Assembly: GCA_028820635.1 (NCBI GenBank)
Contig: JAPPIG010000019.1
Coordinates: forward strand, 1-64,000
From: Candidatus Poribacteria bacterium
GTDB taxonomy: Bacteria > Poribacteria > WGA-4E > WGA-3G
DNA: 64,000 nt
Reading direction: 5' to 3'
The notes below the pieces were generated by a model that did no database searches, was not told the DNA's origin, and was given only the letters and a program-made list of their open reading frames with translations. A program made the translations under genes and the position numbers. This document shows, one piece after another, positions 1 through 64,000 of this stretch (positions are counted from its first letter, which is position 1; each line of letters starts with the position of its first letter).

Positions 1-37
1 AAATGTATTCATAATAGAAGAGTATACACCATTTTAT

Positions 38-55
38 AAAAATGCGTAAGTCCTG
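38..55. repeat. Solo end of a TCAGGACTTACGCA repeat
   Basis: The reverse complement of positions 41-55 reads CAGGACTTACGCATT. The same word occurs at 43714-43733, 44356-44379 and, inverted, at 44598-44621, where two copies bound a MITE-like element. Here only one end is visible. The rest of positions 1-122 shows nothing except the ribosome binding site GGAG at 112-115. Confidence 0.5.
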
Positions 56-122
56 GGATCTGATAAAAAAAAATAATATACAGGAATTCAGTTACAAACT
101 TCCTCTCAATTGGAGATAATTA

Positions 123-1001
123 ATGTTGAAAAAATTATCCACTTTCTTGATATTTTTACTTGCTTTTAGTTTCAGTGTAACACTACTGGGAAATGAATCG
201 GCGACAAAATATTTTCCCAGCACGTTTGGTAGTTATTGGATATACGTGGATGAGGACAAGAATGAATTAACACGTCATGCGGTTGAGGCAGAAGAAATTG
301 CAGGGGAAACGTATTACGCTTTCAACTATGAACCTGAGCTTGAAGAATTGTTTTATTTTACTCGTTATATGCATCCTACGCTATATCAAGTAAATGAAAA
401 GGGAATAACCTTTGTTTTTCAGGATGAGATTGAAAAAGCACTCAAGGCACGGTTAAGTAAAGAAATGGAGTTATTGAGAGGAATATTAGAATTAGATGAT
501 CCAGATGCAGCAAATTTTACCTTCAAAATAGATGCAAAAGCACAAGGTCATTTTTATCTACTTCCGACTCCAGTAACCCCTAACGAAGAATGGGACGTAA
601 ATCAGGTAAAAGCTACTCTTACAATACAAATTGAAGAAGAAGTTGAAGACCTGTCAATCGATTACACTATCATTGAAACAGGAATTGTCCTTGGTACAGA
701 AACTGTAAAAACACCTGCTGGTACGTTCGAGGACTGTTTGAAAGTTGAATACCGCACAGAAACAACCGCAGAAGAAAACTCTGTGTTTTCACCTGAAGAA
801 AATAATCCTCCTGGCGAAACCGTAACGACAGTGTGGTTTGCTCCCAACGTCGGAATAGTAAAATTTCATCAAATAAGAAGATACATCTTTTTAGAGATGA
901 TTCCTGAAGATGCCGATCTTCCAATACCTTCCGATCCTAAACCAATAACGGTTGAATTAAAGAGATATGAAATCAAATCTGATGCGGCGGAGGCTAAATG
1001 A
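123..1001 (+). CDS. Secreted protein of unknown function upstream of hemB
   Basis: This 292-residue protein begins with a clear Sec signal peptide (two lysines, then a hydrophobic stretch to about residue 23, followed by GNESA). The rest alternates polar and hydrophobic residues, is rich in Glu, Thr and Val, has no cysteine pairs and no motif I recognise, and looks beta-rich. The start ATG at 123 has GGAG at 112-115. Its stop overlaps the hemB start by four bases (ATGA), so the two are probably co-transcribed and translationally coupled, although nothing in the protein points to tetrapyrrole metabolism. Export is well supported; function is unknown. Confidence 0.75.
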
Positions 1002-1975
1002 GCGTTTTTCCTATCTATCGTCCAAGACGTCTACGCGCAAATGAAAACCTGCGTAGACTTGTTCGAGAAACGAGTTTGTCTATAGATGACCTTATTTATC
1101 CAATGTTCGTTGTTCACGGGCGAGACACGGCAATAGAAATTTCTTCTATGCCAGGATGTTATCAGTATTCAGTGGATAGACTTGTATCTGCTGCGAAAGA
1201 GTTGGTATCGCTTGGTATCCCTGGAACGATTTTGTTCGGAATTCCTGAAACGAAAGATTCACTTGGGTCGGAAGCCTACGCCGAAGATGGCATTATTCAG
1301 CAGGCAGTACGTGCCATTAAGGATGCTGTCCCTGACCTACTTGTGATGACGGATGTTTGTCTGTGTGAGTATACTGATCACGGTCATTGTGGGGTTATTG
1401 AAGGCAGCGAGGTACAGAACGACCCAACGCTTGATTTACTTGTAAAAGAGAGTCTATCACACGTGCAGGCGGGGGCTGATGTTATCGCACCGTCGGATAT
1501 GATGGATGGTCGTGTGGGTGCAATTCGCGACGCATTGGACGATGAGGGATACGAAAACATCCCAATTATGGCGTATTCCGCAAAATACGCCTCGGCTTTT
1601 TATGGACCCTTTCGTGAAGCAGCAGAATCAGCACCTCAATTCGGTGATCGCCGTTCATATCAGATGGATCCGGCAAATTCTGAGGAGGCTTTACGTGAAG
1701 TAGTATTAGATATTGAGGAAGGCGCGGACATTGTAATGGTAAAACCTGCACTCTCATATCTGGATGTTATCCATCAAGTAAAAACAGAATTTCAGATGCC
1801 TGTTGCAGCATATAATGTCAGTGGTGAATATGCAATGATAAAGGCAGCGGCACAGAATGGATGGGTTGACGAAAAGCGGGTTGCACTGGAGGTCTTAACA
1901 AGTATTAAACGGGCTGGTGCAGATATAATTTTAACTTACTTCGCAAAGTCGGTAGTGGAATGGCTTGAAAATTGA
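998..1975 (+). CDS. hemB: Delta-aminolevulinic acid dehydratase (porphobilinogen synthase)
   Basis: HemB joins two 5-aminolevulinates into porphobilinogen in the cytoplasm. The protein has 325 residues, the normal family length. The active-site lysines are visible in [19 protein letters not shown] and in [13 protein letters not shown]. The cysteine cluster [14 protein letters not shown] is the zinc-binding type found in the E. coli and yeast enzymes, rather than the aspartate-rich magnesium type of plants and many proteobacteria. The start ATG overlaps the stop of the preceding secreted protein. hemL follows after a 304-bp stretch of hairpin repeats, so hemB may end its own transcript. Confidence 0.97.
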
Positions 1976-1992
1976 TGTTGCGGGTTAAGTAG

Positions 1993-2012
1993 GTTCAGTT
2001 AGGAAACCGAAC
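1993..2012. repeat. Short palindromic repeat, copy 1
   Basis: GTTCAGTT-AGGA-AACCGAAC is a hairpin with one mismatch in an 8-bp stem. An almost identical perfect copy lies at 2194-2213. The two bracket the hairpin-rich gap between hemB and hemL. Confidence 0.6.
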
Positions 2013-2040
2013 TATAAGCGTCAATTTAGCGGACCTCCAC

Positions 2041-2073
2041 CTGGTAGGCGCGTTTTGTAAACGCGCCTACCAG
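2041..2073. repeat. Perfect 15-bp hairpin of the GTAGGCGCGTTT type
   Basis: The left arm CTGGTAGGCGCGTTT and right arm AAACGCGCCTACCAG are exact reverse complements around a TGT loop. A second hairpin with the same core in opposite orientation (loop ACA) is at 2092-2112, and a fragment of the family (GGTAGGCGCGCC) is at 56111-56122. No T-run follows, so this looks like an interspersed palindrome rather than a classical terminator, although it could still stop or stabilise the hemB transcript. Confidence 0.75.
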
Positions 2074-2091
2074 ACATCAGACGCTATAAAC

Positions 2092-2112
2092 GGCGCGTTT
2101 ACAAAACGCGCC
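2092..2112. repeat. Second GGCGCGTTT hairpin, inverted orientation
   Basis: GGCGCGTTT-ACA-AAACGCGCC is a perfect 9-bp stem. CTACC follows, as in the first copy, and a smaller hairpin GGGCT-TAGAA-AGCCC is at about 2133-2147. With the copies at 2041 and 1993/2194 it fills the 304-bp gap between hemB and hemL, in which I see no gene. Confidence 0.7.
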
Positions 2113-2193
2113 TACCTTTGGGTAATAAATCGGGCTTAGAAAGCCCTCCTACAAGAGATAATCCAGCATTTTTCTCTTAAATTGATGCCTATA

Positions 2194-2213
2194 GTTCGGT
2201 TAGGGAACCGAAC
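2194..2213. repeat. Short palindromic repeat, copy 2
   Basis: GTTCGGTT-AGGG-AACCGAAC is a perfect 8-bp stem with a 4-base loop. It is a near-copy of 1993-2012 and lies 66 bases upstream of the hemL start. Confidence 0.6.
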
Positions 2214-2279
2214 CTACCGTGATGGATCAAAATGTTGGTTTTACTATAACAACTTTAAAAACGAAATTGGAGGAACGAA

Positions 2280-3563
2280 TTGGAGAGTAACAAATCTTTA
2301 TCAGCGTGGCAAAAATCACAACAGTATATCCCTGGTGGTGTCAACAGTCCTGTTCGTAATTTTAGCAAGGTTGGTGAGCATCCCCGCTTTATTGATCGTG
2401 GTGCGGGGTCTAAAATTTACGACATAGATGGAAACGAATATATTGATTATGTTGCATCATGGGGTCCATTAGTTTTGGGACATGCGCACCCAGATGTAGT
2501 CAAGGCCGTCAATGCAGCAGCATCGCGAGGCACAAGTTTCGGCGCACCGACAACATTAGAGACAGAACTTGCTGAAATCATCGTCAACGCAGTGCCTTCT
2601 ATTGAACAAGTCCGACTTGTAAACTCAGGCACGGAAGCGACAATGAGCGCGATCCGTGTTGCACGCGGTTATACCGGACGCGATAAAATTATCAAGATAG
2701 ACGGATGCTATCACGGACATGTAGATTATCTCTTGGCAAAAGCGGGTTCAGGGGTTGCGACTTTCGGTCTTTCAGATAGCGGTGGCGTGCCAGAGGATTT
2801 CGCGCGTAATACCCTCACTGTCCCTTTTAATGATCCTGAAACTTTGAAAACAACAATTGAGGCTAATGCTGATGAGGTTGCCTGTCTTATTCTTGAGCCA
2901 ATTATGGGCAATATGGGTATTATTCCACCGCGTGAGGGTTACCTCAATGAACTTCGTGAGATTACGGAACAGCATGGGATTGTGCTTATTTTTGATGAGG
3001 TAATTACCGGTTTTCGGGTGGCTTATGGTGGCGCACAGTCATATTATGGTGTTATACCAGATATGACCTGTTTAGGAAAGATAATCGGTGGTGGTTTGCC
3101 TGTTGGCGCTTACGGTGGAAAACGAGAGATAATGCAATGTGTAGCGCCTGAAGGTGATGTGTATCAGGCAGGCACTTTATCTGGAAATCCGTTAGCAGTT
3201 TCTGCGGGCATAACGACATTGAAAAAACTTGCAGAACCAGGAGTTTATGAACAACTCGAAAGTCGTGCGGCTACCCTCGCCAGCGGACTTGCAGAAGCAA
3301 CACAAAAACACGGTATTGACGCTTGGCATAGTCGTGTCGGGTCAATGTTGATGCTCTATTTCACATCAGAATCTGTTACAGATGCGGACGGTGCAAGGAC
3401 TGCAGATACAGAACGTTTTCGTCAATACTTTTGGGGTCTCCTTGAACGTGGCGTGTCTGTTGCTCCTTCCCAATTTGAAGCGGGATTTGTCTCGTTAGTA
3501 CATTCTGAAGAGGATATCAACACGACCGTTCAAGCAGCAACTGAGGTAATCGCAAATCTCTAA
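2280..3563 (+). CDS. hemL: Glutamate-1-semialdehyde 2,1-aminomutase
   Basis: HemL converts glutamate-1-semialdehyde into 5-aminolevulinate, the C5-pathway step between HemA and HemB. It is a PLP enzyme of the class III aminotransferase fold, 427 residues, the usual length. The N-terminal [10 protein letters not shown] block, the YHGHVDYLL block, [10 protein letters not shown] and the PLP-lysine motif [17 protein letters not shown] are all present. The start is a TTG at 2280 chosen because GGAGGA lies at 2269-2274 with a 5-base spacer. The next gene starts 19 bases after its stop with its own AAAGGA. Together with hemA and hemB it shows that the cell makes ALA from glutamyl-tRNA. Confidence 0.97.
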
Positions 3564-3582
3564 ACAATAGTAAAGGAATTGA

Positions 3583-4563
3583 ATGTCAAGCTTTGATGGT
3601 ATTGTTAAATTAATTGCCGATGATCTTAGTGCTGTAGAGGCGAAACTGACTGAAAACACTGTGAGCGAGTATAGTTTTGTAGATATGGCGGTTCAGCATG
3701 TGGTAGAAGGTGGCGGCAAACGTTTGCGTCCTATCCTTGTTGTGCTTTCTGCGAAAGCCTGTGGATATGAAGGCACTGATGCACACACACTTGCGGCAGT
3801 TGTTGAACTCATCCATGTAGCATCCCTTGTGCATGATGATGTTCTTGATGAAGCTGCAATTAGGCGCGGTCGAGAAACATTACATACTAAATGGGGTAAT
3901 AAAGTAGCAGTGCTTGTAGGTGACTATCTCCATGCTCGTGTTCTTTCAATGCTCGTCTCCCGCCGCGCAGATGACCCCGCTATGAAAATACTTGCAGACA
4001 CTACTCAGGCAATGTGTGAAGGCGAAGTGATTCATGCCTACAAAAGCGGAGATTTTGATATATCAGAAGAAGAATACCTCAAGATAATTAGTTTTAAGAC
4101 TGGTAAGTTGATTGCTGCCTCTTGTACACTCGGCGCGCATCTCGGCACAAATGATGAACAACAGATTGATGCGATCACTACCTACGGTCAGCAAATTGGA
4201 ACAGCATTCCAAATCGTAGATGATCTGCTCGATTTCGTGGAAGACCCAGAAAAATTGGGAAAAAACGCTTTCGGTGACCTTCGGGAAGGGAAACTAACCT
4301 TTCCTATTATACATACGCGAAAAGTCTGTAATGCTGATGAGAAACAAACCCTTGAGAAAGTGTTAAACCCTAATACTGATGAAACGAAGGCAATTGCTGT
4401 CGTCGAATCGTTGTTTCAAAAATATGATGTAGAACCACACTGTTTGAAGGTTGCTCAAGGTTATACAGATCGTGCTAAAGCTGCATTGGCAAAAGTGCCA
4501 CAATCAGATGCGAGGTTTGCCTTAGAAAACCTCGCTGATTATGTAGTCTCACGGGATTCATAG
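3583..4563 (+). CDS. Polyprenyl diphosphate synthase (trans-isoprenyl type)
   Basis: This 326-residue cytoplasmic enzyme elongates allylic diphosphates with isopentenyl diphosphate. Both aspartate-rich magnesium-binding motifs are present: LVHDDVLDEAAIRRG early and QIVDDLLDFVEDPEKLGK later. GGGKRLRP marks the substrate-binding N-terminal region. The bulky residues before the first DD motif suggest a long-chain product such as the side chain of menaquinone, but chain length cannot be fixed from sequence. Its place between hemL and a siroheme-type gene suggests one operon supplying electron-transport cofactors. That role is inference; family membership is secure. Confidence 0.9.
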   Translation: MSSFDGIVKLIADDLSAVEAKLTENTVSEYSFVDMAVQHVVEGGGKRLRPILVVLSAKACGYEGTDAHTLAAVVELIHVASLVHDDVLDEAAIRRGRETLHTKWGNKVAVLVGDYLHARVLSMLVSRRADDPAMKILADTTQAMCEGEVIHAYKSGDFDISEEEYLKIISFKTGKLIAASCTLGAHLGTNDEQQIDAITTYGQQIGTAFQIVDDLLDFVEDPEKLGKNAFGDLREGKLTFPIIHTRKVCNADEKQTLEKVLNPNTDETKAIAVVESLFQKYDVEPHCLKVAQGYTDRAKAALAKVPQSDARFALENLADYVVSRDS

Positions 4564-4568
4564 GTAAG

Positions 4569-5699
4569 ATGTTTTACCCTGCACATATAAATCTTCAAAA
4601 CAGAAAATGTCTTGTGGTAGGCGGTGGCACTGTTGCTGAACGGAAAGTAGTCGCTATGCTCATTAGTGGTGGGGAAGTGACCGTAGTTAGTCCCGATGCG
4701 ACCGAATTATTGGTGTTCCTTGCAGACATCGGCACAATACAATGGCATAAACGGCAGTTTAAAACGGGGGATACGAAAGGCTATTTTCTTGTGTGTGCTG
4801 CAACCGATTTTACAACTATAAACACCGCAGTATACGTTGAAGCACATGAAAAAAATAAGATCCGCTTAGTTAATGTTGTGGACGTGATTCCACAATGCAC
4901 CTTTGCCGCTGCGTCTGTTGTAACAGATGGCGAACTCATGATCAGTATCTCTACAAGTGGAAAAAGTCCTGCAACAAGCCGCCGTATTCGAGAACATTTT
5001 GAAGATACATTGAAAACGTCATCGTTGTATACGCTTGGATACGAAAATGGAAAACCTGTGCCTATTGAAAATCAAGGATTACCCTATCCAGTTTATCTTT
5101 TATTGGATAATCGTAAGTGTGTAGTACTATGTGAGCAGGAAACATCGGAAATTAAACGTCGAGTTTCGCTGCTGCAACGATGTGGTGCTACAGTAGTATA
5201 TAATCCCACTGACTTTGAAGACACATTTCTTGTGATATCCGATGCGTCTATACGTGATACTTCTGATACTTTCTTACAAGAATCCCTTGACAGACCGAAC
5301 TCTGTAGACTTCTTTACACCGAATCTTATCATAGATGACAACCTTATTATAAGTATATCCAGTAAGAATGGCGCAGATATTAGCAAAGCAAAACATTTAC
5401 ATGAGAGACTTACGCATCAGTTTGAAAACAACGGCTACGGTGCTTTTATTGATCTACTTGGGGCAAGGCGCGCAGAAGTCCTCAAAACTTTTCCGACTTC
5501 CAAAATGCGCGGTGACTTTTTTGAGACACTCATCGGGCATGTTGCAGACAGTCCACAATCCCAAACATGTTGTCTAAGTCTTGCGAACCCAGAATGTTCT
5601 GCTGAATGTCTTTTCAATTGGGTGCGACAAGGTAAAATTAGACATGCGAACGACTTTATATCAGAGTTTTTAAGCATACAACGCGCAAATCTAAAATAG
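4569..5699 (+). CDS. Siroheme-synthase-type precorrin-2 dehydrogenase with degenerate second copy
   Basis: Residues 1-155 match the CysG N-terminal / Met8 domain that oxidises precorrin-2 to sirohydrochlorin with NAD: FYPAHINLQNRKCLVVGGG, then the Rossmann loop GGGTVAERK, NVVDVIPQCTFAAASVV and ISTSGKSPATSRRIREHFE. Residues about 175-300 repeat this plan: YPVYLLLDNRKCVVLCEQ, LQRCGATVVYNP, VDFFTPNLIIDDNLIISIS, SKNGADISKAKHLHERL. In this second copy the glycine loop is lost (CEQETSE), so it probably does not bind NAD. The C-terminal 75 residues (GAFIDLLGARRAEVLKTFPT onward) resemble the helical tail of the family. There is no methyltransferase domain; that activity sits in the cobA/hemD fusion at 9225. 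It follows the polyprenyl synthase by five bases. Confidence 0.85.
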   Translation: MFYPAHINLQNRKCLVVGGGTVAERKVVAMLISGGEVTVVSPDATELLVFLADIGTIQWHKRQFKTGDTKGYFLVCAATDFTTINTAVYVEAHEKNKIRLVNVVDVIPQCTFAAASVVTDGELMISISTSGKSPATSRRIREHFEDTLKTSSLYTLGYENGKPVPIENQGLPYPVYLLLDNRKCVVLCEQETSEIKRRVSLLQRCGATVVYNPTDFEDTFLVISDASIRDTSDTFLQESLDRPNSVDFFTPNLIIDDNLIISISSKNGADISKAKHLHERLTHQFENNGYGAFIDLLGARRAEVLKTFPTSKMRGDFFETLIGHVADSPQSQTCCLSLANPECSAECLFNWVRQGKIRHANDFISEFLSIQRANLK

Positions 5700-5754
5700 A
5701 CATTATAACGTATTAATTATGAGTGGTTAATGTCCTAACAAAATCTAAAGTTCT

Positions 5755-5945
5755 TAGGTCGGGTAGAGCAATGCGAAACCCGACAATATCTAAGGTTTCA
5801 AAGGAAATATAACGGGTTTCACAGGGAAAATCTAAGGAACAAGCCTAAGCAAGTTTTGAAATAGTGTTTCAGTTTCAACATGTCCAAATCATCGCAAAAT
5901 ACGCTTATGGTATTCTTCGGGTTTCGCTGCGCTCTACCGGACCTA
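5755..5945. mobile_element. Probable MITE-like repeat with GGTCGGGTAGAGC ends
   Basis: The 339-bp gap between the siroheme gene and the CcsA-like gene contains no convincing gene. Positions 5755-5769 (TAGGTCGGGTAGAGC) and 5931-5945 (GCTCTACCGGACCTA) are inverted copies with one mismatch. CGAAACCCGAC follows the left end and CGGGTTTCGC precedes the right end. The same words build the elements at 21859-22102 and 35200-35394. Internal sequence here is diverged. Confidence 0.6.
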
Positions 5946-6038
5946 CAACCCACTTGCTTTTTGCCTATATCTCGGTCTTGGAGTTATCAGACACTTCCGA
6001 TTAAATCATTATAATGTCAAATTAGCATCAGTAGAATT

Positions 6039-6878
6039 ATGCATTTTCTATTTCTTGTAACCGTATTAGTCTATTTAGCAGCAAGTATTTTTCAGGCGCT
6101 CTACCTTGCGATAGGAGAACGAACTGAAACCTCGACTCTACGCCCAAGGATTGCACAGATCGCTTTCTGGGGAACGTGTCTTGGATTCGTCCTCCTAACA
6201 CTTTTTATAATACTTTGGTGGTCGCGTCAAGGACATTTCCCGATGAAGCACTGGACAGACTCAACCGCCTTTTTCGCGTGGGCAATCACCTTAATCTACC
6301 TGATTGTTGTGCGAGTGACGCAGCTGCGTGCTATAGGCAGTTTAGTTATACCAGGGGCATTCATTACAATCCTTATTTCATATAGTTTCTCCAGAAACAC
6401 ATCTGCATTACCAGAAAATTTGGAAACCTATTGGTTAGTTCCTCACATTACACTGATTTTTCTCGCCTATGCTATATTTTTCACCGCATTTGGATTTGGA
6501 GTGTTATATCTGATAGCGGAGAAAAGTATCCGTGATAAGAAACATACGGTCTTTCAAAACCTTCTTCCGTCTCTTGGTGCTTCAGATGAACTTGGTTATC
6601 GATGTACAATCCTTGGTTTGATCTTGTTATCTATTGGTATTATAATTGGTGTAGTTTTGAAACAATATATTGAAGGTGTAATCTTGAATTGGTTGGATGC
6701 GCATGTTTTCTTTACCGTCGTTACATGGTTTATCTATGTTGTCCATATTAGTTTTCGTCAACTCTGGGGGTGGCGCGGTAGAAAAGCAGCATATTCGGAA
6801 ATCGTAGGTTTCATCGCAGTTCTATGGACCTATGTCGGAGTCAAACTCTTTTTAGACAGCGCGCATACATTTCGCTAA
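6039..6878 (+). CDS. CcsA/HemX-like membrane protein of cytochrome c assembly
   Basis: This is a 279-residue integral membrane protein with about eight hydrophobic segments. The C-terminal part matches the CcsA/CcmC/HemX family: DELGYRCTILGLILLSIGI, TWFIYVVHISFRQLWGWRGR and AVLWTYVGVKLFLDSAHTF. The tryptophan-rich heme-handling signature expected between those blocks in CcsA (WGxYWxWDPKE) is replaced by YIEGVILNWLDAHVFF, as in HemX-type proteins found next to hemA. It may therefore influence HemA level or heme delivery rather than act as the cytochrome c synthase. It lies 125 bases before hemA, which has its own promoter. Confidence 0.8.
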   Translation: MHFLFLVTVLVYLAASIFQALYLAIGERTETSTLRPRIAQIAFWGTCLGFVLLTLFIILWWSRQGHFPMKHWTDSTAFFAWAITLIYLIVVRVTQLRAIGSLVIPGAFITILISYSFSRNTSALPENLETYWLVPHITLIFLAYAIFFTAFGFGVLYLIAEKSIRDKKHTVFQNLLPSLGASDELGYRCTILGLILLSIGIIIGVVLKQYIEGVILNWLDAHVFFTVVTWFIYVVHISFRQLWGWRGRKAAYSEIVGFIAVLWTYVGVKLFLDSAHTFR

Positions 6879-6924
6879 CTACAACTATATCACGGGATTC
6901 CGTACGATGTAAACTTTTCCAATT

Positions 6925-6953
6925 TTGACATAGATATTAAAATGTGATATAAT
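6925..6953 (+). promoter_or_regulatory. Perfect sigma-70 promoter of the hemA operon
   Basis: TTGACA at 6925-6930, a 17-base spacer and TATAAT at 6948-6953 are consensus at all 12 positions. Transcription would start near 6960, giving a leader of about 45 bases before hemA. Confidence 0.85.
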
Positions 6954-7003
6954 TTAATCACTTTATGGTGTTAACACAGTTTTAGTTTCCGTAGAGTCAA
7001 ACC

Positions 7004-8305
7004 ATGAATCAAATTGTATCTATTGGAACAAGCCATCACGTTGCCCCTGTTGAATTCAGAGAAAAATTGGCTTTTTCCGAAGAACAACTCATTGAATCCC
7101 TCCACCACCTTCGTGAATCGTATAAGGTTGATGAGGCAGTCATTCTCTCTACCTGTAACCGCGTAGAGGTTTATGGGGTCGCTAATTCCCAGAGAACAGC
7201 CGAATCGCCTGTCAAAATTCTACTGGACTTTTTATCTAACTACCATCGAATTAGTGTGGATACACTCAAAAAATGGAGTTATCGTCACCATAACCTTGAT
7301 ACTATTCAACATCTTTTTAGAGTTACGTCCAGTCTTGATTCGATGGTCGTGGGTGAATCTCAAATTTTAGGTCAAGTCAAAGATGCCTATGATTTTTCGC
7401 GTTCGGCAGGGGGCGCTGGCACAATCCTGAATCGTCTTTTTGCAAAGGCATTCAGTGTTGGTAAACGTATACGTTCAGAGACCACCATTGCTACAGGAGC
7501 AGTCTCAATTAGTTATGCAGCGGTAGAACTTGCGAAAAAGATTTTCAATACTTTAGAGGATAAAACTGTAGCGATTATCGGAGCGGGAGAGATGAGCGAA
7601 CTGACAGCAAAACATCTCGTTGCGAACGGTGTTTCCAAAGTAATTGTCGCAAACCGTACTTATGAACGTGCTGTTAAGATTGCTGAGAAATTCAAAGGTG
7701 TTCCAGTTGCTTACGAACAGGACCTAAACTTTCTGATTGATGCTGATATCGTTATCAGTTCTACAGATGCCCCCCATTATCTCATTGAACGTAAACCCCT
7801 CGCTGAAATCATGAAAAAACGGAAGCATCGTTATATGTTTCTCATTGACATCGCCGTTCCGCGTGATATTGAACCGGACGTGAGCAAAATCTACCACGCC
7901 TTTCTCTATAACATTGATGATTTGGAAGCCGTTGTTGCGTCTAATCTCAAAGAACGGAAACAGGAAGCGGTTCGCGCAGAACAGATCGTCTCTGAAGAGG
8001 CAAAGCGATTTCACGACCAACTGCAAATCCTTGAAGTAAATCCCACCATTAAAGCACTTCATCAGCAATTTCAGCAGATTGCTGAAACAGAACTCCAAGT
8101 CTGCCTTGATTGCACAACGTTGTCGGACACCCAAGAAACAGCTGTTGCATCTATGACACAGGCAATAGTCAAAAAACTTCTACATCACCCAGTAGAAAAC
8201 TTACGCCACGCAGTCAATGATGGCAATGCTGATCATGGGCAGTATGTTCAGGCACTCCAAGAACTGTTCGCGTTAGATGATAATAACGATAAGGAACAGG
8301 AATGA
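7004..8305 (+). CDS. hemA: Glutamyl-tRNA reductase
   Basis: HemA reduces glutamyl-tRNA(Glu) to glutamate-1-semialdehyde with NADPH, the first committed step of tetrapyrrole synthesis. The 433-residue protein has the N-terminal block SIGTSHHVAPVEFREKLAF, the catalytic cysteine in STCNRVEVYG, the MVVGESQILGQVKDAY signature, the NADPH loop IIGAGEMSELTAKHL and a helical dimerisation domain with KLLHHPVENLRH near the end. It opens a tight operon: the stop overlaps the hemC start in ATGA. A consensus promoter lies 51 bases upstream. Confidence 0.97.
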   Translation: MNQIVSIGTSHHVAPVEFREKLAFSEEQLIESLHHLRESYKVDEAVILSTCNRVEVYGVANSQRTAESPVKILLDFLSNYHRISVDTLKKWSYRHHNLDTIQHLFRVTSSLDSMVVGESQILGQVKDAYDFSRSAGGAGTILNRLFAKAFSVGKRIRSETTIATGAVSISYAAVELAKKIFNTLEDKTVAIIGAGEMSELTAKHLVANGVSKVIVANRTYERAVKIAEKFKGVPVAYEQDLNFLIDADIVISSTDAPHYLIERKPLAEIMKKRKHRYMFLIDIAVPRDIEPDVSKIYHAFLYNIDDLEAVVASNLKERKQEAVRAEQIVSEEAKRFHDQLQILEVNPTIKALHQQFQQIAETELQVCLDCTTLSDTQETAVASMTQAIVKKLLHHPVENLRHAVNDGNADHGQYVQALQELFALDDNNDKEQE

Positions 8306-9228
8306 ACAGCGCAGTTACAATCGGCACGCGTGGCAGCCAACTTGCACTCTGGCAAGCATCCTTCGTCAAACAGCAATTAGCGCACCATTTCCCCGATGTT
8401 GAAGTTAATCTCAAAACCATTAAAACCACCGGTGATACTATCCAAAATCGCTCTTTGATAGGATTAGGCAAAGGCGTTTTTACGAAAGAGATAGAAATCG
8501 CACTGTTAAATGGTGAAATTGACCTTGCTGTTCATAGCCTTAAAGACCTTCCAACAGATTTACCTGAAGGGCTATGTATAGCCGCAATTCCAACGCGGGA
8601 AGACCCGCGCGATGTACTTGTAACATCAACAGGATTTCCTTTAGAAGATTTGCTGAATGGTGCGAAAATCGGCACGACGAGTCCGCGGCGAAAAGCACAG
8701 CTGCTTCACTTACGCCCAAATTTACAAGTCGTTGATGTTCGCGGCAATGTTGACACTCGTATCCGTAAACTTGAAGAAACTGATCTGGATGGAATTATCC
8801 TGGCTGCGGCGGGAATAAAACGTCTCCTTAAAGAGGAAGTTATCACGCAATATTTTGAAATAGAGCAAATGGTTCCGGCAGTAGGACAAGGGGCTTTGGC
8901 AATCGAAGCACGTGAAGGAGATAGTGACATTAAAGAATTACTCTATCCTTTGATCGACTTTACGACTGTCGCAGAGATTACTGCTGAGAGAACTGTGTTG
9001 GAAAATCTCGGTGGAGGATGTCAGCTCCCGATTGGTGCTTATGCTGAGCATGTTAATGGTGAACTCTCACTTATTGGCACTGTGTGCCATCCTGAGGGGC
9101 GGGTACGTATTGTAGAAAGGGTTTCAGGAATGTTAGGCGATGCAGTGAACTTGGGAAAAATCGTGGCAGAAGAATTGCGCAACAAAGGGGCAAACGAATT
9201 ATTGAAGGCACAGTCAGACGTGGGATGA
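8302..9228 (+). CDS. hemC: Porphobilinogen deaminase (hydroxymethylbilane synthase)
   Basis: HemC polymerises four porphobilinogens into hydroxymethylbilane. The 308-residue length is standard. The N-terminal TIGTRGSQLALWQA, the VHSLKDLPTDLP loop, the arginine-rich TTSPRRKAQLL and RGNVDTRIRKL blocks, and ENLGGGCQLPIGAYAE with the cysteine that carries the dipyrromethane cofactor are all present. It overlaps hemA and the next gene by four bases each (ATGA), indicating translational coupling. Confidence 0.97.
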   Translation: MNSAVTIGTRGSQLALWQASFVKQQLAHHFPDVEVNLKTIKTTGDTIQNRSLIGLGKGVFTKEIEIALLNGEIDLAVHSLKDLPTDLPEGLCIAAIPTREDPRDVLVTSTGFPLEDLLNGAKIGTTSPRRKAQLLHLRPNLQVVDVRGNVDTRIRKLEETDLDGIILAAAGIKRLLKEEVITQYFEIEQMVPAVGQGALAIEAREGDSDIKELLYPLIDFTTVAEITAERTVLENLGGGCQLPIGAYAEHVNGELSLIGTVCHPEGRVRIVERVSGMLGDAVNLGKIVAEELRNKGANELLKAQSDVG

Positions 9229-10760
9229 AATTATCTATGAAAACAACACATAAAGGCATCGTTTATATCGTAGGCGCAGGCCCTGGCGATAAGAAACTTA
9301 TTACTCTAAAAGGCGTAGAATGCCTTAAGCAAGCCGATGTTGTTATTTACGATCTGCTCTTGAATGATGCGTTATTAGAACATTGTCCCACACACACCGA
9401 GAAAATCCAAGCACCTGACCCAAGAATCCGATCCAACCGTCAAGCGGAACTCAATCAATTGCTGATCCAACATGCGAAAGAAGGTAAAATGGTTGTGCGT
9501 CTCAAAGGTGGTGATCCTTATATCTTTGGGCGCGGCGGCGAGGAAGCGATGGCACTTGCTGAAGCAGGAATTCCTTATGAAATTGTCCCAGGTGTAACCT
9601 CTGCAATTGCTGCTTCAGCCTACGCTGGAATTCCGGTTACGCATCGCGACTACGCCTCATCAGTGGCTTTTGTTACTGGTCATTCCGCTGCATTGCACCC
9701 CGATTCAAACATCAATTGGGAACAACTTGCCACTGCGGTAGATACACTTGTCGTCTATATGGGAGTGGCACATCTTCAACAGATTGTGGAACGTTTGATA
9801 CTGCACGGCAGAACCCCAGAAACTCCTGTGAGTTTAGTTCGTGTCGGAACGACTCCACAACAATTTGTAGTTCAAGGCACGCTTGCAGATATTGTGGAAA
9901 AAGTTGAGGCGATTCAACTGAAAAGTCCAGCAATTATTGTTGTGGGAGCGGTTAATCGGCTGCGAGAACAACTCAGATGGTTCGATAATAAACCGCTTTT
10001 CGGAAAACGCATCCTTGTCACACGCGCCCGAGCACAAGCAAGCGAGTTTGCTGACCTTCTGGAAGCAAATGGGGCAGAAGTTATCCAATTCCCTACCATA
10101 GAAATTCGTCCACTTGAAATTGATAGTGCTAAAATACCTTCACCTGATCAATATGATTGGGTTATCTTTACAAGTGTCAATGCTGTTGAGATATACTTTG
10201 CACACTTACGAGAAAAGGGGAAGGATACGCGAGTTTTCGGTGGGTGTAGTATATGTGCAGTTGGACCGAAAACAGTTGAAGCACTAAACAGCATCGGTAT
10301 TTATCCCGATTTTGTGCCATCACATGCCAGTGGAAAAGTTGTCGCAACTGAAATAGAAGATGTTCAGAGTAAGAAAATCTTGCTGCCGCGTGCCAAAATC
10401 GCTACTGCTGATCTTCCTAACATCTTGCGCGAGAGGGGCACACATGTTGACGATATTCCACTCTATGGTACCGTCAAAGTAGCAAGTGAAAACAGTGATG
10501 TTATTGAAAAAGACCTATTAGAAGGTAATGTTGACTTCGTTACGTTTACAAGTTCTTCAACCGTTACCAACTTTCTTGAGATGTTTCCGTCTCATACTGC
10601 TAAGGTTTTGTTGGCAAAAGTTCGTGTTGCGGTGATCGGTCCAACAACAGAAGCAACAGCAACCAAACATGGCGTACGCGTTGATGTTGTAGCGGAAGAG
10701 GCCACGATTGAAAGCCTTGTGGAAGCGATTATTGCGGAATATCAAAATCTATCGGAATAG
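9225..10760 (+). CDS. Fused uroporphyrinogen-III methyltransferase / uroporphyrinogen-III synthase
   Basis: Residues about 8-250 are a SAM-dependent uroporphyrinogen-III C-methyltransferase (CobA type): VYIVGAGPGDKKLITLKG, VVRLKGGDPYIFGRGGEEA, EIVPGVTSAIAASAYAGIP and THRDYASSVAFVTGH. Residues about 255-505 are a HemD-type synthase, beginning LFGKRILVTRARAQASEFAD and including DWVIFTSVNAVEIYF and VDFVTFTSSSTVTNFL. The protein would close hydroxymethylbilane to uroporphyrinogen III and methylate it twice to precorrin-2, feeding the dehydrogenase at 4569. Fusions of this kind are known in several phyla. The start at 9225 overlaps hemC; an ATG at 9237 is possible. It converges on the transporter gene 22 bases away. 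Confidence 0.95.
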   Translation: MKLSMKTTHKGIVYIVGAGPGDKKLITLKGVECLKQADVVIYDLLLNDALLEHCPTHTEKIQAPDPRIRSNRQAELNQLLIQHAKEGKMVVRLKGGDPYIFGRGGEEAMALAEAGIPYEIVPGVTSAIAASAYAGIPVTHRDYASSVAFVTGHSAALHPDSNINWEQLATAVDTLVVYMGVAHLQQIVERLILHGRTPETPVSLVRVGTTPQQFVVQGTLADIVEKVEAIQLKSPAIIVVGAVNRLREQLRWFDNKPLFGKRILVTRARAQASEFADLLEANGAEVIQFPTIEIRPLEIDSAKIPSPDQYDWVIFTSVNAVEIYFAHLREKGKDTRVFGGCSICAVGPKTVEALNSIGIYPDFVPSHASGKVVATEIEDVQSKKILLPRAKIATADLPNILRERGTHVDDIPLYGTVKVASENSDVIEKDLLEGNVDFVTFTSSSTVTNFLEMFPSHTAKVLLAKVRVAVIGPTTEATATKHGVRVDVVAEEATIESLVEAIIAEYQNLSE

Positions 10761-10782
10761 ATGTAACACTGATTGTCGACTT

Positions 10783-12279
10783 TTACTGGAAAATCGGCAA
10801 GATATAAGGCGCAATTACCTTTTGGTAAACTGTGATTGATCCAAAAATAGAATAGAATCCCGCGCACAACACCAAGCCTATCTGTTTCCATATTGGTGGT
10901 TGAATCTCCTTCGGTAAGAATCTTCGGTTAACATATAATGTGTGGAGGGCACATATCACAAGTTGGTAACCGCCCACAGTTGCAGATACAATAATCATCA
11001 AAAACGGTTTCGCCAAATACATTGCAATGACACCCCACAGAATATAGGCAATCAGAATTGGATAGTAGATCCATTTGGCGTTGTGTTCCCCCAGTTTTCG
11101 TGCGCTTCTAAAACCGGTCCAAATTATATCGGTATAACGACGCGGAACACCATCAACACCCCCAAGTTGCGTTGAAAACAGCACCCAAAATCCGCATAGC
11201 AGTGTAAGATACCACATGATTCTACCGCCCTTTGCTTGAAGTCCTTCTGCTTGGAAGGCTGCAGCAGACCATTGGTCTATCTCTTGACCTGAAGGGACAA
11301 AAGCGATTGTCAGCATGGCAGGCAGTGCCAATCCAATGAAACATCCGACCAGCCAAATATAGTACTGTTCAAAGCGGACATATTTCCACCACTCCTTGAA
11401 TCGTTCCAGATTCTCAGGTGTTATACGGAATACTTTACCTAAGTGGGAAAGTGTTACGTTCTGCCCTCCGATTATAGATGGAATAGCACCTACCAACTTG
11501 CTCATTCCCCATCCTTTGTCGCGGACGTAATTAGATATTGTGATATTTCCCAAGCCACCGCTTCCAGCATAAGCTGCGAACGCACCAAGCAACAACCAGT
11601 CAAACTCGCCGCCACTTACATCGTCAGGCAATGCACCAAAACTAAAGAAACCTTTTATGACAGTCCACCATACTCTGGGCGGAACAAGAAATAGGTCAAC
11701 AATAACCAAATATCCGATAATCCAAACAACCATAAAAAGTAGTACTTTTTCAAGCGCGTTATAAATCTTACCGCCGAACATTACGATGGCAAGGCAACCG
11801 AAAAATATAAGATATGCAAAGACTCGGACGGTGTTTTGATCAGCGTCCTGAGGCATGTAACCCAGATAAGCTGCAGCCAATGCAGTTGCAGCAGTCATCG
11901 CCCATCCTGGCCAGATTCCAAAAAAATCAACACCAGAATAGAAAATTGCCCAGAACCTTGGTCCCGGTTTACACCGCATGTAACCACTCAACATCGGTTC
12001 ACCGGTGTAAAGGGTGTAACGAATTGCCTCTGTGTTCAGAACTACCTGAAGCACGATTGCAATAGTCGCAATCCATAGCAACGTGCCACCATATTGTGCT
12101 GTAATTGCTGGACCTAACAACCATTCTCCACTGCCGATAGAAGCACCCAAGGCAATAATTCCGGGTCCGAGTATACCTGCAAATGCAAGACCAAATTTAT
12201 AACGCGGCGGTGCTGGTAATTCATCAACCTCCCAATCGGGAAGTGTGCCGCCATCAACACGTTCATTCGTTTCTGCCAT
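10783..12279 (-). CDS. Nramp-family-like membrane transporter lacking canonical metal motifs
   Basis: A 498-residue protein with about 11 hydrophobic segments. The first helix, FAGILGPGIIALGASIGSGE, aligns with helix 1 of Nramp metal transporters, but the metal-binding DPGN is replaced by SIGSGEW. The helix-6 region, GSGGLGNITISNYVRDKG, lacks the MPH motif. The substrate is therefore unlikely to be manganese or iron by the usual mechanism and cannot be named. I place the start at ATG 12279, five bases after the stop of the dehydrogenase gene upstream; a TTG at 12297 would overlap that gene. The two form an operon, so the transported solute may be linked to the dehydrogenase substrate. Confidence 0.75.
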   Translation of the reverse strand: MAETNERVDGGTLPDWEVDELPAPPRYKFGLAFAGILGPGIIALGASIGSGEWLLGPAITAQYGGTLLWIATIAIVLQVVLNTEAIRYTLYTGEPMLSGYMRCKPGPRFWAIFYSGVDFFGIWPGWAMTAATALAAAYLGYMPQDADQNTVRVFAYLIFFGCLAIVMFGGKIYNALEKVLLFMVVWIIGYLVIVDLFLVPPRVWWTVIKGFFSFGALPDDVSGGEFDWLLLGAFAAYAGSGGLGNITISNYVRDKGWGMSKLVGAIPSIIGGQNVTLSHLGKVFRITPENLERFKEWWKYVRFEQYYIWLVGCFIGLALPAMLTIAFVPSGQEIDQWSAAAFQAEGLQAKGGRIMWYLTLLCGFWVLFSTQLGGVDGVPRRYTDIIWTGFRSARKLGEHNAKWIYYPILIAYILWGVIAMYLAKPFLMIIVSATVGGYQLVICALHTLYVNRRFLPKEIQPPIWKQIGLVLCAGFYSIFGSITVYQKVIAPYILPIFQ

Positions 12280-12284
12280 ATATT

Positions 12285-13313
12285 TTACCACTCCCAAAAT
12301 ATGTTTATATCTAATTTCTCAGCGATGTTTGCAAGACTTCGTAAGTGATCTACGTGAATAGGAATTCCGCTCTCAATCCATTTATCATAGTTATTCCATT
12401 CAATTTCCCCCGGTAGATAAACTTGCGTAAATCCTTCTGCCGTTTTCGCACCGTGAATCTTGTTGATTCCTTGGACTACGTCAGAAATATACGCATCATA
12501 ATCTGTGAAACTCTCAATGTTTATCGCAATAAAAAAATGCTCAGATGAAGTGCCAGTTTTGTTGCAAGGCATCATGCCGCCAGTGAGAGGACCCGCCAAA
12601 ATTCCCATAATAAGTGCTAATCCGTAGCCTCTCGGTCCTGCAGCTGGTGCCATTAAACCCCTTTGATTTGGATCGCTACTCGGTTGTCCTGAATCGTCCA
12701 AAAGCCACCCTTCAGGAATCGGTTTGTCGTACATTCGTAACGTTCCAATCTTCCCCCATGATGAAACACCGCATGCCATATCTAATACTATCGGATGTCC
12801 ATCACCAGTTGGCAGAGCATAACTCAAGGCACTGTTTCCAACCACTGCTTCTGCGCCACCGGGTGCCACAATAGAGGGTCTACCTGTATTCGTTGTTGAA
12901 AAACCGATCATCCGATTTTCCACAGCCATAATTGAATAGCATGCTGCTGCACCGAAATGTCCAGCATTATGTACGCCCGCTGCAGCCACACCGGTCACCT
13001 TTGCCTTTGCTATCGCTGTTTCCATTGCGAGTGTACTTGCCAGATGTCCCATCCCATTATCACCATCTATTACAGCGAAACTCGGTCCCTCTGAAACAAT
13101 ACGGAGATTGGGTTCTGGGTTTAAATTCCCATCAAGGACTTGGTTGAGATAACCGGGCAGCGCACGTGTGCCGTGTGAATGCACCCCTCGCAAATCAGTT
13201 TGCACCTGAAGTTTAGCCATCTGTTCGGCATGTTCTGATGACAAACCAGCCTTTTCACATAGAGATTGAGCGAAATCGTGTAACTTCGCTGCATCAACTA
13301 CAATTTCTTGCAT
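12285..13313 (-). CDS. Ldh-family NAD(P)-dependent 2-hydroxyacid dehydrogenase
   Basis: The 342-residue protein belongs to the malate/L-lactate dehydrogenase family that includes YbiC, AllD and DlgD, which have a fold unlike classical LDH. The catalytic block DLRGVHSHGTRALPGYL, the VHNAGHFGAAACYSI segment, TNTGRPSIVAPGGAEAVVGN and APAAGPRGYGLALIMGILAG are typical. Members oxidise or reduce malate, lactate, ureidoglycolate or 2,3-diketogulonate, and the exact substrate cannot be read here. It leads the two-gene minus-strand operon with the Nramp-like transporter. Confidence 0.88.
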   Translation of the reverse strand: MQEIVVDAAKLHDFAQSLCEKAGLSSEHAEQMAKLQVQTDLRGVHSHGTRALPGYLNQVLDGNLNPEPNLRIVSEGPSFAVIDGDNGMGHLASTLAMETAIAKAKVTGVAAAGVHNAGHFGAAACYSIMAVENRMIGFSTTNTGRPSIVAPGGAEAVVGNSALSYALPTGDGHPIVLDMACGVSSWGKIGTLRMYDKPIPEGWLLDDSGQPSSDPNQRGLMAPAAGPRGYGLALIMGILAGPLTGGMMPCNKTGTSSEHFFIAINIESFTDYDAYISDVVQGINKIHGAKTAEGFTQVYLPGEIEWNNYDKWIESGIPIHVDHLRSLANIAEKLDINIFWEW

Positions 13314-13425
13314 AAAACCCTCTCTGGAATGAATTAGTTGCCATTTTAGCAGACAGAGAGCAATGAATCAAGCACAATTTTTGATGTCGCAATGCGGCTG
13401 TAATCTCCGAAAATTCTATATTTTG

Positions 13426-13454
13426 TTGACATATCAACTTCAGAATGTTAAAAT
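13426..13454 (+). promoter_or_regulatory. Sigma-70 promoter before the 13666 gene
   Basis: TTGACA at 13426-13431, a 17-base spacer and TAAAAT at 13449-13454. A MITE-like element (13484-13651) sits between this promoter and the gene, so the leader would be about 200 bases long and highly folded. Confidence 0.7.
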
Positions 13455-13483
13455 TCATTTCATAAAATACACATAATCAAATA

Positions 13484-13651
13484 TGGTAGAGATTAGAATT
13501 ACCGCTACATTCCTGAACTGTGAATTAACGCTGAATGCGCGTATGGCATTCAGCAGGAGGGAACTCCGATTCCCGACTGCTCGTAAGTTTCTGTCGCGAT
13601 TCGGAGATCGCTCCTACAGAGGAAATGTAGAATTATTTCTATAGTTCACTA
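13484..13651. mobile_element. MITE-like element, family with GGAACTCCGATTCCCGA core, copy a
   Basis: A 168-bp element flanked by TA at 13482-13483 and 13652-13653, with imperfect terminal inverted repeats (TGGTAGAGATTAGAAT on the left; TAGTGAACTATAGAAA reading inward from the right). Inside are the hairpin CTGAATGC-GCGTATG-GCATTCAG (13531-13553) and the paired arms AGGAGGGAACTCCGATTCCC and CGCGATTCGGAGATCGCTCC (13555-13615). Related copies are at 40662-40828 and 44466-44596, and a partial one at 61958-62021. No protein is encoded. Confidence 0.7.
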
Positions 13652-13665
13652 TAAAAGGAAGAGAG

Positions 13666-14241
13666 ATGCAAAGACCAAACATTTTTTACCAAATATACAC
13701 GAAAGTTAGCAAAAAAAACATATCCACTTTTTTATTTTTCACAACTCTCATTTTGATCTCTTTTGTTTATATGTCCTGCGGCAATCCTTTAGAACCAGTA
13801 GATAGTGAAGAGGAAGCACGGGTAAAATCTGAACTCAAAGATCGTTCATTTCGTCAATTTGATCCATCTAAAGACGCTCAAAAACGCAAGGGTGTTATCC
13901 TTGATTTCTTTGATGGTGAAGGTCAAATCATCAGTCTTTGGGCACAATATGCTGAAGGCGAGACTGCTTTGAAAGAATGGGAAATTCTCGCAAAGGATTA
14001 TCGCGTAGAAAAAGCGGGCTCGGAATATAGGATTTATTTTGAAGAACCGCGTTCACGTCAAATTCTACCTAACGAATGTGAGAATTGCCTTGAGACAGCA
14101 GGGATATCCATTTCAATCCGAAACCTGTATAATAGCGAGAAGATACAGTTCAAGCTAAACGACGAAGATGGCATTTTACCCGCCCCTTTTCCCGTTTTCA
14201 AATCGTGGACAAACTTCAATGAAGATGAATATTTTGATTAG
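13666..14241 (+). CDS. Putative lipoprotein of unknown function
   Basis: A 191-residue protein with a long N-terminal region: a positively charged stretch of about 23 residues, a hydrophobic helix (TFLFFTTLILISFVY), then MSCGNPLEP with a cysteine that could be lipidated, although the lipobox is imperfect. The mature part is charged and of mixed structure, with a CENC pair at about residue 147. No recognised domain. AAGGAAGAGAG directly before the ATG serves as ribosome binding site. It is expressed from its own promoter and followed by the LRR lipoprotein, which also has its own promoter. Confidence 0.65.
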   Translation: MQRPNIFYQIYTKVSKKNISTFLFFTTLILISFVYMSCGNPLEPVDSEEEARVKSELKDRSFRQFDPSKDAQKRKGVILDFFDGEGQIISLWAQYAEGETALKEWEILAKDYRVEKAGSEYRIYFEEPRSRQILPNECENCLETAGISISIRNLYNSEKIQFKLNDEDGILPAPFPVFKSWTNFNEDEYFD

Positions 14242-14283
14242 TTGATCTCTGTAGTTTGCTTACTTGACGGATATCGCGCGGTT

Positions 14284-14313
14284 TTGACAATTTTCTACAG
14301 AAGATGTTATAAT
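14284..14313 (+). promoter_or_regulatory. Sigma-70 promoter of the LRR gene
   Basis: TTGACA at 14284-14289, an 18-base spacer and TATAAT at 14308-14313, about 59 bases upstream of the LRR lipoprotein start. Confidence 0.8.
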
Positions 14314-14371
14314 GTCATAACATTCATAAATTCCATTTGATGTGTCTAACCTTGTTGTAAGTGGTTAAGTA

Positions 14372-16438
14372 ATGAAACATATCATTCTACTTGTTATCCC
14401 GATTTTTGTTTTCTTAAGTTGTTCCCCATCTGAACCGGTGGAGATACCTGATTTAAACTTGGCTGCTGCTGTTAGAGAAAGTCTCCAGCTGGGTCCAAGC
14501 GATCCTATCATGGAAAAGGATCTAAAAGAATTAACGTTGTTAAGAGTAAGAGAAAGGGGCATTAGCAGCTTAATAGGTTTAGAGAAAGCGACGAAATTAA
14601 GGCGTTTAGATTGCACGAAAAATCAAATTTCAGACATTTCTCCGCTTTCAGGACTAAAACATCTTAGACATTTAACGCTGAATAAAAATCAAATCAGAGA
14701 TCTCAACCCAATCATCGGATTAACACAACTTGAGTATTTAGAATTATACAGTAATCATGTATCGGACATCGGTCCACTTGCAGAATTACAACAACTTAGT
14801 TATTTAAATCTTAGTAAAAATAGAATTAGTAACATTGCTCCGCTTGCAAGGTTAACACAACTCAGACGAATTCGACTTAATCAGAATCAGATCAGCGACC
14901 TTTCTCCGTTAATTCAATTGACAAGACTAACAGAATTGTCTCTTAATAATAATGAAATCATTGATATAAAGTCACTTGCGGGACTGATACACCTTAAACT
15001 TCTACACATTGAACATAACCAGATTAGGGACATCAGGCCGATTGGTGCTTTAACACAGATCAAAGATTTACAGTACGAGGACAATCTGTTTATGGATAGA
15101 TCTGCTGTTGGTAAATTTAGTGATTATTATATGCCACGTACACCTCAAACTAAGAATCCTGTTGAGTCTAAAGAAAAAATTGACAAGAATACTACCAAAG
15201 ATGTCCCACAAGCAATCCACTCAGCAATTATACCTGATGCAAACCTTGCCGCAGTTGTCCGAGAGGAACTTAACTTAAGTCCCACTGAATCTATTTCACC
15301 AGAAGATTTGAAAGGATTGTATTCACTAATTGCCAGAAACAGAAAAATAAAAGATTTAACAGGATTAGAAAAAATGACTGGTTTAAGATCTTTGTATCTC
15401 GTAGAAAATAAGATTGAAGATATTACACCATTAGCTAAATTGACAATGTTAAATAGTTTACATCTTGGTGGAAATCTAATTAGTAATATTACCCCACTTT
15501 CCGGTTTGACACAACTAACGGAATTACATTTGAGTGAGCAGTTTAGCAAACAGAAAAATGATATTAAGGACTTGACATCCCTAACAGGCATGATTCATTT
15601 AGAATCTTTATCAATTTCAGGCAATAAAATTAGCAACATCACACCCTTGGCAGACTTAAAACAATTAAATTGGTTATCAATTGAAGACACACAAGTTAGC
15701 AATATAAAACCATTAGCAGGTATGTTACATCTCAGGCACTTATACCTCAGGCAATGTCAGATTCGTGATATAACCCCATTGGCAGGTATGAAACAACTTG
15801 ATATCCTATGGCTTTACGGAAATCAAATCAGCGACATCACACCCTTGGCAGGCTTAACGCATCTTAAAGATTTAGGACTTGAGGACAATCAAATCAATGA
15901 CATCACACCACTTGCTGGGCTTATACGTCTTACTGATTTGGGTCTTGGTGGCAACAAAATTCATGATCTTGAAAAGGTGGTAAAAGTGCTTACTAAACTT
16001 ACTCGTCTTTATAACTTATCGCTTAACGATAACAATATTCGAGATGTTACCCCTCTTACTGAATTAAATGGATTGTCAAGTTTATCGCTAAGTGGAAATC
16101 AAATTAGCAATATAAAGCCACTTGCTGAATTAACACAGTTGCAGTTCTTGAGACTTTCAGATAATCAAATTAGTGATATTTCGCCTCTCTCTGATTTAAA
16201 GAGATTGAATTTCTTAAGACTTGGCAATAATAAAATTTCTGACATCACACCATTCTCAGATATGACACAACTCACCTTTCTTTTTCTACACAATAACAGG
16301 ATTCGTGATTTTAGTATTCTTGAAGACTTTCTGTATTTAAGACGTTTAGAAATTAAGGGTAACCCAATTCAGAATTTTGGCTCGATTCGTAGACTGCAAA
16401 AAAAGATTCCAAATTTATATATTGACATTCAGGATTAA
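14372..16438 (+). CDS. Leucine-rich-repeat (internalin-like) lipoprotein
   Basis: A 688-residue exported lipoprotein: the signal HIILLVIPIFVFLSC ends in a good lipobox with Cys17. It is built of two halves, each opening with a cap of the form IPDxNLAAxVRExLxLxPxxxI (residues about 27 and 287) followed by tandem 22-residue repeats of the SDS22/internalin class (consensus LTxLxxLxLxxNxISDIxPLAGL). About 8 repeats follow the first cap and about 14 the second. Such proteins usually mediate surface binding to proteins or hosts; the ligand here is unknown. A linker rich in Lys, Asn and Thr (about residues 255-285) joins the halves. Confidence 0.9.
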   Translation: MKHIILLVIPIFVFLSCSPSEPVEIPDLNLAAAVRESLQLGPSDPIMEKDLKELTLLRVRERGISSLIGLEKATKLRRLDCTKNQISDISPLSGLKHLRHLTLNKNQIRDLNPIIGLTQLEYLELYSNHVSDIGPLAELQQLSYLNLSKNRISNIAPLARLTQLRRIRLNQNQISDLSPLIQLTRLTELSLNNNEIIDIKSLAGLIHLKLLHIEHNQIRDIRPIGALTQIKDLQYEDNLFMDRSAVGKFSDYYMPRTPQTKNPVESKEKIDKNTTKDVPQAIHSAIIPDANLAAVVREELNLSPTESISPEDLKGLYSLIARNRKIKDLTGLEKMTGLRSLYLVENKIEDITPLAKLTMLNSLHLGGNLISNITPLSGLTQLTELHLSEQFSKQKNDIKDLTSLTGMIHLESLSISGNKISNITPLADLKQLNWLSIEDTQVSNIKPLAGMLHLRHLYLRQCQIRDITPLAGMKQLDILWLYGNQISDITPLAGLTHLKDLGLEDNQINDITPLAGLIRLTDLGLGGNKIHDLEKVVKVLTKLTRLYNLSLNDNNIRDVTPLTELNGLSSLSLSGNQISNIKPLAELTQLQFLRLSDNQISDISPLSDLKRLNFLRLGNNKISDITPFSDMTQLTFLFLHNNRIRDFSILEDFLYLRRLEIKGNPIQNFGSIRRLQKKIPNLYIDIQD

Positions 16439-16533
16439 TTATAACCTTTAATAAACCTTCTACAGTTCAAATCCATAGTAGAAGAGAACCTGCTCGTAAA
16501 TAAGTTTGAATTATTGCGGATTGAACAAAATTG

Positions 16534-16563
16534 TTGACAAATTATGTCGTTTTTGCGTAAAAT
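16534..16563 (+). promoter_or_regulatory. Sigma-70 promoter of the PhyH-type dioxygenase gene
   Basis: TTGACA at 16534-16539, an 18-base spacer and TAAAAT at 16558-16563, placing the start site about 42 bases before ATG 16612. AAGGAG lies at 16600-16605. Confidence 0.75.
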
Positions 16564-16611
16564 TCCGTTATAACTACAAACGCAAATTGCATTTAGATTA
16601 AGGAGTTCATT

Positions 16612-17394
16612 ATGCTTACGCAAGATCAGGTAGATTTTTACAACGAGAACGGTTATCTCAAGGTAGATCAACTTTTCACATCAGATGAAACTCAGGAACT
16701 CGCGTCAGAAATGGTGCGGATTATAAACAATTGGGGACAGGAGACTATTGGTTGGCCCGGACCTTGGCGCACCAAATACCTCAAAGAGGAAGACCAGCAG
16801 ACGACAAAGGCAGTTTTCATGCACAATCCACACTTCTATTCTGCCACGTGGGGTAGGGTGATTTTCCATGAACGTTTGACAGGTGCTGTGCGGTCACTCA
16901 TTGGAGACACTGTTCAGTGGCATCACACAGTGCTGCATGCAAAACCACCAGAAAAAGGCACTCCATTTCCGATGCATCAGGACTATCCATTTTATCCACA
17001 CGATGGGCTCGATTTTGTTGACTGCCTTGTCCATCTTGACGATGCACCTTTTGAAAGCGGCGCACTTAGGGTCGTACCGGGAAGTCATAAAGAGGGACCA
17101 CGGGAACATATCACAGGAGAAGGCACTGCCCCACATCTGCCAACAGATAAATTCCATCCCGATTTTATCGATTCCATTCCGATACCGGCAGAAGCAGGTG
17201 ATGTTATCTTCTTTAGTTATTGTCTCATCCATTGGTCTGAAGTCAATCGTACAGATCAATGGCGGAAAGCGGTGCGATTCGGGTACCACACACCTGAGAT
17301 GCGTCCTGTTGGTCGAGATCCGAAAGAACCGTATAACAATATCATGGCTGGTGGTTTTAAAGATAATCCTTCTGCAGGCGACATACTTGCATAG
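16612..17394 (+). CDS. Phytanoyl-CoA dioxygenase (PhyH) family protein
   Basis: A 260-residue cytoplasmic Fe(II)/2-oxoglutarate-dependent oxygenase. The iron ligands can be placed at HQD in FPMHQDYPFYPHDGLDFVD and at the histidine of SYCLIHWSEVNRT; the arginine of RKAVRFGY probably anchors 2-oxoglutarate. ESGALRVVPGSHKEGP is the family's characteristic strand. Substrates of bacterial PhyH proteins are diverse (lipids, amino acids, antibiotic precursors), and nothing nearby names this one. The paralogous family is known to be expanded in poribacterial genomes. It is a single-gene unit with its own promoter. Confidence 0.9.
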   Translation: MLTQDQVDFYNENGYLKVDQLFTSDETQELASEMVRIINNWGQETIGWPGPWRTKYLKEEDQQTTKAVFMHNPHFYSATWGRVIFHERLTGAVRSLIGDTVQWHHTVLHAKPPEKGTPFPMHQDYPFYPHDGLDFVDCLVHLDDAPFESGALRVVPGSHKEGPREHITGEGTAPHLPTDKFHPDFIDSIPIPAEAGDVIFFSYCLIHWSEVNRTDQWRKAVRFGYHTPEMRPVGRDPKEPYNNIMAGGFKDNPSAGDILA

Positions 17395-17426
17395 TTGAAT
17401 CATCTCATACACAAATACCAGTTTTT

Positions 17427-17456
17427 ATGCATTGTTGAATGATTATATCAATGCAT
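17427..17456 (+). terminator. Hairpin downstream of the PhyH gene
   Basis: ATGCATTG and CAATGCAT form an 8-bp stem around a 14-base loop, 33 bases past the stop codon. There is no T-run, so it is a weak terminator candidate or a 3'-end stabiliser. Confidence 0.35.
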
Positions 17457-17575
17457 GAGGGATAAATTTGCTTACAAAGTGATCCTAAATCTGCCCGTTT
17501 CAATGAAGTTAATGCTCTTCCAAACTGAAAATCACCCATTATATCTATAACTTTGGTGCAAAAGGAGGAATATAG

Positions 17576-18931
17576 ATGTCTTTCTGTAAAAAAATCAAAA
17601 ATTTTCCTAAAGTGAATCATAAAACTTTCTTAAAACATTTCTTTTTTCTATCCGTTATAAGTATTTGTTTTATTTTTTCCGCAAACGCGTTTAGTCAGGA
17701 ACCTTCTCAAACTGATGCGGAAACTTCGCTTGCCCAAAAGGTTTTTGAGAAGTATCGAACGTTACTATTACGAGATGATATTCAAGCACTACTACCAACG
17801 ATCCTTGAAGAAATCAAGAAGCCAGAAAATCAAGAACTCTTAAATCCAACAACTATTACGGTAGTTGTAGATGATCCGGATCTATTAAAAATATTTGTAC
17901 CTGATATAGATGATGAATTCATCACGTTGCTAAAAGATGACCAGGAAATACAAACATTTCTTAGGGATGCTGATGTTCAAGCTTTACTCCAGGATCCAGA
18001 AGCAATTGAGGAACTTGCAGCTCTGCTTGAGACAAGTGAACTTCCTCTTGCAGAACGTATTGTTGAAAGGTACCAAGTGTTTTTTCAACGAGAAGACATT
18101 ATGGAGCTGCTGCCTGGCATCCTTGCGGAATTTAAGAACCCTGATAATCAGGCACTTCTGCAACCAAATACGTTAACACTCACGGTTGAAAATCCTGATC
18201 ATCTAAAGGAAGTGTTGCCGCAGATAGATGATGAATTCATAAGGCTTCTCAAGGAGGATGCGGAGGTTAAGGCGTTCATTAGTGATCCCGATGTTCAACT
18301 ATTGCTTCAGGATACCGCTGCAATTGATGAACTTGCGGCATTACTTAATATTAAATTCCCTGTCGTTGTAAGGATTGTTCCAGCATCAGTGGAATCCCCT
18401 CAGGCAGGTGAACGACTTGTCATTACCGTTGATATAGCGGATGGCGAAGGTGTTAGCGGATATGAGGGAACGATACAGTTTGACCCAACTGCACTTCGAT
18501 TTGTTTCACTGGCGCATGGATCCTATCTTTCTGGCGAATTGTTGCCCATTTCCACAAAAGTTGAGGAAAATCAAGTCTCTTTCGCTCAAATTTCTGTTGA
18601 TATGACTGCAGATGCTACAGATGGCACTCTCGTTACAATAACTTTTGAAGTGCTCAATGCCAAAGCATCAACATTAACTTTATCTGATGTGATAATTGGA
18701 GGATTTGGCGGAGTTAATTTTCCTGTAACAATTGAAAATGCCGAAATTCTTGAGCCACCTCCAACAAGACCGTGGGATGTTAACAGGGATGGTAGAGTAA
18801 ATATCTTGGATTTGACTTTTGTCGCATCGCATTTTGGCAAAGAAGATGCGCCACCCGCTGCAGATGTTAATGGGGATGGTAGAGTAAATATTTTAGATTT
18901 AACGCTTGTTGCAAGTCATTTCGGTGAATGA
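17576..18931 (+). CDS. Secreted cohesin-like / dockerin type I protein
   Basis: A 451-residue exported protein with a signal peptide ending near residue 40 (FFFLSVISICFIFSANAFSQ). Residues about 52-260 are two tandem ~105-residue helical units (each with LPxIL.E.K.P.NQ.LL, a short beta segment, DIDDEFI.LLK and DVQ.LLQD...ELAALL) that I do not recognise. Residues about 265-390 are a beta domain with the cohesin-like pattern (VPASVESPQAGERLVITVDI, GYEGTIQFDPTALRFVS). The end carries two dockerin EF-hand-like repeats, DVNRDGRVNILDLTFVASHF and DVNGDGRVNILDLTLVASHF, which bind calcium. Possible roles are surface display or protein-protein docking. AAAGGAGG precedes the ATG. Confidence 0.85.
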   Translation: MSFCKKIKNFPKVNHKTFLKHFFFLSVISICFIFSANAFSQEPSQTDAETSLAQKVFEKYRTLLLRDDIQALLPTILEEIKKPENQELLNPTTITVVVDDPDLLKIFVPDIDDEFITLLKDDQEIQTFLRDADVQALLQDPEAIEELAALLETSELPLAERIVERYQVFFQREDIMELLPGILAEFKNPDNQALLQPNTLTLTVENPDHLKEVLPQIDDEFIRLLKEDAEVKAFISDPDVQLLLQDTAAIDELAALLNIKFPVVVRIVPASVESPQAGERLVITVDIADGEGVSGYEGTIQFDPTALRFVSLAHGSYLSGELLPISTKVEENQVSFAQISVDMTADATDGTLVTITFEVLNAKASTLTLSDVIIGGFGGVNFPVTIENAEILEPPPTRPWDVNRDGRVNILDLTFVASHFGKEDAPPAADVNGDGRVNILDLTLVASHFGE

Positions 18932-18964
18932 AGTGAAAGTAATTTATAGCAAACGGATTAGATT

Positions 18965-18984
18965 CGGGCGGGGTGTCCCGCCCG
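18965..18984. terminator. GC-rich hairpin between convergent genes
   Basis: CGGGCGGG-GTGT-CCCGCCCG is a perfect 8-bp GC stem, 33 bases after the dockerin gene and 45 bases after the end of the minus-strand aldo/keto reductase gene. It is well placed to terminate both, although T-runs are short. Confidence 0.6.
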
Positions 18985-19029
18985 TTGTTAGGAATAGCAT
19001 ACAAAAAAAGAGAAATTCAACTTGGTATA

Positions 19030-20022
19030 TTATGCTTTGTAAAATTCTACTGTTGTACCAGCCATGTCAGCAACTTTTTCTATCAGTTTGTTCCGTTCTG
19101 TTTCACCCATACCAGAGTAGGCCTTCGCGATGTCTATTTTCTCTTGCATTTGTGCCACATCGTCAGGTCCAGTGACAAGGGTACTCACAGGAAATGACCA
19201 GACAAAACGAATCGCTTCCGAAATGCTAACTCGATTTGGCACGACTCTTGGATTGGGACCGTGTTTGCCATGTTTAGAACCGCCAAAAAAACCACCATTT
19301 GCCAACGATTTCATTCCAATTACGCCGATGTTTCGCTTAACCAGCGTAGGAACAACGCCTTGAATGAAACTTTCGTAGTTCAGGTCGGCTATATTTATAG
19401 GCAGTTGACAAGCATCAAAAATGTCGGATTTTTCTAAGACACGTTGATGAGCGGACGGGCTCGTATGTCCTGTAAAACCAATAAAACGTGTTTTTCCAGA
19501 TTCCTTCGCTGCTGCCATCACATCAAAAATACCGTTATCAATCCTTCCGTCCACGTCCTCGGGGTTTCGAACGGCGTGGACTTGCCAGAGATCAAGTTGG
19601 TCAGTATTGAGACGTTTAAGTGAACCTTCAAGGTGTTTTCTTGCGGTTGCAGCGTCGCGCGCTGTCGTCTTGGTCATCAAAAAAATGTCATCACGATATT
19701 TTGGAATAAGCAGTTTGCCTAAACGTTGTTCACTTTTACCAGCCTGGTAAGATTCTGCTGTGTCAAAGAAACGGACACCACCTTTCAGGGCGGTTTCAAT
19801 TGTATTTTGCGCTTCTTTTTCTGCCATTTCACCGATATGCCAACCACCGACTCCGAGTATTGTAACGGCTTCACCTGTTCTGCCAAACTTACGCATCGGT
19901 AAGAGTGTCCCTAAACGGTCACTTGAATGCTTTGCGTCCTGACCTTCTGCATTTGCTGAAGATAGGAGAATACCAGTGGTTAATCCTGCTAATGACTTTA
20001 GAAATGCACGTCGATCAATCAT
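19030..20022 (-). CDS. Tat-exported aldo/keto reductase
   Basis: A 330-residue NAD(P)H-dependent oxidoreductase of the aldo/keto reductase superfamily. Residues 1-26 are a Tat signal (DRRAFLKSLAGLTTGILLSS then ANAEG), so the folded, cofactor-loaded enzyme is probably exported. The catalytic tetrad is visible: Asp and Tyr in RFFDTAESYQAGKSEQRLGK, Lys in DIFLMTKTTA, His in DLWQVHAV. FIGFTGHTSPSAHQRV and the SIGVIGMKSLA-type block are standard; the end is shorter than that of ferredoxin-bearing relatives, and no cysteine cluster is seen. Substrate unknown. AGGAGG (plus-strand CCTCCT at 20031-20036) precedes its ATG. Confidence 0.9.
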   Translation of the reverse strand: MIDRRAFLKSLAGLTTGILLSSANAEGQDAKHSSDRLGTLLPMRKFGRTGEAVTILGVGGWHIGEMAEKEAQNTIETALKGGVRFFDTAESYQAGKSEQRLGKLLIPKYRDDIFLMTKTTARDAATARKHLEGSLKRLNTDQLDLWQVHAVRNPEDVDGRIDNGIFDVMAAAKESGKTRFIGFTGHTSPSAHQRVLEKSDIFDACQLPINIADLNYESFIQGVVPTLVKRNIGVIGMKSLANGGFFGGSKHGKHGPNPRVVPNRVSISEAIRFVWSFPVSTLVTGPDDVAQMQEKIDIAKAYSGMGETERNKLIEKVADMAGTTVEFYKA

Positions 20023-20095
20023 AGTTGTTACCTCCTATTCTATCTTACTTTTTTACCTCAATATTGTCAAGAAAATTTGTATTTGACGGTTTTGC

Positions 20096-20125
20096 TTGAC
20101 CCAAGCAATTTTTCAGATGTATAAT
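20096..20125 (+). promoter_or_regulatory. Sigma-70 promoter of the deacetylase gene
   Basis: TTGACC at 20096-20101, an 18-base spacer and TATAAT at 20120-20125. A start codon at or near 20096 is thus unlikely, because transcription should begin near 20132. Confidence 0.75.
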
Positions 20126-20185
20126 TACATGGTATTTAAGATAGCATTGACACCCTCAAGTTACAGAACAAATAATATTAAAAAC

Positions 20186-20917
20186 ATGAAACAGACTATA
20201 TACAAATCAATTCCTGATAAACTTGTTATCCTCACATTTGATGATGGATGTAAATCGCAAGCAACTTTTGTAGCACCGATCCTGAAAAAGTATGGTTTCG
20301 GCGCGACTTTCTATATTACAGAGGGACTCGGTTTTCTCAACAATAAAGAAGCTTATATGACGTGGGAAGAGGTGTACGGATTACATGAAACAGGTTTTGA
20401 AATTGGAAATCATACGCGCCATCATCGCAATGTTACGCAACAATCTGATCAAGAGTTGAAAGACGATCTACAGTATATTGATGTACGCTGTGAGGAATAC
20501 GACATCTCGCAACCGACAACTTTCTGTTACCCGGGTTACAGGCACAATGAAGCAGCAGTCAAAGTAGTGGCAGAGCATGGGTTCCACTTTGCACGCCGTG
20601 GTGTTGCTCCAGAATTTCCATATAATTCCGAAGGTGGGCGCGGTCCAGCTTATGACCCAATAGATCACCATCCACTCCTGATTCCGACTACAGGTGCTTC
20701 CGGACCGAATTGGAATTTTGAAGATTTTAAATGGGCACTTGAACAAGCAAAAGATGGAAATATTGCAGTCCTGACGTTTCATGGTGTGCCTGATCTGGAA
20801 CATCCGTGGGTTCACACAGAACCAAAAGCATTTGAATCTTATATGTCGTATCTTGCCGAAAATGACTATACTGTCATAGCCCTTCGGGACTTAAGCAACT
20901 ATATTAATTTACAATAA
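20186..20917 (+). CDS. Polysaccharide deacetylase (NodB/CE4 family)
   Basis: A 243-residue metal-dependent deacetylase. The five CE4 motifs can be followed: TFDDGCKSQ (catalytic base and metal Asp), NHTRHH (metal histidines, HxxxH type), FCYPGYRHNEAA (motif 3), and LTFHGVPD near the end with the catalytic histidine. No signal peptide or membrane segment is evident, so it may act in the cytoplasm on small amidated sugars. I choose ATG 20186 because the reading frame upstream, to a TTG at 20096, overlaps a promoter whose transcript starts near 20132; no strong Shine-Dalgarno is seen. It diverges from the aldo/keto reductase. Confidence 0.85.
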   Translation: MKQTIYKSIPDKLVILTFDDGCKSQATFVAPILKKYGFGATFYITEGLGFLNNKEAYMTWEEVYGLHETGFEIGNHTRHHRNVTQQSDQELKDDLQYIDVRCEEYDISQPTTFCYPGYRHNEAAVKVVAEHGFHFARRGVAPEFPYNSEGGRGPAYDPIDHHPLLIPTTGASGPNWNFEDFKWALEQAKDGNIAVLTFHGVPDLEHPWVHTEPKAFESYMSYLAENDYTVIALRDLSNYINLQ

Positions 20918-21013
20918 ATTGAGTTTAATTGCGTTTTCTACCACATTTCCGCATTTTATCTATTTATCACATTAAAGTTATATTTCATGCAACATTTTTT
21001 GACTATAATTGTA

Positions 21014-21029
21014 TCAAATTTGTTTCAAT
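21014..21029. repeat. TCAAATTTGTTTCAAT word
   Basis: This 16-base word recurs at 29175-29190 and 29217-29232. It lies in an AT-rich 314-bp gap (20918-21231) that otherwise holds the promoter and hairpin of the PAP2 gene. Function unknown. Confidence 0.4.
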
Positions 21030-21085
21030 CTAACCTGACAGGCTCAAATATTCATTTTAATCGAATGATTGAGACTCATTAATTC

Positions 21086-21114
21086 TTGAAAAATAGCAAT
21101 TTATGTTGTATACT
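21086..21114 (+). promoter_or_regulatory. Sigma-70 promoter of the PAP2 gene
   Basis: TTGAAA at 21086-21091, a 17-base spacer and TATACT at 21109-21114. The leader to ATG 21238 would be about 117 bases long and includes a hairpin at 21202-21225. Confidence 0.65.
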
Positions 21115-21201
21115 TATTAAGCATTTTTGTTCCTGTATAGCATTAAACCTATTAGGAGCTGGAACAGTTACTTACTTGTTGCTTGGAAGGATTGAAAGTG
21201 T

Positions 21202-21225
21202 AGTATACGTTACTTTGCGTATACT
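21202..21225 (+). terminator. Hairpin plus T5 in the PAP2 leader (attenuator-like)
   Basis: AGTATACG and CGTATACT are perfect 8-bp inverted arms with an 8-base loop, followed by GCCTTTTTG and, within 13 bases, the start codon. No Shine-Dalgarno is visible between hairpin and ATG. It could be an attenuator, an operator, or a structure controlling translation. Confidence 0.45.
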
Positions 21226-21237
21226 GCCTTTTTGCTT

Positions 21238-21771
21238 ATGTTAAGAGAATTTACCAACAATGTTACCCGATGGGACACACTATTATTCCAGCGCATCTTT
21301 GGCTGGGGTGATAGACGTTTTCTTACCCGATCATTTCGTCTTATCTCTTGGAGTGCTAACGGGTATCTCTATCCATTTATTGCACTGTACGTATTTATCA
21401 AATTTGATGCTACAATTAGCAGACCGTTTTTGATAGCTGCGTTTGTAGCATTCCCAATTAAGGGATTACTATACCAATTCCTTAAACAATCAATGAAACG
21501 TGATCGACCTTTTGAAAAGATTAATGAAGTTAACTTTCGCGTTAGACCACCAGACCGTTTTAGTTTTCCATCAGGTCATACAGCTTCAGCTTTCCTTATG
21601 ATGGTGATTTTAACACGTTTCTTCCCCATTTTACAAATTCCAGCTTTACTCTGGGCCGCAACTGTAGGTATCGCAAGGGTACATCTCGGTGTTCACTATC
21701 CTTCTGATGTTCTTGCAGGTGCGCTTCTTGGAATTTCTACTGCCCATATAGGCATTTTGTTTGCCATGTAG
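21238..21771 (+). CDS. PAP2-type membrane phosphatase
   Basis: A 177-residue integral membrane acid phosphatase with about five hydrophobic segments. The three-part signature is complete: KQSMKRDRPF (KxxxxxxRP), FPSGHTASAF (PSGH) and ARVHLGVHYPSD (SRxxxxxHxxxD with Ala in place of Ser). Members dephosphorylate undecaprenyl diphosphate or phosphatidic acid and related lipids. I prefer ATG 21238 to the TTG six bases before it; neither has a clear ribosome binding site. Confidence 0.88.
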   Translation: MLREFTNNVTRWDTLLFQRIFGWGDRRFLTRSFRLISWSANGYLYPFIALYVFIKFDATISRPFLIAAFVAFPIKGLLYQFLKQSMKRDRPFEKINEVNFRVRPPDRFSFPSGHTASAFLMMVILTRFFPILQIPALLWAATVGIARVHLGVHYPSDVLAGALLGISTAHIGILFAM

Positions 21772-21858
21772 TATATACATATTATTCTGCATAAATTTGA
21801 TGTGGTATTTTCTGCCATGCCTTTGTGTCCTGTATCTGAATGTTCTGTGCCTTCTCGT

Positions 21859-22102
21859 TATTATACCATTCCTAATTGACAAATAGTCATAACATATTGT
21901 AGATCGGGTTTCGTTCTTCAACCCGACATAACGCTATAAAAAGTCGGGTTGAGTTTACGAAACCCGCCAAATACCAAAAAGCGCATTTGGCGTTGATTTG
22001 GACACGTATGACTTTTTTATACGGTTTCTATGTCGGGTTTCGCTTTGCTCTACCCGACCTACAGTTTCTTATGAAAATTTGTCAATTAGGAATGGTATAA
22101 TA
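21859..22102. mobile_element. MITE-like element with perfect 26-bp inverted ends
   Basis: A 244-bp element whose ends at 21859-21884 and 22077-22102 are exact reverse complements (left end begins TATTATACCATTCCTAATTG). The outermost bases are TA, consistent with TA target duplication. Inside are inverted copies of CGGGTTTCG / CTACCCGAC and the word AAAAAGCGCATTTGGCGTTG, also found at 35200-35394. No reading frame of note. It occupies most of the 423-bp gap before the WD40 array; each end carries an outward TGGTATAAT. Confidence 0.85.
22093..22101 (+). promoter_or_regulatory. Extended -10 box in the MITE end, facing the WD40 array
   Basis: TGGTATAAT matches the extended -10 motif TGnTATAAT, points outward from the element and lies 94 bases before the first WD40 gene. 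No good -35 is seen 17-18 bases upstream. It may be the promoter of the 22195-29115 gene group. Confidence 0.4.
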
Positions 22103-22194
22103 TGAACACGAACTAACTTCATATACAAGGTTGTCTTAGCGCGTCCTTACTCAGATATACCCTTAGACCGACTCATTACAATAGAGAATCTATA

Positions 22195-24276
22195 ATGAAA
22201 AATAAAACGCATTTGATTTGCAAGAGCGATGCTGTAGATAGTAGGGACGTTACGACTTGGGCACTCCCTGAAGGTGCGATTGCGCGATTAGGGCGCGGCT
22301 GGGTGCCAGATATAGCGTTTTCTCCAGATGAACGTTATCTCGCAGTCGGTACTTGGATGGGACTTTGGGTGTATGACTTGGAAATCCTATCCCCTGTCGC
22401 ACTCTGGGAAACGGAACGGGGTATGGTTGGATGTGTCACATTTTCACCTAATGGAGAATGGATTGCCGTAAGTAATTCCGACAATATGTTAAAAGTATTG
22501 GATATCAAAAATGGTGCATGTTTTACAGAAGTAGAGACCAATGATCATATTTCAGGACTAACCTTTTCACTGGATAATCGTTATCTCGCTGCTGCCTATG
22601 CACGTTCTTCTACCGTTGAAATCTGGCATGCAAAAACTGGCGAACCGTTTGCTAAATTCACTGCAAACGTTGAGAAGGCTCGTTTTACCCGTCCTATCTG
22701 TTTTTCACCTGATACGCAACTGATAGCATCTTCGTGCATCATTAATACAACTCATAACACAGATGCAATAGTGGTCTGGGATATAGAAAGTGGGCAACAA
22801 ATCGCATTACTTATAGCACACACCAAAGAGATAACCACAATTTGCTTTTCACCTTGTGGACAGTTCCTCGCCTCTGGCGGTGAAGATGGCACAGTGTACG
22901 TCTGGGACGTTAACAATTGGCAACAAGTACAGTCATACACCGATTTTGGTGAGGTGTACCGCATTTTTCCATCCTATTCATCAGAGGGAATCCTCCATGC
23001 TGCGATTATGACTTATGAGGATATCGCTCCATCTACTATCTCTGTGTGTAACTTGGAAAGCGGAGAACAACTGTATACGCAACAAATTTCGTTAACTACC
23101 GAAGATTATTCCTATTTCAATTATTGGGGCAAGACTATCACCTTTTTAAACGGTTCCCAACTTGCTTATGAATGCAAACACAATTTTATCAACGTATGGA
23201 CGCTTTCTAAGCCAGACACGCGACAGATTCTCCATTCCCCTATTTCATATCCAATATCGGTCATGTTTTCTGAAGATGGAAAAACGTTAGCAGCTGAACA
23301 TCATCACGAAGGTGTTGTGTTATGGGATGTTGAAAGTAGACGTTCACAACCCACAATTAAAGATCCATCGGCAGGCAAAAATCAGTTTCTATATGCACCC
23401 GTCAATGGAAAATTTTACGTTGCTACCATCAACAGAAACAACGTTTCGCTCTGGTCAATTGACGAAGACAGAAGATTGGTTGCAGAAGGTATGCGGCATG
23501 ATTATAAAAGTATGTGTCCTCTATTAACACCTACTGGTAATCACCTCGTCTGTGCACTTGAGGACGGAACCTTGATCGTTTGGGACGTTCAAAATGGAAA
23601 GAAGTTCCGCGAGTTGACACACCCACTTTATGTAGATGAGGACGAGGATGATGAAGATAATCCGGATGAGTTTGAACAACTAAAACTCAGTCCTGATGGA
23701 CGTTTTCTGGCAAGTGAGTCGCGTTTTACACCTGTTCGACTATGGGATTTACAAACCGGCAAAGAGGTAGGTACATTTCCAAGCGATATTTACAGTATCA
23801 TAGGATTCTCTCCATGTGGCAGGTACCTGGCTTGTCTTGGGGAATATATCCAATTGTGGGACATCACCTCTGGTGAAATGTTCAAAACGTCTATAAAACA
23901 AGATTTGGTGGCAGACGAGTACGCTTTTTCACCGTGTGGACGATACCTTGCTGCAAGTATAGATGAAATTTTTCTTTGGGACATCGTCCGCGGTGAACTC
24001 CACATGCAGCTGCCATTACCACAGGGATGCCAAAAGATGTTTCCTTTAATATTTTCGACGTGTGGGAACTATTTTGCCGCAGGTGCATGGTGGCAACCTG
24101 GTATAAAGAAGGTCCCTATCTGTTTGTGGGAGGTCGTGAGTGGTAAACAGCTCGCAACTTTTTGGGGACATCCGACAGATGTTCAAGCGCTTACATTTTC
24201 TCCGGACAATAGACTTTTAGCCAGTGCGAGTTATGATGGTGTAATCTATCTTTGGGATCTGACGCCTTATCTATGA
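22195..24276 (+). CDS. WD40 repeat protein, free cytoplasmic form (array member 1)
   Basis: A 693-residue protein with no signal peptide or membrane helix. After about 20 residues it has the array's entry motif TWALPEGAIARLGRG, then about 15 WD40 units (GLWVYDL, VYVWDVN, VRLWDLQ, IYLWDLT and so on), enough for two seven-bladed propellers. Many blades read FSPCG rather than FSPDG. A strongly acidic insert, VDEDEDDEDNPDE, lies in the second half, at the same place as in the protein at 27091, its closest paralog in the window. Bacterial WD40 propellers usually serve as protein-binding platforms. The next gene, a sigma/WD40 fusion, starts 87 bases later. Confidence 0.88.
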   Translation: MKNKTHLICKSDAVDSRDVTTWALPEGAIARLGRGWVPDIAFSPDERYLAVGTWMGLWVYDLEILSPVALWETERGMVGCVTFSPNGEWIAVSNSDNMLKVLDIKNGACFTEVETNDHISGLTFSLDNRYLAAAYARSSTVEIWHAKTGEPFAKFTANVEKARFTRPICFSPDTQLIASSCIINTTHNTDAIVVWDIESGQQIALLIAHTKEITTICFSPCGQFLASGGEDGTVYVWDVNNWQQVQSYTDFGEVYRIFPSYSSEGILHAAIMTYEDIAPSTISVCNLESGEQLYTQQISLTTEDYSYFNYWGKTITFLNGSQLAYECKHNFINVWTLSKPDTRQILHSPISYPISVMFSEDGKTLAAEHHHEGVVLWDVESRRSQPTIKDPSAGKNQFLYAPVNGKFYVATINRNNVSLWSIDEDRRLVAEGMRHDYKSMCPLLTPTGNHLVCALEDGTLIVWDVQNGKKFRELTHPLYVDEDEDDEDNPDEFEQLKLSPDGRFLASESRFTPVRLWDLQTGKEVGTFPSDIYSIIGFSPCGRYLACLGEYIQLWDITSGEMFKTSIKQDLVADEYAFSPCGRYLAASIDEIFLWDIVRGELHMQLPLPQGCQKMFPLIFSTCGNYFAAGAWWQPGIKKVPICLWEVVSGKQLATFWGHPTDVQALTFSPDNRLLASASYDGVIYLWDLTPYL

Positions 24277-24301
24277 TTGTAAAAAAATGCAATTTTTATA
24301 T

Positions 24302-24343
24302 TTTTTAAACCTTTTTCCAAAAACCCCTCCTCTATACATTAAA
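24302..24343 (+). promoter_or_regulatory. Conserved upstream block B of the sigma/WD40 gene
   Basis: The block contains TTTTTAAACC, then a 19-base spacer after AAACC, then TCTATAC and ATTAAA. The gene at 50369 has the same block at 50308-50349 with identical spacing. AAACC resembles the AAC-type -35 of ECF promoters. It lies 20-60 bases before ATG 24364. Confidence 0.5.
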
Positions 24344-24363
24344 ACTGGCTCAGGAATTTGTTT

Positions 24364-27072
24364 ATGCGCAACGATTTTCTTGCTTTCAGTAACCTAACAG
24401 ATGAAGAACTGATTCAGCGCGTACAAGACAGGAATGAGGCGGCATTTGCTGAACTCATTTCTCGTTGGACGCCACGGATTAGGGGTATCATTATCTCCAA
24501 TTCGAGACAACGTCGAGACGCTGAAGAAATTCACACTGACATCTGGGTAGCTGTATGGCAAAACATCAGAGACCTCAGAAATGTGGATAGTTTTGGTGCA
24601 TGGCTGCATCGTATCGCTTACAACGCTTGCAAGCGATACTACACTTTAGCAAAGCAATCCCGCAGTGAAGTCCCGCATGAACAGTCTGTGTTAGTTGAAA
24701 ACATAGACCAACATGCTGCAGCGCGGTATCAAGAAGCACAATTGATTGCTGATGTAAAAGAAGTTGTCCATCATCTTCCACAGAAGGTACGGTCTGTAGC
24801 AGAATTGTTTTACTTAGAATCGTGGAGTATCAAAGAAATCTCGGAGGAGTTCAATCTCGCTGTTGGTACAGTAAAAACAAAATTAAGAGAGATCCGAACA
24901 CTCCTGCGTGAGGAATTTGATGTAGAACCTATAAGAGGAGAAGTTATGACTTTAAAAAATGTTGAATCACACAATCCAATTCAGATTGAGACAAATAAAA
25001 CCGAACCAAGCCGAAAACCTGCAGTGTTTAATGTTGTTACCAACGACCCTACAGGGCAAACTTGGGCACTACCAGAGGGTGCAATTGTCCGGTTTGGTAA
25101 AGGGAACGTAGAAGATGCCAAACTTTCCCCCGATGGAACCTATTTTGCTGTAGGCACTGGGATGGGGTTATGGTGGTATGATGTTTCTTCTATGTTACCT
25201 ATTTCGTTATGGGAAACAGAGCGAGGACTCATAAGTTCTTTTGATTTTTCACATGATGGCAAATGGATTGTCATCTATAATTCAGATGGTATTATTAAGG
25301 TTCTGGATGTTCAAAGTGGGTCGCTTGTCGTACAGATAGAGGATCAATATGCTGATAGAGATCTCACATGTTCATCAAATGGTAAATGGATTGCTATAGC
25401 AGGTGGGGATGGTGTTGTCAAGGTGTTAGATGTTCAAAGTGGCATGTGCATCGCGCAAATGGATCGAGGAAAACATGAGTGGAAGGCAAATGACATTAGC
25501 CAACTTGAATTTTCTCCGGATGGCGAACTACTTGCCGCGGTCGCAGGAAATCCCAAACTTTATTTAGAAAACGAGGATAACTATGATGATGAACTTTTGA
25601 ACCCTGGTACAGAAGGTGATCAAATTTATGTCTGGCACCCAGAAACGGGTGAAGTGATACTCAAGTTTGCCGGAAGAAATTTTACCTTTTCTTCGGACAG
25701 TCGCTTGTTGGCGGGAGCATGTCCTGACGAAACCTTGAACGAAGGCAAACGCGTTGACCGTTGGGTTTCAGTATGGGACGTAACATCAGCGGAACATATT
25801 GCACAATTTACAGAACATGACGATTGGGTAGATAATGTCGCTTTTTCACCGTGTGGACAATTCGTTGCATCAAGTGATGCGGTGCTACGTGTGTGGGATA
25901 TTGCAACAGGTTCAGAAAAAAAGGTTTATCCTAACTTTAGCAATCCGTTCTACACAAAAGATGGAAGATTATATGCTTTGGGATTTGTTAATTTTTCTAA
26001 TCCTATAGAAGTATGGGATATGGAAAATCGGGAAAAGTTATTTGAGATGACGATTGGCATGGGTTTATTTGATCTTGCCAGAAGCATAGCAATAGCATAT
26101 ACACAGCAATTGGCGAATACACCTTCTAATAAACGGACAGAAGCAAAAAACCCGGTGTTTTCAATAGTGCGTGAACATCGTTTCCCGTGGCCCGATCCGA
26201 AGGGTATTTGGGTGGATAACCAGACCTTAGTAAGTAAGACCCACGGGGAAGGAATATTGTTATGGGATATCGCCAAGAAACGGATGGGGGATTATTTATT
26301 GAAGAATGAATGGATCGGCTCTTATACCGTTTTGCCTGATGGCAGAATTCTTGCATCTTGTATAACAAAAGAAAGTAAAGTGTGGGATGCTAAAAAACCT
26401 GACAATCCCATTGCAAAATTCACTATAACTGAGGGACCGTTTCAATGGGCTCGGGATGCAGTGTTTGCCCCCACAGGTGATCGGATCGCTGTAGGAAGTA
26501 GATTGGGAACACTTTATGTGTGGAATTTTCAGCAACCTGAGAGGACTATTGCCCTGACCGGACATACAGATCATATATGGACACTCGCTTTTTCACCAGA
26601 TGGAAAAACGTTGGCCAGTAGTGCTGCCGATGAGACTACCCGCGTGTGGGATCTTGAATTGGGTGAAGAAATTGCTATACTGCCTATTGGTGAACAGCGT
26701 ATTTCGTGGGGATTAGTGTTCTCACCTTGCGGAAGATTCATTGTAGGAGGTATGGACAACGAAATCCGTTTTTGGTGTGCTGAGAAACTGACATTATTAC
26801 GTTCAATACCACAACCGGAGAGCAACAGGCGAACTTACGCGCTCGCTTTTTCGCCGTGTGGAAAGTATCTTGCATCGGGCACTTGGTGGCAGCAAGGAAT
26901 GGAGAAAATGGCTATCCGTTTATGGGATGTTGCGACAGATGAGAATATCCATACTTTTTGGGGACATAACTCAGATGTTCAATCGCTCAGCTTTTCACCG
27001 GATGGCACCCATTTGGCAAGTAGTGGTTTTGATTATACAATCCTGGTGTGGAACTTGAAACCTTATCTATAA
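24364..27072 (+). CDS. ECF sigma factor fused to double WD40 propeller (class B)
   Basis: A 902-residue protein. Residues 1-194 are an ECF sigma factor: region 2 (AAFAELISRWTPRIRGIIIS to FGAWLHRIAYNACKRYY) and region 4 (LPQKVRSVAELFYLESWSIK, then the helix-turn-helix EEFNLAVGTVKTKLREIR). Residues about 195-235 are a linker, then TWALPEGAIVRFGKG and 14 WD40 units. No membrane helix. I take ATG 24364 (AGGAA at 24352-24356) over the TTG six bases upstream. At codon 195 there is GAGGAG followed by ATG 24946, in frame, so the WD40 part may also be made alone. That part is very like the free protein at 52977. The fusion suggests that the propeller controls sigma activity. Confidence 0.9.
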   Translation: MRNDFLAFSNLTDEELIQRVQDRNEAAFAELISRWTPRIRGIIISNSRQRRDAEEIHTDIWVAVWQNIRDLRNVDSFGAWLHRIAYNACKRYYTLAKQSRSEVPHEQSVLVENIDQHAAARYQEAQLIADVKEVVHHLPQKVRSVAELFYLESWSIKEISEEFNLAVGTVKTKLREIRTLLREEFDVEPIRGEVMTLKNVESHNPIQIETNKTEPSRKPAVFNVVTNDPTGQTWALPEGAIVRFGKGNVEDAKLSPDGTYFAVGTGMGLWWYDVSSMLPISLWETERGLISSFDFSHDGKWIVIYNSDGIIKVLDVQSGSLVVQIEDQYADRDLTCSSNGKWIAIAGGDGVVKVLDVQSGMCIAQMDRGKHEWKANDISQLEFSPDGELLAAVAGNPKLYLENEDNYDDELLNPGTEGDQIYVWHPETGEVILKFAGRNFTFSSDSRLLAGACPDETLNEGKRVDRWVSVWDVTSAEHIAQFTEHDDWVDNVAFSPCGQFVASSDAVLRVWDIATGSEKKVYPNFSNPFYTKDGRLYALGFVNFSNPIEVWDMENREKLFEMTIGMGLFDLARSIAIAYTQQLANTPSNKRTEAKNPVFSIVREHRFPWPDPKGIWVDNQTLVSKTHGEGILLWDIAKKRMGDYLLKNEWIGSYTVLPDGRILASCITKESKVWDAKKPDNPIAKFTITEGPFQWARDAVFAPTGDRIAVGSRLGTLYVWNFQQPERTIALTGHTDHIWTLAFSPDGKTLASSAADETTRVWDLELGEEIAILPIGEQRISWGLVFSPCGRFIVGGMDNEIRFWCAEKLTLLRSIPQPESNRRTYALAFSPCGKYLASGTWWQQGMEKMAIRLWDVATDENIHTFWGHNSDVQSLSFSPDGTHLASSGFDYTILVWNLKPYL
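24934..24948 (+). promoter_or_regulatory. Internal Shine-Dalgarno and in-frame ATG at the sigma/WD40 junction
   Basis: AGAGGAG at 24934-24940 is followed by ATG at 24946-24948, in frame 194 codons after the sigma start. The same arrangement occurs at the same codon in the genes at 50369 and 55119. Confidence 0.6.
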
Positions 27073-27090
27073 AACTAAGGATATATCTTG

Positions 27091-29115
27091 ATGGACAACA
27101 TAAAATCGGTAATTCCGGCCCATGAAGGTGTCGGTGGAGATGACGTTACCACCTGGGCACTCCCTGAAGGTGCGATTGCGCGATTAGGGCGCGGAAGTGA
27201 ACCTGCAATGGCGTTCTCACCTGATGGGCAATCACTTGTCATTGGTACCTGCGTAGGACTCTGGTTATATGACCTCGCAACACTTTCCCCTATCGCACTT
27301 TGGAATGCAGAACAAGGGGTGGTCGAATCTGTCGCCTTTTCACCTAACGGAAAATGGATAGCCGCCAGTCATTCAGGTCGAATGCTTAAGGTTTGGGATG
27401 TCCAGAATGGCACGTTCTTGCTATCGGTAAAATTAGAGACTTTCGTAGATAGTGTGACCTTTTCCCATGACAATAGGTATATCGCTGTTGCCTATTCTGC
27501 TTATAGCAGCTCTCCTGTCGTTGAAGTTTGGCATGCGGAAACCGGTAAACCGTTTGCAAAATTCACTGTAGACACTGTAAGAGCGGGACACTACCATCCC
27601 ATTAGTTTCTCACACGATAATCGGCTGATTGCATCTACGTGTATGTCCGCTAATTCTGATGATGCAGGGTCAATATTAGTGTGGGATATGCAAAGCGGTA
27701 AACAAATTGCGTGTCTCTCAGCACATACCCGTTGGGTAACTACTCTTTGCTTTTCACCTTGTGGGAAGTTCCTCGCCTCTGGCGGTGAAGATGGGACAGT
27801 ATATTTATGGGATGTTAATACGTGGCAACAAGTGTATTGCTATACCGATTATGGTGATGTGTATCGCATCATTCCATCCTATACACCAGATGGAATATTA
27901 CGCGCAGCGATTGTAAATTATCACGAGACAGATGCGGCTACAATCTCTGTGTGTGATCTTAATAGTGCTGAAAAACTTTATACCGATCAATTTTGGGGTA
28001 ATACTGTGGGATTTGCCAGTGCGGCTAATTGGGGAAACGAAGTCTTGTTTTCAAACGGTTCGCAGCTTGCTTATGAATCCCGACATGAATTTATCAACGT
28101 ATGGACTCTTGATAATCCGATCAAGCGTCAATTTACACATTCACCTATCTCGTGGCCGAGATCAATTGTATTCTCCCAAGACGGTAAGACGTTAGCTTCT
28201 GAACACTATCAGGAAGGTGTTGTGTTATGGGATATTGAAAGCAAACGTTCGCGTCCAGCAGTTCAAGTGAAATCTGCTGGAAAAAATCAGTTTGTCTATA
28301 AAACCGTTAGTGGTAAACTCCATGTCACAAGCATCAAAAATGACACTGTTACACTATGGGAAGCTGATGGGGATGGAATACCACTTCTTGAAGGCACTGG
28401 ACGTGAATACTGGAGCGCATCTCCTGCATTAGCACCGCCAGGAACCCTATTCGCTTATGCTGGCGAGGATGGCACCGTACAAGTGTGGGATGTGCAGAAT
28501 GGAGAGAAACTTCATGAATTCACTCATCCTCTTCAGCCATCTAATGACGACGATGATGAGGATGATGGTGATTATGTTGATGAGTTGAAATTCAGTCAGG
28601 ATGGTAAATTACTCGTAAGTGAATCAAAATCTCATATTGTCAGACTGTGGGACATGGAACTTGGTGAAGAGATAAAACCATTACCAGGTGATGAAATCAA
28701 GGGAGTCCGATTTTGCAGGTGTGGAAGGTACCATGCTTACTTGGGAAAAGAAGAAAAGCAATATTGGGATATCGCCCAACGGGAGTACTGCGAGGATGCA
28801 ACCTGCTTGTGTAACCCGACATGGAGTGAAATAGAAAAAAGGTTGTCAATACCATCAGAATTCGAACATTTTGTGGGTCCATCAGTATATTCTTTGTGTG
28901 GACAATACATAGCAATTAGAACATCGCACAAGGATTTAAAGAGGTATCCTATTGATGTATGGGAAGTCGCGAGTGGTAAGCATCTTGTCACATTTAAGGG
29001 ACCCGCAGATGTGTTGGAAGAAATCGCCATCTCTCCAGACAACAAACTTTTAGCGAGTGCAAGTTATGATGGTACTGTCCTGCTTTGGGACCTAACACCC
29101 TATATAGACAATTAA
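27091..29115 (+). CDS. WD40 repeat protein, free cytoplasmic form (array member 3)
   Basis: A 674-residue protein closely similar to that at 22195 along its whole length: DDVTTWALPEGAIARLGRG at the start, then WD40 units with many FSPCG blades and an acidic insert (SNDDDDEDDGDYVDE) at the same point. One region near the C-terminus (about residues 545-615) has lost clear repeat signatures and holds a cluster of cysteines (REYCEDATCLCNPTW). No signal peptide. The start ATG at 27091 is 18 bases after the sigma/WD40 gene's stop, with TAAGGA upstream, so the three genes from 22195 are probably one operon: free propeller, sigma-propeller, free propeller. Confidence 0.88.
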   Translation: MDNIKSVIPAHEGVGGDDVTTWALPEGAIARLGRGSEPAMAFSPDGQSLVIGTCVGLWLYDLATLSPIALWNAEQGVVESVAFSPNGKWIAASHSGRMLKVWDVQNGTFLLSVKLETFVDSVTFSHDNRYIAVAYSAYSSSPVVEVWHAETGKPFAKFTVDTVRAGHYHPISFSHDNRLIASTCMSANSDDAGSILVWDMQSGKQIACLSAHTRWVTTLCFSPCGKFLASGGEDGTVYLWDVNTWQQVYCYTDYGDVYRIIPSYTPDGILRAAIVNYHETDAATISVCDLNSAEKLYTDQFWGNTVGFASAANWGNEVLFSNGSQLAYESRHEFINVWTLDNPIKRQFTHSPISWPRSIVFSQDGKTLASEHYQEGVVLWDIESKRSRPAVQVKSAGKNQFVYKTVSGKLHVTSIKNDTVTLWEADGDGIPLLEGTGREYWSASPALAPPGTLFAYAGEDGTVQVWDVQNGEKLHEFTHPLQPSNDDDDEDDGDYVDELKFSQDGKLLVSESKSHIVRLWDMELGEEIKPLPGDEIKGVRFCRCGRYHAYLGKEEKQYWDIAQREYCEDATCLCNPTWSEIEKRLSIPSEFEHFVGPSVYSLCGQYIAIRTSHKDLKRYPIDVWEVASGKHLVTFKGPADVLEEIAISPDNKLLASASYDGTVLLWDLTPYIDN

Positions 29116-29173
29116 GGTTCATGAGAAGAGTTGTAGGGCAGCGTATATGGAACGATATGGTATTTCTGAAAAA

Positions 29174-29232
29174 CTCAAATTTGTTTCAATTATGAAAATC
29201 ATGCAACCTGTAAATCTCAAATTTGTTTCAAT
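29174..29232. repeat. Direct repeat CTCAAATTTGTTTCAAT, two copies 42 bp apart
   Basis: Identical 17-base words at 29174-29190 and 29216-29232, with a TGCAACC between them but no matching CGTC. The word (without its first C) also occurs at 21014-21029. A binding site pair or a repeat remnant is possible. Confidence 0.5.
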
Positions 29233-29305
29233 AATTATGTAAGCACATGGTATTATACCAAATTAACGTGATTTGGCTTATTTTCTTGACGGTAGGTGTG
29301 GTTTC

Positions 29306-29334
29306 TTGATGAATCATACGGAATCATGTAAAAT
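29306..29334 (+). promoter_or_regulatory. Sigma-70-like promoter of the secreted WD40 operon
   Basis: TTGATG at 29306-29311, a 17-base spacer and TAAAAT at 29329-29334, about 50 bases before ATG 29385, whose ribosome binding site is GGAG at 29373-29376. Confidence 0.55.
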
Positions 29335-29384
29335 CATCTTAAATAGTTGGCAACTTGAGTTACAAATGAAATGGAGAAATATAC

Positions 29385-31277
29385 ATGGAAAAGTTGATCC
29401 TGTTCCTGAGTACATTCCTGTTGATTTATGGATTGTGTTTACCAAACGGCTTCAGTCAGACTGACCCTCAATTGAGTTTGCCTCAAGGTGCAATAGCACG
29501 CATCGGTAAAGGTGGGGTGAAGGTGATAGAGTTTTTTCCCGATGGTAGCAAGTTGGCAGTCGGCAGTACAATCGGAATTTGGGTTTATGATGTTCAGACT
29601 GGGGAACCGATTGACTTACTAACAACACATACAGGTCCTGTCAACGCAATAGCATTTAGTCAGGATGGAAATACGTTTGCAACTGCAAGTGATGATAATA
29701 CAGCGAGATTATGGGATGCCCAAACCGGACAACTTAAAGAGATGTTCTTTGAACTTCCAGGTGATGCTGATGCATTAGATATGAGTGCTGATGGAAAAGT
29801 CTTAGCAGTTGGATGTTATAATGGTGTTCATTTATTTGATTTACGTGAGGGCTGGCAAATAACGAGGGTTAGAAGGCATACAGAGCAAGTCCATTCGGTA
29901 GTCTTTTCTCCAGATGGAAAACTGCTTGCCAGCATTGCGGAGCCAGGTGATGAAGCCATTCTACTTTGGGACGCAAAAACGGGAAACCTCTTAAGAGCAA
30001 TCACGGAAGATACAGATATAAAAAGCATCGCATTTTCTCCTGACAGCAGTACACTTGCAAGTGCAACATGGGACGGTGTGATTAATCTTTGGGAAGTAAC
30101 TACTACCAATCTCCTTAAGACATTCGAGACAGAAAGTTGGATAGATAACATCAACGCTATAGAATTCTCTCCAGATGGACGCACGCTGGCAGGTGGCATT
30201 GATAACGATGAAATGTGTTTTTGGGATGTTGGCAACGGCAGACTCATAGAAACAATTGAGCATGAGAATTCGGTTGTATCCATTTCATATTCACCTGATG
30301 GAAGTGTCATTGCAAGTGCAATGAAGAATGGGAAAATACAATTTTGGGATGTCGCCACAAGCAAACTCCAAAGGACCATTCCAAGTAGAGTTCCCCATTT
30401 TGCTTCTGTCGCATGTTCACCAAATGGCAACTTTTTCGCGAGTGCGAACGATACCAAGATCCACTTTTGGGACTTAGACACAGGAGAACTTCTGAAGACT
30501 ATCATTGGACCCAAAAAAACTTTACGTACTGTAGCGTTTTCAGCAGATGGTCGCATACTTGCAAGCGGCGGTGATTCAAAAAAGGCTCGGCTATGGGATG
30601 TAGAAACCGGGCGGTTCCTTGGCACTTTTTCTGGTCATTCAGGTTCGATTACTGCTGTAGCTTTTTCACCTGATGATAGCGTGCTTGCCAGTGCAAGCAG
30701 AGATAAAACAGTACGTCTGTGGGAGATTAGAAAGGGAGAGCAACTCCTTATTGGAGATTTGTTGAAAACCATTGATGGAAATTTTGATGATGTATCTTCA
30801 GTTGCCTTTTCACCAGATGGCAAGATTCTTGCCGGTGGAAGTAAAGATAGAACAGTTCTATTGTGGGATGTCCAAACTGGAAATCTGTTAAATACGTTGG
30901 TTGGTCACACAGGAGATGTCCAGACTGTTCTGTTTTCACCTGATGGCAACCTACTGGTAAGTGGATGTTGTTGGAGCGGGAGTTGGGATGGCAAGGCATG
31001 CTTGTGGCATGTCCAAACGGGTGAACTCTTATTAATGCTTGACCATGAAACTGTCGCTGCTGTTACGTTTTCTCCAGATGGCACCATAATGACCTATGCG
31101 AATGATGATACAATTTACTTTCTTGAGGTTTCCAGCCAGAACATACTTACAATGTTGAAGGGGCATACGGATGTGATAGATAGTCTTGCGTATTCATCGG
31201 ATGGTAAAACGCTCATTAGTGGAAGTCGAGATGGTACAATTCTAATATGGGACCTTGAGAAATCACTTAATAGATAG
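29385..31277 (+). CDS. Secreted double WD40 propeller protein (array member 4)
   Basis: A 630-residue protein with a Sec signal peptide (residues 1-25, KLILFLSTFLLIYGLCLPNG then FSQ). The mature protein begins with the array's entry motif LPQGAIARIGKG, followed by 14 WD40 units from GIWVYDV to ILIWDLE, that is, two seven-bladed propellers and little else. It should fold outside the cytoplasmic membrane. It heads a probable operon with the secreted paralog at 31305 and the unsecreted one at 33299 (gaps 27 and 11 bases). Confidence 0.9.
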   Translation: MEKLILFLSTFLLIYGLCLPNGFSQTDPQLSLPQGAIARIGKGGVKVIEFFPDGSKLAVGSTIGIWVYDVQTGEPIDLLTTHTGPVNAIAFSQDGNTFATASDDNTARLWDAQTGQLKEMFFELPGDADALDMSADGKVLAVGCYNGVHLFDLREGWQITRVRRHTEQVHSVVFSPDGKLLASIAEPGDEAILLWDAKTGNLLRAITEDTDIKSIAFSPDSSTLASATWDGVINLWEVTTTNLLKTFETESWIDNINAIEFSPDGRTLAGGIDNDEMCFWDVGNGRLIETIEHENSVVSISYSPDGSVIASAMKNGKIQFWDVATSKLQRTIPSRVPHFASVACSPNGNFFASANDTKIHFWDLDTGELLKTIIGPKKTLRTVAFSADGRILASGGDSKKARLWDVETGRFLGTFSGHSGSITAVAFSPDDSVLASASRDKTVRLWEIRKGEQLLIGDLLKTIDGNFDDVSSVAFSPDGKILAGGSKDRTVLLWDVQTGNLLNTLVGHTGDVQTVLFSPDGNLLVSGCCWSGSWDGKACLWHVQTGELLLMLDHETVAAVTFSPDGTIMTYANDDTIYFLEVSSQNILTMLKGHTDVIDSLAYSSDGKTLISGSRDGTILIWDLEKSLNR

Positions 31278-31304
31278 ACAGTTTTGAGAATAAGGATAAC
31301 TTCA

Positions 31305-33287
31305 ATGAAAAATCTGAGTTTATTATTTTTAATAATTTGCTTGTCTCTACCATTTCAATCTGTGGGTTTTGCTCAAAATTACATCAAAAATTATCTACCT
31401 GAAAGTGCTATCGCACGTTTCGGTAAGGGTTATGTATTTGATTTTGAATATTCTCCAGACGGCACCCGACTTGCTGTGGGAAGCACAATTGGTGCTTGGC
31501 TCTATGATACACAAACATATAAAGAACTGCATCTATTATCTGGACATACAGATTATGTCATGGATGTTATTTTTAGTCCAAATGGGAAAACACTCGTCAG
31601 CCAAAGTGGTAATCGCAGATGGTCTTCTGCGGAGACAAACCTATGGAATACATCTTCAGGTGAACTGATTGTGAAACTGACAGATCCGAGCATTCATGTT
31701 AACGACATAGCCTTTAGTCCGGATGGAGATACACTCGCAATAGCATGTGACGACAATACCGTCCGATTTTGGGATGGCGTCACTGGAGAACCAATGAATA
31801 CCTTCACAGACCATTGGTGCAAGATTTTAAAGTTCAGTCCTGATGGTAGCAAACTCATAGGTGGTAGCGGTGAAGTAATCCGTATTTGGGATGTTGCCAC
31901 GGGCGAACTTCTGCTGACCTTCGCAGCACACGCGAATACTATAGATTCCCTTAAATACTCTCCAAATGGAAAGGTAATCGCAAGTCACGGAGGAGATAAC
32001 AGTGTATGCTTGTGGGATGCCGATACCGGCGAATTCTTGCGCAACTTCAGGGAGGATACAACAGAGGTCTCTTCTATTGACTTTTCAAAAGATGGGAAAA
32101 CGCTTGCTATCGTGAGCTCCGATGGTACACTCAGGTTGTGGAATAGCCAAACAGGAGAGAAAATTAAGACTATCACTTCGGATATTGAGCTGTACATTGT
32201 GGCGTATTCTCCAGATAGTAAAACTTTTGCATGTGATGACGATGAAGACGGGATAATGCAACTATTTGATGCCAACACCGCGGAGTTATTATATAGCCTT
32301 GAAATGCCTGCACATAGACAAAGTGTTAACGATTTTAGGTATTCACTGGATGGACGTACACTTGCTGTTTCCAATGGATTTGAAATATATTTTTGGAATG
32401 TGAATACCGGGCAACTTCAAAATACAATTACCGGATTTGCTGAGGTTGTAAGTACTGTAATGTATTCTTCTGATGAGAAAACATTAGTGAGTTTAGATGA
32501 TATCGTGCGTATTTGGGATTTAGATACAAAAAAACTTCTAAAGACACTTTCTTTAGAAAGGTCAATAAGAGAAGTCGCCAATTCTCCTGATGGGAAGACA
32601 TTCGCTTGTGGAACTTATGAGAAAACAATAGTACTATGGAACATTAGCAAATGGGAGCAAAGAGGAGTGCTTGAAGGGCACACAAAAGGTATATCCTCGT
32701 TAGTCTTTAGTCCTGATGGTAAAACGCTTGCCAGTGGAAGTTGGGACGATACAATAAGACTATGGGATGCCCACACAGGAAAACACTTAAAGACCTTCAA
32801 TGCACAAGCATCAGGAATTGACATAGTTCTATTTTCACCAGAAGGACAAACCCTAATCGGTGTCGGAGACGATGCAACAGTTCGTTTCTGGAATGTTGCA
32901 ACGGGTAAACTTGTGAAAACTATAAAAACTAATGCAGATGATGTTTATTCTATAGATCTTTCTTCAGACGGCACTGCTCTTGTGACCGCAGACGACACCG
33001 GTAAAATCAATTTTTGGGATGTTGTAACTGCAGAGCAAAAAGCTATCCCAGACATAAAGGAAGAAGGATATTATGTTGTCCTTTCACCGGATGGCAACAC
33101 ACTGGCAAGTGCAGCTGCGGGAAATATATCCTTGCGGGATGTGGCAACGGGAAAACTTCTGAAAACCTTGAAAGGACATATAGGCGCTATCAATTCTGTA
33201 GTTTTTTCTTCTGATGGCAAAAAGCTTGTGAGTGGCAGCAGAGACAGCACAGTAATTTTATGGGATTTAACAGAATTAACAAAATGA
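31305..33287 (+). CDS. Secreted double WD40 propeller protein (array member 5)
   Basis: A 660-residue protein with a Sec signal peptide (KNLSLLFLIICLSLPFQSVG then FAQN) and the entry motif YLPESAIARFGKG, followed by 14-15 WD40 units ending in VILWDLT. I start it at ATG 31305, which has AAGGA at 31292-31296; a TTG seven codons upstream would spoil the signal peptide. It is a paralog of the protein at 29385, 27 bases upstream. Confidence 0.9.
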   Translation: MKNLSLLFLIICLSLPFQSVGFAQNYIKNYLPESAIARFGKGYVFDFEYSPDGTRLAVGSTIGAWLYDTQTYKELHLLSGHTDYVMDVIFSPNGKTLVSQSGNRRWSSAETNLWNTSSGELIVKLTDPSIHVNDIAFSPDGDTLAIACDDNTVRFWDGVTGEPMNTFTDHWCKILKFSPDGSKLIGGSGEVIRIWDVATGELLLTFAAHANTIDSLKYSPNGKVIASHGGDNSVCLWDADTGEFLRNFREDTTEVSSIDFSKDGKTLAIVSSDGTLRLWNSQTGEKIKTITSDIELYIVAYSPDSKTFACDDDEDGIMQLFDANTAELLYSLEMPAHRQSVNDFRYSLDGRTLAVSNGFEIYFWNVNTGQLQNTITGFAEVVSTVMYSSDEKTLVSLDDIVRIWDLDTKKLLKTLSLERSIREVANSPDGKTFACGTYEKTIVLWNISKWEQRGVLEGHTKGISSLVFSPDGKTLASGSWDDTIRLWDAHTGKHLKTFNAQASGIDIVLFSPEGQTLIGVGDDATVRFWNVATGKLVKTIKTNADDVYSIDLSSDGTALVTADDTGKINFWDVVTAEQKAIPDIKEEGYYVVLSPDGNTLASAAAGNISLRDVATGKLLKTLKGHIGAINSVVFSSDGKKLVSGSRDSTVILWDLTELTK

Positions 33288-33298
33288 GGATTGACAAT

Positions 33299-35116
33299 AT
33301 GAACGGACAAAAACCAGAACCGCACACACAATGGGGGCTTCCCCCAGGTGCAAAAGCACGTCTCGGCAAAGGCGCAATTGGATGGCTCCAGTACTCGCCA
33401 GATGGTACGCAACTTGCTGTTACCGGTCCTCTTGGGATCTGGTTATACGATGTTCACACCTGCACAGAATTTGCTCTTCTAAAATCTGAACTGGATGACA
33501 GAGCAACCGAACCCCCATTTTCGTGGGCTGGCACAACCCTTGTCAACCTAAATTGGGATAATACAGTTTCGCTATGGGGTGTTCACACCAGACAACGTCA
33601 AATTAACCCTGCGAATCACACAGAAGAGGTTTACGATTTCGCACTGTCGCCAGATGGAACTATCTTGGTAACCGGCGGAGATAATAAAAACATTCAATTT
33701 TGGGATTGCCGTACGGGTCGTTTTCTCTTTTCTGCTGTTGGGCATACACAAATGATCAATGCATTAGCATTTTCCCCTGATAGTAAGATTCTCGCAAGCG
33801 GTGGTGATGACAAAACTATTCGGCTTTGGGATGCCCAAAATGGCAGACATCTTTCCACTCTCTCTGCAAATGAAACTGAAATCTGGATGTTGGAATTTTC
33901 TCCAAACGGTATTATTCTTGCCAGTCGAAATACAAACGAAACTATTGACTTGTGGGATGTGGAAACAGGCGAAAAACGTGAGACCTTTACAAATTTGGGT
34001 GATCAGGGTCATTTTAAATTTTCACCTGATGGCACGCTTATCGCCAGTGGGATCAACGATAATACCGTTCGTATCTGGAATGCAGATTCAGGTACTGAAC
34101 ATGCAAGACTCACGGGGCATACAGCTTCCGTTTGGGGTATTGCGTTTTCACCTGATGGCACGACAATTGCAAGTTCCGCAGCAGATAACACAATCCGGTT
34201 CTGGAATCTTGCTAACGGTACCGAAAAAGGAATCATCACCGGACATGTGGGATGGGTACATTCTGTTGCTTTCTCACCTGATAGCAGTCTTCTTGCTGTT
34301 GGAGGGAAACATAAAACACCTTACTTGTGGAATTTGGACACATATACAGAGTCCACACCTTTCGACAGTCATCTCGGTTCCATTGATGAAGTCGTCTTTT
34401 CTCCTGATGGTACAACACTTGCGAGTGCCAGTCGAGATGAAAGGATATTCTTGTGGGATATGGACACCAGCACGCCACGTACCATCTTGCAAGGGCATAC
34501 AGATATGATTCGTTCATTGGCTTTTGCGCCAAATGGCACTACGCTTGCCAGCGGCAGTGATGATAAAACTATACGATTATGGGATATTGATACCGGAAAC
34601 CAATTAGCACTTTTAAAGGGACATACTAATTTTATTGGTACAGTTGCGATTTCGCCAGATGGTAGAACCCTTGCCAGTTGTAGCGCTGATGGGACGGTTC
34701 GCTTATGGAATGCCAATACAGGACATCCACTTACTGTTCTTAAAGGGCATACCGATGTTGTTTTTTCAGTGGTATTTTCACCAGATGGTAGAGTTCTCAT
34801 CAGTGGAGGTTCGGATGAAACCATTCGCTTTTGGGATATGCATTCTTGCCAGCTTCTGTCAACGTTGACACTACCGAGTCACGTTCATGCATTGGCATTG
34901 TCTCCAGATGGAGGAACCCTTGCAAGTGCTGGCCAAGATGGAAAAGTCCGAATATGGGATCCGCACACCGGCAATCAACGGGCTGTCCTCAGCGGACACA
35001 TCGTTGACGTTGATACTTTGGCATTCAGTCCTGATGGGAGAAGCCTTGCCAGTGGCAGTGATGATGGAACTGTCCTCCTTTGGGACCTTGATACGGTTGG
35101 AAACACACATAGATAA
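33299..35116 (+). CDS. Unsecreted double WD40 propeller protein (array member 6)
   Basis: A 605-residue protein made of 14 very regular WD40 units (for example IRLWDIDTG, VRLWNANTG). It starts MNGQKPEPHTQWGLPPGAKA: 11 residues, then the entry motif, and no signal peptide. This layout is the same as that of the products predicted from the internal starts of the class A sigma/WD40 fusions. The start ATG 33299 has GAGGA at 33286-33290; an ATG at 33260 lies inside the upstream gene. It follows two secreted paralogs in one operon, so the same propeller type would be present on both sides of the membrane. Confidence 0.9.
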   Translation: MNGQKPEPHTQWGLPPGAKARLGKGAIGWLQYSPDGTQLAVTGPLGIWLYDVHTCTEFALLKSELDDRATEPPFSWAGTTLVNLNWDNTVSLWGVHTRQRQINPANHTEEVYDFALSPDGTILVTGGDNKNIQFWDCRTGRFLFSAVGHTQMINALAFSPDSKILASGGDDKTIRLWDAQNGRHLSTLSANETEIWMLEFSPNGIILASRNTNETIDLWDVETGEKRETFTNLGDQGHFKFSPDGTLIASGINDNTVRIWNADSGTEHARLTGHTASVWGIAFSPDGTTIASSAADNTIRFWNLANGTEKGIITGHVGWVHSVAFSPDSSLLAVGGKHKTPYLWNLDTYTESTPFDSHLGSIDEVVFSPDGTTLASASRDERIFLWDMDTSTPRTILQGHTDMIRSLAFAPNGTTLASGSDDKTIRLWDIDTGNQLALLKGHTNFIGTVAISPDGRTLASCSADGTVRLWNANTGHPLTVLKGHTDVVFSVVFSPDGRVLISGGSDETIRFWDMHSCQLLSTLTLPSHVHALALSPDGGTLASAGQDGKVRIWDPHTGNQRAVLSGHIVDVDTLAFSPDGRSLASGSDDGTVLLWDLDTVGNTHR

Positions 35117-35199
35117 GACCATTTTAGCAGATTGGCTTGATGATTGGATTGAACATTGCTAAACTACATAAGGGCAAGATATTCACATTTTTTCGAATT

Positions 35200-35394
35200 T
35201 ATACCATTTCTAAATGATAATATAGCATTCTTTCGTAGGTCGGGTAGAGCAAAGCGAAACCCGGCAAATGCCAAAAAGCGCATTTGGCGTTGATTTGGAC
35301 ACGTATGATTTTAGATAAGGTTTCCATGTCGGGTTTCGCAAGCTCTACCCGACCTACAGACTATTATAGCAAATTGTCAATTAGAAACGGTAAT
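35200..35394. mobile_element. MITE-like element, second copy of the 21859 family
   Basis: A 195-bp element with degenerate inverted ends (TATACCATTTCTAAATGATA left; CAATTAGAAACGGTA right) and the internal words TAGGTCGGGTAGAGC, AAAAAGCGCATTTGGCGTTG, CGGGTTTCGC and CTCTACCCGACCTACA. About 90 internal bases are nearly identical to 21940-22070. It fills most of the 302-bp gap before the next secreted WD40 gene. Confidence 0.8.
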
Positions 35395-35418
35395 TACTAT
35401 AAAAGCGAGGAGAATGCA

Positions 35419-37314
35419 ATGAAAATACAGAAATACTTACTGGGAATTGTACCGCTAATAATTTTATTATGTGTATCAAATAGTTTTAGTCAAGGAATAG
35501 AACTATGGGATTTACCTAAGGCAGCTAACGCACGGATTGGTAAAGGTAAAGCATATAAAGTCAAATATTTTCCAGATGGTCATCGTCTTGCTATTACGAC
35601 GACAATCGGTGTCTGGATATACGATCTGCGAACTGATGATCTATTGGATTTACTTACAGGGCATTCACGTCCAATTAAGTCTCTCGCCTTTAGCCCTGAT
35701 GGCACGACATTTGCCACAGCATGTGATGATAATACTGCTTGGTTGTGGGATGCAAACACAGGTGAACACATGTTAAGTTTTATTGGACATCGGGACGACA
35801 TTAATGAAGTGTCATTCAGTCCGGATGGTAAAATACTTGCTACGGCAAGTGACGATAATACGGTCGGACTATGGGACATCAATACTGGAGAATGGTTAGC
35901 TTCTCTACAAGGACATTCAGATAACGTTCACTCAGTATCGTTTTCGTCAGATGGCACAGTGATAGCGAGCGGCTCGTATCGTGTTGGGAAGACCCTATGT
36001 TTTTGGGAACCGAGAACCCAAGAACGAATAAACACTATAACCAGTGATCAAGATGATATAGCGCATATACATTCTGTAGCAAGTTCACCTAATGGTAGCA
36101 TTTTCGCAACAGGGAGTTGGGGAAAGGTCAGTATTTGGGAAGGACGCACCGGTAAACTCCTTACAACTTGTGAAGTAGAAGATAGTACAGGAGAAATCTG
36201 GTCAGTTGTGTTTTCACCAGACGGAAAAACCCTCGCAACTGGGATTGAAAACAGTGCTATCTTGATAAATGATGTCTCCACAGGACGCTTGTTGAAAACT
36301 ATTGATACAGAAGAACCAATCACTTCCTTAACCTATTCTCCAGATGGCAAGACACTCATAAGTGTTAGTAAGGAAGGTGCGATTAAGTTCTGGGATGTAG
36401 ACACCTACAAAGTTAAAAAGACAATAGATGATTTTACATTTCAAGTCTTTTCTATCGCTTATGCACCTGATGGCAATACGTTTGTAACAGGAAATATGTC
36501 TAAAATAAGTTTTTGGAATCCAAAGACAGGTGAACATCAAAAGACAATCGCTGGACATAACGGAACTGTCCGCTCTATTACTTTCTCAGCGGACGGAAAA
36601 ATACTCGCAAGTGCCGGTTCTTATTCAGTTCGATTGTGGGATGTTGCAACGGATAGATTGATCGGTTCATTCAAAGGATATACGAATCTTGTCAAATGCG
36701 TAGCGTTCTCATCTGACGGTAGCATGCTTGCTGGTGGAGGTCAGGACAGCACAATCAGAATATGGGAAACACGATCCGGTGAGCAATATCTCATAGGACA
36801 ACGGTTGCATACGCTTGCAGGACATACAGACGGAGTCCAATATGTGACGTTTTCGCCAGATGGTAAAACACTTGTAAGTACAGGTGATGATAAAACAATT
36901 CGATTGTGGGATGTTGAAACTGGAAACCTCATAAACACACTTGTGGAGCATACGAGGGCTGTACATACCGTTGTCTTTTCCCCAGATGGTAATACGTTTG
37001 CAAGTGCCAGCAGGGATGGAAAGGTCTGTTTATGGGACTTGAATACATATGAACTCCTCAATACCTTCAGAGGTCATACAAGGAATAGCATTTCTGTTGA
37101 TTTTTCTCCAGATAGTAACGTGCTTGCCTTTAGCAACGGTGATGCGATATACATCTGTGAATTAAGCACTGGGGAGTACATCAACACGTTTACAGGACAC
37201 ACGACTATGATCAATTCTGTTGTGTATTCACCTGACGGTAAAACAATTGCAAGTGGTAGCACTGATGGTTCTATTCTCTTATGGGATTTGACAAAGTTGG
37301 TTTCGGATAGATAG
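35419..37314 (+). CDS. Secreted double WD40 propeller protein (array member 7)
   Basis: A 631-residue protein with a Sec signal peptide (KIQKYLLGIVPLIILLCVSN then SFSQG) and LWDLPKAANARIGKG, followed by 14 WD40 units from GVWIYDL to ILLWDLT. The start ATG 35419 has GAGGAG at 35407-35412; the longer open frame upstream runs into the MITE-like element and is not coding. It resembles the proteins at 29385 and 31305. The next gene follows after 82 bases. Confidence 0.9.
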   Translation: MKIQKYLLGIVPLIILLCVSNSFSQGIELWDLPKAANARIGKGKAYKVKYFPDGHRLAITTTIGVWIYDLRTDDLLDLLTGHSRPIKSLAFSPDGTTFATACDDNTAWLWDANTGEHMLSFIGHRDDINEVSFSPDGKILATASDDNTVGLWDINTGEWLASLQGHSDNVHSVSFSSDGTVIASGSYRVGKTLCFWEPRTQERINTITSDQDDIAHIHSVASSPNGSIFATGSWGKVSIWEGRTGKLLTTCEVEDSTGEIWSVVFSPDGKTLATGIENSAILINDVSTGRLLKTIDTEEPITSLTYSPDGKTLISVSKEGAIKFWDVDTYKVKKTIDDFTFQVFSIAYAPDGNTFVTGNMSKISFWNPKTGEHQKTIAGHNGTVRSITFSADGKILASAGSYSVRLWDVATDRLIGSFKGYTNLVKCVAFSSDGSMLAGGGQDSTIRIWETRSGEQYLIGQRLHTLAGHTDGVQYVTFSPDGKTLVSTGDDKTIRLWDVETGNLINTLVEHTRAVHTVVFSPDGNTFASASRDGKVCLWDLNTYELLNTFRGHTRNSISVDFSPDSNVLAFSNGDAIYICELSTGEYINTFTGHTTMINSVVYSPDGKTIASGSTDGSILLWDLTKLVSDR

Positions 37315-37396
37315 AAATTTATGTCAAGTTTCGGATGTTTCTGCAAAATTTTAAATGACGTTTACGATAGGGTATGGGGGAATGGAGGTTTAATCA

Positions 37397-39412
37397 ATGC
37401 AAGGAATTACGCCGTTTCAGCTCGACCACGGTAGCACATGGCATTTACCTGATGGTGCTATTGCAAGGTTAGGAAAAGGTAATAGCGTCACAATGACATT
37501 ATCCCCAAATGGTACGCTTCTCGCCATTGGAAGCTATCTCGGTATGTGGTTGTATGATGTAACTAAGCGTACGCCCCTATCACTTTGGGAAGTAGGAACA
37601 CAAATTTCAGCTGTCACCTTTTCTGCTTGTGGAGAATGGATAGCAACAAGCAGCTGGGGCGGTCCTATCAAAATCTGGGATGTGAAGAGCGAGAATTGCT
37701 TAGCAAAATTGCGGCGAGATGAAAGTGGAGGCAATTCCGAACTTGTCTTTTCACCCAATCGAGAATGGTTTGCTGTAGGAGGAACAAATAGAAGTTCTAA
37801 TCCCGAGGAGAAACTATATTGTAGTGTTGAAGTTTGGCGGCTTCCAGAAAATCTACAAGAGAATGCAACCTCTAATCGTCCGACACGAGAATTATTGTAT
37901 GTGGGGACCAACCCGCTTGCATTTTCACCAAATGGAAAGTTACTCGCTTTTGCTTCCCCCGACGGAGTCCCTGAACCGTTTAATACAAATGGATATCCTG
38001 TAATTGGCGGAAGATGGTTGTTAGATGCAAGCCATGTTGTAGTCTATGAGTTAGCAACAGGACAACATCTCACCACTCTTGCTGGGGGTGAGGATGTCAG
38101 CTCTATATCCTTTTCACCGTGTGGGAATTTTATGGCTGTATGTGATCGGAACGGTGTAAACAAGGCATGGAAAGTCCCAGCACAACCCGCAACAGAACTG
38201 CAACCGTGGCCCCTACACAAAGTTTATCAGGAAGTAGACGACAACGCTTACCATAATATCAGTTATGAACCGGAAAACCGCCTCTTAGCTACTGTTGACG
38301 CGTACAAGCATGAAATGTTTTCAGTAGTTGATTTAGAAAACAGTGAAATGCTCTATCCACATACCAAAGAAATTGGTCCCTATAATCCAGACTTTTCGCA
38401 CGGAACACGTCTCGCGTTTGAGAGTGAAAACGATGTGCATATTTGGATTGAGGGTGAAGACCGATTAATCTCTTTGGGGCATACCGCTGGATTTTTTGTA
38501 GGTCCTCAGCAGTTTTCTTTAGATAGAAAGGTGTTAATCACAACAGACAGGTATGATGGTATTTTCAGCTGGGATATTACACATCCCAACGACCATTCTC
38601 ACATTTTTAAACCCCTCGGCATGAAACCGGGTTCAGATGGATGGGGAGAACGTTATTTTTGTGTGGAGGTATCGTCTGAAGGAAAACACTTTGTCACTTC
38701 CGGTGATGAAAGTAGTGTTCGACTGTGGGAATTGGGAGCGGACAAACCGATTGCATCGTTTTCTATACAAGCTGAAGTGTCTGACGCGGTTTTCTCCTCA
38801 ACTGCCAATTTACTCGCTTGCATAGACGAGAATGGTAAGGTCTATATCTGGGATATCGCAACAAGTGAAATCTACGACACCTATACGACAGAAAAAACGC
38901 ATAACTCACCCTACATAGAATTTAGTCAAGATGGTACATATCTTATCAGTCGTTCTGGTCAAATCTATGATGTTGCTCAACGTAAACCTCTGGACCGGTA
39001 TTCAAGTGAGGATGGAATACAATTCCTTGCGTTTTCCCCGAATTCCTCCCAAATCTGGTGTGATTGGCGAGGATGGAATAATGAGACAATAGAGTTATGG
39101 GATATTCAACAGGATGAAAAAGTGTCGGAAATCCCTAAACCAAACTGGTGGAAGCCCAAATATATTGAAGCGTTTGCATTATCTACATGTGGACAATATA
39201 TCGCTTGCAGTCCTGATACGTGGACACTTAACGGGCATATATGTATTTGGGATATCCGCAAAGAAGATGAACCTATTGTTACGTTTGAGGTGGCAGAAGG
39301 CATATCTTCTCTTGCTTTTTCTATTGATAGGACGCTTTTGGCAAGTGCTGGCACAAGCGGTGCAATCCTACTGTGGGATTTGATACCCTATATAAACGAT
39401 TGCGTTTCATAA
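37397..39412 (+). CDS. WD40 repeat protein, free form (array member 8)
   Basis: A 671-residue protein with no signal peptide. After 13 residues comes TWHLPDGAIARLGKG and about 14-15 diverged WD40 units (GMWLYDV, IKIWDVK, VYIWDIA, IELWDIQ, ILLWDLI). It is closer to the FSPCG-rich group (22195, 27091, 50369) than to the regular group. The region around residues 120-215 carries longer insertions between blades. GGAGG at 37384-37388 precedes the ATG by eight bases. Confidence 0.87.
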   Translation: MQGITPFQLDHGSTWHLPDGAIARLGKGNSVTMTLSPNGTLLAIGSYLGMWLYDVTKRTPLSLWEVGTQISAVTFSACGEWIATSSWGGPIKIWDVKSENCLAKLRRDESGGNSELVFSPNREWFAVGGTNRSSNPEEKLYCSVEVWRLPENLQENATSNRPTRELLYVGTNPLAFSPNGKLLAFASPDGVPEPFNTNGYPVIGGRWLLDASHVVVYELATGQHLTTLAGGEDVSSISFSPCGNFMAVCDRNGVNKAWKVPAQPATELQPWPLHKVYQEVDDNAYHNISYEPENRLLATVDAYKHEMFSVVDLENSEMLYPHTKEIGPYNPDFSHGTRLAFESENDVHIWIEGEDRLISLGHTAGFFVGPQQFSLDRKVLITTDRYDGIFSWDITHPNDHSHIFKPLGMKPGSDGWGERYFCVEVSSEGKHFVTSGDESSVRLWELGADKPIASFSIQAEVSDAVFSSTANLLACIDENGKVYIWDIATSEIYDTYTTEKTHNSPYIEFSQDGTYLISRSGQIYDVAQRKPLDRYSSEDGIQFLAFSPNSSQIWCDWRGWNNETIELWDIQQDEKVSEIPKPNWWKPKYIEAFALSTCGQYIACSPDTWTLNGHICIWDIRKEDEPIVTFEVAEGISSLAFSIDRTLLASAGTSGAILLWDLIPYINDCVS

Positions 39413-39491
39413 AAAAGAATTGTAGGGATGCACATAAGAAAATGAAAGGTTTTTTTCTAAAAAAAGCTTAAATTGTTATGGGAGAACTCTA

Positions 39492-40508
39492 ATGAAAAAG
39501 AGTGACGCTGAATTGATGCACAAAATCTCATCCAGTGAAGAGGCAGTATTCAATCTTGACGGAAAAATCCCTGCAAGTGGAAGTGGCAATGTTCCTAACC
39601 GTACCCGGAATGCCCTCACAGGTACCGTAAAACATACATTCACTGGGCATTCGGAGTCTGTCTTGAGTGTAGCGTTCAGCCGGAATGGAAACATAATTGC
39701 AAGTGGGTCTACTGACGGAAGTGTTCGCTTGTGGAATGCAGACACAGGGCAACACATCAAAACGCTTAATAGACCTAACGATATGGTCAACAGTATACAA
39801 TTCTCACCCGACGATAAAATCCTTGCTTGTGGAACTGACGATGGCATTCGCCTATGGGATGTACACACAGGTGAACACAGGAAAATATTCTATATCAATG
39901 ATCCCTATAACCCAATACTCAGAGCATTCAGTCCAGATGGTAATACATTAGCAAGCGGAATTGATGACGAAAAGACTATATCCATCTGGGATGTACACAC
40001 AGGCGAACACAAGAAAACTCTTAAAGGGCATACAAATCACTTGAGTTGTTTAGTGTTCGGTCGAGATGGAAAAACACTTGCAAGTGCATGTTACAAAGGT
40101 ATCATCCGCCTTTGGGATGTTGACACTGGCAAGAATAAGGCACTTATAGGACATACAGATTGGGTGAGCTCTTTAGCGTTTAGTCCGGATGGAAAAACGC
40201 TGACGAGTGGGAGTGACGACACTACTATCCGATTTTGGGATGTTGAAACTGGCAAGAACAAGATGATGCTCAAAGGAACGGATTGGCATCACAGTTATAC
40301 GTTAGCGTTCAGTCCAGAGGGAAAAACGCTTGCAAGTGGAGATAGAAGTAAGAACATCTGTATTTTTGATGCACACACGGGCCAGCAGAAGAAAACATTG
40401 TCGGGGCATACAGATTTGGTAAGAAGTATTGCTTTTAGTCCCGATGGAAAAACCCTTGTGAGCGGTAGCCTTGATAGTTCTGTGCTTGTCTGGGAGATAA
40501 ATCCCTAA
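39492..40508 (+). CDS. Single WD40 propeller with a remnant of a sigma N-terminus
   Basis: A 338-residue protein with seven WD40 units (VRLWNAD to VLVWEIN), exactly one propeller, half the size of its neighbours, and without the LPxxAxAR motif. Its first 22 residues, MKKSDAELMHKISSSEEAVF followed by NL, align with the start of the class A sigma factors (MERDDIELIQSVLSGDDAAF). The leader and codons also match at DNA level (TATGGGAGAACTCTAATGAA against TATGAGAGAACTGTGATGGA at 40853). The gene therefore looks like a deletion product of a sigma/WD40 fusion that lost sigma regions 2-4 and the first propeller but stayed open. No signal peptide. Confidence 0.85.
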   Translation: MKKSDAELMHKISSSEEAVFNLDGKIPASGSGNVPNRTRNALTGTVKHTFTGHSESVLSVAFSRNGNIIASGSTDGSVRLWNADTGQHIKTLNRPNDMVNSIQFSPDDKILACGTDDGIRLWDVHTGEHRKIFYINDPYNPILRAFSPDGNTLASGIDDEKTISIWDVHTGEHKKTLKGHTNHLSCLVFGRDGKTLASACYKGIIRLWDVDTGKNKALIGHTDWVSSLAFSPDGKTLTSGSDDTTIRFWDVETGKNKMMLKGTDWHHSYTLAFSPEGKTLASGDRSKNICIFDAHTGQQKKTLSGHTDLVRSIAFSPDGKTLVSGSLDSSVLVWEINP

Positions 40509-40614
40509 CATAACTTACTCTTACGGTTAACTTTGTTTGTTTCAGTCCAAAATACTTATTACTTTTCTTATGATTTTATGCAAGAATTCAGTATTTTTTG
40601 AATTATGACATTTT

Positions 40615-40642
40615 TGCAACCAGTCCACCGTAAAATCGCGTC
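40615..40642 (+). promoter_or_regulatory. ECF-type promoter, class A, copy 1
   Basis: TGCAACC at 40615-40621, then CGTC at 40639-40642 with 17 bases between AACC and CGTC, followed by ACCTATT. AAC in the -35 and CGTC in the -10 are the hallmarks of many ECF promoters. The same boxes and spacing occur at 44632-44659 and 47528-47555, with different spacer sequence. Here a 167-bp MITE separates it from the gene. Confidence 0.7.
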
Positions 40643-40661
40643 ACCTATTATTGCAAGTCTA

Positions 40662-40828
40662 TAGTGACCTTTAGAATTAATAGGACATTTTGAGTTGTAG
40701 GAGGGAACTCCGATTCCCGACTACCAGTGAGGTATGTCGCGATTCGGAGATCAAAATCAACGGTATGAACGCCATTTAGGCATTCACCGCCTACAGAAAA
40801 TGTGTCTCTTTAATTTCAAAGTTCACCA
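40662..40828. mobile_element. MITE inserted in the leader of a sigma/WD40 gene, copy b
   Basis: A 167-bp element flanked by TA (40660-40661 and 40829-40830), with terminal inverted repeats starting TAGTGACCTTTAGAATTA (left) and TGGTGAACTTTGAAATTA (right, read inward). The homologous leader of the 47596 gene reads AAGTC-TA-AATTGATT without the element, which fixes the boundaries and the TA duplication. Inside is TAGGAGGGAACTCCGATTCC paired with GTCGCGATTCGGAGATC, as in copies a and c. Confidence 0.85.
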
Positions 40829-40852
40829 TAAATTGATTATGAGAGAACTGTG

Positions 40853-43621
40853 ATGGAAAGAGATGATATTGAACTAATTCAGAGCGTATTGTCAGGTGAC
40901 GATGCTGCATTCAGCGATTTAGTCCAAAGATACCAAAAAGGCGTTCACGCGCTTGCATGGCGCAAAATAGGTGATTTCCACATCGCTGAAGAAATCACAC
41001 AAGACACTTTTCTGCAGGCACACAAAAAACTTGCCTCGTTAAAAAATCCGAGCCAGTTTGCCGGATGGCTCTACGTGATCGCAGACCGGCGTTGCAAAGC
41101 ATGGTTTCGAAAAAAGAAACTGTGGACACAATCGCTTGAAACCACCAGTGAGGAAACACTTGAAAAAGCCGCTTATGCAGACTATGTCTGTGAACAGCGC
41201 GAAGAGACAGCAGTTGAATGTCGCCGGGAAATCGTGCAAAAGCTCATGGAAAAACTACCAGAGAGTGAACGCACAGTGATGGTGCTTCACTATCTCGGAG
41301 AAATGAGTTGTGAAGCGATTAGCAAGTTTTTAGGTGTGTCACCGAACACGGTTAAAAGCCGACTTAAACGCGCACGAGAACGTTTACAGAATGAAGAGTC
41401 CATAATTCGGGAAACCCTCGGCAGTGTCCCATTAAGACCAGATTTAACTGAAAACATCATGCGGCGCATTGATACAATAAAGCAAACATCTCCATCAGGA
41501 GGCAAGCCGTTGCTACCATTCGCAGCTTTAGGTGCAACTGCTATTTTAGTTATTTTGCTGATGGGCGCGAGCAAGCAACTCATCACAAATTTCCAGCAAC
41601 CTTATAATGTAGATGCAAAATCAGAACCCACAATTGAAATTGTTGACACGTCTATTGTACTTGATATTCAATCAAAACCTGAATTGCAAAACCGGGTTGG
41701 TGGTGCTAACATCAACGAAAACAGTAACAACGGTCTAACAAAAGGAACAGAAACAGTGAAAAACAACCTAACACAAGAATCTATGCAATGGAACCTGCCT
41801 GAAAATGCTAAAGCGCGCCTCGGTAAAGGTAAGATATACGAAATTCAGTATTCTCCCGATGGTGCTATACTTGCAGTGGCGAGTGGTATCGGTATTTGGT
41901 TATACGACACAACAACACATCAAGAGATAAGTCTGCTTACAGAGCATACGAGTGTAGTCGACTGCCTCGCGTTTAGTCCGGATGGACGCACCTTTGCGAG
42001 TGGAAGCAGAGACGGTACCATTCTGCTGTGGGGATACAAGTCTGCTGATGGAAGTGTGAGTGTGAAAACAAAACTCACCGTGGATAGAGGGGAAATCTCA
42101 GGCCTGAACCTTGCATTCAGTCCTGATGGGAAGACACTTGCGAGTGGAACTGGCGATACTATCCAATTTTGGGATACCATCACAGGAGAACAGAAGTCTG
42201 CCCTCACCTCTTTCAATACCTTCTTATCTTTTAGTCCGGACGGAACAACAATAATTGTTTGTGTAGATCGGAACGGCACAATCAGTCTGTGGAATCCGAT
42301 TACCGGTAAACACAAGAAAACGGTACCAGGGCATATAGATCGTGTAGTTAGTGTTGCGTTGAGTCCGAATGGTAAAACAATTGCTATGGGTAGCGATGAT
42401 GGTCCTATTCATCTCTACGACTTAGACACAAGCGAAAACAAAATAACACTCTCCGGACATAAGTGGCAAGTTCTGAGTCTTATGTTCAGTTCGGACGGTA
42501 AAATGCTTGTGAGTGGAGGTTGGGACCAAACAGTACGACTATGGGATGTCAACACAGGTGAACACAAGCAAACACTGACGGGGCACACAGATTGGGTCCA
42601 AAGTGTTGCGTTCAGTCCGAATGGTAAAACAATCTCAAGCCAACAAACTGGCGATGGTACTATCCGATTCTGGGATGTAGACACAGGGACTCCGAAAAAT
42701 ATAATCACTGGGCATACGGCTGGTATCGGTGCTATCGCATTCAGTCCCCATAATAAAGAGACAATCACAATTGAACATGGCGATGGCACTATCCTATTCT
42801 GGGATACAGACACAGGGCAACACATCAAAACGCTCAATGAGTTTAGGGATGCGGTGGCAAGTGGCGCAGTACGAAATATAAAGTTCACTCCAGATGGAAA
42901 AATACTCGCTTGGGGCGATGAAGGCATGCGCCTATGGGATGAGGACACAAACGAGTACAAAATGATACTCAAGATAAGCGAGTGGGGTAACCACAGTGTG
43001 GCACTCAGCCCCGACGGAAATATAATCGCTATTGCGTTCGATAAGGACAATCTTATCAAATTGTGGGATATGCACACAAGTGAGCAAAAGCTGACCCTTA
43101 CTGGACACACAAAGGATATTCTCCGCTTAGCATTTAGTCCTGATAGTAAAACGCTCGCTAGTACAAGTTTAGACGAGGACGCTATCCGCCTTTGGGATAC
43201 ACAGACAGGAGAGAACACAGAAGTATTTGTTTTAGATAGTGCTTGGAGAAGAGACGTTGCAGATTGGTGGGGAGATCGTGCTTGGTGGGGACTTGCGTTC
43301 AGTCCGGATGGAAAAACGCTCGCTGGTGGTGGTGGTGAAATCATCCTCTTATGGGATATAGATACTGGTAAAACCAAGATGCGGCTCACCATGCCTACGC
43401 ATCGGGTGTTTGATTTAGCATTCAGTCCGGATGGTAAATCCCTCGCGAGTGCAGGTTACGAGAGTAACATCAACTTATGGGATCCCTATACCGGAAAGCA
43501 CAAGAAAACACTGACGGGGCACAAAGCTCGGGTGAGAAGTATCGCGTTCAGTCCGGATGGTAAAACCCTTGTTAGCAGTGGTGACGGTGGCACGGTACTC
43601 ATCTGGAAGATAAACCCCTAA
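40853..43621 (+). CDS. ECF sigma factor - membrane helix - double WD40 propeller (class A)
   Basis: A 922-residue protein. Residues 1-185: ECF sigma region 2 (AAFSDLVQRYQK, ITQDTFLQAHKKLASL, FAGWLYVIADRRCKAWFRKK) and region 4 (LPESERTVMVLHYLGEMSCE then GVSPNTVKSRLKRARERL). Residues about 219-239 are one hydrophobic helix (LLPFAALGATAILVILLMGA). An extended linker to residue 310 leads to QWNLPENAKARLGKG and 14 WD40 units. With sigma inside, the propellers would lie outside the cytoplasm. I use ATG 40853 rather than the GTG just before it. A second start, AAAGGA and GTG 41756, lies after the helix and would give a soluble WD40 protein. Promoter: ECF type at 40615. Confidence 0.9.
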   Translation: MERDDIELIQSVLSGDDAAFSDLVQRYQKGVHALAWRKIGDFHIAEEITQDTFLQAHKKLASLKNPSQFAGWLYVIADRRCKAWFRKKKLWTQSLETTSEETLEKAAYADYVCEQREETAVECRREIVQKLMEKLPESERTVMVLHYLGEMSCEAISKFLGVSPNTVKSRLKRARERLQNEESIIRETLGSVPLRPDLTENIMRRIDTIKQTSPSGGKPLLPFAALGATAILVILLMGASKQLITNFQQPYNVDAKSEPTIEIVDTSIVLDIQSKPELQNRVGGANINENSNNGLTKGTETVKNNLTQESMQWNLPENAKARLGKGKIYEIQYSPDGAILAVASGIGIWLYDTTTHQEISLLTEHTSVVDCLAFSPDGRTFASGSRDGTILLWGYKSADGSVSVKTKLTVDRGEISGLNLAFSPDGKTLASGTGDTIQFWDTITGEQKSALTSFNTFLSFSPDGTTIIVCVDRNGTISLWNPITGKHKKTVPGHIDRVVSVALSPNGKTIAMGSDDGPIHLYDLDTSENKITLSGHKWQVLSLMFSSDGKMLVSGGWDQTVRLWDVNTGEHKQTLTGHTDWVQSVAFSPNGKTISSQQTGDGTIRFWDVDTGTPKNIITGHTAGIGAIAFSPHNKETITIEHGDGTILFWDTDTGQHIKTLNEFRDAVASGAVRNIKFTPDGKILAWGDEGMRLWDEDTNEYKMILKISEWGNHSVALSPDGNIIAIAFDKDNLIKLWDMHTSEQKLTLTGHTKDILRLAFSPDSKTLASTSLDEDAIRLWDTQTGENTEVFVLDSAWRRDVADWWGDRAWWGLAFSPDGKTLAGGGGEIILLWDIDTGKTKMRLTMPTHRVFDLAFSPDGKSLASAGYESNINLWDPYTGKHKKTLTGHKARVRSIAFSPDGKTLVSSGDGGTVLIWKINP
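41741..41758 (+). promoter_or_regulatory. Internal Shine-Dalgarno and in-frame GTG before the WD40 domain
   Basis: AAAGGA at 41741-41746, nine bases, GTG at 41756-41758, in frame at codon 302. The paralogs have the same feature at 45586-45604 and 48222-48240. Confidence 0.5.
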
Positions 43622-43713
43622 TGTCTTCCGTTCATCATACCTGCGTTGGTAATAGCACAATTTATTGTCCGTGTTTTAATGTTTTATCTACAAAAAAAGC
43701 AAGTTTTGTTTCA

Positions 43714-43733
43714 ATCAGGACTTACGCAATTTT
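43714..43733. repeat. Solo end of the TCAGGACTTACGCA repeat
   Basis: ATCAGGACTTACGCAATTTT, matching the ends of the 44356-44621 element. A possible relic of the other MITE family's right end (ATTCACCATAAAC) is at about 43821-43833. The rest of the 234-bp gap shows nothing else. Confidence 0.5.
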
Positions 43734-43855
43734 CGAGATTTTTGTAATAATTACCTAATTTTTGTCCGATAACGATTTCCGGTTGGGCACAACGGTTTAA
43801 CTGGAAAGAATTCAACAAACATTCACCATAAACGTGTGGTGAAAGGAGAACCAAA

Positions 43856-44293
43856 ATGGAAACCCAAAAAATACTTGTGAACCCTGAACCAGTTTCTGAT
43901 GATTCTGAAAAGACAGCGGAAGCTGAAGCACTCGAGGGAATACGTCAACAAGAGTATGATAAAGCACAACTTTTATGTAAAAAATGTCAGGACGATCCGA
44001 TCTTCAAAGAATGGTTGGACAATCTAAAAGATGAAGAGTTTCAACTCTGTAGGGAGATAATGGCAGAATCGCCCGACGAATTCCTGAAGTCAAAGAAGCT
44101 TGAGGCGAGATTTATAAAGATGATGTCAGAACAATCTCCCGAATTTAGAGAACATATTGCGGCTAAAGTTAGACAGGTAATTCCTTCAAAAAGCCGCGAA
44201 AAGGCTGAAGCTGTCATGAAGTTTTTAAAGATAACTGATACAGATGAGCCTTCCAAATCTGAAGAGAAAAAGCGTAACGAAACAAAATCATAA
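43856..44293 (+). CDS. Small charged helical protein inside the sigma/WD40 array
   Basis: A 145-residue, highly charged, predicted mostly helical protein without signal peptide, membrane helix or recognised domain. It has three cysteines, two of them in LLCKKCQDD. GAAAGGAGAA at 43841-43850 is a strong ribosome binding site. It sits alone between two sigma-helix-WD40 genes and has no WD40 unit. A role as partner or regulator of these sigma factors is possible but rests on position only. Confidence 0.75.
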   Translation: METQKILVNPEPVSDDSEKTAEAEALEGIRQQEYDKAQLLCKKCQDDPIFKEWLDNLKDEEFQLCREIMAESPDEFLKSKKLEARFIKMMSEQSPEFREHIAAKVRQVIPSKSREKAEAVMKFLKITDTDEPSKSEEKKRNETKS

Positions 44294-44355
44294 ACTTTGA
44301 ACAGGTACTTTAGATGTCCGTTAGTCGTAAACGGTGCTAACGGACACCGAATACT

Positions 44356-44621
44356 AATTGATCAGGACTTACGCATTTTGCTTGTTTTAAGCGTTACAGC
44401 GTTTGTAGTAGCACAATTCATTGTGCGTTCTTTAGCAATTAGACCTAATTATGTTGTGTCCTTTATAGTGGATTTTACAATTAACTTTACATCAGAACTG
44501 TAGGAGGGAACTCCGATTCCCGACTAACAGTGGTTTCGTCGCGATTCGGAGATCGCTCCTACAGAATATATGTGAACTTATTTAAGTAATTTACTATAAA
44601 ATTGCGTAAGTCTTATCAATT
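44356..44621. mobile_element. Composite MITE-like element with TCAGGACTTACGCA ends
   Basis: The outer ends at 44356-44379 and 44598-44621 are 24-bp inverted repeats with few mismatches (AATTGATCAGGACTTACGCA left). Nested inside is a 131-bp copy of the other family (44466-44596, TA-flanked, TAGTGGATTTTAC ends) with the hairpin arms TAGGAGGGAACTCCGATTCC and TCGCGATTCGGAGATCGCTC. The right end lies 11 bases before the ECF-type promoter of the next gene. Confidence 0.75.
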
Positions 44622-44631
44622 ATAGCAATTC

Positions 44632-44659
44632 TGCAACCTATGCCCCGAAATAACGCGTC
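44632..44659 (+). promoter_or_regulatory. ECF-type promoter, class A, copy 2
   Basis: TGCAACC at 44632-44638, 17 bases, CGTC at 44656-44659, then ACCTATTTTG. It lies 40 bases before ATG 44699. Confidence 0.7.
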
Positions 44660-44698
44660 ACCTATTTTGTATACCGAAATTGAATTTGGAGGTCTCCG

Positions 44699-47425
44699 AT
44701 GGAAAGAGATGATTTTGAACTAATCCATAGGACATTGTCAGGTGACGAATCTGCTTTCAGCGAGTTAGTCCAAAAATATCAGAAAAGTGTGCATGCACTT
44801 GCATGGCGGAAAATCGGAGATTTCCATATCGCTGAAGAAATCACACAAGACACTTTTCTCCAAGCACACAAAAAACTTGCATCACTGAAAAATCCGAACC
44901 AGTTTGCCGGATGGCTTTACGTGATCACAGACAGGCTTTGCAAAGCATGGTTTCGAAAAAAGAAACTGTGGACACAATCACTTGAAGCTACCAGCGTAGA
45001 AACACTTGAAAAAGCCGCTTATGCGGACTATGTCTGTGAACAGCGCGAAGAGACGGCAGTTGAATGTCGCCGGGAAATTGTGCAAAAACTCATGGAAAAA
45101 TTACCTGAGAGCGAACGCACAGTGATGGTTCTTCACTATCTCGGAGAAATGAGTTGCGAAGCGATTAGCAAGTTTTTAGGTGTGTCACCGAACACGGTTA
45201 AAAGTCGACTTAAGCGTGCGCGCGAGCGTTTACAAAATGAAGAACACATCATTCGGGAAACGCTCGGTAGTGTTCCATTACGACCAGATTTAACTGAAAA
45301 CATCATGCGGCGCATTGATACAATTAAACAAACATCCCCATCAGGAGGGAAACCGTTGCTACCATTTGCAGCTTTAGGTGCATCTGCTATTTTAGTTATT
45401 TTGTTGATGGGTGCAAGCAAGCAATTCAACGCTAATTTTCAGCAACCGTATAATGTAGATGCGAAATCAGAACCCACTATTGAAATAGTTGACGCACCTG
45501 TTGTTCTTAATCTCCAATCAAAACCTGAATTGCAAAACCGAGTTGGTGGTACTAACCGCAGCAAAAACAGTAACAACGGTCTAACAAAAGGAACAAAAAC
45601 AGTGGAAAACAACTTTGCACAAGAGGCTATGCAGTGGAACCTGCCTGAAGATGCCAAAGCGCGTTTCGGTAAAGGGTGTATACGTGATATACAATATTCT
45701 CCTGATGGTAAGTTTCTGGCTGTTGCGAGTGGCATCGGTATTTGGCTTTACGATGTAACAGTACATCAAGAGGCAAGTCTAATCACAGGACATACAAGTG
45801 TAGTAGAAAGCCTTGCCTTCAGCTCAGATGGACGCATCTTGGTGAGTGGAAATTTTGATGGCACTATTACCCTATATGATAGAATCGCAGGGACGCAAAA
45901 AACGCTCATTGGGCATAATGGAGAATATATCAAATGGATAGCACTCAGTCCGGATGGCAAAATACTTGCGAGTAGTAATCCGGAAGGTACTATCCGATTA
46001 TGGGATGCTATCACTGGAGAGGTGAAGTATACACTCATGCATGATGCGGGTCATAATTTTACATTCACACCAGACAGCGGGACCATCGTGGTTGTGAGTA
46101 ATAAAGACGGAATCAGTCTGTGGAATTCAGACACGGGTGAACAGAAGAAAACATTCGATTTGCATCCCGATTGCGCTGCTATAGACGCAGCGTCCAGTCC
46201 TGATGGGGAAACACTCGCTATTGGCAGTGGCAATGACGCCATCTACCTTCATGACTTAAACACAGGCGAACTTAAGATGACCCTCTCCAAGCAAAAGAAC
46301 GATTTTTATTATTTAACGTTTAGCCCTGATGGAAATACAATTGCCACTGCATTACGTTGTGATGAAACAACCCGTCTATGTCTATGGGATGTCCACACTG
46401 GTGCTCACAGGATAATACTCACTGAACAAGCGCGGTGGGTCCGAGGCTTGGCGTTCAGTCCGGATGGTAAAACAATCGCAAGTGGAGATGGCGACGGTAC
46501 CATCCGCTTCTGGGATGCACGCACAGGTAATCCGAAAAACACGTTCACTGGACATTCGGAGGAGGTCTGCAGTGTGGCGTTGAATCCGAATGGTGACATT
46601 ATCGCAAGTGGATGCAACACTGGAATTATACGTCTATGGGATGCGGACACAAGGCAACTCATAAAAACGCTTGACGGGTCTAAAAATGGGTATATAGCCG
46701 TTATTCGCAGTACAGTGTTCAGTCCTGATGGAAAAACTCTTTTTTGTGGGACTGACATGGGCATCCACCTCTGGAATATACACACTGGCGAACACAAACG
46801 GATGCTTACTGGACATACAGATGTTGTTAATGTTAATACCATAGCACTCAGTTCGGATGGAAATATACTTGCGAGTGGGAGTTGGGACAATACTATCCGC
46901 CTCTGGGATGCACACACCGGCGAGCACAAAAAGACACTGACCGGACACACAGGTCGGGTTGCGACCATAGCGTTCAGTCCTGATGGGAAAACCCTCGCAA
47001 TTGGGGGCAGGGAAAACAATACGATACGTCTCTGGGACGTTGATACTGGCAAGACCAAGATGATACTTACCGGACATACATATCTGGTTGAAGTTGTATC
47101 GTTCAGTTCAGATGGGAAAACTCTCGCAAGTGGTAGTTGGGACCATACGATACGTCTCTGGGATGTTGATACTGGCAAGACCAAAATGATACTCGGGCAT
47201 ACAGATTGGGTGTACAGTTTAGCGTTCAGTCCTGATGGGAAAACTCTCGCAAGTGGATGTATTGACGCAACGATCAACTTATGGGATATAGACACTGGCG
47301 AAAATAAGAAAACGCTTATTGGACATACAAGTAATGTGAAAGGTGTTGCGTTTAGTCCTGATGGAAAAACTCTTGTAAGTGGCAGTAGAGATGGTTCTGT
47401 GCTTGTCTGGGAGATAGATCCCTAA
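44699..47425 (+). CDS. ECF sigma factor - membrane helix - double WD40 propeller (class A)
   Basis: A 908-residue close paralog of the protein at 40853: the sigma parts and membrane helix (LLPFAALGASAILVILLMGA, residues about 219-239) are almost identical, while the WD40 part is much more diverged and has its own blade order. Fourteen WD40 units run from GIWLYDV to VLVWEID; several near the end are nearly identical to each other (IRLWDVDTGKTKMILTGHT), a sign of recent blade duplication. GGAGG at 44688-44692 precedes the ATG. An internal AAAAGGA and GTG at 45602 (codon 302) could start a separate WD40 product. An ECF-type promoter lies 40 bases upstream. Confidence 0.9.
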   Translation: MERDDFELIHRTLSGDESAFSELVQKYQKSVHALAWRKIGDFHIAEEITQDTFLQAHKKLASLKNPNQFAGWLYVITDRLCKAWFRKKKLWTQSLEATSVETLEKAAYADYVCEQREETAVECRREIVQKLMEKLPESERTVMVLHYLGEMSCEAISKFLGVSPNTVKSRLKRARERLQNEEHIIRETLGSVPLRPDLTENIMRRIDTIKQTSPSGGKPLLPFAALGASAILVILLMGASKQFNANFQQPYNVDAKSEPTIEIVDAPVVLNLQSKPELQNRVGGTNRSKNSNNGLTKGTKTVENNFAQEAMQWNLPEDAKARFGKGCIRDIQYSPDGKFLAVASGIGIWLYDVTVHQEASLITGHTSVVESLAFSSDGRILVSGNFDGTITLYDRIAGTQKTLIGHNGEYIKWIALSPDGKILASSNPEGTIRLWDAITGEVKYTLMHDAGHNFTFTPDSGTIVVVSNKDGISLWNSDTGEQKKTFDLHPDCAAIDAASSPDGETLAIGSGNDAIYLHDLNTGELKMTLSKQKNDFYYLTFSPDGNTIATALRCDETTRLCLWDVHTGAHRIILTEQARWVRGLAFSPDGKTIASGDGDGTIRFWDARTGNPKNTFTGHSEEVCSVALNPNGDIIASGCNTGIIRLWDADTRQLIKTLDGSKNGYIAVIRSTVFSPDGKTLFCGTDMGIHLWNIHTGEHKRMLTGHTDVVNVNTIALSSDGNILASGSWDNTIRLWDAHTGEHKKTLTGHTGRVATIAFSPDGKTLAIGGRENNTIRLWDVDTGKTKMILTGHTYLVEVVSFSSDGKTLASGSWDHTIRLWDVDTGKTKMILGHTDWVYSLAFSPDGKTLASGCIDATINLWDIDTGENKKTLIGHTSNVKGVAFSPDGKTLVSGSRDGSVLVWEIDP
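45586..45604 (+). promoter_or_regulatory. Internal Shine-Dalgarno and in-frame GTG before the WD40 domain
   Basis: AAAAGGA followed after nine bases by GTG 45602-45604, in frame, at the same codon (302) as in the 40853 gene. Confidence 0.5.
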
Positions 47426-47527
47426 CATCACTTACTTCACGATTAACACTCTTTATTCATCCATAGAACTTGAAACTTTCCTTAATATTTGATCTCATAA
47501 TTCAATCATGCTGAATTATGACATTTT

Positions 47528-47555
47528 TGCAACCCATTCTCAGCAATATCGCGTC
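47528..47555 (+). promoter_or_regulatory. ECF-type promoter, class A, copy 3
   Basis: TGCAACC at 47528-47534, 17 bases, CGTC at 47552-47555, then ACCTATTATTG. It lies 41 bases before ATG 47596. This leader is the uninterrupted version of the one at 40643-40852. Confidence 0.7.
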
Positions 47556-47595
47556 ACCTATTATTGTAAGTCTAAATTGATTTTGGAGGTCTCTG

Positions 47596-50142
47596 ATGGA
47601 AAGAGATGACATTGAACTAATTCAAAGTATACTGTCTGGTGACGAAGATGCTTTCAGCGATTTGTTCAGGAAATACCAAAAACGTATTCATGCCTTTGTA
47701 TGGCAAAAAATTGGTGATTACCATATCGCTGAAGAAATTACGCAAGATACTTTCCTTCAAGCACACAAAAAACTTGCCTCGTTGAAAAACCCAAGCAAGT
47801 TTGCTGGGTGGCTCTATGTTATCGCTGACCGACTTTGCACAGCATGGTTACGAAAGAAGAAACTGGCGATGCAATCGCTGGAAACCGTAAGTGTGGAGGC
47901 ACTCGAAAAAACTGCTTATGCCAATTATATTGCAGAACAGCGTGAAGAAACCTCTGCTGAGTATCATCGTGAAATAGTAGATGGTCTCTTGGAAATGCTG
48001 CCGGAGAGTGAACGCACGGTGATAATCCTCCACTACCTCGGAGAAATGAGTTGTGAAGCGATTGGAAAGTTTTTGAGTGTGTCTCCGAACACTGTCAAAA
48101 GTCGACTTCAACGTGGTCGAAATCGTTTACGAATTTCTGTTGACATCAAAACATTACCTGATATGTTAGACCAAATTAGAAATAGTACTTTTTCTGATAG
48201 GAACAAAAACCTTAGTTTACCAAAAGGATCTAAAACAATGGAAAACAACATAACACAAGATTCTACGCAATGGAACTTACCTGAAGATGCAAAAGCACGT
48301 CTCGGTAAAGGTAAGATACATGAATTACAGTATTCCCCCGATGGTTCAATTCTGGCAGTGGCAAGTAGTATCGGTATTTGGCTCTACGATATGAAAACCT
48401 ATAAAGAAATCTTTCTGTTTACAGAGCATCGGCATGAAGTTTCCAGTGTTGCATTCAGTCCGGATGGATATACCATAGCCAGTGGAAGTATGGACGGTAC
48501 AATTCTTTTATGGGATAGAAAAACAAGTTCCTATAAAAGAGTTATTGAGCCAATGGATAAGACCTTAAGCTCTTTTACAATTAGGGCACCAGGGCTGTCG
48601 TTCAGTCCAGATGGAAAAACCCTTGCGTGCGGATATCAAAATACTGTCCATATTTGTGATGCAATCACTGGAGAACTTAAGAATACAATCATAAAAGAAT
48701 CCTCTGGAATCATCAAAAACTTGGCATTCAGTCCAGATGGTGAAACTATTTATTGTAGCAATATATACGGTGAAATCTCGCTCTGGAATGTGCTAACCGG
48801 AAAACACAAGCAAACAATTCAAGAACCAACTAATTATGAACATAGTATTGCGTTCAATCCTATTGGGAATACATTTGCTGTCAGCAATGTTATTGTGGAT
48901 CAAGACTGTAGTATTAGCGTCAATGTTTTAAATACAGGTGAACCCAAGTTTAAACTCACTGAACACTCAGGGGCTGTTTACTATTTAGCGTTTAATCCGA
49001 ATGGTGATACCCTTGCGAGTTCTTCATACGGAGAAAATAAAATTCGTCTCTGGAACGCACATACTGGTGAAGAAAAACTAACACTCTCAGGACACAAGTC
49101 AGATTTTTATAGCTTAGCATTTAGTCCGGATGGCAAAACGGTTGTAAGTGGAAGTGAAGATGGTGTCATCCGTTTCTGGGATACAAACACAGGTGATCAA
49201 GAATATAATACATTCACTGAACATAATGGATTTATTGAGGATTTTGCATTCACTTCAAATGGAAAAACTGTCACAAGTGCTTATGCCTATGGTACAATCC
49301 GGGTATGGGATACTAACACAGGACAACTCATCAAAACGGACAATGAGTTTAGGGATCCGATGTTAAAGGGTGAAATACAAAATCTTAACTGTATCCCTGA
49401 TGGAAAAATACTTGCATGGGGAGATGGTGGCGAATCGGGGGAGTATTGTATGCACCTATGGGATGCAAACACAGGTGAGCGCAAAATGTTACCGGCGAAA
49501 TATGAATGGAATAACCATAGTTTGAAACTCAGTCCGGTTGGCAATATGCTTGCAATCGCATTAGATGACAATCTGCTCAGATTATGCGATATGTTCACAG
49601 GTGAAGAGAAGTTTGTCCTATCCAGTCATAGCAAAGATATTTTTGCTATAGCATTTAGTCCGGATAGTAAATCTGTCGCTATCACAAGTAGTGAAGATAA
49701 TACTATTCCTGTATGGGATACAGATACTGGTGAGATAAAGAATTTACTTGATTTAGATAGTGCTTTGCGAAATGATATTGTAGATTGGCGGATAGATAGT
49801 AGTTGGTGCGGACTCGCGTTCAGTCCAGATGGTCAAACTCTGGCAATTGGCGGTGGTGAAATCATTCTATTGTGGGATATTGGTACAGCGCAAACCAAGA
49901 TGAGGATCACCAAACCTACGCATCGCGTGTTTGATTTAGCCTTTAGTCCAGATGGCAAAACCCTTGCAAGCGGTGGTTTTGAGAGTAACATCAACTTATG
50001 GGATGCACAAACAGGTGAACACAAGAAAACATTGACAGGTCATACAGCTTGGGTGAGAAGTGTTGCTTTCAGTCCAGATGGGAAATTTCTCGGCAGTAGA
50101 AGTGACGACGGTACTGTCCTCATCTGGAAGGTAGATCCCTAA
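47596..50142 (+). CDS. ECF sigma factor fused to double WD40 propeller, no membrane helix (class A)
   Basis: An 848-residue paralog of the two preceding fusions. The sigma part is clear (DTFLQAHKKLASLKNPSKFA; LPESERTVIILHYLGEMSCE; SVSPNTVKSRLQRGRNRL), but the segment holding the membrane helix is missing: after residue 180 a 35-residue linker leads to ENNITQDSTQWNLPEDAKAR and 14 WD40 units. Its WD40 part is closest to that of 40853 (for example IILLWDI followed by RITKPTHRVFDLAFSPDGKT). This form should be entirely cytoplasmic. AAAAGGA at 48222-48228 and ATG 48238 form an internal start at codon 215. GGAGG precedes ATG 47596. Confidence 0.9.
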   Translation: MERDDIELIQSILSGDEDAFSDLFRKYQKRIHAFVWQKIGDYHIAEEITQDTFLQAHKKLASLKNPSKFAGWLYVIADRLCTAWLRKKKLAMQSLETVSVEALEKTAYANYIAEQREETSAEYHREIVDGLLEMLPESERTVIILHYLGEMSCEAIGKFLSVSPNTVKSRLQRGRNRLRISVDIKTLPDMLDQIRNSTFSDRNKNLSLPKGSKTMENNITQDSTQWNLPEDAKARLGKGKIHELQYSPDGSILAVASSIGIWLYDMKTYKEIFLFTEHRHEVSSVAFSPDGYTIASGSMDGTILLWDRKTSSYKRVIEPMDKTLSSFTIRAPGLSFSPDGKTLACGYQNTVHICDAITGELKNTIIKESSGIIKNLAFSPDGETIYCSNIYGEISLWNVLTGKHKQTIQEPTNYEHSIAFNPIGNTFAVSNVIVDQDCSISVNVLNTGEPKFKLTEHSGAVYYLAFNPNGDTLASSSYGENKIRLWNAHTGEEKLTLSGHKSDFYSLAFSPDGKTVVSGSEDGVIRFWDTNTGDQEYNTFTEHNGFIEDFAFTSNGKTVTSAYAYGTIRVWDTNTGQLIKTDNEFRDPMLKGEIQNLNCIPDGKILAWGDGGESGEYCMHLWDANTGERKMLPAKYEWNNHSLKLSPVGNMLAIALDDNLLRLCDMFTGEEKFVLSSHSKDIFAIAFSPDSKSVAITSSEDNTIPVWDTDTGEIKNLLDLDSALRNDIVDWRIDSSWCGLAFSPDGQTLAIGGGEIILLWDIGTAQTKMRITKPTHRVFDLAFSPDGKTLASGGFESNINLWDAQTGEHKKTLTGHTAWVRSVAFSPDGKFLGSRSDDGTVLIWKVDP
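48222..48240 (+). promoter_or_regulatory. Internal Shine-Dalgarno and in-frame ATG before the WD40 domain
   Basis: AAAAGGA at 48222-48228, nine bases, ATG at 48238-48240, in frame. It would yield a 634-residue protein beginning MENNITQDSTQW. Confidence 0.55.
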
Positions 50143-50179
50143 ATTCCTGTTACCTCGTGGTAAACTCTTGAAGAATCAT

Positions 50180-50238
50180 TTACTTAAGTCACTTTGGCGT
50201 ATAGTTCTGACTATTCAACGCCAAAGTGACTTAAGTAA
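50180..50238. repeat. Perfect 21-bp inverted repeat between two sigma/WD40 genes
   Basis: The arms at 50180-50200 and 50218-50238 are exact reverse complements (core ACTTAAGTCACTTTGGCGT). The 17-base loop contains its own small hairpin, ATAGT-TCTG-ACTAT. It lies 38 bases after the stop of the 47596 gene and 131 bases before ATG 50369. No T-run follows. It could be a transcript end structure or a small mobile palindrome. Confidence 0.7.
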
Positions 50239-50307
50239 TTTAAGGCAGTTCTCGCTGCAATCCTTGAAGTCCTTCGTTTAACTCAGAAAAAACACAATTA
50301 TCTCATC

Positions 50308-50349
50308 TTTTTAAACCTTTTCCCAAAAAACCTTCCTCTATATATTAAA
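50308..50349 (+). promoter_or_regulatory. Conserved upstream block B, copy 2
   Basis: TTTTTAAACC, 19 bases after AAACC, TCTATATATTAAA: the same boxes and spacing as at 24302-24343, upstream of the homologous gene. Confidence 0.5.
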
Positions 50350-50368
50350 CGCAAATTAGGAATTTGTT

Positions 50369-52957
50369 ATGTACTACGATTCAGAATCCATCAGAAACTT
50401 AAAAGATGAAGAACTCATACGATTAGTACAAAACCGGAATGAGTCTGCCTTTTCAGAACTCATATCCCGTTACACGCCAAGAATTTGGCGTGTAATCATT
50501 GCGAATTCGAGGCAACGTCTTGATGCTGAGGAAATTCTCACAGATACTTGGGTGGCAGTTTGGGATAACATCAGCACACTCAAGAAGATGGAGAGCTTCG
50601 GACCGTGGTTGCAGAAAATTGCTTATAATACTTGTAACAGGTACTACGCTTCTTCAAAACGTTCAAGGCGAGAAATCCCACACACTGATGCGGAGCTGGC
50701 AGAGCAGATTGACCAAGAAGCAGCACCGCGCTTCCGGGAATATGAGCTCCGTGCTGATGCAAGAGAAGCGGTCCAACAACTTCCACAGCGGGTACGTCCC
50801 GTTGCTGAATTGTATTATTTGGAATCGTGGAGTATGAAAGAGATTGCCGAAGAGCTTAACTTACCAATCGGTACTGTTAAAACAAAACTTAGAGAAACAC
50901 GAGCACTTCTACGCAAAGAATTCGGTGTGGAATCTGAAAGAGGAGGAATTATGTCTTCAGAATTTGTTCAAACTCAAAATCAAAACGATGAAAAAACATT
51001 AGACTGGAACGGTATCAAGCCAGCGATTGTAAAGTCAACTGTAGATTCAGAACTAACATCATGGGCATTACCGGATGATGCGTTGTTTAGATTCGGACGC
51101 GGATATATTTACACTATGGCACTGTCTCCTGATGGGAAACATCTTGTCTTTGGAACCCCTATTGGGTTGTGGTGGTATGAAACTGACACGCTGTCGCCTA
51201 TTACGTTGTGGCACACCGACTGCGAAAATATCTCTGCAATTACTTTTTCCACATCAGGTGAGTGGATAGCAACAGGTCATGAAAACGGAAGGGTCAAGAT
51301 ATGGGATGTCCAGCAGGGGAAATGCATTAAACATTGGGAACGAAAGGCACATCGGCTTCAAAAAAGGATTAATCAACTCATTTTTTCTCCAGACGGTAAA
51401 TTCTTAGCTGCAAATGGAGTTAATGATTATATTGTTGATGTCTGGAACGCAGAGACAGGTAAGCAACTTGCAAGATTTGGTGACCCGGAACTCAGGTTTC
51501 ATGTATGTATGAAAAAACAGCCACTTGCTTTTTCGCAAGATAATCAGATGCTTGCATGTGCAAGTCCGCCAGATGACGCAGAGCGGTTGAAGGGTGGTTA
51601 TTGGACGATTGCACCTGAGAGAGACATTATTTCCGTTTGGGGTATTGGTAGCGGAGAACGTATAGCAGAACTTACAGAATGCCCGAATTTTTTACAGGCT
51701 CTCACCTTTTCTCCATGTGGAAATAATATTGCTGCTACCTATGAAGAAACTGAAGTTTCCGCCCTAACTGTATGGAATACTGAAAATTGGCAGGTGCAAA
51801 GCACAGAGCAGCGTTTTGGTAATAATCGGTTGATACCAGCATATTCAACAGAAGGAACATTACGGGTTGCAGCCGTTTCTTACGTTGATGCTACGATCTG
51901 GGATGCAACTTCACATGAAAAACTTGAAACTTACAACGTATCACAAGAGAATGAAATTCTAAAGTGCAGCTTTATCGGATCGCATTTCGCACTTGCTACA
52001 ACACATGAATTAAATGTATGGACTCTTGACAAACCGCATCAGCAAAAAGTTACCTATAATTCGCATCCTGATAATCCAATCTCGCTCATATTTTCACCTG
52101 ACAAGAGAACTCTTGTTGCTGAGTATCCATTTCCTGAGGGAACTTTTCGATGTTGGGATTTCATAACCCGCTCACAAAAACCTCACGTTATTAAACTCCC
52201 TGGTGAAAGACATTGTCTTTACGCATCAAGCGATGAAAAACTCCACACTACCAGTGTTGATGGAAGTTTTATCAAAATAAGGGAATTTGGAATAGAGACT
52301 CCTATTGCGCAATGTGAAATCAAAGAACGACCCCGGTATAAAGCCGTGGCGTATTCACACGAAGCCCAACTATTGGCTTATGGGGATTCTAAGATAAACC
52401 TATTTGTGTGGGATATTGCACGGGAGGAACTGCTTCACACTTTCACAGGACATGAGACTAATGTTGCGTTCATGGCGTTCAGCTCGGATGGCGATTACCT
52501 TGCGAGCGTTCCAGAGTGCGGCAACTATCGGTTGTGGGATGTTAAATCTGGTAAGGAAGTGCATCCGTTTAAGAGTTATAAAGTAGAGCATACTGCTTTT
52601 TCTCCGTGTGGAAACGTTATTGCTGGTGAAGCTGAAAGAGAATTCATTTTATGGGATCTCAAAGATAGCAAACTGAGACTAACAATACCGAAGCCAGACG
52701 AATACAAATTTTGGTGGCAGGGAGGCATTGCATTTTCGCCAAACGGTCTTTATCTTGCTACTGGGTTGTATCGGAGAGATGGGATGGTTAACATTCCTAT
52801 CATGGTGTGGAACACAATGACAGGTGAGAATATTGCTACGTTTTCTGGGCACCTTACTGATATTATCTCGCTTGCGTTTTCACAAGATGGAACACTCTTG
52901 GCAAGTAGTAGTGGTGATGGCACTATCTTGGTGTGGGATATGAAACCTTATCTTTAG
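50369..52957 (+). CDS. ECF sigma factor fused to WD40 propeller (class B)
   Basis: An 862-residue protein. Residues 1-194 are an ECF sigma factor of the same subtype as that at 24364 (AAF replaced by SAF in ESAFSELISRYTPRIWRVI; FGPWLQKIAYNTCNRYY; EELNLPIGTVKTKLRETR). A 45-residue linker leads to SWALPDDALFRFGRG and diverged WD40 units, many with FSPCG. No membrane helix. At codon 195, AGGAGG at 50941-50946 and ATG 50951 give an almost ideal internal start. AGGAA precedes ATG 50369. The free WD40 protein at 52977 follows after 19 bases. Confidence 0.9.
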   Translation: MYYDSESIRNLKDEELIRLVQNRNESAFSELISRYTPRIWRVIIANSRQRLDAEEILTDTWVAVWDNISTLKKMESFGPWLQKIAYNTCNRYYASSKRSRREIPHTDAELAEQIDQEAAPRFREYELRADAREAVQQLPQRVRPVAELYYLESWSMKEIAEELNLPIGTVKTKLRETRALLRKEFGVESERGGIMSSEFVQTQNQNDEKTLDWNGIKPAIVKSTVDSELTSWALPDDALFRFGRGYIYTMALSPDGKHLVFGTPIGLWWYETDTLSPITLWHTDCENISAITFSTSGEWIATGHENGRVKIWDVQQGKCIKHWERKAHRLQKRINQLIFSPDGKFLAANGVNDYIVDVWNAETGKQLARFGDPELRFHVCMKKQPLAFSQDNQMLACASPPDDAERLKGGYWTIAPERDIISVWGIGSGERIAELTECPNFLQALTFSPCGNNIAATYEETEVSALTVWNTENWQVQSTEQRFGNNRLIPAYSTEGTLRVAAVSYVDATIWDATSHEKLETYNVSQENEILKCSFIGSHFALATTHELNVWTLDKPHQQKVTYNSHPDNPISLIFSPDKRTLVAEYPFPEGTFRCWDFITRSQKPHVIKLPGERHCLYASSDEKLHTTSVDGSFIKIREFGIETPIAQCEIKERPRYKAVAYSHEAQLLAYGDSKINLFVWDIAREELLHTFTGHETNVAFMAFSSDGDYLASVPECGNYRLWDVKSGKEVHPFKSYKVEHTAFSPCGNVIAGEAEREFILWDLKDSKLRLTIPKPDEYKFWWQGGIAFSPNGLYLATGLYRRDGMVNIPIMVWNTMTGENIATFSGHLTDIISLAFSQDGTLLASSSGDGTILVWDMKPYL
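50941..50953 (+). promoter_or_regulatory. Internal AGGAGG and in-frame ATG at the sigma/WD40 junction
   Basis: AGGAGG at 50941-50946, four bases, ATG at 50951-50953, in frame 194 codons after the start. The DNA around it (AGGAGGAATTATGTCTTCAG) is repeated exactly at 55691-55710. Confidence 0.65.
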
Positions 52958-52976
52958 GATACAAGGAAACAATATT

Positions 52977-55064
52977 ATGCAAAACCAAAAACCGGCAGCG
53001 TTAAATGTTATTGCGAGTGACCCTATCGGGAATACATGGGCATTACCTAAAGACGCAATTGTAAGGTTTGGAAAAGGACTCATGAATGAGTGGGACATCA
53101 AACTTTCTCCAGATGGCACATATTTCGCTGTGGCAACTGGGATGGGGCTGTGGTGGTATGACGTCTCTTCAATGTTGCCGATTTCGTTATGGGAAACTGA
53201 ACGCGGATTAATTAATTCTCTTGACTTTTCCCATGATGGCAAGTGGATTGTTACTTATAACTCAGATGGTATCCTTAAGGTAATGGATGTCCAAAGCGGG
53301 TCGCTTGTCAGACAGATTGAGGATCAATATGCCTCTGGAGGTCTCGCCTGCTCATCAAACGGAAAATGGATTGCAGTTGCTGACTCAAACGGCATCATCA
53401 AGGTATTAGATATTCATAGGGACGTGGATATAGCACAGATGGATAGGGGAGAACACAAATGGCAGTCAAACGATATTTCCCAACTTGAATTTTCTCCGGA
53501 TGGTAAACTGCTTGCCGCAAATGCTGGAAATCCCCCACTCTATTCAAATGACAAGGAGAACTACGACGAACTTTTGAACCCTGATACAGAAAGAGATCAA
53601 ATTTATGTTTGGTACCCAGAAACTGGTGAAGCATTGATCAAATTTGCTGGTTATAGATTGGCTTTTTCGCCAGACAGCCGCTTGTTAGCCGCATCCTGTC
53701 CTGACGAAACACCTCATGATACTAAACGCGTTGACCGTTGTGTCTCTGTGTGGGATGTAACTTCAGGTGAACGTATTGCACACTTTTCAGGACATACCGA
53801 TTGGATAGATACTGTTGCTATTTCACCTTGTAACCAATTCGTCGCTTCAAGTGACACGACAACACTACGGGTATGGGATATTGCAACAGGTTCTCAAAAA
53901 ATGGTTTACCCTGACCTACACGATCCTTTCTACACAAAGGAGGGAGAACTGTTTGCTTTAGCATCTCCCAGTTCGCCCAACCCTACAGAAGTGTGGAATG
54001 TAGAAACGAATGAAAAAATACTTAAGATTTCTGCAGGTATCGGCGGCATCGGTTTTGCTGAGTCTTTAGCTACTGCTTACACCGATGGAAAACTGCAGCA
54101 ATTAAATGAAAAAATGTCCAGAAAGCAGTCTGATGATAATGTACCTGTATACTCAATACTGCGTGAACATCGTTTCCCATGGCCCGATCCGAAAGGAATT
54201 TGGGTGGATAATCAGACCTTGGCAAGTAAAACCCACGGGGAAGGGGTATTGTTATGGGATGTCGCCAAGAAACGGATGGGGGATAATTTATTAAAGGATG
54301 AATGGGTTGGTTCTTTCACTGTTTTACCTGATGGCAGAATTCTCGCATCTTGTATTTCGGAGGAAAGTAAAGTGTGGGATGCCAAACAACCTGACAATCC
54401 CATTGCAGAATTCATTACACCTGAGGGACCGTCGCAATGGGCGCGGGATGCAGTGTTTGCCCCCACAGGTGATCGGATCGCTGTAGGAAGTAGATTAGGA
54501 ACACTTTATGTGTGGAATTTTGAGCAGCTTGCAAATCCGGTACAACTTGTGGGGCATACAGACCATACTTGGGCATTGGCGTTTTCGCCAGATGGGAAAC
54601 GACTGGTGAGCGGAGCAGCAGACGAAACTGCTCGAGTGTGGGATGTTGAATTAGGTGAAGAAATTGCCATATTGCCTATTGGTGAACCGTGTATTCCAAT
54701 GGGATTTGCTTTTTCACCGTGTGGTGACCTGATTGTAGGAGGTTTGAATAACGAAATCCGTCTTTGGTGTACTGCGCAACTGACGACGTTACGCACGATC
54801 CCGCAGCCAGAGAATAACAGACGTCCGTATGCTCTTGCATTTTCACCGTGTGGCAATTATCTTGCATCGGGGACTTGGTGGGAGAAGGGCATGCAAAAAA
54901 TGGCTATTCGTTTATGGGACGTCGCTACAAGTGAGAATATCCATACCTTCTGGGGACATAACTCGGACGTGCAATCACTTGCATTTTCGCCGAATGGTAC
55001 TATGTTAGCGAGTGGTAGTTTTGATGGCACAATTCTTCTTTGGGATATGACACCTTATCTGTAG
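52977..55064 (+). CDS. WD40 repeat protein, free form (array member 14)
   Basis: A 695-residue protein without signal peptide, starting MQNQKPAALNVIASDPIGNT and then WALPKDAIVRFGKG, with about 14 WD40 units. It is very similar over its whole length to the WD40 part of the sigma fusion at 24364 (shared REHRFPWPDPKGIWVDNQTL, VFAPTGDRIAVGSRLGTLYV, FWGHNSDVQSL), so it is in effect that gene without its sigma domain. AAGGAAAC lies before the ATG. It is 19 bases from the upstream sigma/WD40 gene and 54 from the next sigma gene, so the three probably form an operon. Confidence 0.9.
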   Translation: MQNQKPAALNVIASDPIGNTWALPKDAIVRFGKGLMNEWDIKLSPDGTYFAVATGMGLWWYDVSSMLPISLWETERGLINSLDFSHDGKWIVTYNSDGILKVMDVQSGSLVRQIEDQYASGGLACSSNGKWIAVADSNGIIKVLDIHRDVDIAQMDRGEHKWQSNDISQLEFSPDGKLLAANAGNPPLYSNDKENYDELLNPDTERDQIYVWYPETGEALIKFAGYRLAFSPDSRLLAASCPDETPHDTKRVDRCVSVWDVTSGERIAHFSGHTDWIDTVAISPCNQFVASSDTTTLRVWDIATGSQKMVYPDLHDPFYTKEGELFALASPSSPNPTEVWNVETNEKILKISAGIGGIGFAESLATAYTDGKLQQLNEKMSRKQSDDNVPVYSILREHRFPWPDPKGIWVDNQTLASKTHGEGVLLWDVAKKRMGDNLLKDEWVGSFTVLPDGRILASCISEESKVWDAKQPDNPIAEFITPEGPSQWARDAVFAPTGDRIAVGSRLGTLYVWNFEQLANPVQLVGHTDHTWALAFSPDGKRLVSGAADETARVWDVELGEEIAILPIGEPCIPMGFAFSPCGDLIVGGLNNEIRLWCTAQLTTLRTIPQPENNRRPYALAFSPCGNYLASGTWWEKGMQKMAIRLWDVATSENIHTFWGHNSDVQSLAFSPNGTMLASGSFDGTILLWDMTPYL

Positions 55065-55118
55065 ACTGTTCATTTTACAGTCAAATATGCAAAATTAACC
55101 AGAATAGAGAATTTGTAT

Positions 55119-56039
55119 ATGTACTACGATTTAGAATTGATAAAAAGCCTGAATGATGAAAAACTTATACAATTAGTACAAAACCGTAATGAAGCAGCTT
55201 TCTCAGAACTCATGTCCCGTTACACGCCAAGAATTTGGCGTGTAATCATCGCAAATTCGCGGCAACGTCTTGATGCTGAAGAAATCCTCACAGACATCTG
55301 GGTGGCAGTATGGGACAACATTAGCGGGCTCAAGGAAGTAGATAGTTTTGGACCGTGGTTGCAGAAAATTGCTTATAACGCTTGTAACAGGTATTACGCC
55401 ACCTCTAAACGCTCAAGGCGTGAAATCCCATATACTGATGCGGAGTTAGTTGAGCAGATTGACCAAGAGGCATCCACACGTTTCCGAGAAAACATGCTTC
55501 GTACTGAGGCAAGAGAAGCGGTTCAACATCTTCCTATGCGGGTACGTCCCGTTGCAGTATTGTACTATTTAGAATCGTGGAGCATGAAGGAGATTGCTAA
55601 AGAACTTGACCTGCCGATAGGCACCGTCAAGACAAAACTTAGAGAAACAAGACTACTCCTGCGAAAGGAGTTTGGTGTAGAATCTAAAAGAGGAGGAATT
55701 ATGTCTTCAGAATTTGTTCAATCCCAAAATCAAAACGATAAGAATTCAGATTATAAAATAATAGCCGCAGCTGTGAGCGGTGATTGTGAGGCAACTGAAT
55801 TGATTAAGGACATGGTCAAGCCCTGGATCCACAATTATATTGAGCGTTATTACAACCTGGGCAATGACCAAGAGATGAAAGCACTTGAGTTGCAGGCATT
55901 CGAAAAGGTGATGAATAAGTTAAACAAATTCTTGTTTGTATGCCCTTTCCATAGATGGGTGCGGGTCTTAACTAAACACACATTGATAGATCATTATCGG
56001 GAGGAACATTGGCGAAAAAAACGTGCTAAATCAACCTAA
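55119..56039 (+). CDS. ECF sigma factor with an added sigma-2-like domain
   Basis: A 306-residue protein. Residues 1-194 are a class B ECF sigma factor, very close to that at 50369. Residues 195-207 (MSSEFVQSQNQND) are the same linker as at 50369, but the WD40 domain is replaced by about 100 residues that resemble a second sigma region 2: SDYKIIAAAVSGDCEATELI, ALELQAFEKVMNKLNKFLF, FHRWVRVLTKHTLIDHYREE, HWRKKRAKS. No second region 4 follows. An internal AGGAGG and ATG 55701 at codon 195 could produce the 112-residue second domain alone. I use ATG 55119 rather than the TTG six bases earlier, by comparison with 50369. Confidence 0.85.
   Translation: MYYDLELIKSLNDEKLIQLVQNRNEAAFSELMSRYTPRIWRVIIANSRQRLDAEEILTDIWVAVWDNISGLKEVDSFGPWLQKIAYNACNRYYATSKRSRREIPYTDAELVEQIDQEASTRFRENMLRTEAREAVQHLPMRVRPVAVLYYLESWSMKEIAKELDLPIGTVKTKLRETRLLLRKEFGVESKRGGIMSSEFVQSQNQNDKNSDYKIIAAAVSGDCEATELIKDMVKPWIHNYIERYYNLGNDQEMKALELQAFEKVMNKLNKFLFVCPFHRWVRVLTKHTLIDHYREEHWRKKRAKST
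55691..55703 (+). promoter_or_regulatory. Internal AGGAGG and in-frame ATG before the second sigma-2-like domain
   Basis: AGGAGG at 55691-55696, ATG at 55701-55703, in frame 194 codons after ATG 55119, identical in placement to the genes at 24364 and 50369. Confidence 0.6.
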
Positions 56040-56240
56040 TACCGTTCTTAATAGCGACTTCACATTAACAAAAACGCGTTAGCTCGCAATTCATTCTGTC
56101 TTAGAAATTCGCCGGTAGGCGCGCCTTATGAGCGTACCGAGCGACGATGTCCTGTTAATTGAAAAATTTGCTGTATTTAGATTTTACAGGTTTACCTTAA
56201 ATTTTGCTATCCTTAGAAGGAAACAACAACTCTAAATTAT

Positions 56241-56894
56241 ATGAGAAAAAATATGGAAAATACTTTTACAACTCAAAGAGAACTTAGCCTGCTTGATGAG
56301 AAGGAGCTAATTAAACGTACACAGAAGGGAGAGTCTGAAGCGTTTAACCCGTTAGTTAACAAATATCGGCAGAAAATCTACAATTTGATTTATCAGCGAG
56401 TACACAACCGTGAAACAGCAGAAGATATTTGCCAGGAGGTTTTCCTGAAAGCCTGGAAAGCCCTGCCAAACTTCAAGGGACAATCTGCTTTTTACAGCTG
56501 GCTCTATAAAATCGCAATCAATTGTAGTACTGACTTCCTCCGCAAACAAAACAAGCAATCTGTTGTAAGTTGGGAAGAGTTACCCTCAAGCGCAGAAGAA
56601 ATTCTTCAAACCACTCAAAAACACCTTTCGCTAAATCAAATCCTTGAAAAAAAGGAATTTGAGTACATAGTTGACGAGGCTGTACGGCAACTGCCAACCG
56701 GTCAACGTCGTGTCTTTTATTTGCGTTATGCGGAGGAACTCCCTATAAAGGATATTGCATCTCGCTTGAATAGATCTGAAGGGACTATTAAAACCCACCT
56801 ACATCATGCACATCGAAAATTACGAGATATGCTGCGTCCTTACCTCCAAAACGAACCTATTGGATGGCTCAGAACATCTTTAACTGGATTATGA
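56241..56894 (+). CDS. ECF-type RNA polymerase sigma factor
   Basis: A 217-residue RpoE-like sigma factor of ordinary layout: region 2 (EAFNPLVNKYRQKIYNLIYQ, AEDICQEVFLKAWKALPNFK, FYSWLYKIAINCSTDFLRKQ) and region 4 (LPTGQRRVFYLRYAEELPIK, then the helix-turn-helix RLNRSEGTIKTHLHHAHRKL). It has no WD40 part and is not close to the fused sigma factors. No anti-sigma gene lies beside it; the next gene is a sugar kinase. An ATG at 56253 is an alternative start; neither has a close ribosome binding site. Confidence 0.93.
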   Translation: MRKNMENTFTTQRELSLLDEKELIKRTQKGESEAFNPLVNKYRQKIYNLIYQRVHNRETAEDICQEVFLKAWKALPNFKGQSAFYSWLYKIAINCSTDFLRKQNKQSVVSWEELPSSAEEILQTTQKHLSLNQILEKKEFEYIVDEAVRQLPTGQRRVFYLRYAEELPIKDIASRLNRSEGTIKTHLHHAHRKLRDMLRPYLQNEPIGWLRTSLTGL

Positions 56895-56976
56895 AAAGTA
56901 GGCATTTTCTGGGGAGAACCGTGTTTAGCAATTTATGAGATAGACTCTATTTTGTACGTTTCCTAAAGTCAGATTA

Positions 56977-56985
56977 TGGTATAAT
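56977..56985 (+). promoter_or_regulatory. Extended -10 promoter of the PfkB gene
   Basis: TGGTATAAT, 40 bases before the start codon. No consensus -35 at the usual distance. The same motif is found in the MITE end at 22093-22101. Confidence 0.5.
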
Positions 56986-57025
56986 GATTGAGGATTGATA
57001 AACATAAGGACTTTGGTGAATTGCA

Positions 57026-58072
57026 TTGATTGACGAAGTCAAACTAAAAACACTTCTTTCCCAATTTCAAGACTTGCGAATCCTCGTGATTGGTGATTTC
57101 TATCTGGATGCCTATTGGTATATAGACAAAACACGTTCAACTTTGTCGCTGGAAACACCGTGGCATACCAATCCTATAGTAGAACAACGTTATAGTCCGG
57201 GTGCAGCAGGAACCGTCACAAATAATCTCAAGGCATTGGGAGTAGGAACAGTTTATACTTTAGGTGTTATTGGAAAAGATGGATTCGGAAGGACGCTTCA
57301 AACATGCTTAAAAGAAAAAGAGTGTCGGACAGACTTTATGGTAAGCGCGCCGAATTGGGTTACACCTACGTATCTAAAACCGATTCACCATGGTTATGAA
57401 GATGTCCAAACCGAAGGGCCACGCTTTGATATTGAAAATCAAGCGCCGATGGGTGATAGAGTTGAAAAAGCGGTTTTGGATGCACTGCAAACGTGTATTC
57501 CACAGGTTGACGGAATAATCATTGGGGATCAAATGCCACATGAGAATTTAGGCGTTATCACTAATCGCGTGCGCGAAGAATTGTGTGAACTCGCGGTGGC
57601 GTATCCAGACAAAGTTTTCTTTGCTGATTCCCGTGCGCGAATTGGAGCATATCGTAACGTAATCATAAAACCGAATCGCTTTGAAGCGCAGCGTGCACTG
57701 ATTCCGGGTTGGGATGGGAAAACTGTTGGTATTGAATCAGCAAAACGGTGTGCAGTAAGCCTTGCAGAACAGACGCAAAACACAGTATTCGTCACACTTG
57801 GTGAGCAAGGAATCCTTGTTCATCACAACGACCAACTGACCCATATTCCAGGAATTCGGATTGACGACAAGATTGATCCTGTTGGGGCAGGGGACAGCGT
57901 CTCTGCAGGAATAGTATCTACGCTCTGTAGTTTTGGCAGAGAGGCTGCAGTCGAATCAGCTTTTCTTGGCAATTTAGTTGCTTCCATTACTGTAACTAAA
58001 ATAGGCACAACAGGTACTGCCTCACCAGAGGAAGTGATGGAAAGATTTTGGAGTCTAAATGAACATATTTGA
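57026..58072 (+). CDS. PfkB-family carbohydrate kinase (RfaE/HldE N-domain-like)
   Basis: A 348-residue ribokinase-fold sugar kinase. It opens with RILVIGDFYLDAYWYIDKTR and has SPGAAGTVTNNLKALGV in the sugar-binding position, where HldE/RfaE proteins have PGGAANVAxNxxALG. Near the end is DPVGAGDSVSAGIVSTL with the catalytic Asp and anion hole. There is no cytidylyltransferase domain. A heptose-1-phosphate kinase role is possible, but no other heptose gene is nearby, so the substrate stays open. The start is TTG 57026. Its last 14 bases overlap the nitroreductase gene. Confidence 0.85.
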   Translation: MIDEVKLKTLLSQFQDLRILVIGDFYLDAYWYIDKTRSTLSLETPWHTNPIVEQRYSPGAAGTVTNNLKALGVGTVYTLGVIGKDGFGRTLQTCLKEKECRTDFMVSAPNWVTPTYLKPIHHGYEDVQTEGPRFDIENQAPMGDRVEKAVLDALQTCIPQVDGIIIGDQMPHENLGVITNRVREELCELAVAYPDKVFFADSRARIGAYRNVIIKPNRFEAQRALIPGWDGKTVGIESAKRCAVSLAEQTQNTVFVTLGEQGILVHHNDQLTHIPGIRIDDKIDPVGAGDSVSAGIVSTLCSFGREAAVESAFLGNLVASITVTKIGTTGTASPEEVMERFWSLNEHI

Positions 58073-58844
58073 AGCAATAACACAACGGCGCAGCTATCGT
58101 GGTGAATTTCAGAACCGTCCAATAGACGAAGCAGACCTGAATCAGTTAATTGAGGCGGCACGATGGACACCTTCCCCTTTCAACGTTCAACCGTGGGAGT
58201 TAGTTATTATTCAAGAGTCTGAGGGAAAGGAGGTACTTGCCAATATAACTCAACAAGCGATTATAGAACAGTTTAAAGATTCCAAGTTTTTAGACGACAA
58301 TAGTCGATGGATGTGTCTAAACGAAACAGAATGGCAAGACCGTGGTGATGGCGTGTTGCTCTCTGATCATGTTACCCTGCCGAAGTTGCTTCAAAATTGT
58401 CCTGAGAAACTAACAGGGAGCATATTGAAGGGACTATTGAAAAATGCGAAGTCATTGACGATTATGGGGCACTTAGGTGCAGGTAAAATGCCTGCAAAGG
58501 AGATTGCTACACAAGTGCGCGAAGCACCATTGCTAATATTGATAACGATGAACACTAAAAGGAATCCGCCGGGTGAAGGGGCAACCCGATGGATGTGGCT
58601 GAGTATGGGGATGTTGATACAAAACATGCTTCTTGCTGCGACATCGCTTGACATCGGCGTGCAATTTGTCAGTGCCCCTTTAGAAAGTGAAACGGATCGC
58701 GAGAATATCTGCCACCTCTTCAATATCCCTGATTATCATGAAGTGATGACGTTGTTAAGGATGGGATATATAGATTCGGAAGATGGGAGTTCTGTCAGGT
58801 TAAAACCTACGGAATTTGTCCATTATGGAAAGATTTCGAATTAG
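58059..58844 (+). CDS. Nitroreductase-family flavoprotein
   Basis: A 261-residue FMN-dependent oxidoreductase. AITQRRSYRGEFQNRPIDEA and AARWTPSPFNVQPWELVII form the FMN-binding N-terminal part; WLSMGMLIQNMLLAATSLDI and VMTLLRMGY are the matching C-terminal blocks. About 60 extra residues (about 75-135) separate the two. Members reduce nitro groups, quinones or enones or remodel flavins; the substrate is unknown. It overlaps the kinase gene by 14 bases, so both are probably on one transcript. Confidence 0.9.
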   Translation: MNIFEAITQRRSYRGEFQNRPIDEADLNQLIEAARWTPSPFNVQPWELVIIQESEGKEVLANITQQAIIEQFKDSKFLDDNSRWMCLNETEWQDRGDGVLLSDHVTLPKLLQNCPEKLTGSILKGLLKNAKSLTIMGHLGAGKMPAKEIATQVREAPLLILITMNTKRNPPGEGATRWMWLSMGMLIQNMLLAATSLDIGVQFVSAPLESETDRENICHLFNIPDYHEVMTLLRMGYIDSEDGSSVRLKPTEFVHYGKISN

Positions 58845-58931
58845 GAACTACTCTTGTAGGTGGACTTTGTAAGTCTGATTTTTAAGATACAACATTCAGA
58901 AAACCGAATATATCTATTTCAGAAAAAACTA

Positions 58932-59948
58932 TCATACACCATTTGCACTCAACTCTTCATTATATGCAAACAGAGCAGGTGTCCCACCAGTATGCAGGAA
59001 AATGATGGTATCGCTTGAGTCAAATCTACCTTGCTGGATATGGTCAATCAAACATGCCATTGCCTTTGCAGTGTAAACGGGATCGAGAATAATCCCTTCT
59101 GTGCTTGCTACCAATTTGAGGGCGGAGATACATTCTGGAGTGAGGTATCCATAAGCTTTCCCAATGTAATCATCGGTATTTTGAATGTCTGAATCTTTGA
59201 TTTGAGTATCAAGATTTAAGATAGAAGCCGCGAGATTTGCTGCATCACGTATCCGATCAATCTTTCCTTCCCAGTGTATCGGCGCGCAGGCATAAGGTTT
59301 TAGTTTCATTCCAAGTGCTTTGGTACCAAGCACCAAACCTCCCTGAGTTCCGCCTACCGAAGCAGTGTAAATCCAATCAGCATCAATTCCAATTTGTTTT
59401 TGCTGTTCGTGAATTTCTGCAATACACCATGTAAATGCAACTGCTGCGAGTCCTGTAGAGCGAGGCGAGGCAATAACATAAGGTTTTAAACCTTGTGTTT
59501 TCAATTTCTCAGCGAGTTCAAATTTGAATTCCTCTAATTCTGGTCCAAATGGAACATCAACGACTTCAACATCCGCACCCGCTAAATGGTCTAACAAAAG
59601 ATTACCTTGCACGATGCTTTTATGATCGCGTGCAAGGCGTAGATAGCAATTTAAGCCAAGCTTGCTGCAAGCTGCGGCAGCCTGCCGGCAATGGTTTGAT
59701 TGCGAAGCAGCTCCCTGAATTATTGTATCCGCCCCCTGGTCTACACCTTCACCAATAGTGAAAGTCAATTGTCTGACCTTGTTTCCACCGAATGCTAACC
59801 CTGAACAATCTTCGCGTTTTATGAAGATGCGTGGGCCGCCGAGTGCTTCAGATAGGCGCGGACATTCTTCTAAAGGGGTAGGGAAATGCCCTATATTGAC
59901 TTGTGGGATATCGGAAATACGTTGAAGAAGATTTTGTCTGGTTATCAC
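58932..59948 (-). CDS. D-cysteine desulfhydrase / ACC deaminase family PLP enzyme
   Basis: A 338-residue fold-type II PLP enzyme. HFPTPLEECPRLSEALGG, IFIKREDCSGLAFGGNKVRQ (with the PLP lysine in GGNK) and ASQSNHCRQAAAACSKLGL are the family blocks. The C-terminal part includes VHTGGTPALFAYNEE in the form FLHTGGTPALFAYNEE. Family members degrade D-cysteine or 1-aminocyclopropane-1-carboxylate; sequence alone does not settle which. The gene begins three bases downstream of the end of the 59952-61565 gene on the same strand. Confidence 0.9.
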   Translation of the reverse strand: MITRQNLLQRISDIPQVNIGHFPTPLEECPRLSEALGGPRIFIKREDCSGLAFGGNKVRQLTFTIGEGVDQGADTIIQGAASQSNHCRQAAAACSKLGLNCYLRLARDHKSIVQGNLLLDHLAGADVEVVDVPFGPELEEFKFELAEKLKTQGLKPYVIASPRSTGLAAVAFTWCIAEIHEQQKQIGIDADWIYTASVGGTQGGLVLGTKALGMKLKPYACAPIHWEGKIDRIRDAANLAASILNLDTQIKDSDIQNTDDYIGKAYGYLTPECISALKLVASTEGIILDPVYTAKAMACLIDHIQQGRFDSSDTIIFLHTGGTPALFAYNEELSANGV

Positions 59949-59951
59949 AGT

Positions 59952-61565
59952 CTACTCCGCTTGAACGACAATTGCGTTTTGGATAACCCGTCTTCCATCT
60001 TTGGATTGCAAACCTGGTGTGACTACTTCAACGATTGTGTCAGACTCAAAATCGCTACTGCGTTTCTCTTTGAGTTCATGAAATTCATCAGAGAATTTCG
60101 TTTTTCCTGGTTCAATCGGCATTAATTCAAAATCAACTAAATCCAGGAACCAGTTTAACCTTGATTGTACAGAGTTTGATGAACTGAACTCAGCAACATT
60201 TGGAAAGAGTTTATCTCGTACAAACTCAACCAAGTACTTTTTGAATGCAGCAATTTTAACTTTGTCGGCATGCTTCTGTTCAAGTTCAGCCAATTTTTCA
60301 GAAAAACGCTGAAGGTAAGTATCACAGTCTTTCTGAATTTCCATCAAATCGTTGTCAGTCGATGCAGTTCTATCAGGAAAGAGTGTTGGTGCTGGTGCCT
60401 CAATACCTCTTGTTTGTTTTAAAGTCTGTTTAAGTTCTGTTTCAATAGACTCAAGAGATTTAGCGAGGGTGTCTTTAGTTGTTTCACTCTTTTTCGAGAC
60501 CTTTTTCCATTCGCTTATCTCATTGACCATTAGATTCAGGAGCAGGACAGCAATTTGCCTTTCGCTCAACGACTCTAAGTCCCAATTATCAAGTGGAATA
60601 CCACATCCGTTATTATAGTCTCTCTCCAATTTTTCCAAATCTGCATGAAATTTGTCGTATAAATGTCGATTTTGCTGTACATAGTATTCCTTTTTCTTAG
60701 GAACATTGAGTCCGATTGTGCCAGCTAATTGTCCAAAGAATCCGTGCTTTTTATTATTAGATTTTGATGTGGAGGCGGCGCGTGGTGGAATAAAAGTTGC
60801 TTGCATCTTAGAAGCACTTTTCGGAAGTGATGGCACTTTGATTCTAAATTGTGGTTCGGTATTAATATTTGTAACATACTGATCTAAATACTGCGTCTTT
60901 CGTTTTGAAGTTGAACTGGATTCTTCAACGGAGTTGGGTTTTGGTGGAATGGTCGCTACTGGAGTATTTGCTTTCGGTGCTGTTTCGCTTGGTATTTTTT
61001 CCTGTTGTCCTATGTGGATTCCATTCCCATTCGGGTTCAAATCTGTGTCTTGTGGTTGCAATGATGCTGGCATTTCCAACTCAGGTGCTTTATCCAACAA
61101 TTTTTCTTCCTGTCCGTGAGTATGATTGCTAACCTCGTTTATTTTGACATCGGTGTTCTGAACCGTTGTTACTGCATCTTCGGTTTGAGAATGCGGAGGT
61201 GCCTGCAGGTCCGAGTCGGATGCCGAACCGTTTGACTGGTTATCCAACAATTGTTGATCTCGAATCAGTTTTAGTTCTTCTAATATTTTTTCAGTATAAG
61301 TGGCAATCGGTTCATGATTGTCAACGTAAAATGCTAACTTGTGTGACTTAATAACCTCTGGGGGCACGATAATATCTTGTGTTTGTCCGGTTAGTTGGAA
61401 GGATGTCCAATTTACGCGCCCACTGATTGGCTGTTGTTGGAACATCACGCGTAACTGCCTACCTTCTTCCGATTTATTCAAAACACTCATGACAATATGG
61501 GGGCCGTTGTAGAAAAAACTAACATCAATACCCCGAAAACTTCCGGTTACACTGTTCGTTGCCAT
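59952..61565 (-). CDS. Large protein of unknown function with beta head and helical tail
   Basis: A 537-residue protein without signal peptide or membrane helix. Residues about 1-100 look like a compact beta domain (GSFRGIDVSFFYNGPHIVMS, RQLRVMFQQQPISGRVNWTS). Residues about 110-280 are low-complexity, rich in Gln, Asn, Ser, Thr and Pro, and probably disordered. Residues about 290-500 are charged and helical, with coiled-coil-like stretches (KDTLAKSLESIETELKQTLK). I recognise no family. I start it at ATG 61565, preceded by AGAAGGAG (plus-strand CTCCTTCT at 61573-61580), rather than 18 codons earlier. The downstream PLP enzyme gene starts three bases after it. Confidence 0.8.
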   Translation of the reverse strand: MATNSVTGSFRGIDVSFFYNGPHIVMSVLNKSEEGRQLRVMFQQQPISGRVNWTSFQLTGQTQDIIVPPEVIKSHKLAFYVDNHEPIATYTEKILEELKLIRDQQLLDNQSNGSASDSDLQAPPHSQTEDAVTTVQNTDVKINEVSNHTHGQEEKLLDKAPELEMPASLQPQDTDLNPNGNGIHIGQQEKIPSETAPKANTPVATIPPKPNSVEESSSTSKRKTQYLDQYVTNINTEPQFRIKVPSLPKSASKMQATFIPPRAASTSKSNNKKHGFFGQLAGTIGLNVPKKKEYYVQQNRHLYDKFHADLEKLERDYNNGCGIPLDNWDLESLSERQIAVLLLNLMVNEISEWKKVSKKSETTKDTLAKSLESIETELKQTLKQTRGIEAPAPTLFPDRTASTDNDLMEIQKDCDTYLQRFSEKLAELEQKHADKVKIAAFKKYLVEFVRDKLFPNVAEFSSSNSVQSRLNWFLDLVDFELMPIEPGKTKFSDEFHELKEKRSSDFESDTIVEVVTPGLQSKDGRRVIQNAIVVQAE

Positions 61566-61957
61566 CCTAAATCTCCTTCTGAAAAGTCTGCTTTCTGTAA
61601 AGAGAAAATGCGTTTCCAACCATTTAATATATAAGATTTAATAGGGGTCCGAACGGATATATTAAGTTGTACTAACCTACCCAGGTTTATGAAATAGAGC
61701 CGCTCGGACATTTAGGAATACAAACGCTATAAGTACACATTTGAAGTTGGCAATTTATGCGATGTATACAATATGGAAAAGAGCGTTTGCATATAATATT
61801 CCATACCTATTTATTCATTTAAACGTTTGCAATTAATTATGGGTTACAGAAACGCTTATTAGAAACAATTCAAAATTCTTGAAGTAGAGAAGATGTAGGT
61901 GGGTAGTTTGCTGTTCATCTCAAAATATATCCTAATGCTTTGTCAATATATTATAGG

Positions 61958-62021
61958 TCGCGATTCGGAGATCGCTCCTACGGTTGAACCGCTTATGGTA
62001 GGAGGGAACTCCGATTCCCGA
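61958..62021. repeat. Partial copy of the GGAACTCCGATTCCCGA hairpin family
   Basis: The arms TCGCGATTCGGAGATCGCTC (from 61958) and TAGGAGGGAACTCCGATTCC (from 61999) are inverted near-matches around an 18-base loop, in the opposite order to copies a-c. No TA-flanked ends were found. It lies 7 bases past the stop of the minus-strand propeller gene and may act as its transcript end. The remaining 61566-61957 shows no gene. Confidence 0.65.
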
Positions 62022-62028
62022 TTACTTT

Positions 62029-64000
62029 TTAATGCTGGACAACCATTTTGCGAGTCGCTGAGAAATCCCCTGCATTAAGCGTATAAAAATAGATACCACT
62101 TGCAACAGGTTCACCCGTTACGTTTCGTCCATTCCAATGGAAAGTATGTTTCCCTGATCGTTGAAATCCAAGTGGTTGATGGGAGATTAAACGACCATTT
62201 GCATCGTGGATTGAAAGAGAAACATGTGTGCCTTTGGCAAGAGAATAGGGAATCCAAGTTTCGGGATTAAACGGATTGGGATAGTTTTGTAAAAGTAGAT
62301 TTGGGATTGACACTGTGGACAGTATTGGTTGATCAGATGTATTATGCTGAAGTTCTTCTACGGCAAGGTTCAAAAGGTTTGTATCAACACGAAAAATGCT
62401 GAGTTGGTATAGGTCGGTTACGTATAGGGCAGAGTCCATGATGGCAAGGTCAGTGGGGGATTGTAATAGTGCATAGCGGGCGCGGCGACGCATCGTACGC
62501 GAATCAACAATTTGAATACTATGGCTATCAAGCAAATAGAGAAAGTTCCCCTGAATTGCTGCAGCGATAGGTAGCTGGGTTTCAACATAGTTGGACAGCG
62601 GCGTAAGTTGCTGCGGGTCTGTTCCATCTAATTTTAATACTCCTTGTTGGCTATCTAAAACATATACAAATTCATCCGCAAGAGCAACATTCGTTGCGGC
62701 TCCTTCTGTGGCAAAGTGAGCAATTGGACGCGGACGCGCTGGTTCAGAAATATCTAATATGTGAACACCACCTTCAAGTGAAGCAAGGAAAGCATGTGAG
62801 GTATTGTATGCAATTCTATATACACTACCTGTGAATTCACGTTTGCTAACGATTTGGCGACGGTTTGGATCACTAATATCAACTACAATGAGTGACCTTG
62901 CACATAGATACGCATAGTCGCCAATTATCGCAATTTCCCAAACTGGATCAGTGGCTGGGATATGTGTGACGGTTTTTCCTGTTCCCAGATCAACAATATC
63001 CATTCCTACATCTGTGCCGACGAAAGCATGCTGCTTTTCAATCTGAACACATAACGCGCCTTGTTCGCCAGAAAACGATCGGATATCCTGCGTTATTCTA
63101 CCGGTGTAAGGTTCAGTTAATTCAGCTATTTTTAAACCTCCAGTCCCGTTTGCAATAGCGATAGTAGGTTTATCACCCGCACTGTCCACATCAAGCCCAT
63201 AGGTGGTACCGCTCGCGTTGTAATGATTTATCCAGACTGGCATATCAGGTTCTGTCACATCAAGCGTTTGTATACCGCCCTTTCCATCTGCAACATAAGC
63301 ATAGGTTGCCTTATCAGCAGCCGAATACCGTAGTTCAACGTCTTCTGCATTTCCAATAGTGGGATGCGATAAAATTAAACGCGGTCTTTGTGGGTTGTTG
63401 ACATTAACGATATGAAGACCTGCTTGTTGATCGGTCAGGTAAAGCAAACCTTCATAGAACTTCATTGCCGAAGTTAATCCCGGTGTGTTTACCCAAGAAA
63501 TCGGTTCTGGGGCTAAAGCGGCACCGATATCCAAAATACGTAAATTATTGGAAAGGAGGAGTGCATATTTTCCGAGCACCTCAAAATCAAAAGCAAGCAA
63601 CGGTACAGTACCCGTAACGGTAAAACCGCCGAGAGGATCCAAAGTTAAAATGTATAATCCTTTTGCATTGTCACTTATATAAACTTTTCCTTCATCGTTT
63701 GTAGAGACTTTAAAAGGTGTTCCCGCAGTTTTAAATGTTCGTCGCGGGTGTGGGTTTTCGTTGTTTAGTACGTCCTGCTGTTTAAAGACCAAAAGTCCCC
63801 GTACTGTATCAAGTGTGTATAGGTTTCCGTTTGCTAAATGGACATCGCGCGCATCTTGAAACCCCCCAAGTGTTTTAACAATACGAGGTGAAGTTAGAGG
63901 ATTAACTTCAATAAGGTGCACACCTGATTTGCCGTCTGCAATATAGGCATTGTCTCCATCAATGGCGATGGCTTGTGCGTTTCCCGGTGTCGCAATTTCA
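62029..64000 (-). CDS. Secreted LVIVD-type beta-propeller protein with C-terminal sorting-like domain (5' end missing)
   Basis: At least 657 residues; the frame is open to the window edge (the segment before 63921 reads IAIDGDNAYIADGKSGVHLI), so the start is outside. The body is a series of about 13 LVIVD-like units (xYAYVADGKGGIQTLDVTEP, ATNVALADEFVYVLDSQQG), a propeller fold common in surface proteins. The last 90 residues (LLQNYPNPFNPETWIPYSLA, GRLISHQPLGFQ, ASGIYFYTLNAGDFSATRKM) match the FlgD-like / T9SS-type A C-terminal domain used for surface anchoring or secretion. It is unrelated in sequence to the WD40 array proteins. Confidence 0.88.
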   Translation of the reverse strand, partial: EIATPGNAQAIAIDGDNAYIADGKSGVHLIEVNPLTSPRIVKTLGGFQDARDVHLANGNLYTLDTVRGLLVFKQQDVLNNENPHPRRTFKTAGTPFKVSTNDEGKVYISDNAKGLYILTLDPLGGFTVTGTVPLLAFDFEVLGKYALLLSNNLRILDIGAALAPEPISWVNTPGLTSAMKFYEGLLYLTDQQAGLHIVNVNNPQRPRLILSHPTIGNAEDVELRYSAADKATYAYVADGKGGIQTLDVTEPDMPVWINHYNASGTTYGLDVDSAGDKPTIAIANGTGGLKIAELTEPYTGRITQDIRSFSGEQGALCVQIEKQHAFVGTDVGMDIVDLGTGKTVTHIPATDPVWEIAIIGDYAYLCARSLIVVDISDPNRRQIVSKREFTGSVYRIAYNTSHAFLASLEGGVHILDISEPARPRPIAHFATEGAATNVALADEFVYVLDSQQGVLKLDGTDPQQLTPLSNYVETQLPIAAAIQGNFLYLLDSHSIQIVDSRTMRRRARYALLQSPTDLAIMDSALYVTDLYQLSIFRVDTNLLNLAVEELQHNTSDQPILSTVSIPNLLLQNYPNPFNPETWIPYSLAKGTHVSLSIHDANGRLISHQPLGFQRSGKHTFHWNGRNVTGEPVASGIYFYTLNAGDFSATRKMVVQH

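Follow-up and report, generated by a model that had tools for sequence, protein, structure and literature searches.

The window analysed here is a stretch of 64,000 nucleotides (positions 1 to 64,000 of contig JAPPIG010000019.1, assembly GCA_028820635.1) from a Candidatus Poribacteria bacterium. Between positions 22195 and 56894 it carries an array in which every named gene lies on the plus strand. ORF translations and Pfam Sigma70_r2 matches confirmed the gene count of the first-pass annotation, namely, 14 WD40 and seven ECF sigma ORFs, with five sigma factors fused to WD40 propellers. ORFs are named below by their first coordinate.

Gene content of the array

All seven sigma ORFs matched Sigma70_r2 above the curated cut-off, in keeping with ECF factors, which have sigma2 and sigma4 regions and no other sigma regions. 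The SigW and RpoE chains aligned near end to end with the sigma parts of 50369 and 44699. Array ORFs of 600–900 aa with Pfam E-values down to 1e-160 are not chance reading frames. The sigma parts belong to two lineages, type A (24358, 50369 and 55113) and type B (40850, 44699 and 47596). The features of the array are as follows.

22195–24276 (+): free WD40 propeller without a signal peptide; type B-fused relative in genome G044, 88% over 676 aa
24358–27072 (+): in-frame fusion of type A ECF sigma and WD40 propeller, 904 aa; likely start ATG 24364
24934–24948 (+): internal Shine–Dalgarno (SD) stretch and in-frame ATG (24946–24948) at the sigma/propeller border of 24358; anti-SD duplex −9.1 kcal/mol
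27088–29115 (+): free WD40 propeller; tree sister is the type B-fused L210:1051
29385–31277 (+): WD40 propeller with a signal peptide
31284–33287 (+): WD40 propeller with a signal peptide, likely start ATG 31305; tree sister is the type A-fused propeller L204:9536
33260–35116 (+): free WD40 propeller without a signal peptide
35284–37314 (+): WD40 propeller, signal peptide at an internal Met
37397–39412 (+): free WD40 propeller on a long tree branch
39492–40508 (+): short free WD40 protein, 338 aa
40850–43621 (+): type B ECF sigma, membrane helix and WD40 propeller, 923 aa
41510–41566 (+): membrane helix of 40850, aa 221–239; first codon TTG behind an SD-like stretch (−10.3)
43856–44293 (+): orphan, 145 aa, without a Pfam family; few relatives have homologs
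44699–47425 (+): type B ECF sigma, membrane helix and WD40 double propeller, 908 aa
45356–45412 (+): membrane helix of 44699, aa 220–238; first codon TTG behind an SD-like stretch (−10.8)
47596–50142 (+): helix-free fusion of type B ECF sigma and WD40, 848 aa; the in-frame ATG at aa 215 is weak (−5.4)
50369–52957 (+): fusion of type A ECF sigma and WD40, 862 aa
50940–50953 (+): internal SD (GAGGAGG) and in-frame ATG (50951–50953) of 50369; −12.0 kcal/mol
52977–55064 (+): free WD40 propeller, 74% relative of the fused 24358 propeller
55113–56039 (+): type A ECF sigma and second sigma-2-like (HTH_16) domain; 88% relative L039/L088
55690–55703 (+): internal SD (GAGGAGG) and in-frame ATG (55701–55703) of 55113; −12.0 kcal/mol, same site in L016
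56241–56894 (+): plain ECF sigma, only distantly related to types A and B

The sigma gene that had been described as carrying a second sigma-2-like stretch is 55113, in which Pfam reads this stretch as HTH_16; the plain ECF gene and the small orphan of the same description are 56241 and 43856. ECF sigma factors with C-terminal propellers do adjoin free and secreted propellers, as was claimed, and the proposed survey of related genomes revealed similar mixtures of fused, free and secreted forms in several relatives. The claim that no anti-sigma gene is present holds for the matches listed in a Pfam scan of nine array ORFs, which included no anti-sigma family (for the six WD40 ORFs among them, of the 14 in the array, within the best 25 families). 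Two features of the list, the membrane helix in 40850 and 44699 and the in-frame second start of the type A fusions, were absent from the first-pass annotation.

WD40 repeats are not peculiar to the array: at least 150 WD40 repeat matches are spread across many contigs of the same genome, and WD40 was present in just 10 of 48 long ECF ORFs (by motif count, over sampled own-genome loci). An assembly artefact was ruled out, the same kind of fusion being present in the one-contig genomes G045 and G081.

A conserved candidate internal start in type A ORFs

Each of the three type A ORFs in the window contains an SD stretch and an in-frame ATG at the sigma border. Across the genome itself and its relatives, an ATG lay within 28 aa of the sigma end in 104 of the 109 type A ORFs that could be placed. 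The SD duplex at the border averaged −8.8, compared with −5.9 for synonymous reshuffles, and in 103 of 104 cases was stronger than the mean of that ORF's shuffles; nine of 118 type A ORFs, having no border match, were omitted from this analysis. The per-ORF synonymous p-values had medians of 0.04–0.22 by partner class, so that the signal lies in the aggregate. The best border ATG reached −8 or lower at 87 of the 109 loci with a border ATG (the three window ORFs counting as one locus; 90 of 131 border ATGs counted singly), compared with only 4 of 831 other internal in-frame ATGs. Codon choice at the border SD was strongly biased, both for Arg (AGR in 100 of 106 codons, compared with 599 of 2145 elsewhere in sigma) and for Gly (GGR in 119 of 125, compared with 226 of 576). 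A border ATG is present in 111 of 118 type A ORFs, and in 108 of these the border site was stronger than any candidate sigma start; the other seven (five stand-alone sigmas, L188 and L194) have no such ATG.

These counts are not independent, because the ORFs are related and several fusions derive from common ancestors. After thinning to 75% identity, the ATG was found in 23 of 23 cluster representatives, 17 of them at −8 or lower; L188 and L194, both type A fusions, fall in clusters represented by other members. No 16S gene was found in the metagenome-assembled genome itself, and the anti-SD was therefore sought in relatives, where all four one-contig genomes searched carried the 16S tail pattern containing it. 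Type A ORFs thus hold a conserved ribosome-binding site and an in-frame start within the reading frame, and we infer that this start is used in the cell.

Genes with in-frame internal translation starts produce, from one ORF, two proteins with a common C terminus. The present case differs in that the ORFs are sigma–partner fusions with several kinds of partner, found across a bacterial family, and the second product is a prediction. A literature search for internal starts, also in ECF genes, and for sigma–FtsZ fusions found no reports.

Fused, free and membrane-anchored propellers

The propeller tree of 77 rows needs 19 state changes between type A-fused, type B-fused, free and secreted forms (minimum 3), and the nearest relatives often come from another genome. 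The tree leaves out seven WD40 ORFs in which no propeller start was recognised (several free relatives of 52977 among them), as well as WD40 ORFs below 600 aa, such as 39492. A near-identical ribosome-binding site and ATG serve as the sole start of L207:6607, a free propeller for which no sigma was found in the 900 bases upstream; they also lie in frame within the fusions of four relatives. At L215, a sigma remnant is followed by an intact free propeller. These observations indicate that propellers switch between fused and free forms. The earlier interpretation stands as regards C-terminal propellers with free and secreted partners, but the tree and the two sigma lineages contradict a single family grown by tandem duplication.

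Among the WD40 fusions of the window, a membrane helix follows the sigma part in 40850 and 44699, but not in 24358, 47596 or 50369. From the predicted topology, the propellers of 40850 and 44699 should lie outside the cytoplasm. A strong inner ATG was found in five of six type B–WD40 fusions without a helix and in one of 13 with a helix, the exceptions being 47596 (helix-free, weak inner ATG of −5.4) and L076 (helix and strong inner ATG); the sigma4 pattern used for this count missed L071:2848, a type B-like, helix-free WD40 fusion with a strong ATG (−8.7). In 40850, 44699 and three of seven helix-bearing relatives examined, the helix opens with a TTG that is preceded by a strong SD-like stretch, which limits the contrast to ATGs at the propeller border. 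An internal start general to type B was set aside, because the KEE codons are themselves SD-like: in 17 of 43 own-genome type B ORFs, not including 40850, 44699 and 47596, a KKEE-like stretch with an SD of −8 or lower precedes an ATG, GTG or TTG. In AlphaFold models, confidence was low for the sigma part and its placement, too low for reading sigma–propeller contacts. A Foldseek search with the 44699 model returned WD40 propeller structures at the head of its best 50 matches.

Interpretation and relation to known ECF systems

We propose, with a probability of about 0.5, that the type A ORFs 24358, 50369 and, with another partner, 55113 are two-start genes in which the propeller regulates sigma, and that the sigma of helix-bearing type B fusions is freed by proteolysis. 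Translation from the upstream start, whose ribosome site is weaker, would yield the full-length ECF sigma together with its cytoplasmic propeller, while the strong SD and ATG at the border would yield a free propeller, probably in excess. As the regulator, the propeller would hold or position sigma until a ligand or partner protein binds to it, and the separately started propeller would compete for the same ligand or partner, thereby setting a threshold. The propeller of 40850 and 44699 would lie outside, its border lacks a strong inner ATG, and the sigma is probably released by proteolysis. The anatomy of the fusions, the conserved border SD and ATG with their codon bias, and the exchange between fused and free propellers were observed directly; use of the inner start, the topology of the propellers, the gating, its direction and the proteolysis are what we infer.

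A less likely explanation, though one that carries some weight, is that the internal SD and ATG are the leftover start of a formerly separate propeller gene, the sigma stop having been lost, so that a single long protein is made, in which the propeller simply extends sigma as a sensor, the role proposed for ECF57. Relatives do have stand-alone type A-like sigmas (approximately 50% identical) that end at the border: in L041, L042, L043, L045 and the fragment L046, EFGVESE is followed by TGA, and L044 stops earlier. A strong inner ATG is missing at the propeller border of most helix-bearing type B fusions, which also agrees with a leftover. Such a start should decay, however, and its retention in every 75%-identity representative, with strong codon bias and across WD40, FtsZ and other partners, argues against this explanation.

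It appears improbable that sigma works without propeller control, the partner being passive or having a separate function on the same message. Elsewhere, type A sigmas are joined to FtsZ, FtsZ–DnaE or a second sigma-like domain, a diversity in which one common gating mechanism is hard to see; against this, excerpts of PMC8999054 describe the C-terminal extensions of known ECFs as regulatory, and many relatives keep the fused forms. This comparison of type A sigmas and partners covers a sampled part of the matches listed in relatives and omits L046, three duplicate rows and L087, which is the copy from the window itself. The many non-WD40 partners of the same sigma types had gone unmentioned in the first-pass annotation. 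The FtsZ and DnaE fusions were ruled out as the cell's sole copies, since the genome has further matches that cover the whole or near-whole profile length, one to the FtsZ family and two to DnaE.

WD40-extended ECFs are, as had been stated, known from Planctomycetes: excerpts of PMC8999054 describe WD40-like C-terminal extensions in ECF57, with regulation via protein interaction proposed, and ECFs with WD40 repeats are also mentioned in an excerpt of PMC8567305. It is very unlikely that the array fusions are ordinary members of this group, which they resemble in carrying C-terminal WD40 repeats on an ECF sigma, because their host is from Poribacteria, they fall into two sigma lineages and some have a helix. 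Two conserved cysteines link sigma2 and sigma4 in ECF57; here the picture is mixed, with a single cysteine in each type A sigma part in the window and, by a crude motif, sigma2 and sigma4 cysteines in 24 of 40 type B-like ORFs. The internal in-frame start and the neighbouring free and secreted propellers are further differences. The helix-bearing 40850 and 44699 resemble membrane-tethered ECFs (ECF243 IutY, ECF48, ECF52 and ECF53; regulated proteolysis activates the ECF243/ECF52-like kind) in that a single protein combines sigma, membrane helix and an additional domain, but have a propeller in place of the known domains; no anti-sigma family was found, at E up to 0.001, in the full Pfam lists of four helix-bearing homologs (L068, L072, L075:6057 and L082).

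The two-start reading can be extended, more tentatively, to a Poribacteria ECF module with a terminal ribosome start that may act as a plug-in cap. If set in frame ahead of a WD40 propeller, an FtsZ-like GTPase, FtsZ–DnaE or a second sigma domain, it would yield two products, the sigma–partner fusion and the free partner, as a self-contained pair of sigma and regulator whose ratio is set by the two ribosome sites of one ORF. Caps could be gained or lost while the partner persists via its inner start.

If the two-start reading is true, one reading frame would supply the regulator both attached to a sigma factor and on its own, fixing the ratio of the two products; no description of such ratio-setting for ECF factors was found in the literature searched. 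Annotation would overlook a second product of many Poribacteria genes, and transcription control would be tied to WD40 proteins and to FtsZ and DNA polymerase paralogs. Because propellers are swapped between fused and free forms among relatives, control in cis and in trans would be directly comparable.

Gene content of the array and partners of its sigma factors

The array agreed with the first-pass annotation, comprising 14 WD40 ORFs, among them five ECF sigma fusions, together with 55113 (ORFs are named by start coordinate), which carries a second sigma-2-like domain, the plain ECF gene 56241 and a 145-aa orphan. Sequence reading and a hydrophobic-stretch score placed signal peptides on three free WD40 proteins (29385, 31284 and 35284). 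The AlphaFold models of 44699 and 50369, the latter of modest confidence (mean pLDDT 66.6), each have 56 strands of at least three residues beyond the sigma part, a count that fits two seven-bladed propellers as a predicted blade number. A PAP2 gene at 21232 adjoins the array, and a PAP2-like N terminus is present on ORFs in the fetched loci L205, L210, L212 and L218. A large LRR protein (14372–16438), a cohesin–dockerin protein (17576–18931) and an LVIVD protein with a Por secretion tail (62029–63921) also lie near the array. The orphan (43856–44293) has clear homologues in 4 of 83 other Poribacteria genomes searched (G044, G041, G043 and G035) and a weak fifth in G049; it adjoins sigma–WD40 genes in the window and in G044, and none was found beside its homologue in the short flanks seen for G041, G043 and G035.

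With the sigma parts of 50369 and 44699 as queries, both type A (24358, 50369 and 55113) and type B (40850, 44699 and 47596) aligned nearly end to end with solved ECF sigma factors. Genome-wide, Sigma70_r2 gave 80 matches, 79 above cut-off; 67 distinct ECF ORFs were retained from the fetched own-genome loci, 48 of them longer than 350 aa. By motif count, 10 of these 48 contain WD40 and 21 repeated Asp-box motifs, and both Asp-box proteins scanned (L068 and L072) gave Sortilin/BNR-type Pfam matches. L072 and L073 (C49:320701–337507 and C125:63888–80694), with equal sigma match scores and spacing on two contigs, are probably one stretch present twice in the MAG. Two further type A partners were identified by Pfam:

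L069, 13919–15139, minus strand: type A sigma with FtsZ GTPase domain, 406 aa
L052, 353–4660, minus strand: type A sigma with FtsZ and DNA polymerase III alpha (PHP, NTPase, finger, HHH), 1435 aa

FtsZ-type sigma fusions recur across many relatives; besides the fusions, a further FtsZ-family match and two more DnaE matches are present in the own genome. Type B-like sigma factors are joined to an AhpC/redoxin domain in L053 and an M61 peptidase in L079 (both Pfam), and to a stretch without Pfam match in L075.

WD40-like C-terminal extensions are described for ECF57, with a planctomycete example, in PMC8999054, and ECF sigma factors with WD40 repeats are mentioned in a planctomycete proteome study (PMC8567305). 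WD40 abundance in Poribacteria is reported in PMC3909097, where the word 'sigma' is absent from the main text. Our literature search, lying mostly outside subscription journals, found no report of ECF–WD40 in Poribacteria, of sigma–FtsZ fusions or of inner starts in ECF genes.

Candidate inner starts at the sigma–partner border

Each type A ORF of the window carries an in-frame Shine–Dalgarno (SD) sequence and ATG at the end of its sigma part (energies against the anti-SD):

ATG 24946, plus strand: inner start of 24358, −9.1 kcal/mol
ATG 50951, plus strand: inner start of 50369, −12.0 kcal/mol
ATG 55701, plus strand: inner start of 55113, −12.0 kcal/mol

The best SD scores at the sigma starts of these ORFs are −4.3, −4.2 and −2.9, respectively. 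The pattern GGATCACCTCCTTT, which we take to be the usual 16S 3′ end with the anti-SD, was present in all four one-contig relatives searched.

Conservation was analysed in 109 relatives' loci (29 + 80, beyond those of the window), selected from a longer match listing, which with own-genome loci and seven further related loci gave 118 distinct type A ORFs. By motif, these divide into 43 WD40, 34 FtsZ, 6 FtsZ with DnaE and 35 'other', an impure class in which several are visibly FtsZ-like or WD40. Of 109 ORFs whose border the script located, 104 have an ATG no more than 28 aa from the sigma end; the other five are three stand-alone sigmas stopping at the border and the fusions L188 and L194. The border SD averages −8.8 versus −5.9 in synonymous reshuffles. 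Strong sites (≤−8) occur at 87/109 borders by locus (90/131 border ATGs counted singly), at 4/831 in-frame ATGs elsewhere inside these ORFs and, for comparison, at 10/39 gene starts in the window. Codon choice follows the SD: AGR encodes Arg in 100/106 cases within the border SD versus 599/2145 in the remainder of the sigma part, and GGR encodes Gly in 119/125 versus 226/576. In 108 of 111 ORFs, no candidate sigma start is as strong as the border site. After thinning to 75% identity, all 23 fused cluster representatives retain the ATG (17 at ≤−8), as do all eight at 65% (six at ≤−8), L188 and L194 having been absorbed into clusters represented by other ORFs.

Among type B–WD40 fusions, the propeller border has a strong inner ATG in 5/6 without a membrane helix, the five being mutually related, versus 1/13 with one; 47596, whose ATG is weak although it lacks a helix, and L076, with both a helix and a strong ATG, are the exceptions. 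The helix lies about 30 residues past sigma4 in 40850 and 44699 (residues 227–244 in the AlphaFold model of 44699). A start behind the helix would be of no use to a propeller that needs the helix for export. Counting against a simple reading of the contrast, the first helix codon of 40850 (41510, −10.3) and of 44699 (45356, −10.8) is a TTG preceded by a strong SD-like stretch, an arrangement shared by three of the seven helix-bearing relatives inspected; if used, this TTG would yield a helix–propeller product without sigma. The topology of helix-bearing type B-like proteins is only moderately supported, because just 18 of the 28 with a helix (among 40 ORFs) are more positive on the sigma side. 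Separately, an inner start reading KGDIIM or KGEISM (−8.7 kcal/mol) is present in all three of L071 2848–5424, L071 7398–8642 and L023 1435–2706, type B-like ORFs of which one carries WD40 and the remaining two carry different domains.

Spread, origin and proposed role of the fusions

Of the 56 genomes from genera g1 and g3 in the window's family, 55 (all but G076) have type A sigma matches with E <1e-66; the best values are 1.6e-47 and 4.3e-20 in the two genomes of its third genus and 6.2e-28 outside the family. Within stretches chosen around type A matches, type A fusions adjoin free propellers in seven genomes (G044, G037, G041, G043, G045, G039 and G034), with secreted propellers, as labelled by propeller-tree scoring, in four (G044, G043, G039 and G034); in G030 and G074 the type A fusion stands alone, with no WD40 neighbours in the stretch seen. 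Type B–WD40 fusions share the stretch in five of the seven, not in G041, and G034 has only sigma B-like pieces. In G071 and G081, free or secreted propellers accompany a type A fusion, and type B is absent from the surveyed stretch. L211 of G044 retains three helix-bearing type B fusions, a fourth that is cut, a relative of the orphan, and the double sigma.

A quick tree of 77 propellers (fused A, fused B, free or secreted), with SH-aLRT support and no bootstrap, required 19 state changes (minimum, 3; shuffle mean, 41.8). Secreted 31284 clusters with a type A-fused propeller, free 22195 matches a type B-fused propeller of G044 at 88% identity over 676 aa, and fused 24358 and free 52977 share 74% identity. 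Other Poribacteria have stand-alone type A-like sigmas at about 50% identity, which terminate with EFGVESE and TGA (L041, L042, L043, L045 and the fragment L046), L044 stopping earlier; at this border the fused sigmas instead continue into the SD. The free propeller L207:6607 of G041 has an RBS and ATG nearly identical to the inner sites of fused ORFs in G037, G043, G044 and G045, and the 900 bases upstream of it yielded no sigma. Among 23 free propellers searched for a sigma remnant, the sole positive was in G039, where the remnant precedes an intact free propeller by about 120 bases; it spans 25 aa at 64% identity and has stop codons around it in each of the three frames. Together, the L207:6607 start and the G039 remnant suggest that the inner start can act as the propeller's only start.

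The obvious role of the propeller would be protein or ligand binding. In 40850 and 44699 the propeller would lie outside and the sigma would probably be freed by proteolysis, the closest precedent being IutY, for which proteolytic release is reported in PMC8999054. For fusions with an inner start, the full-length protein is most likely a sigma factor that its partner would control, and the inner start would supply the free partner.
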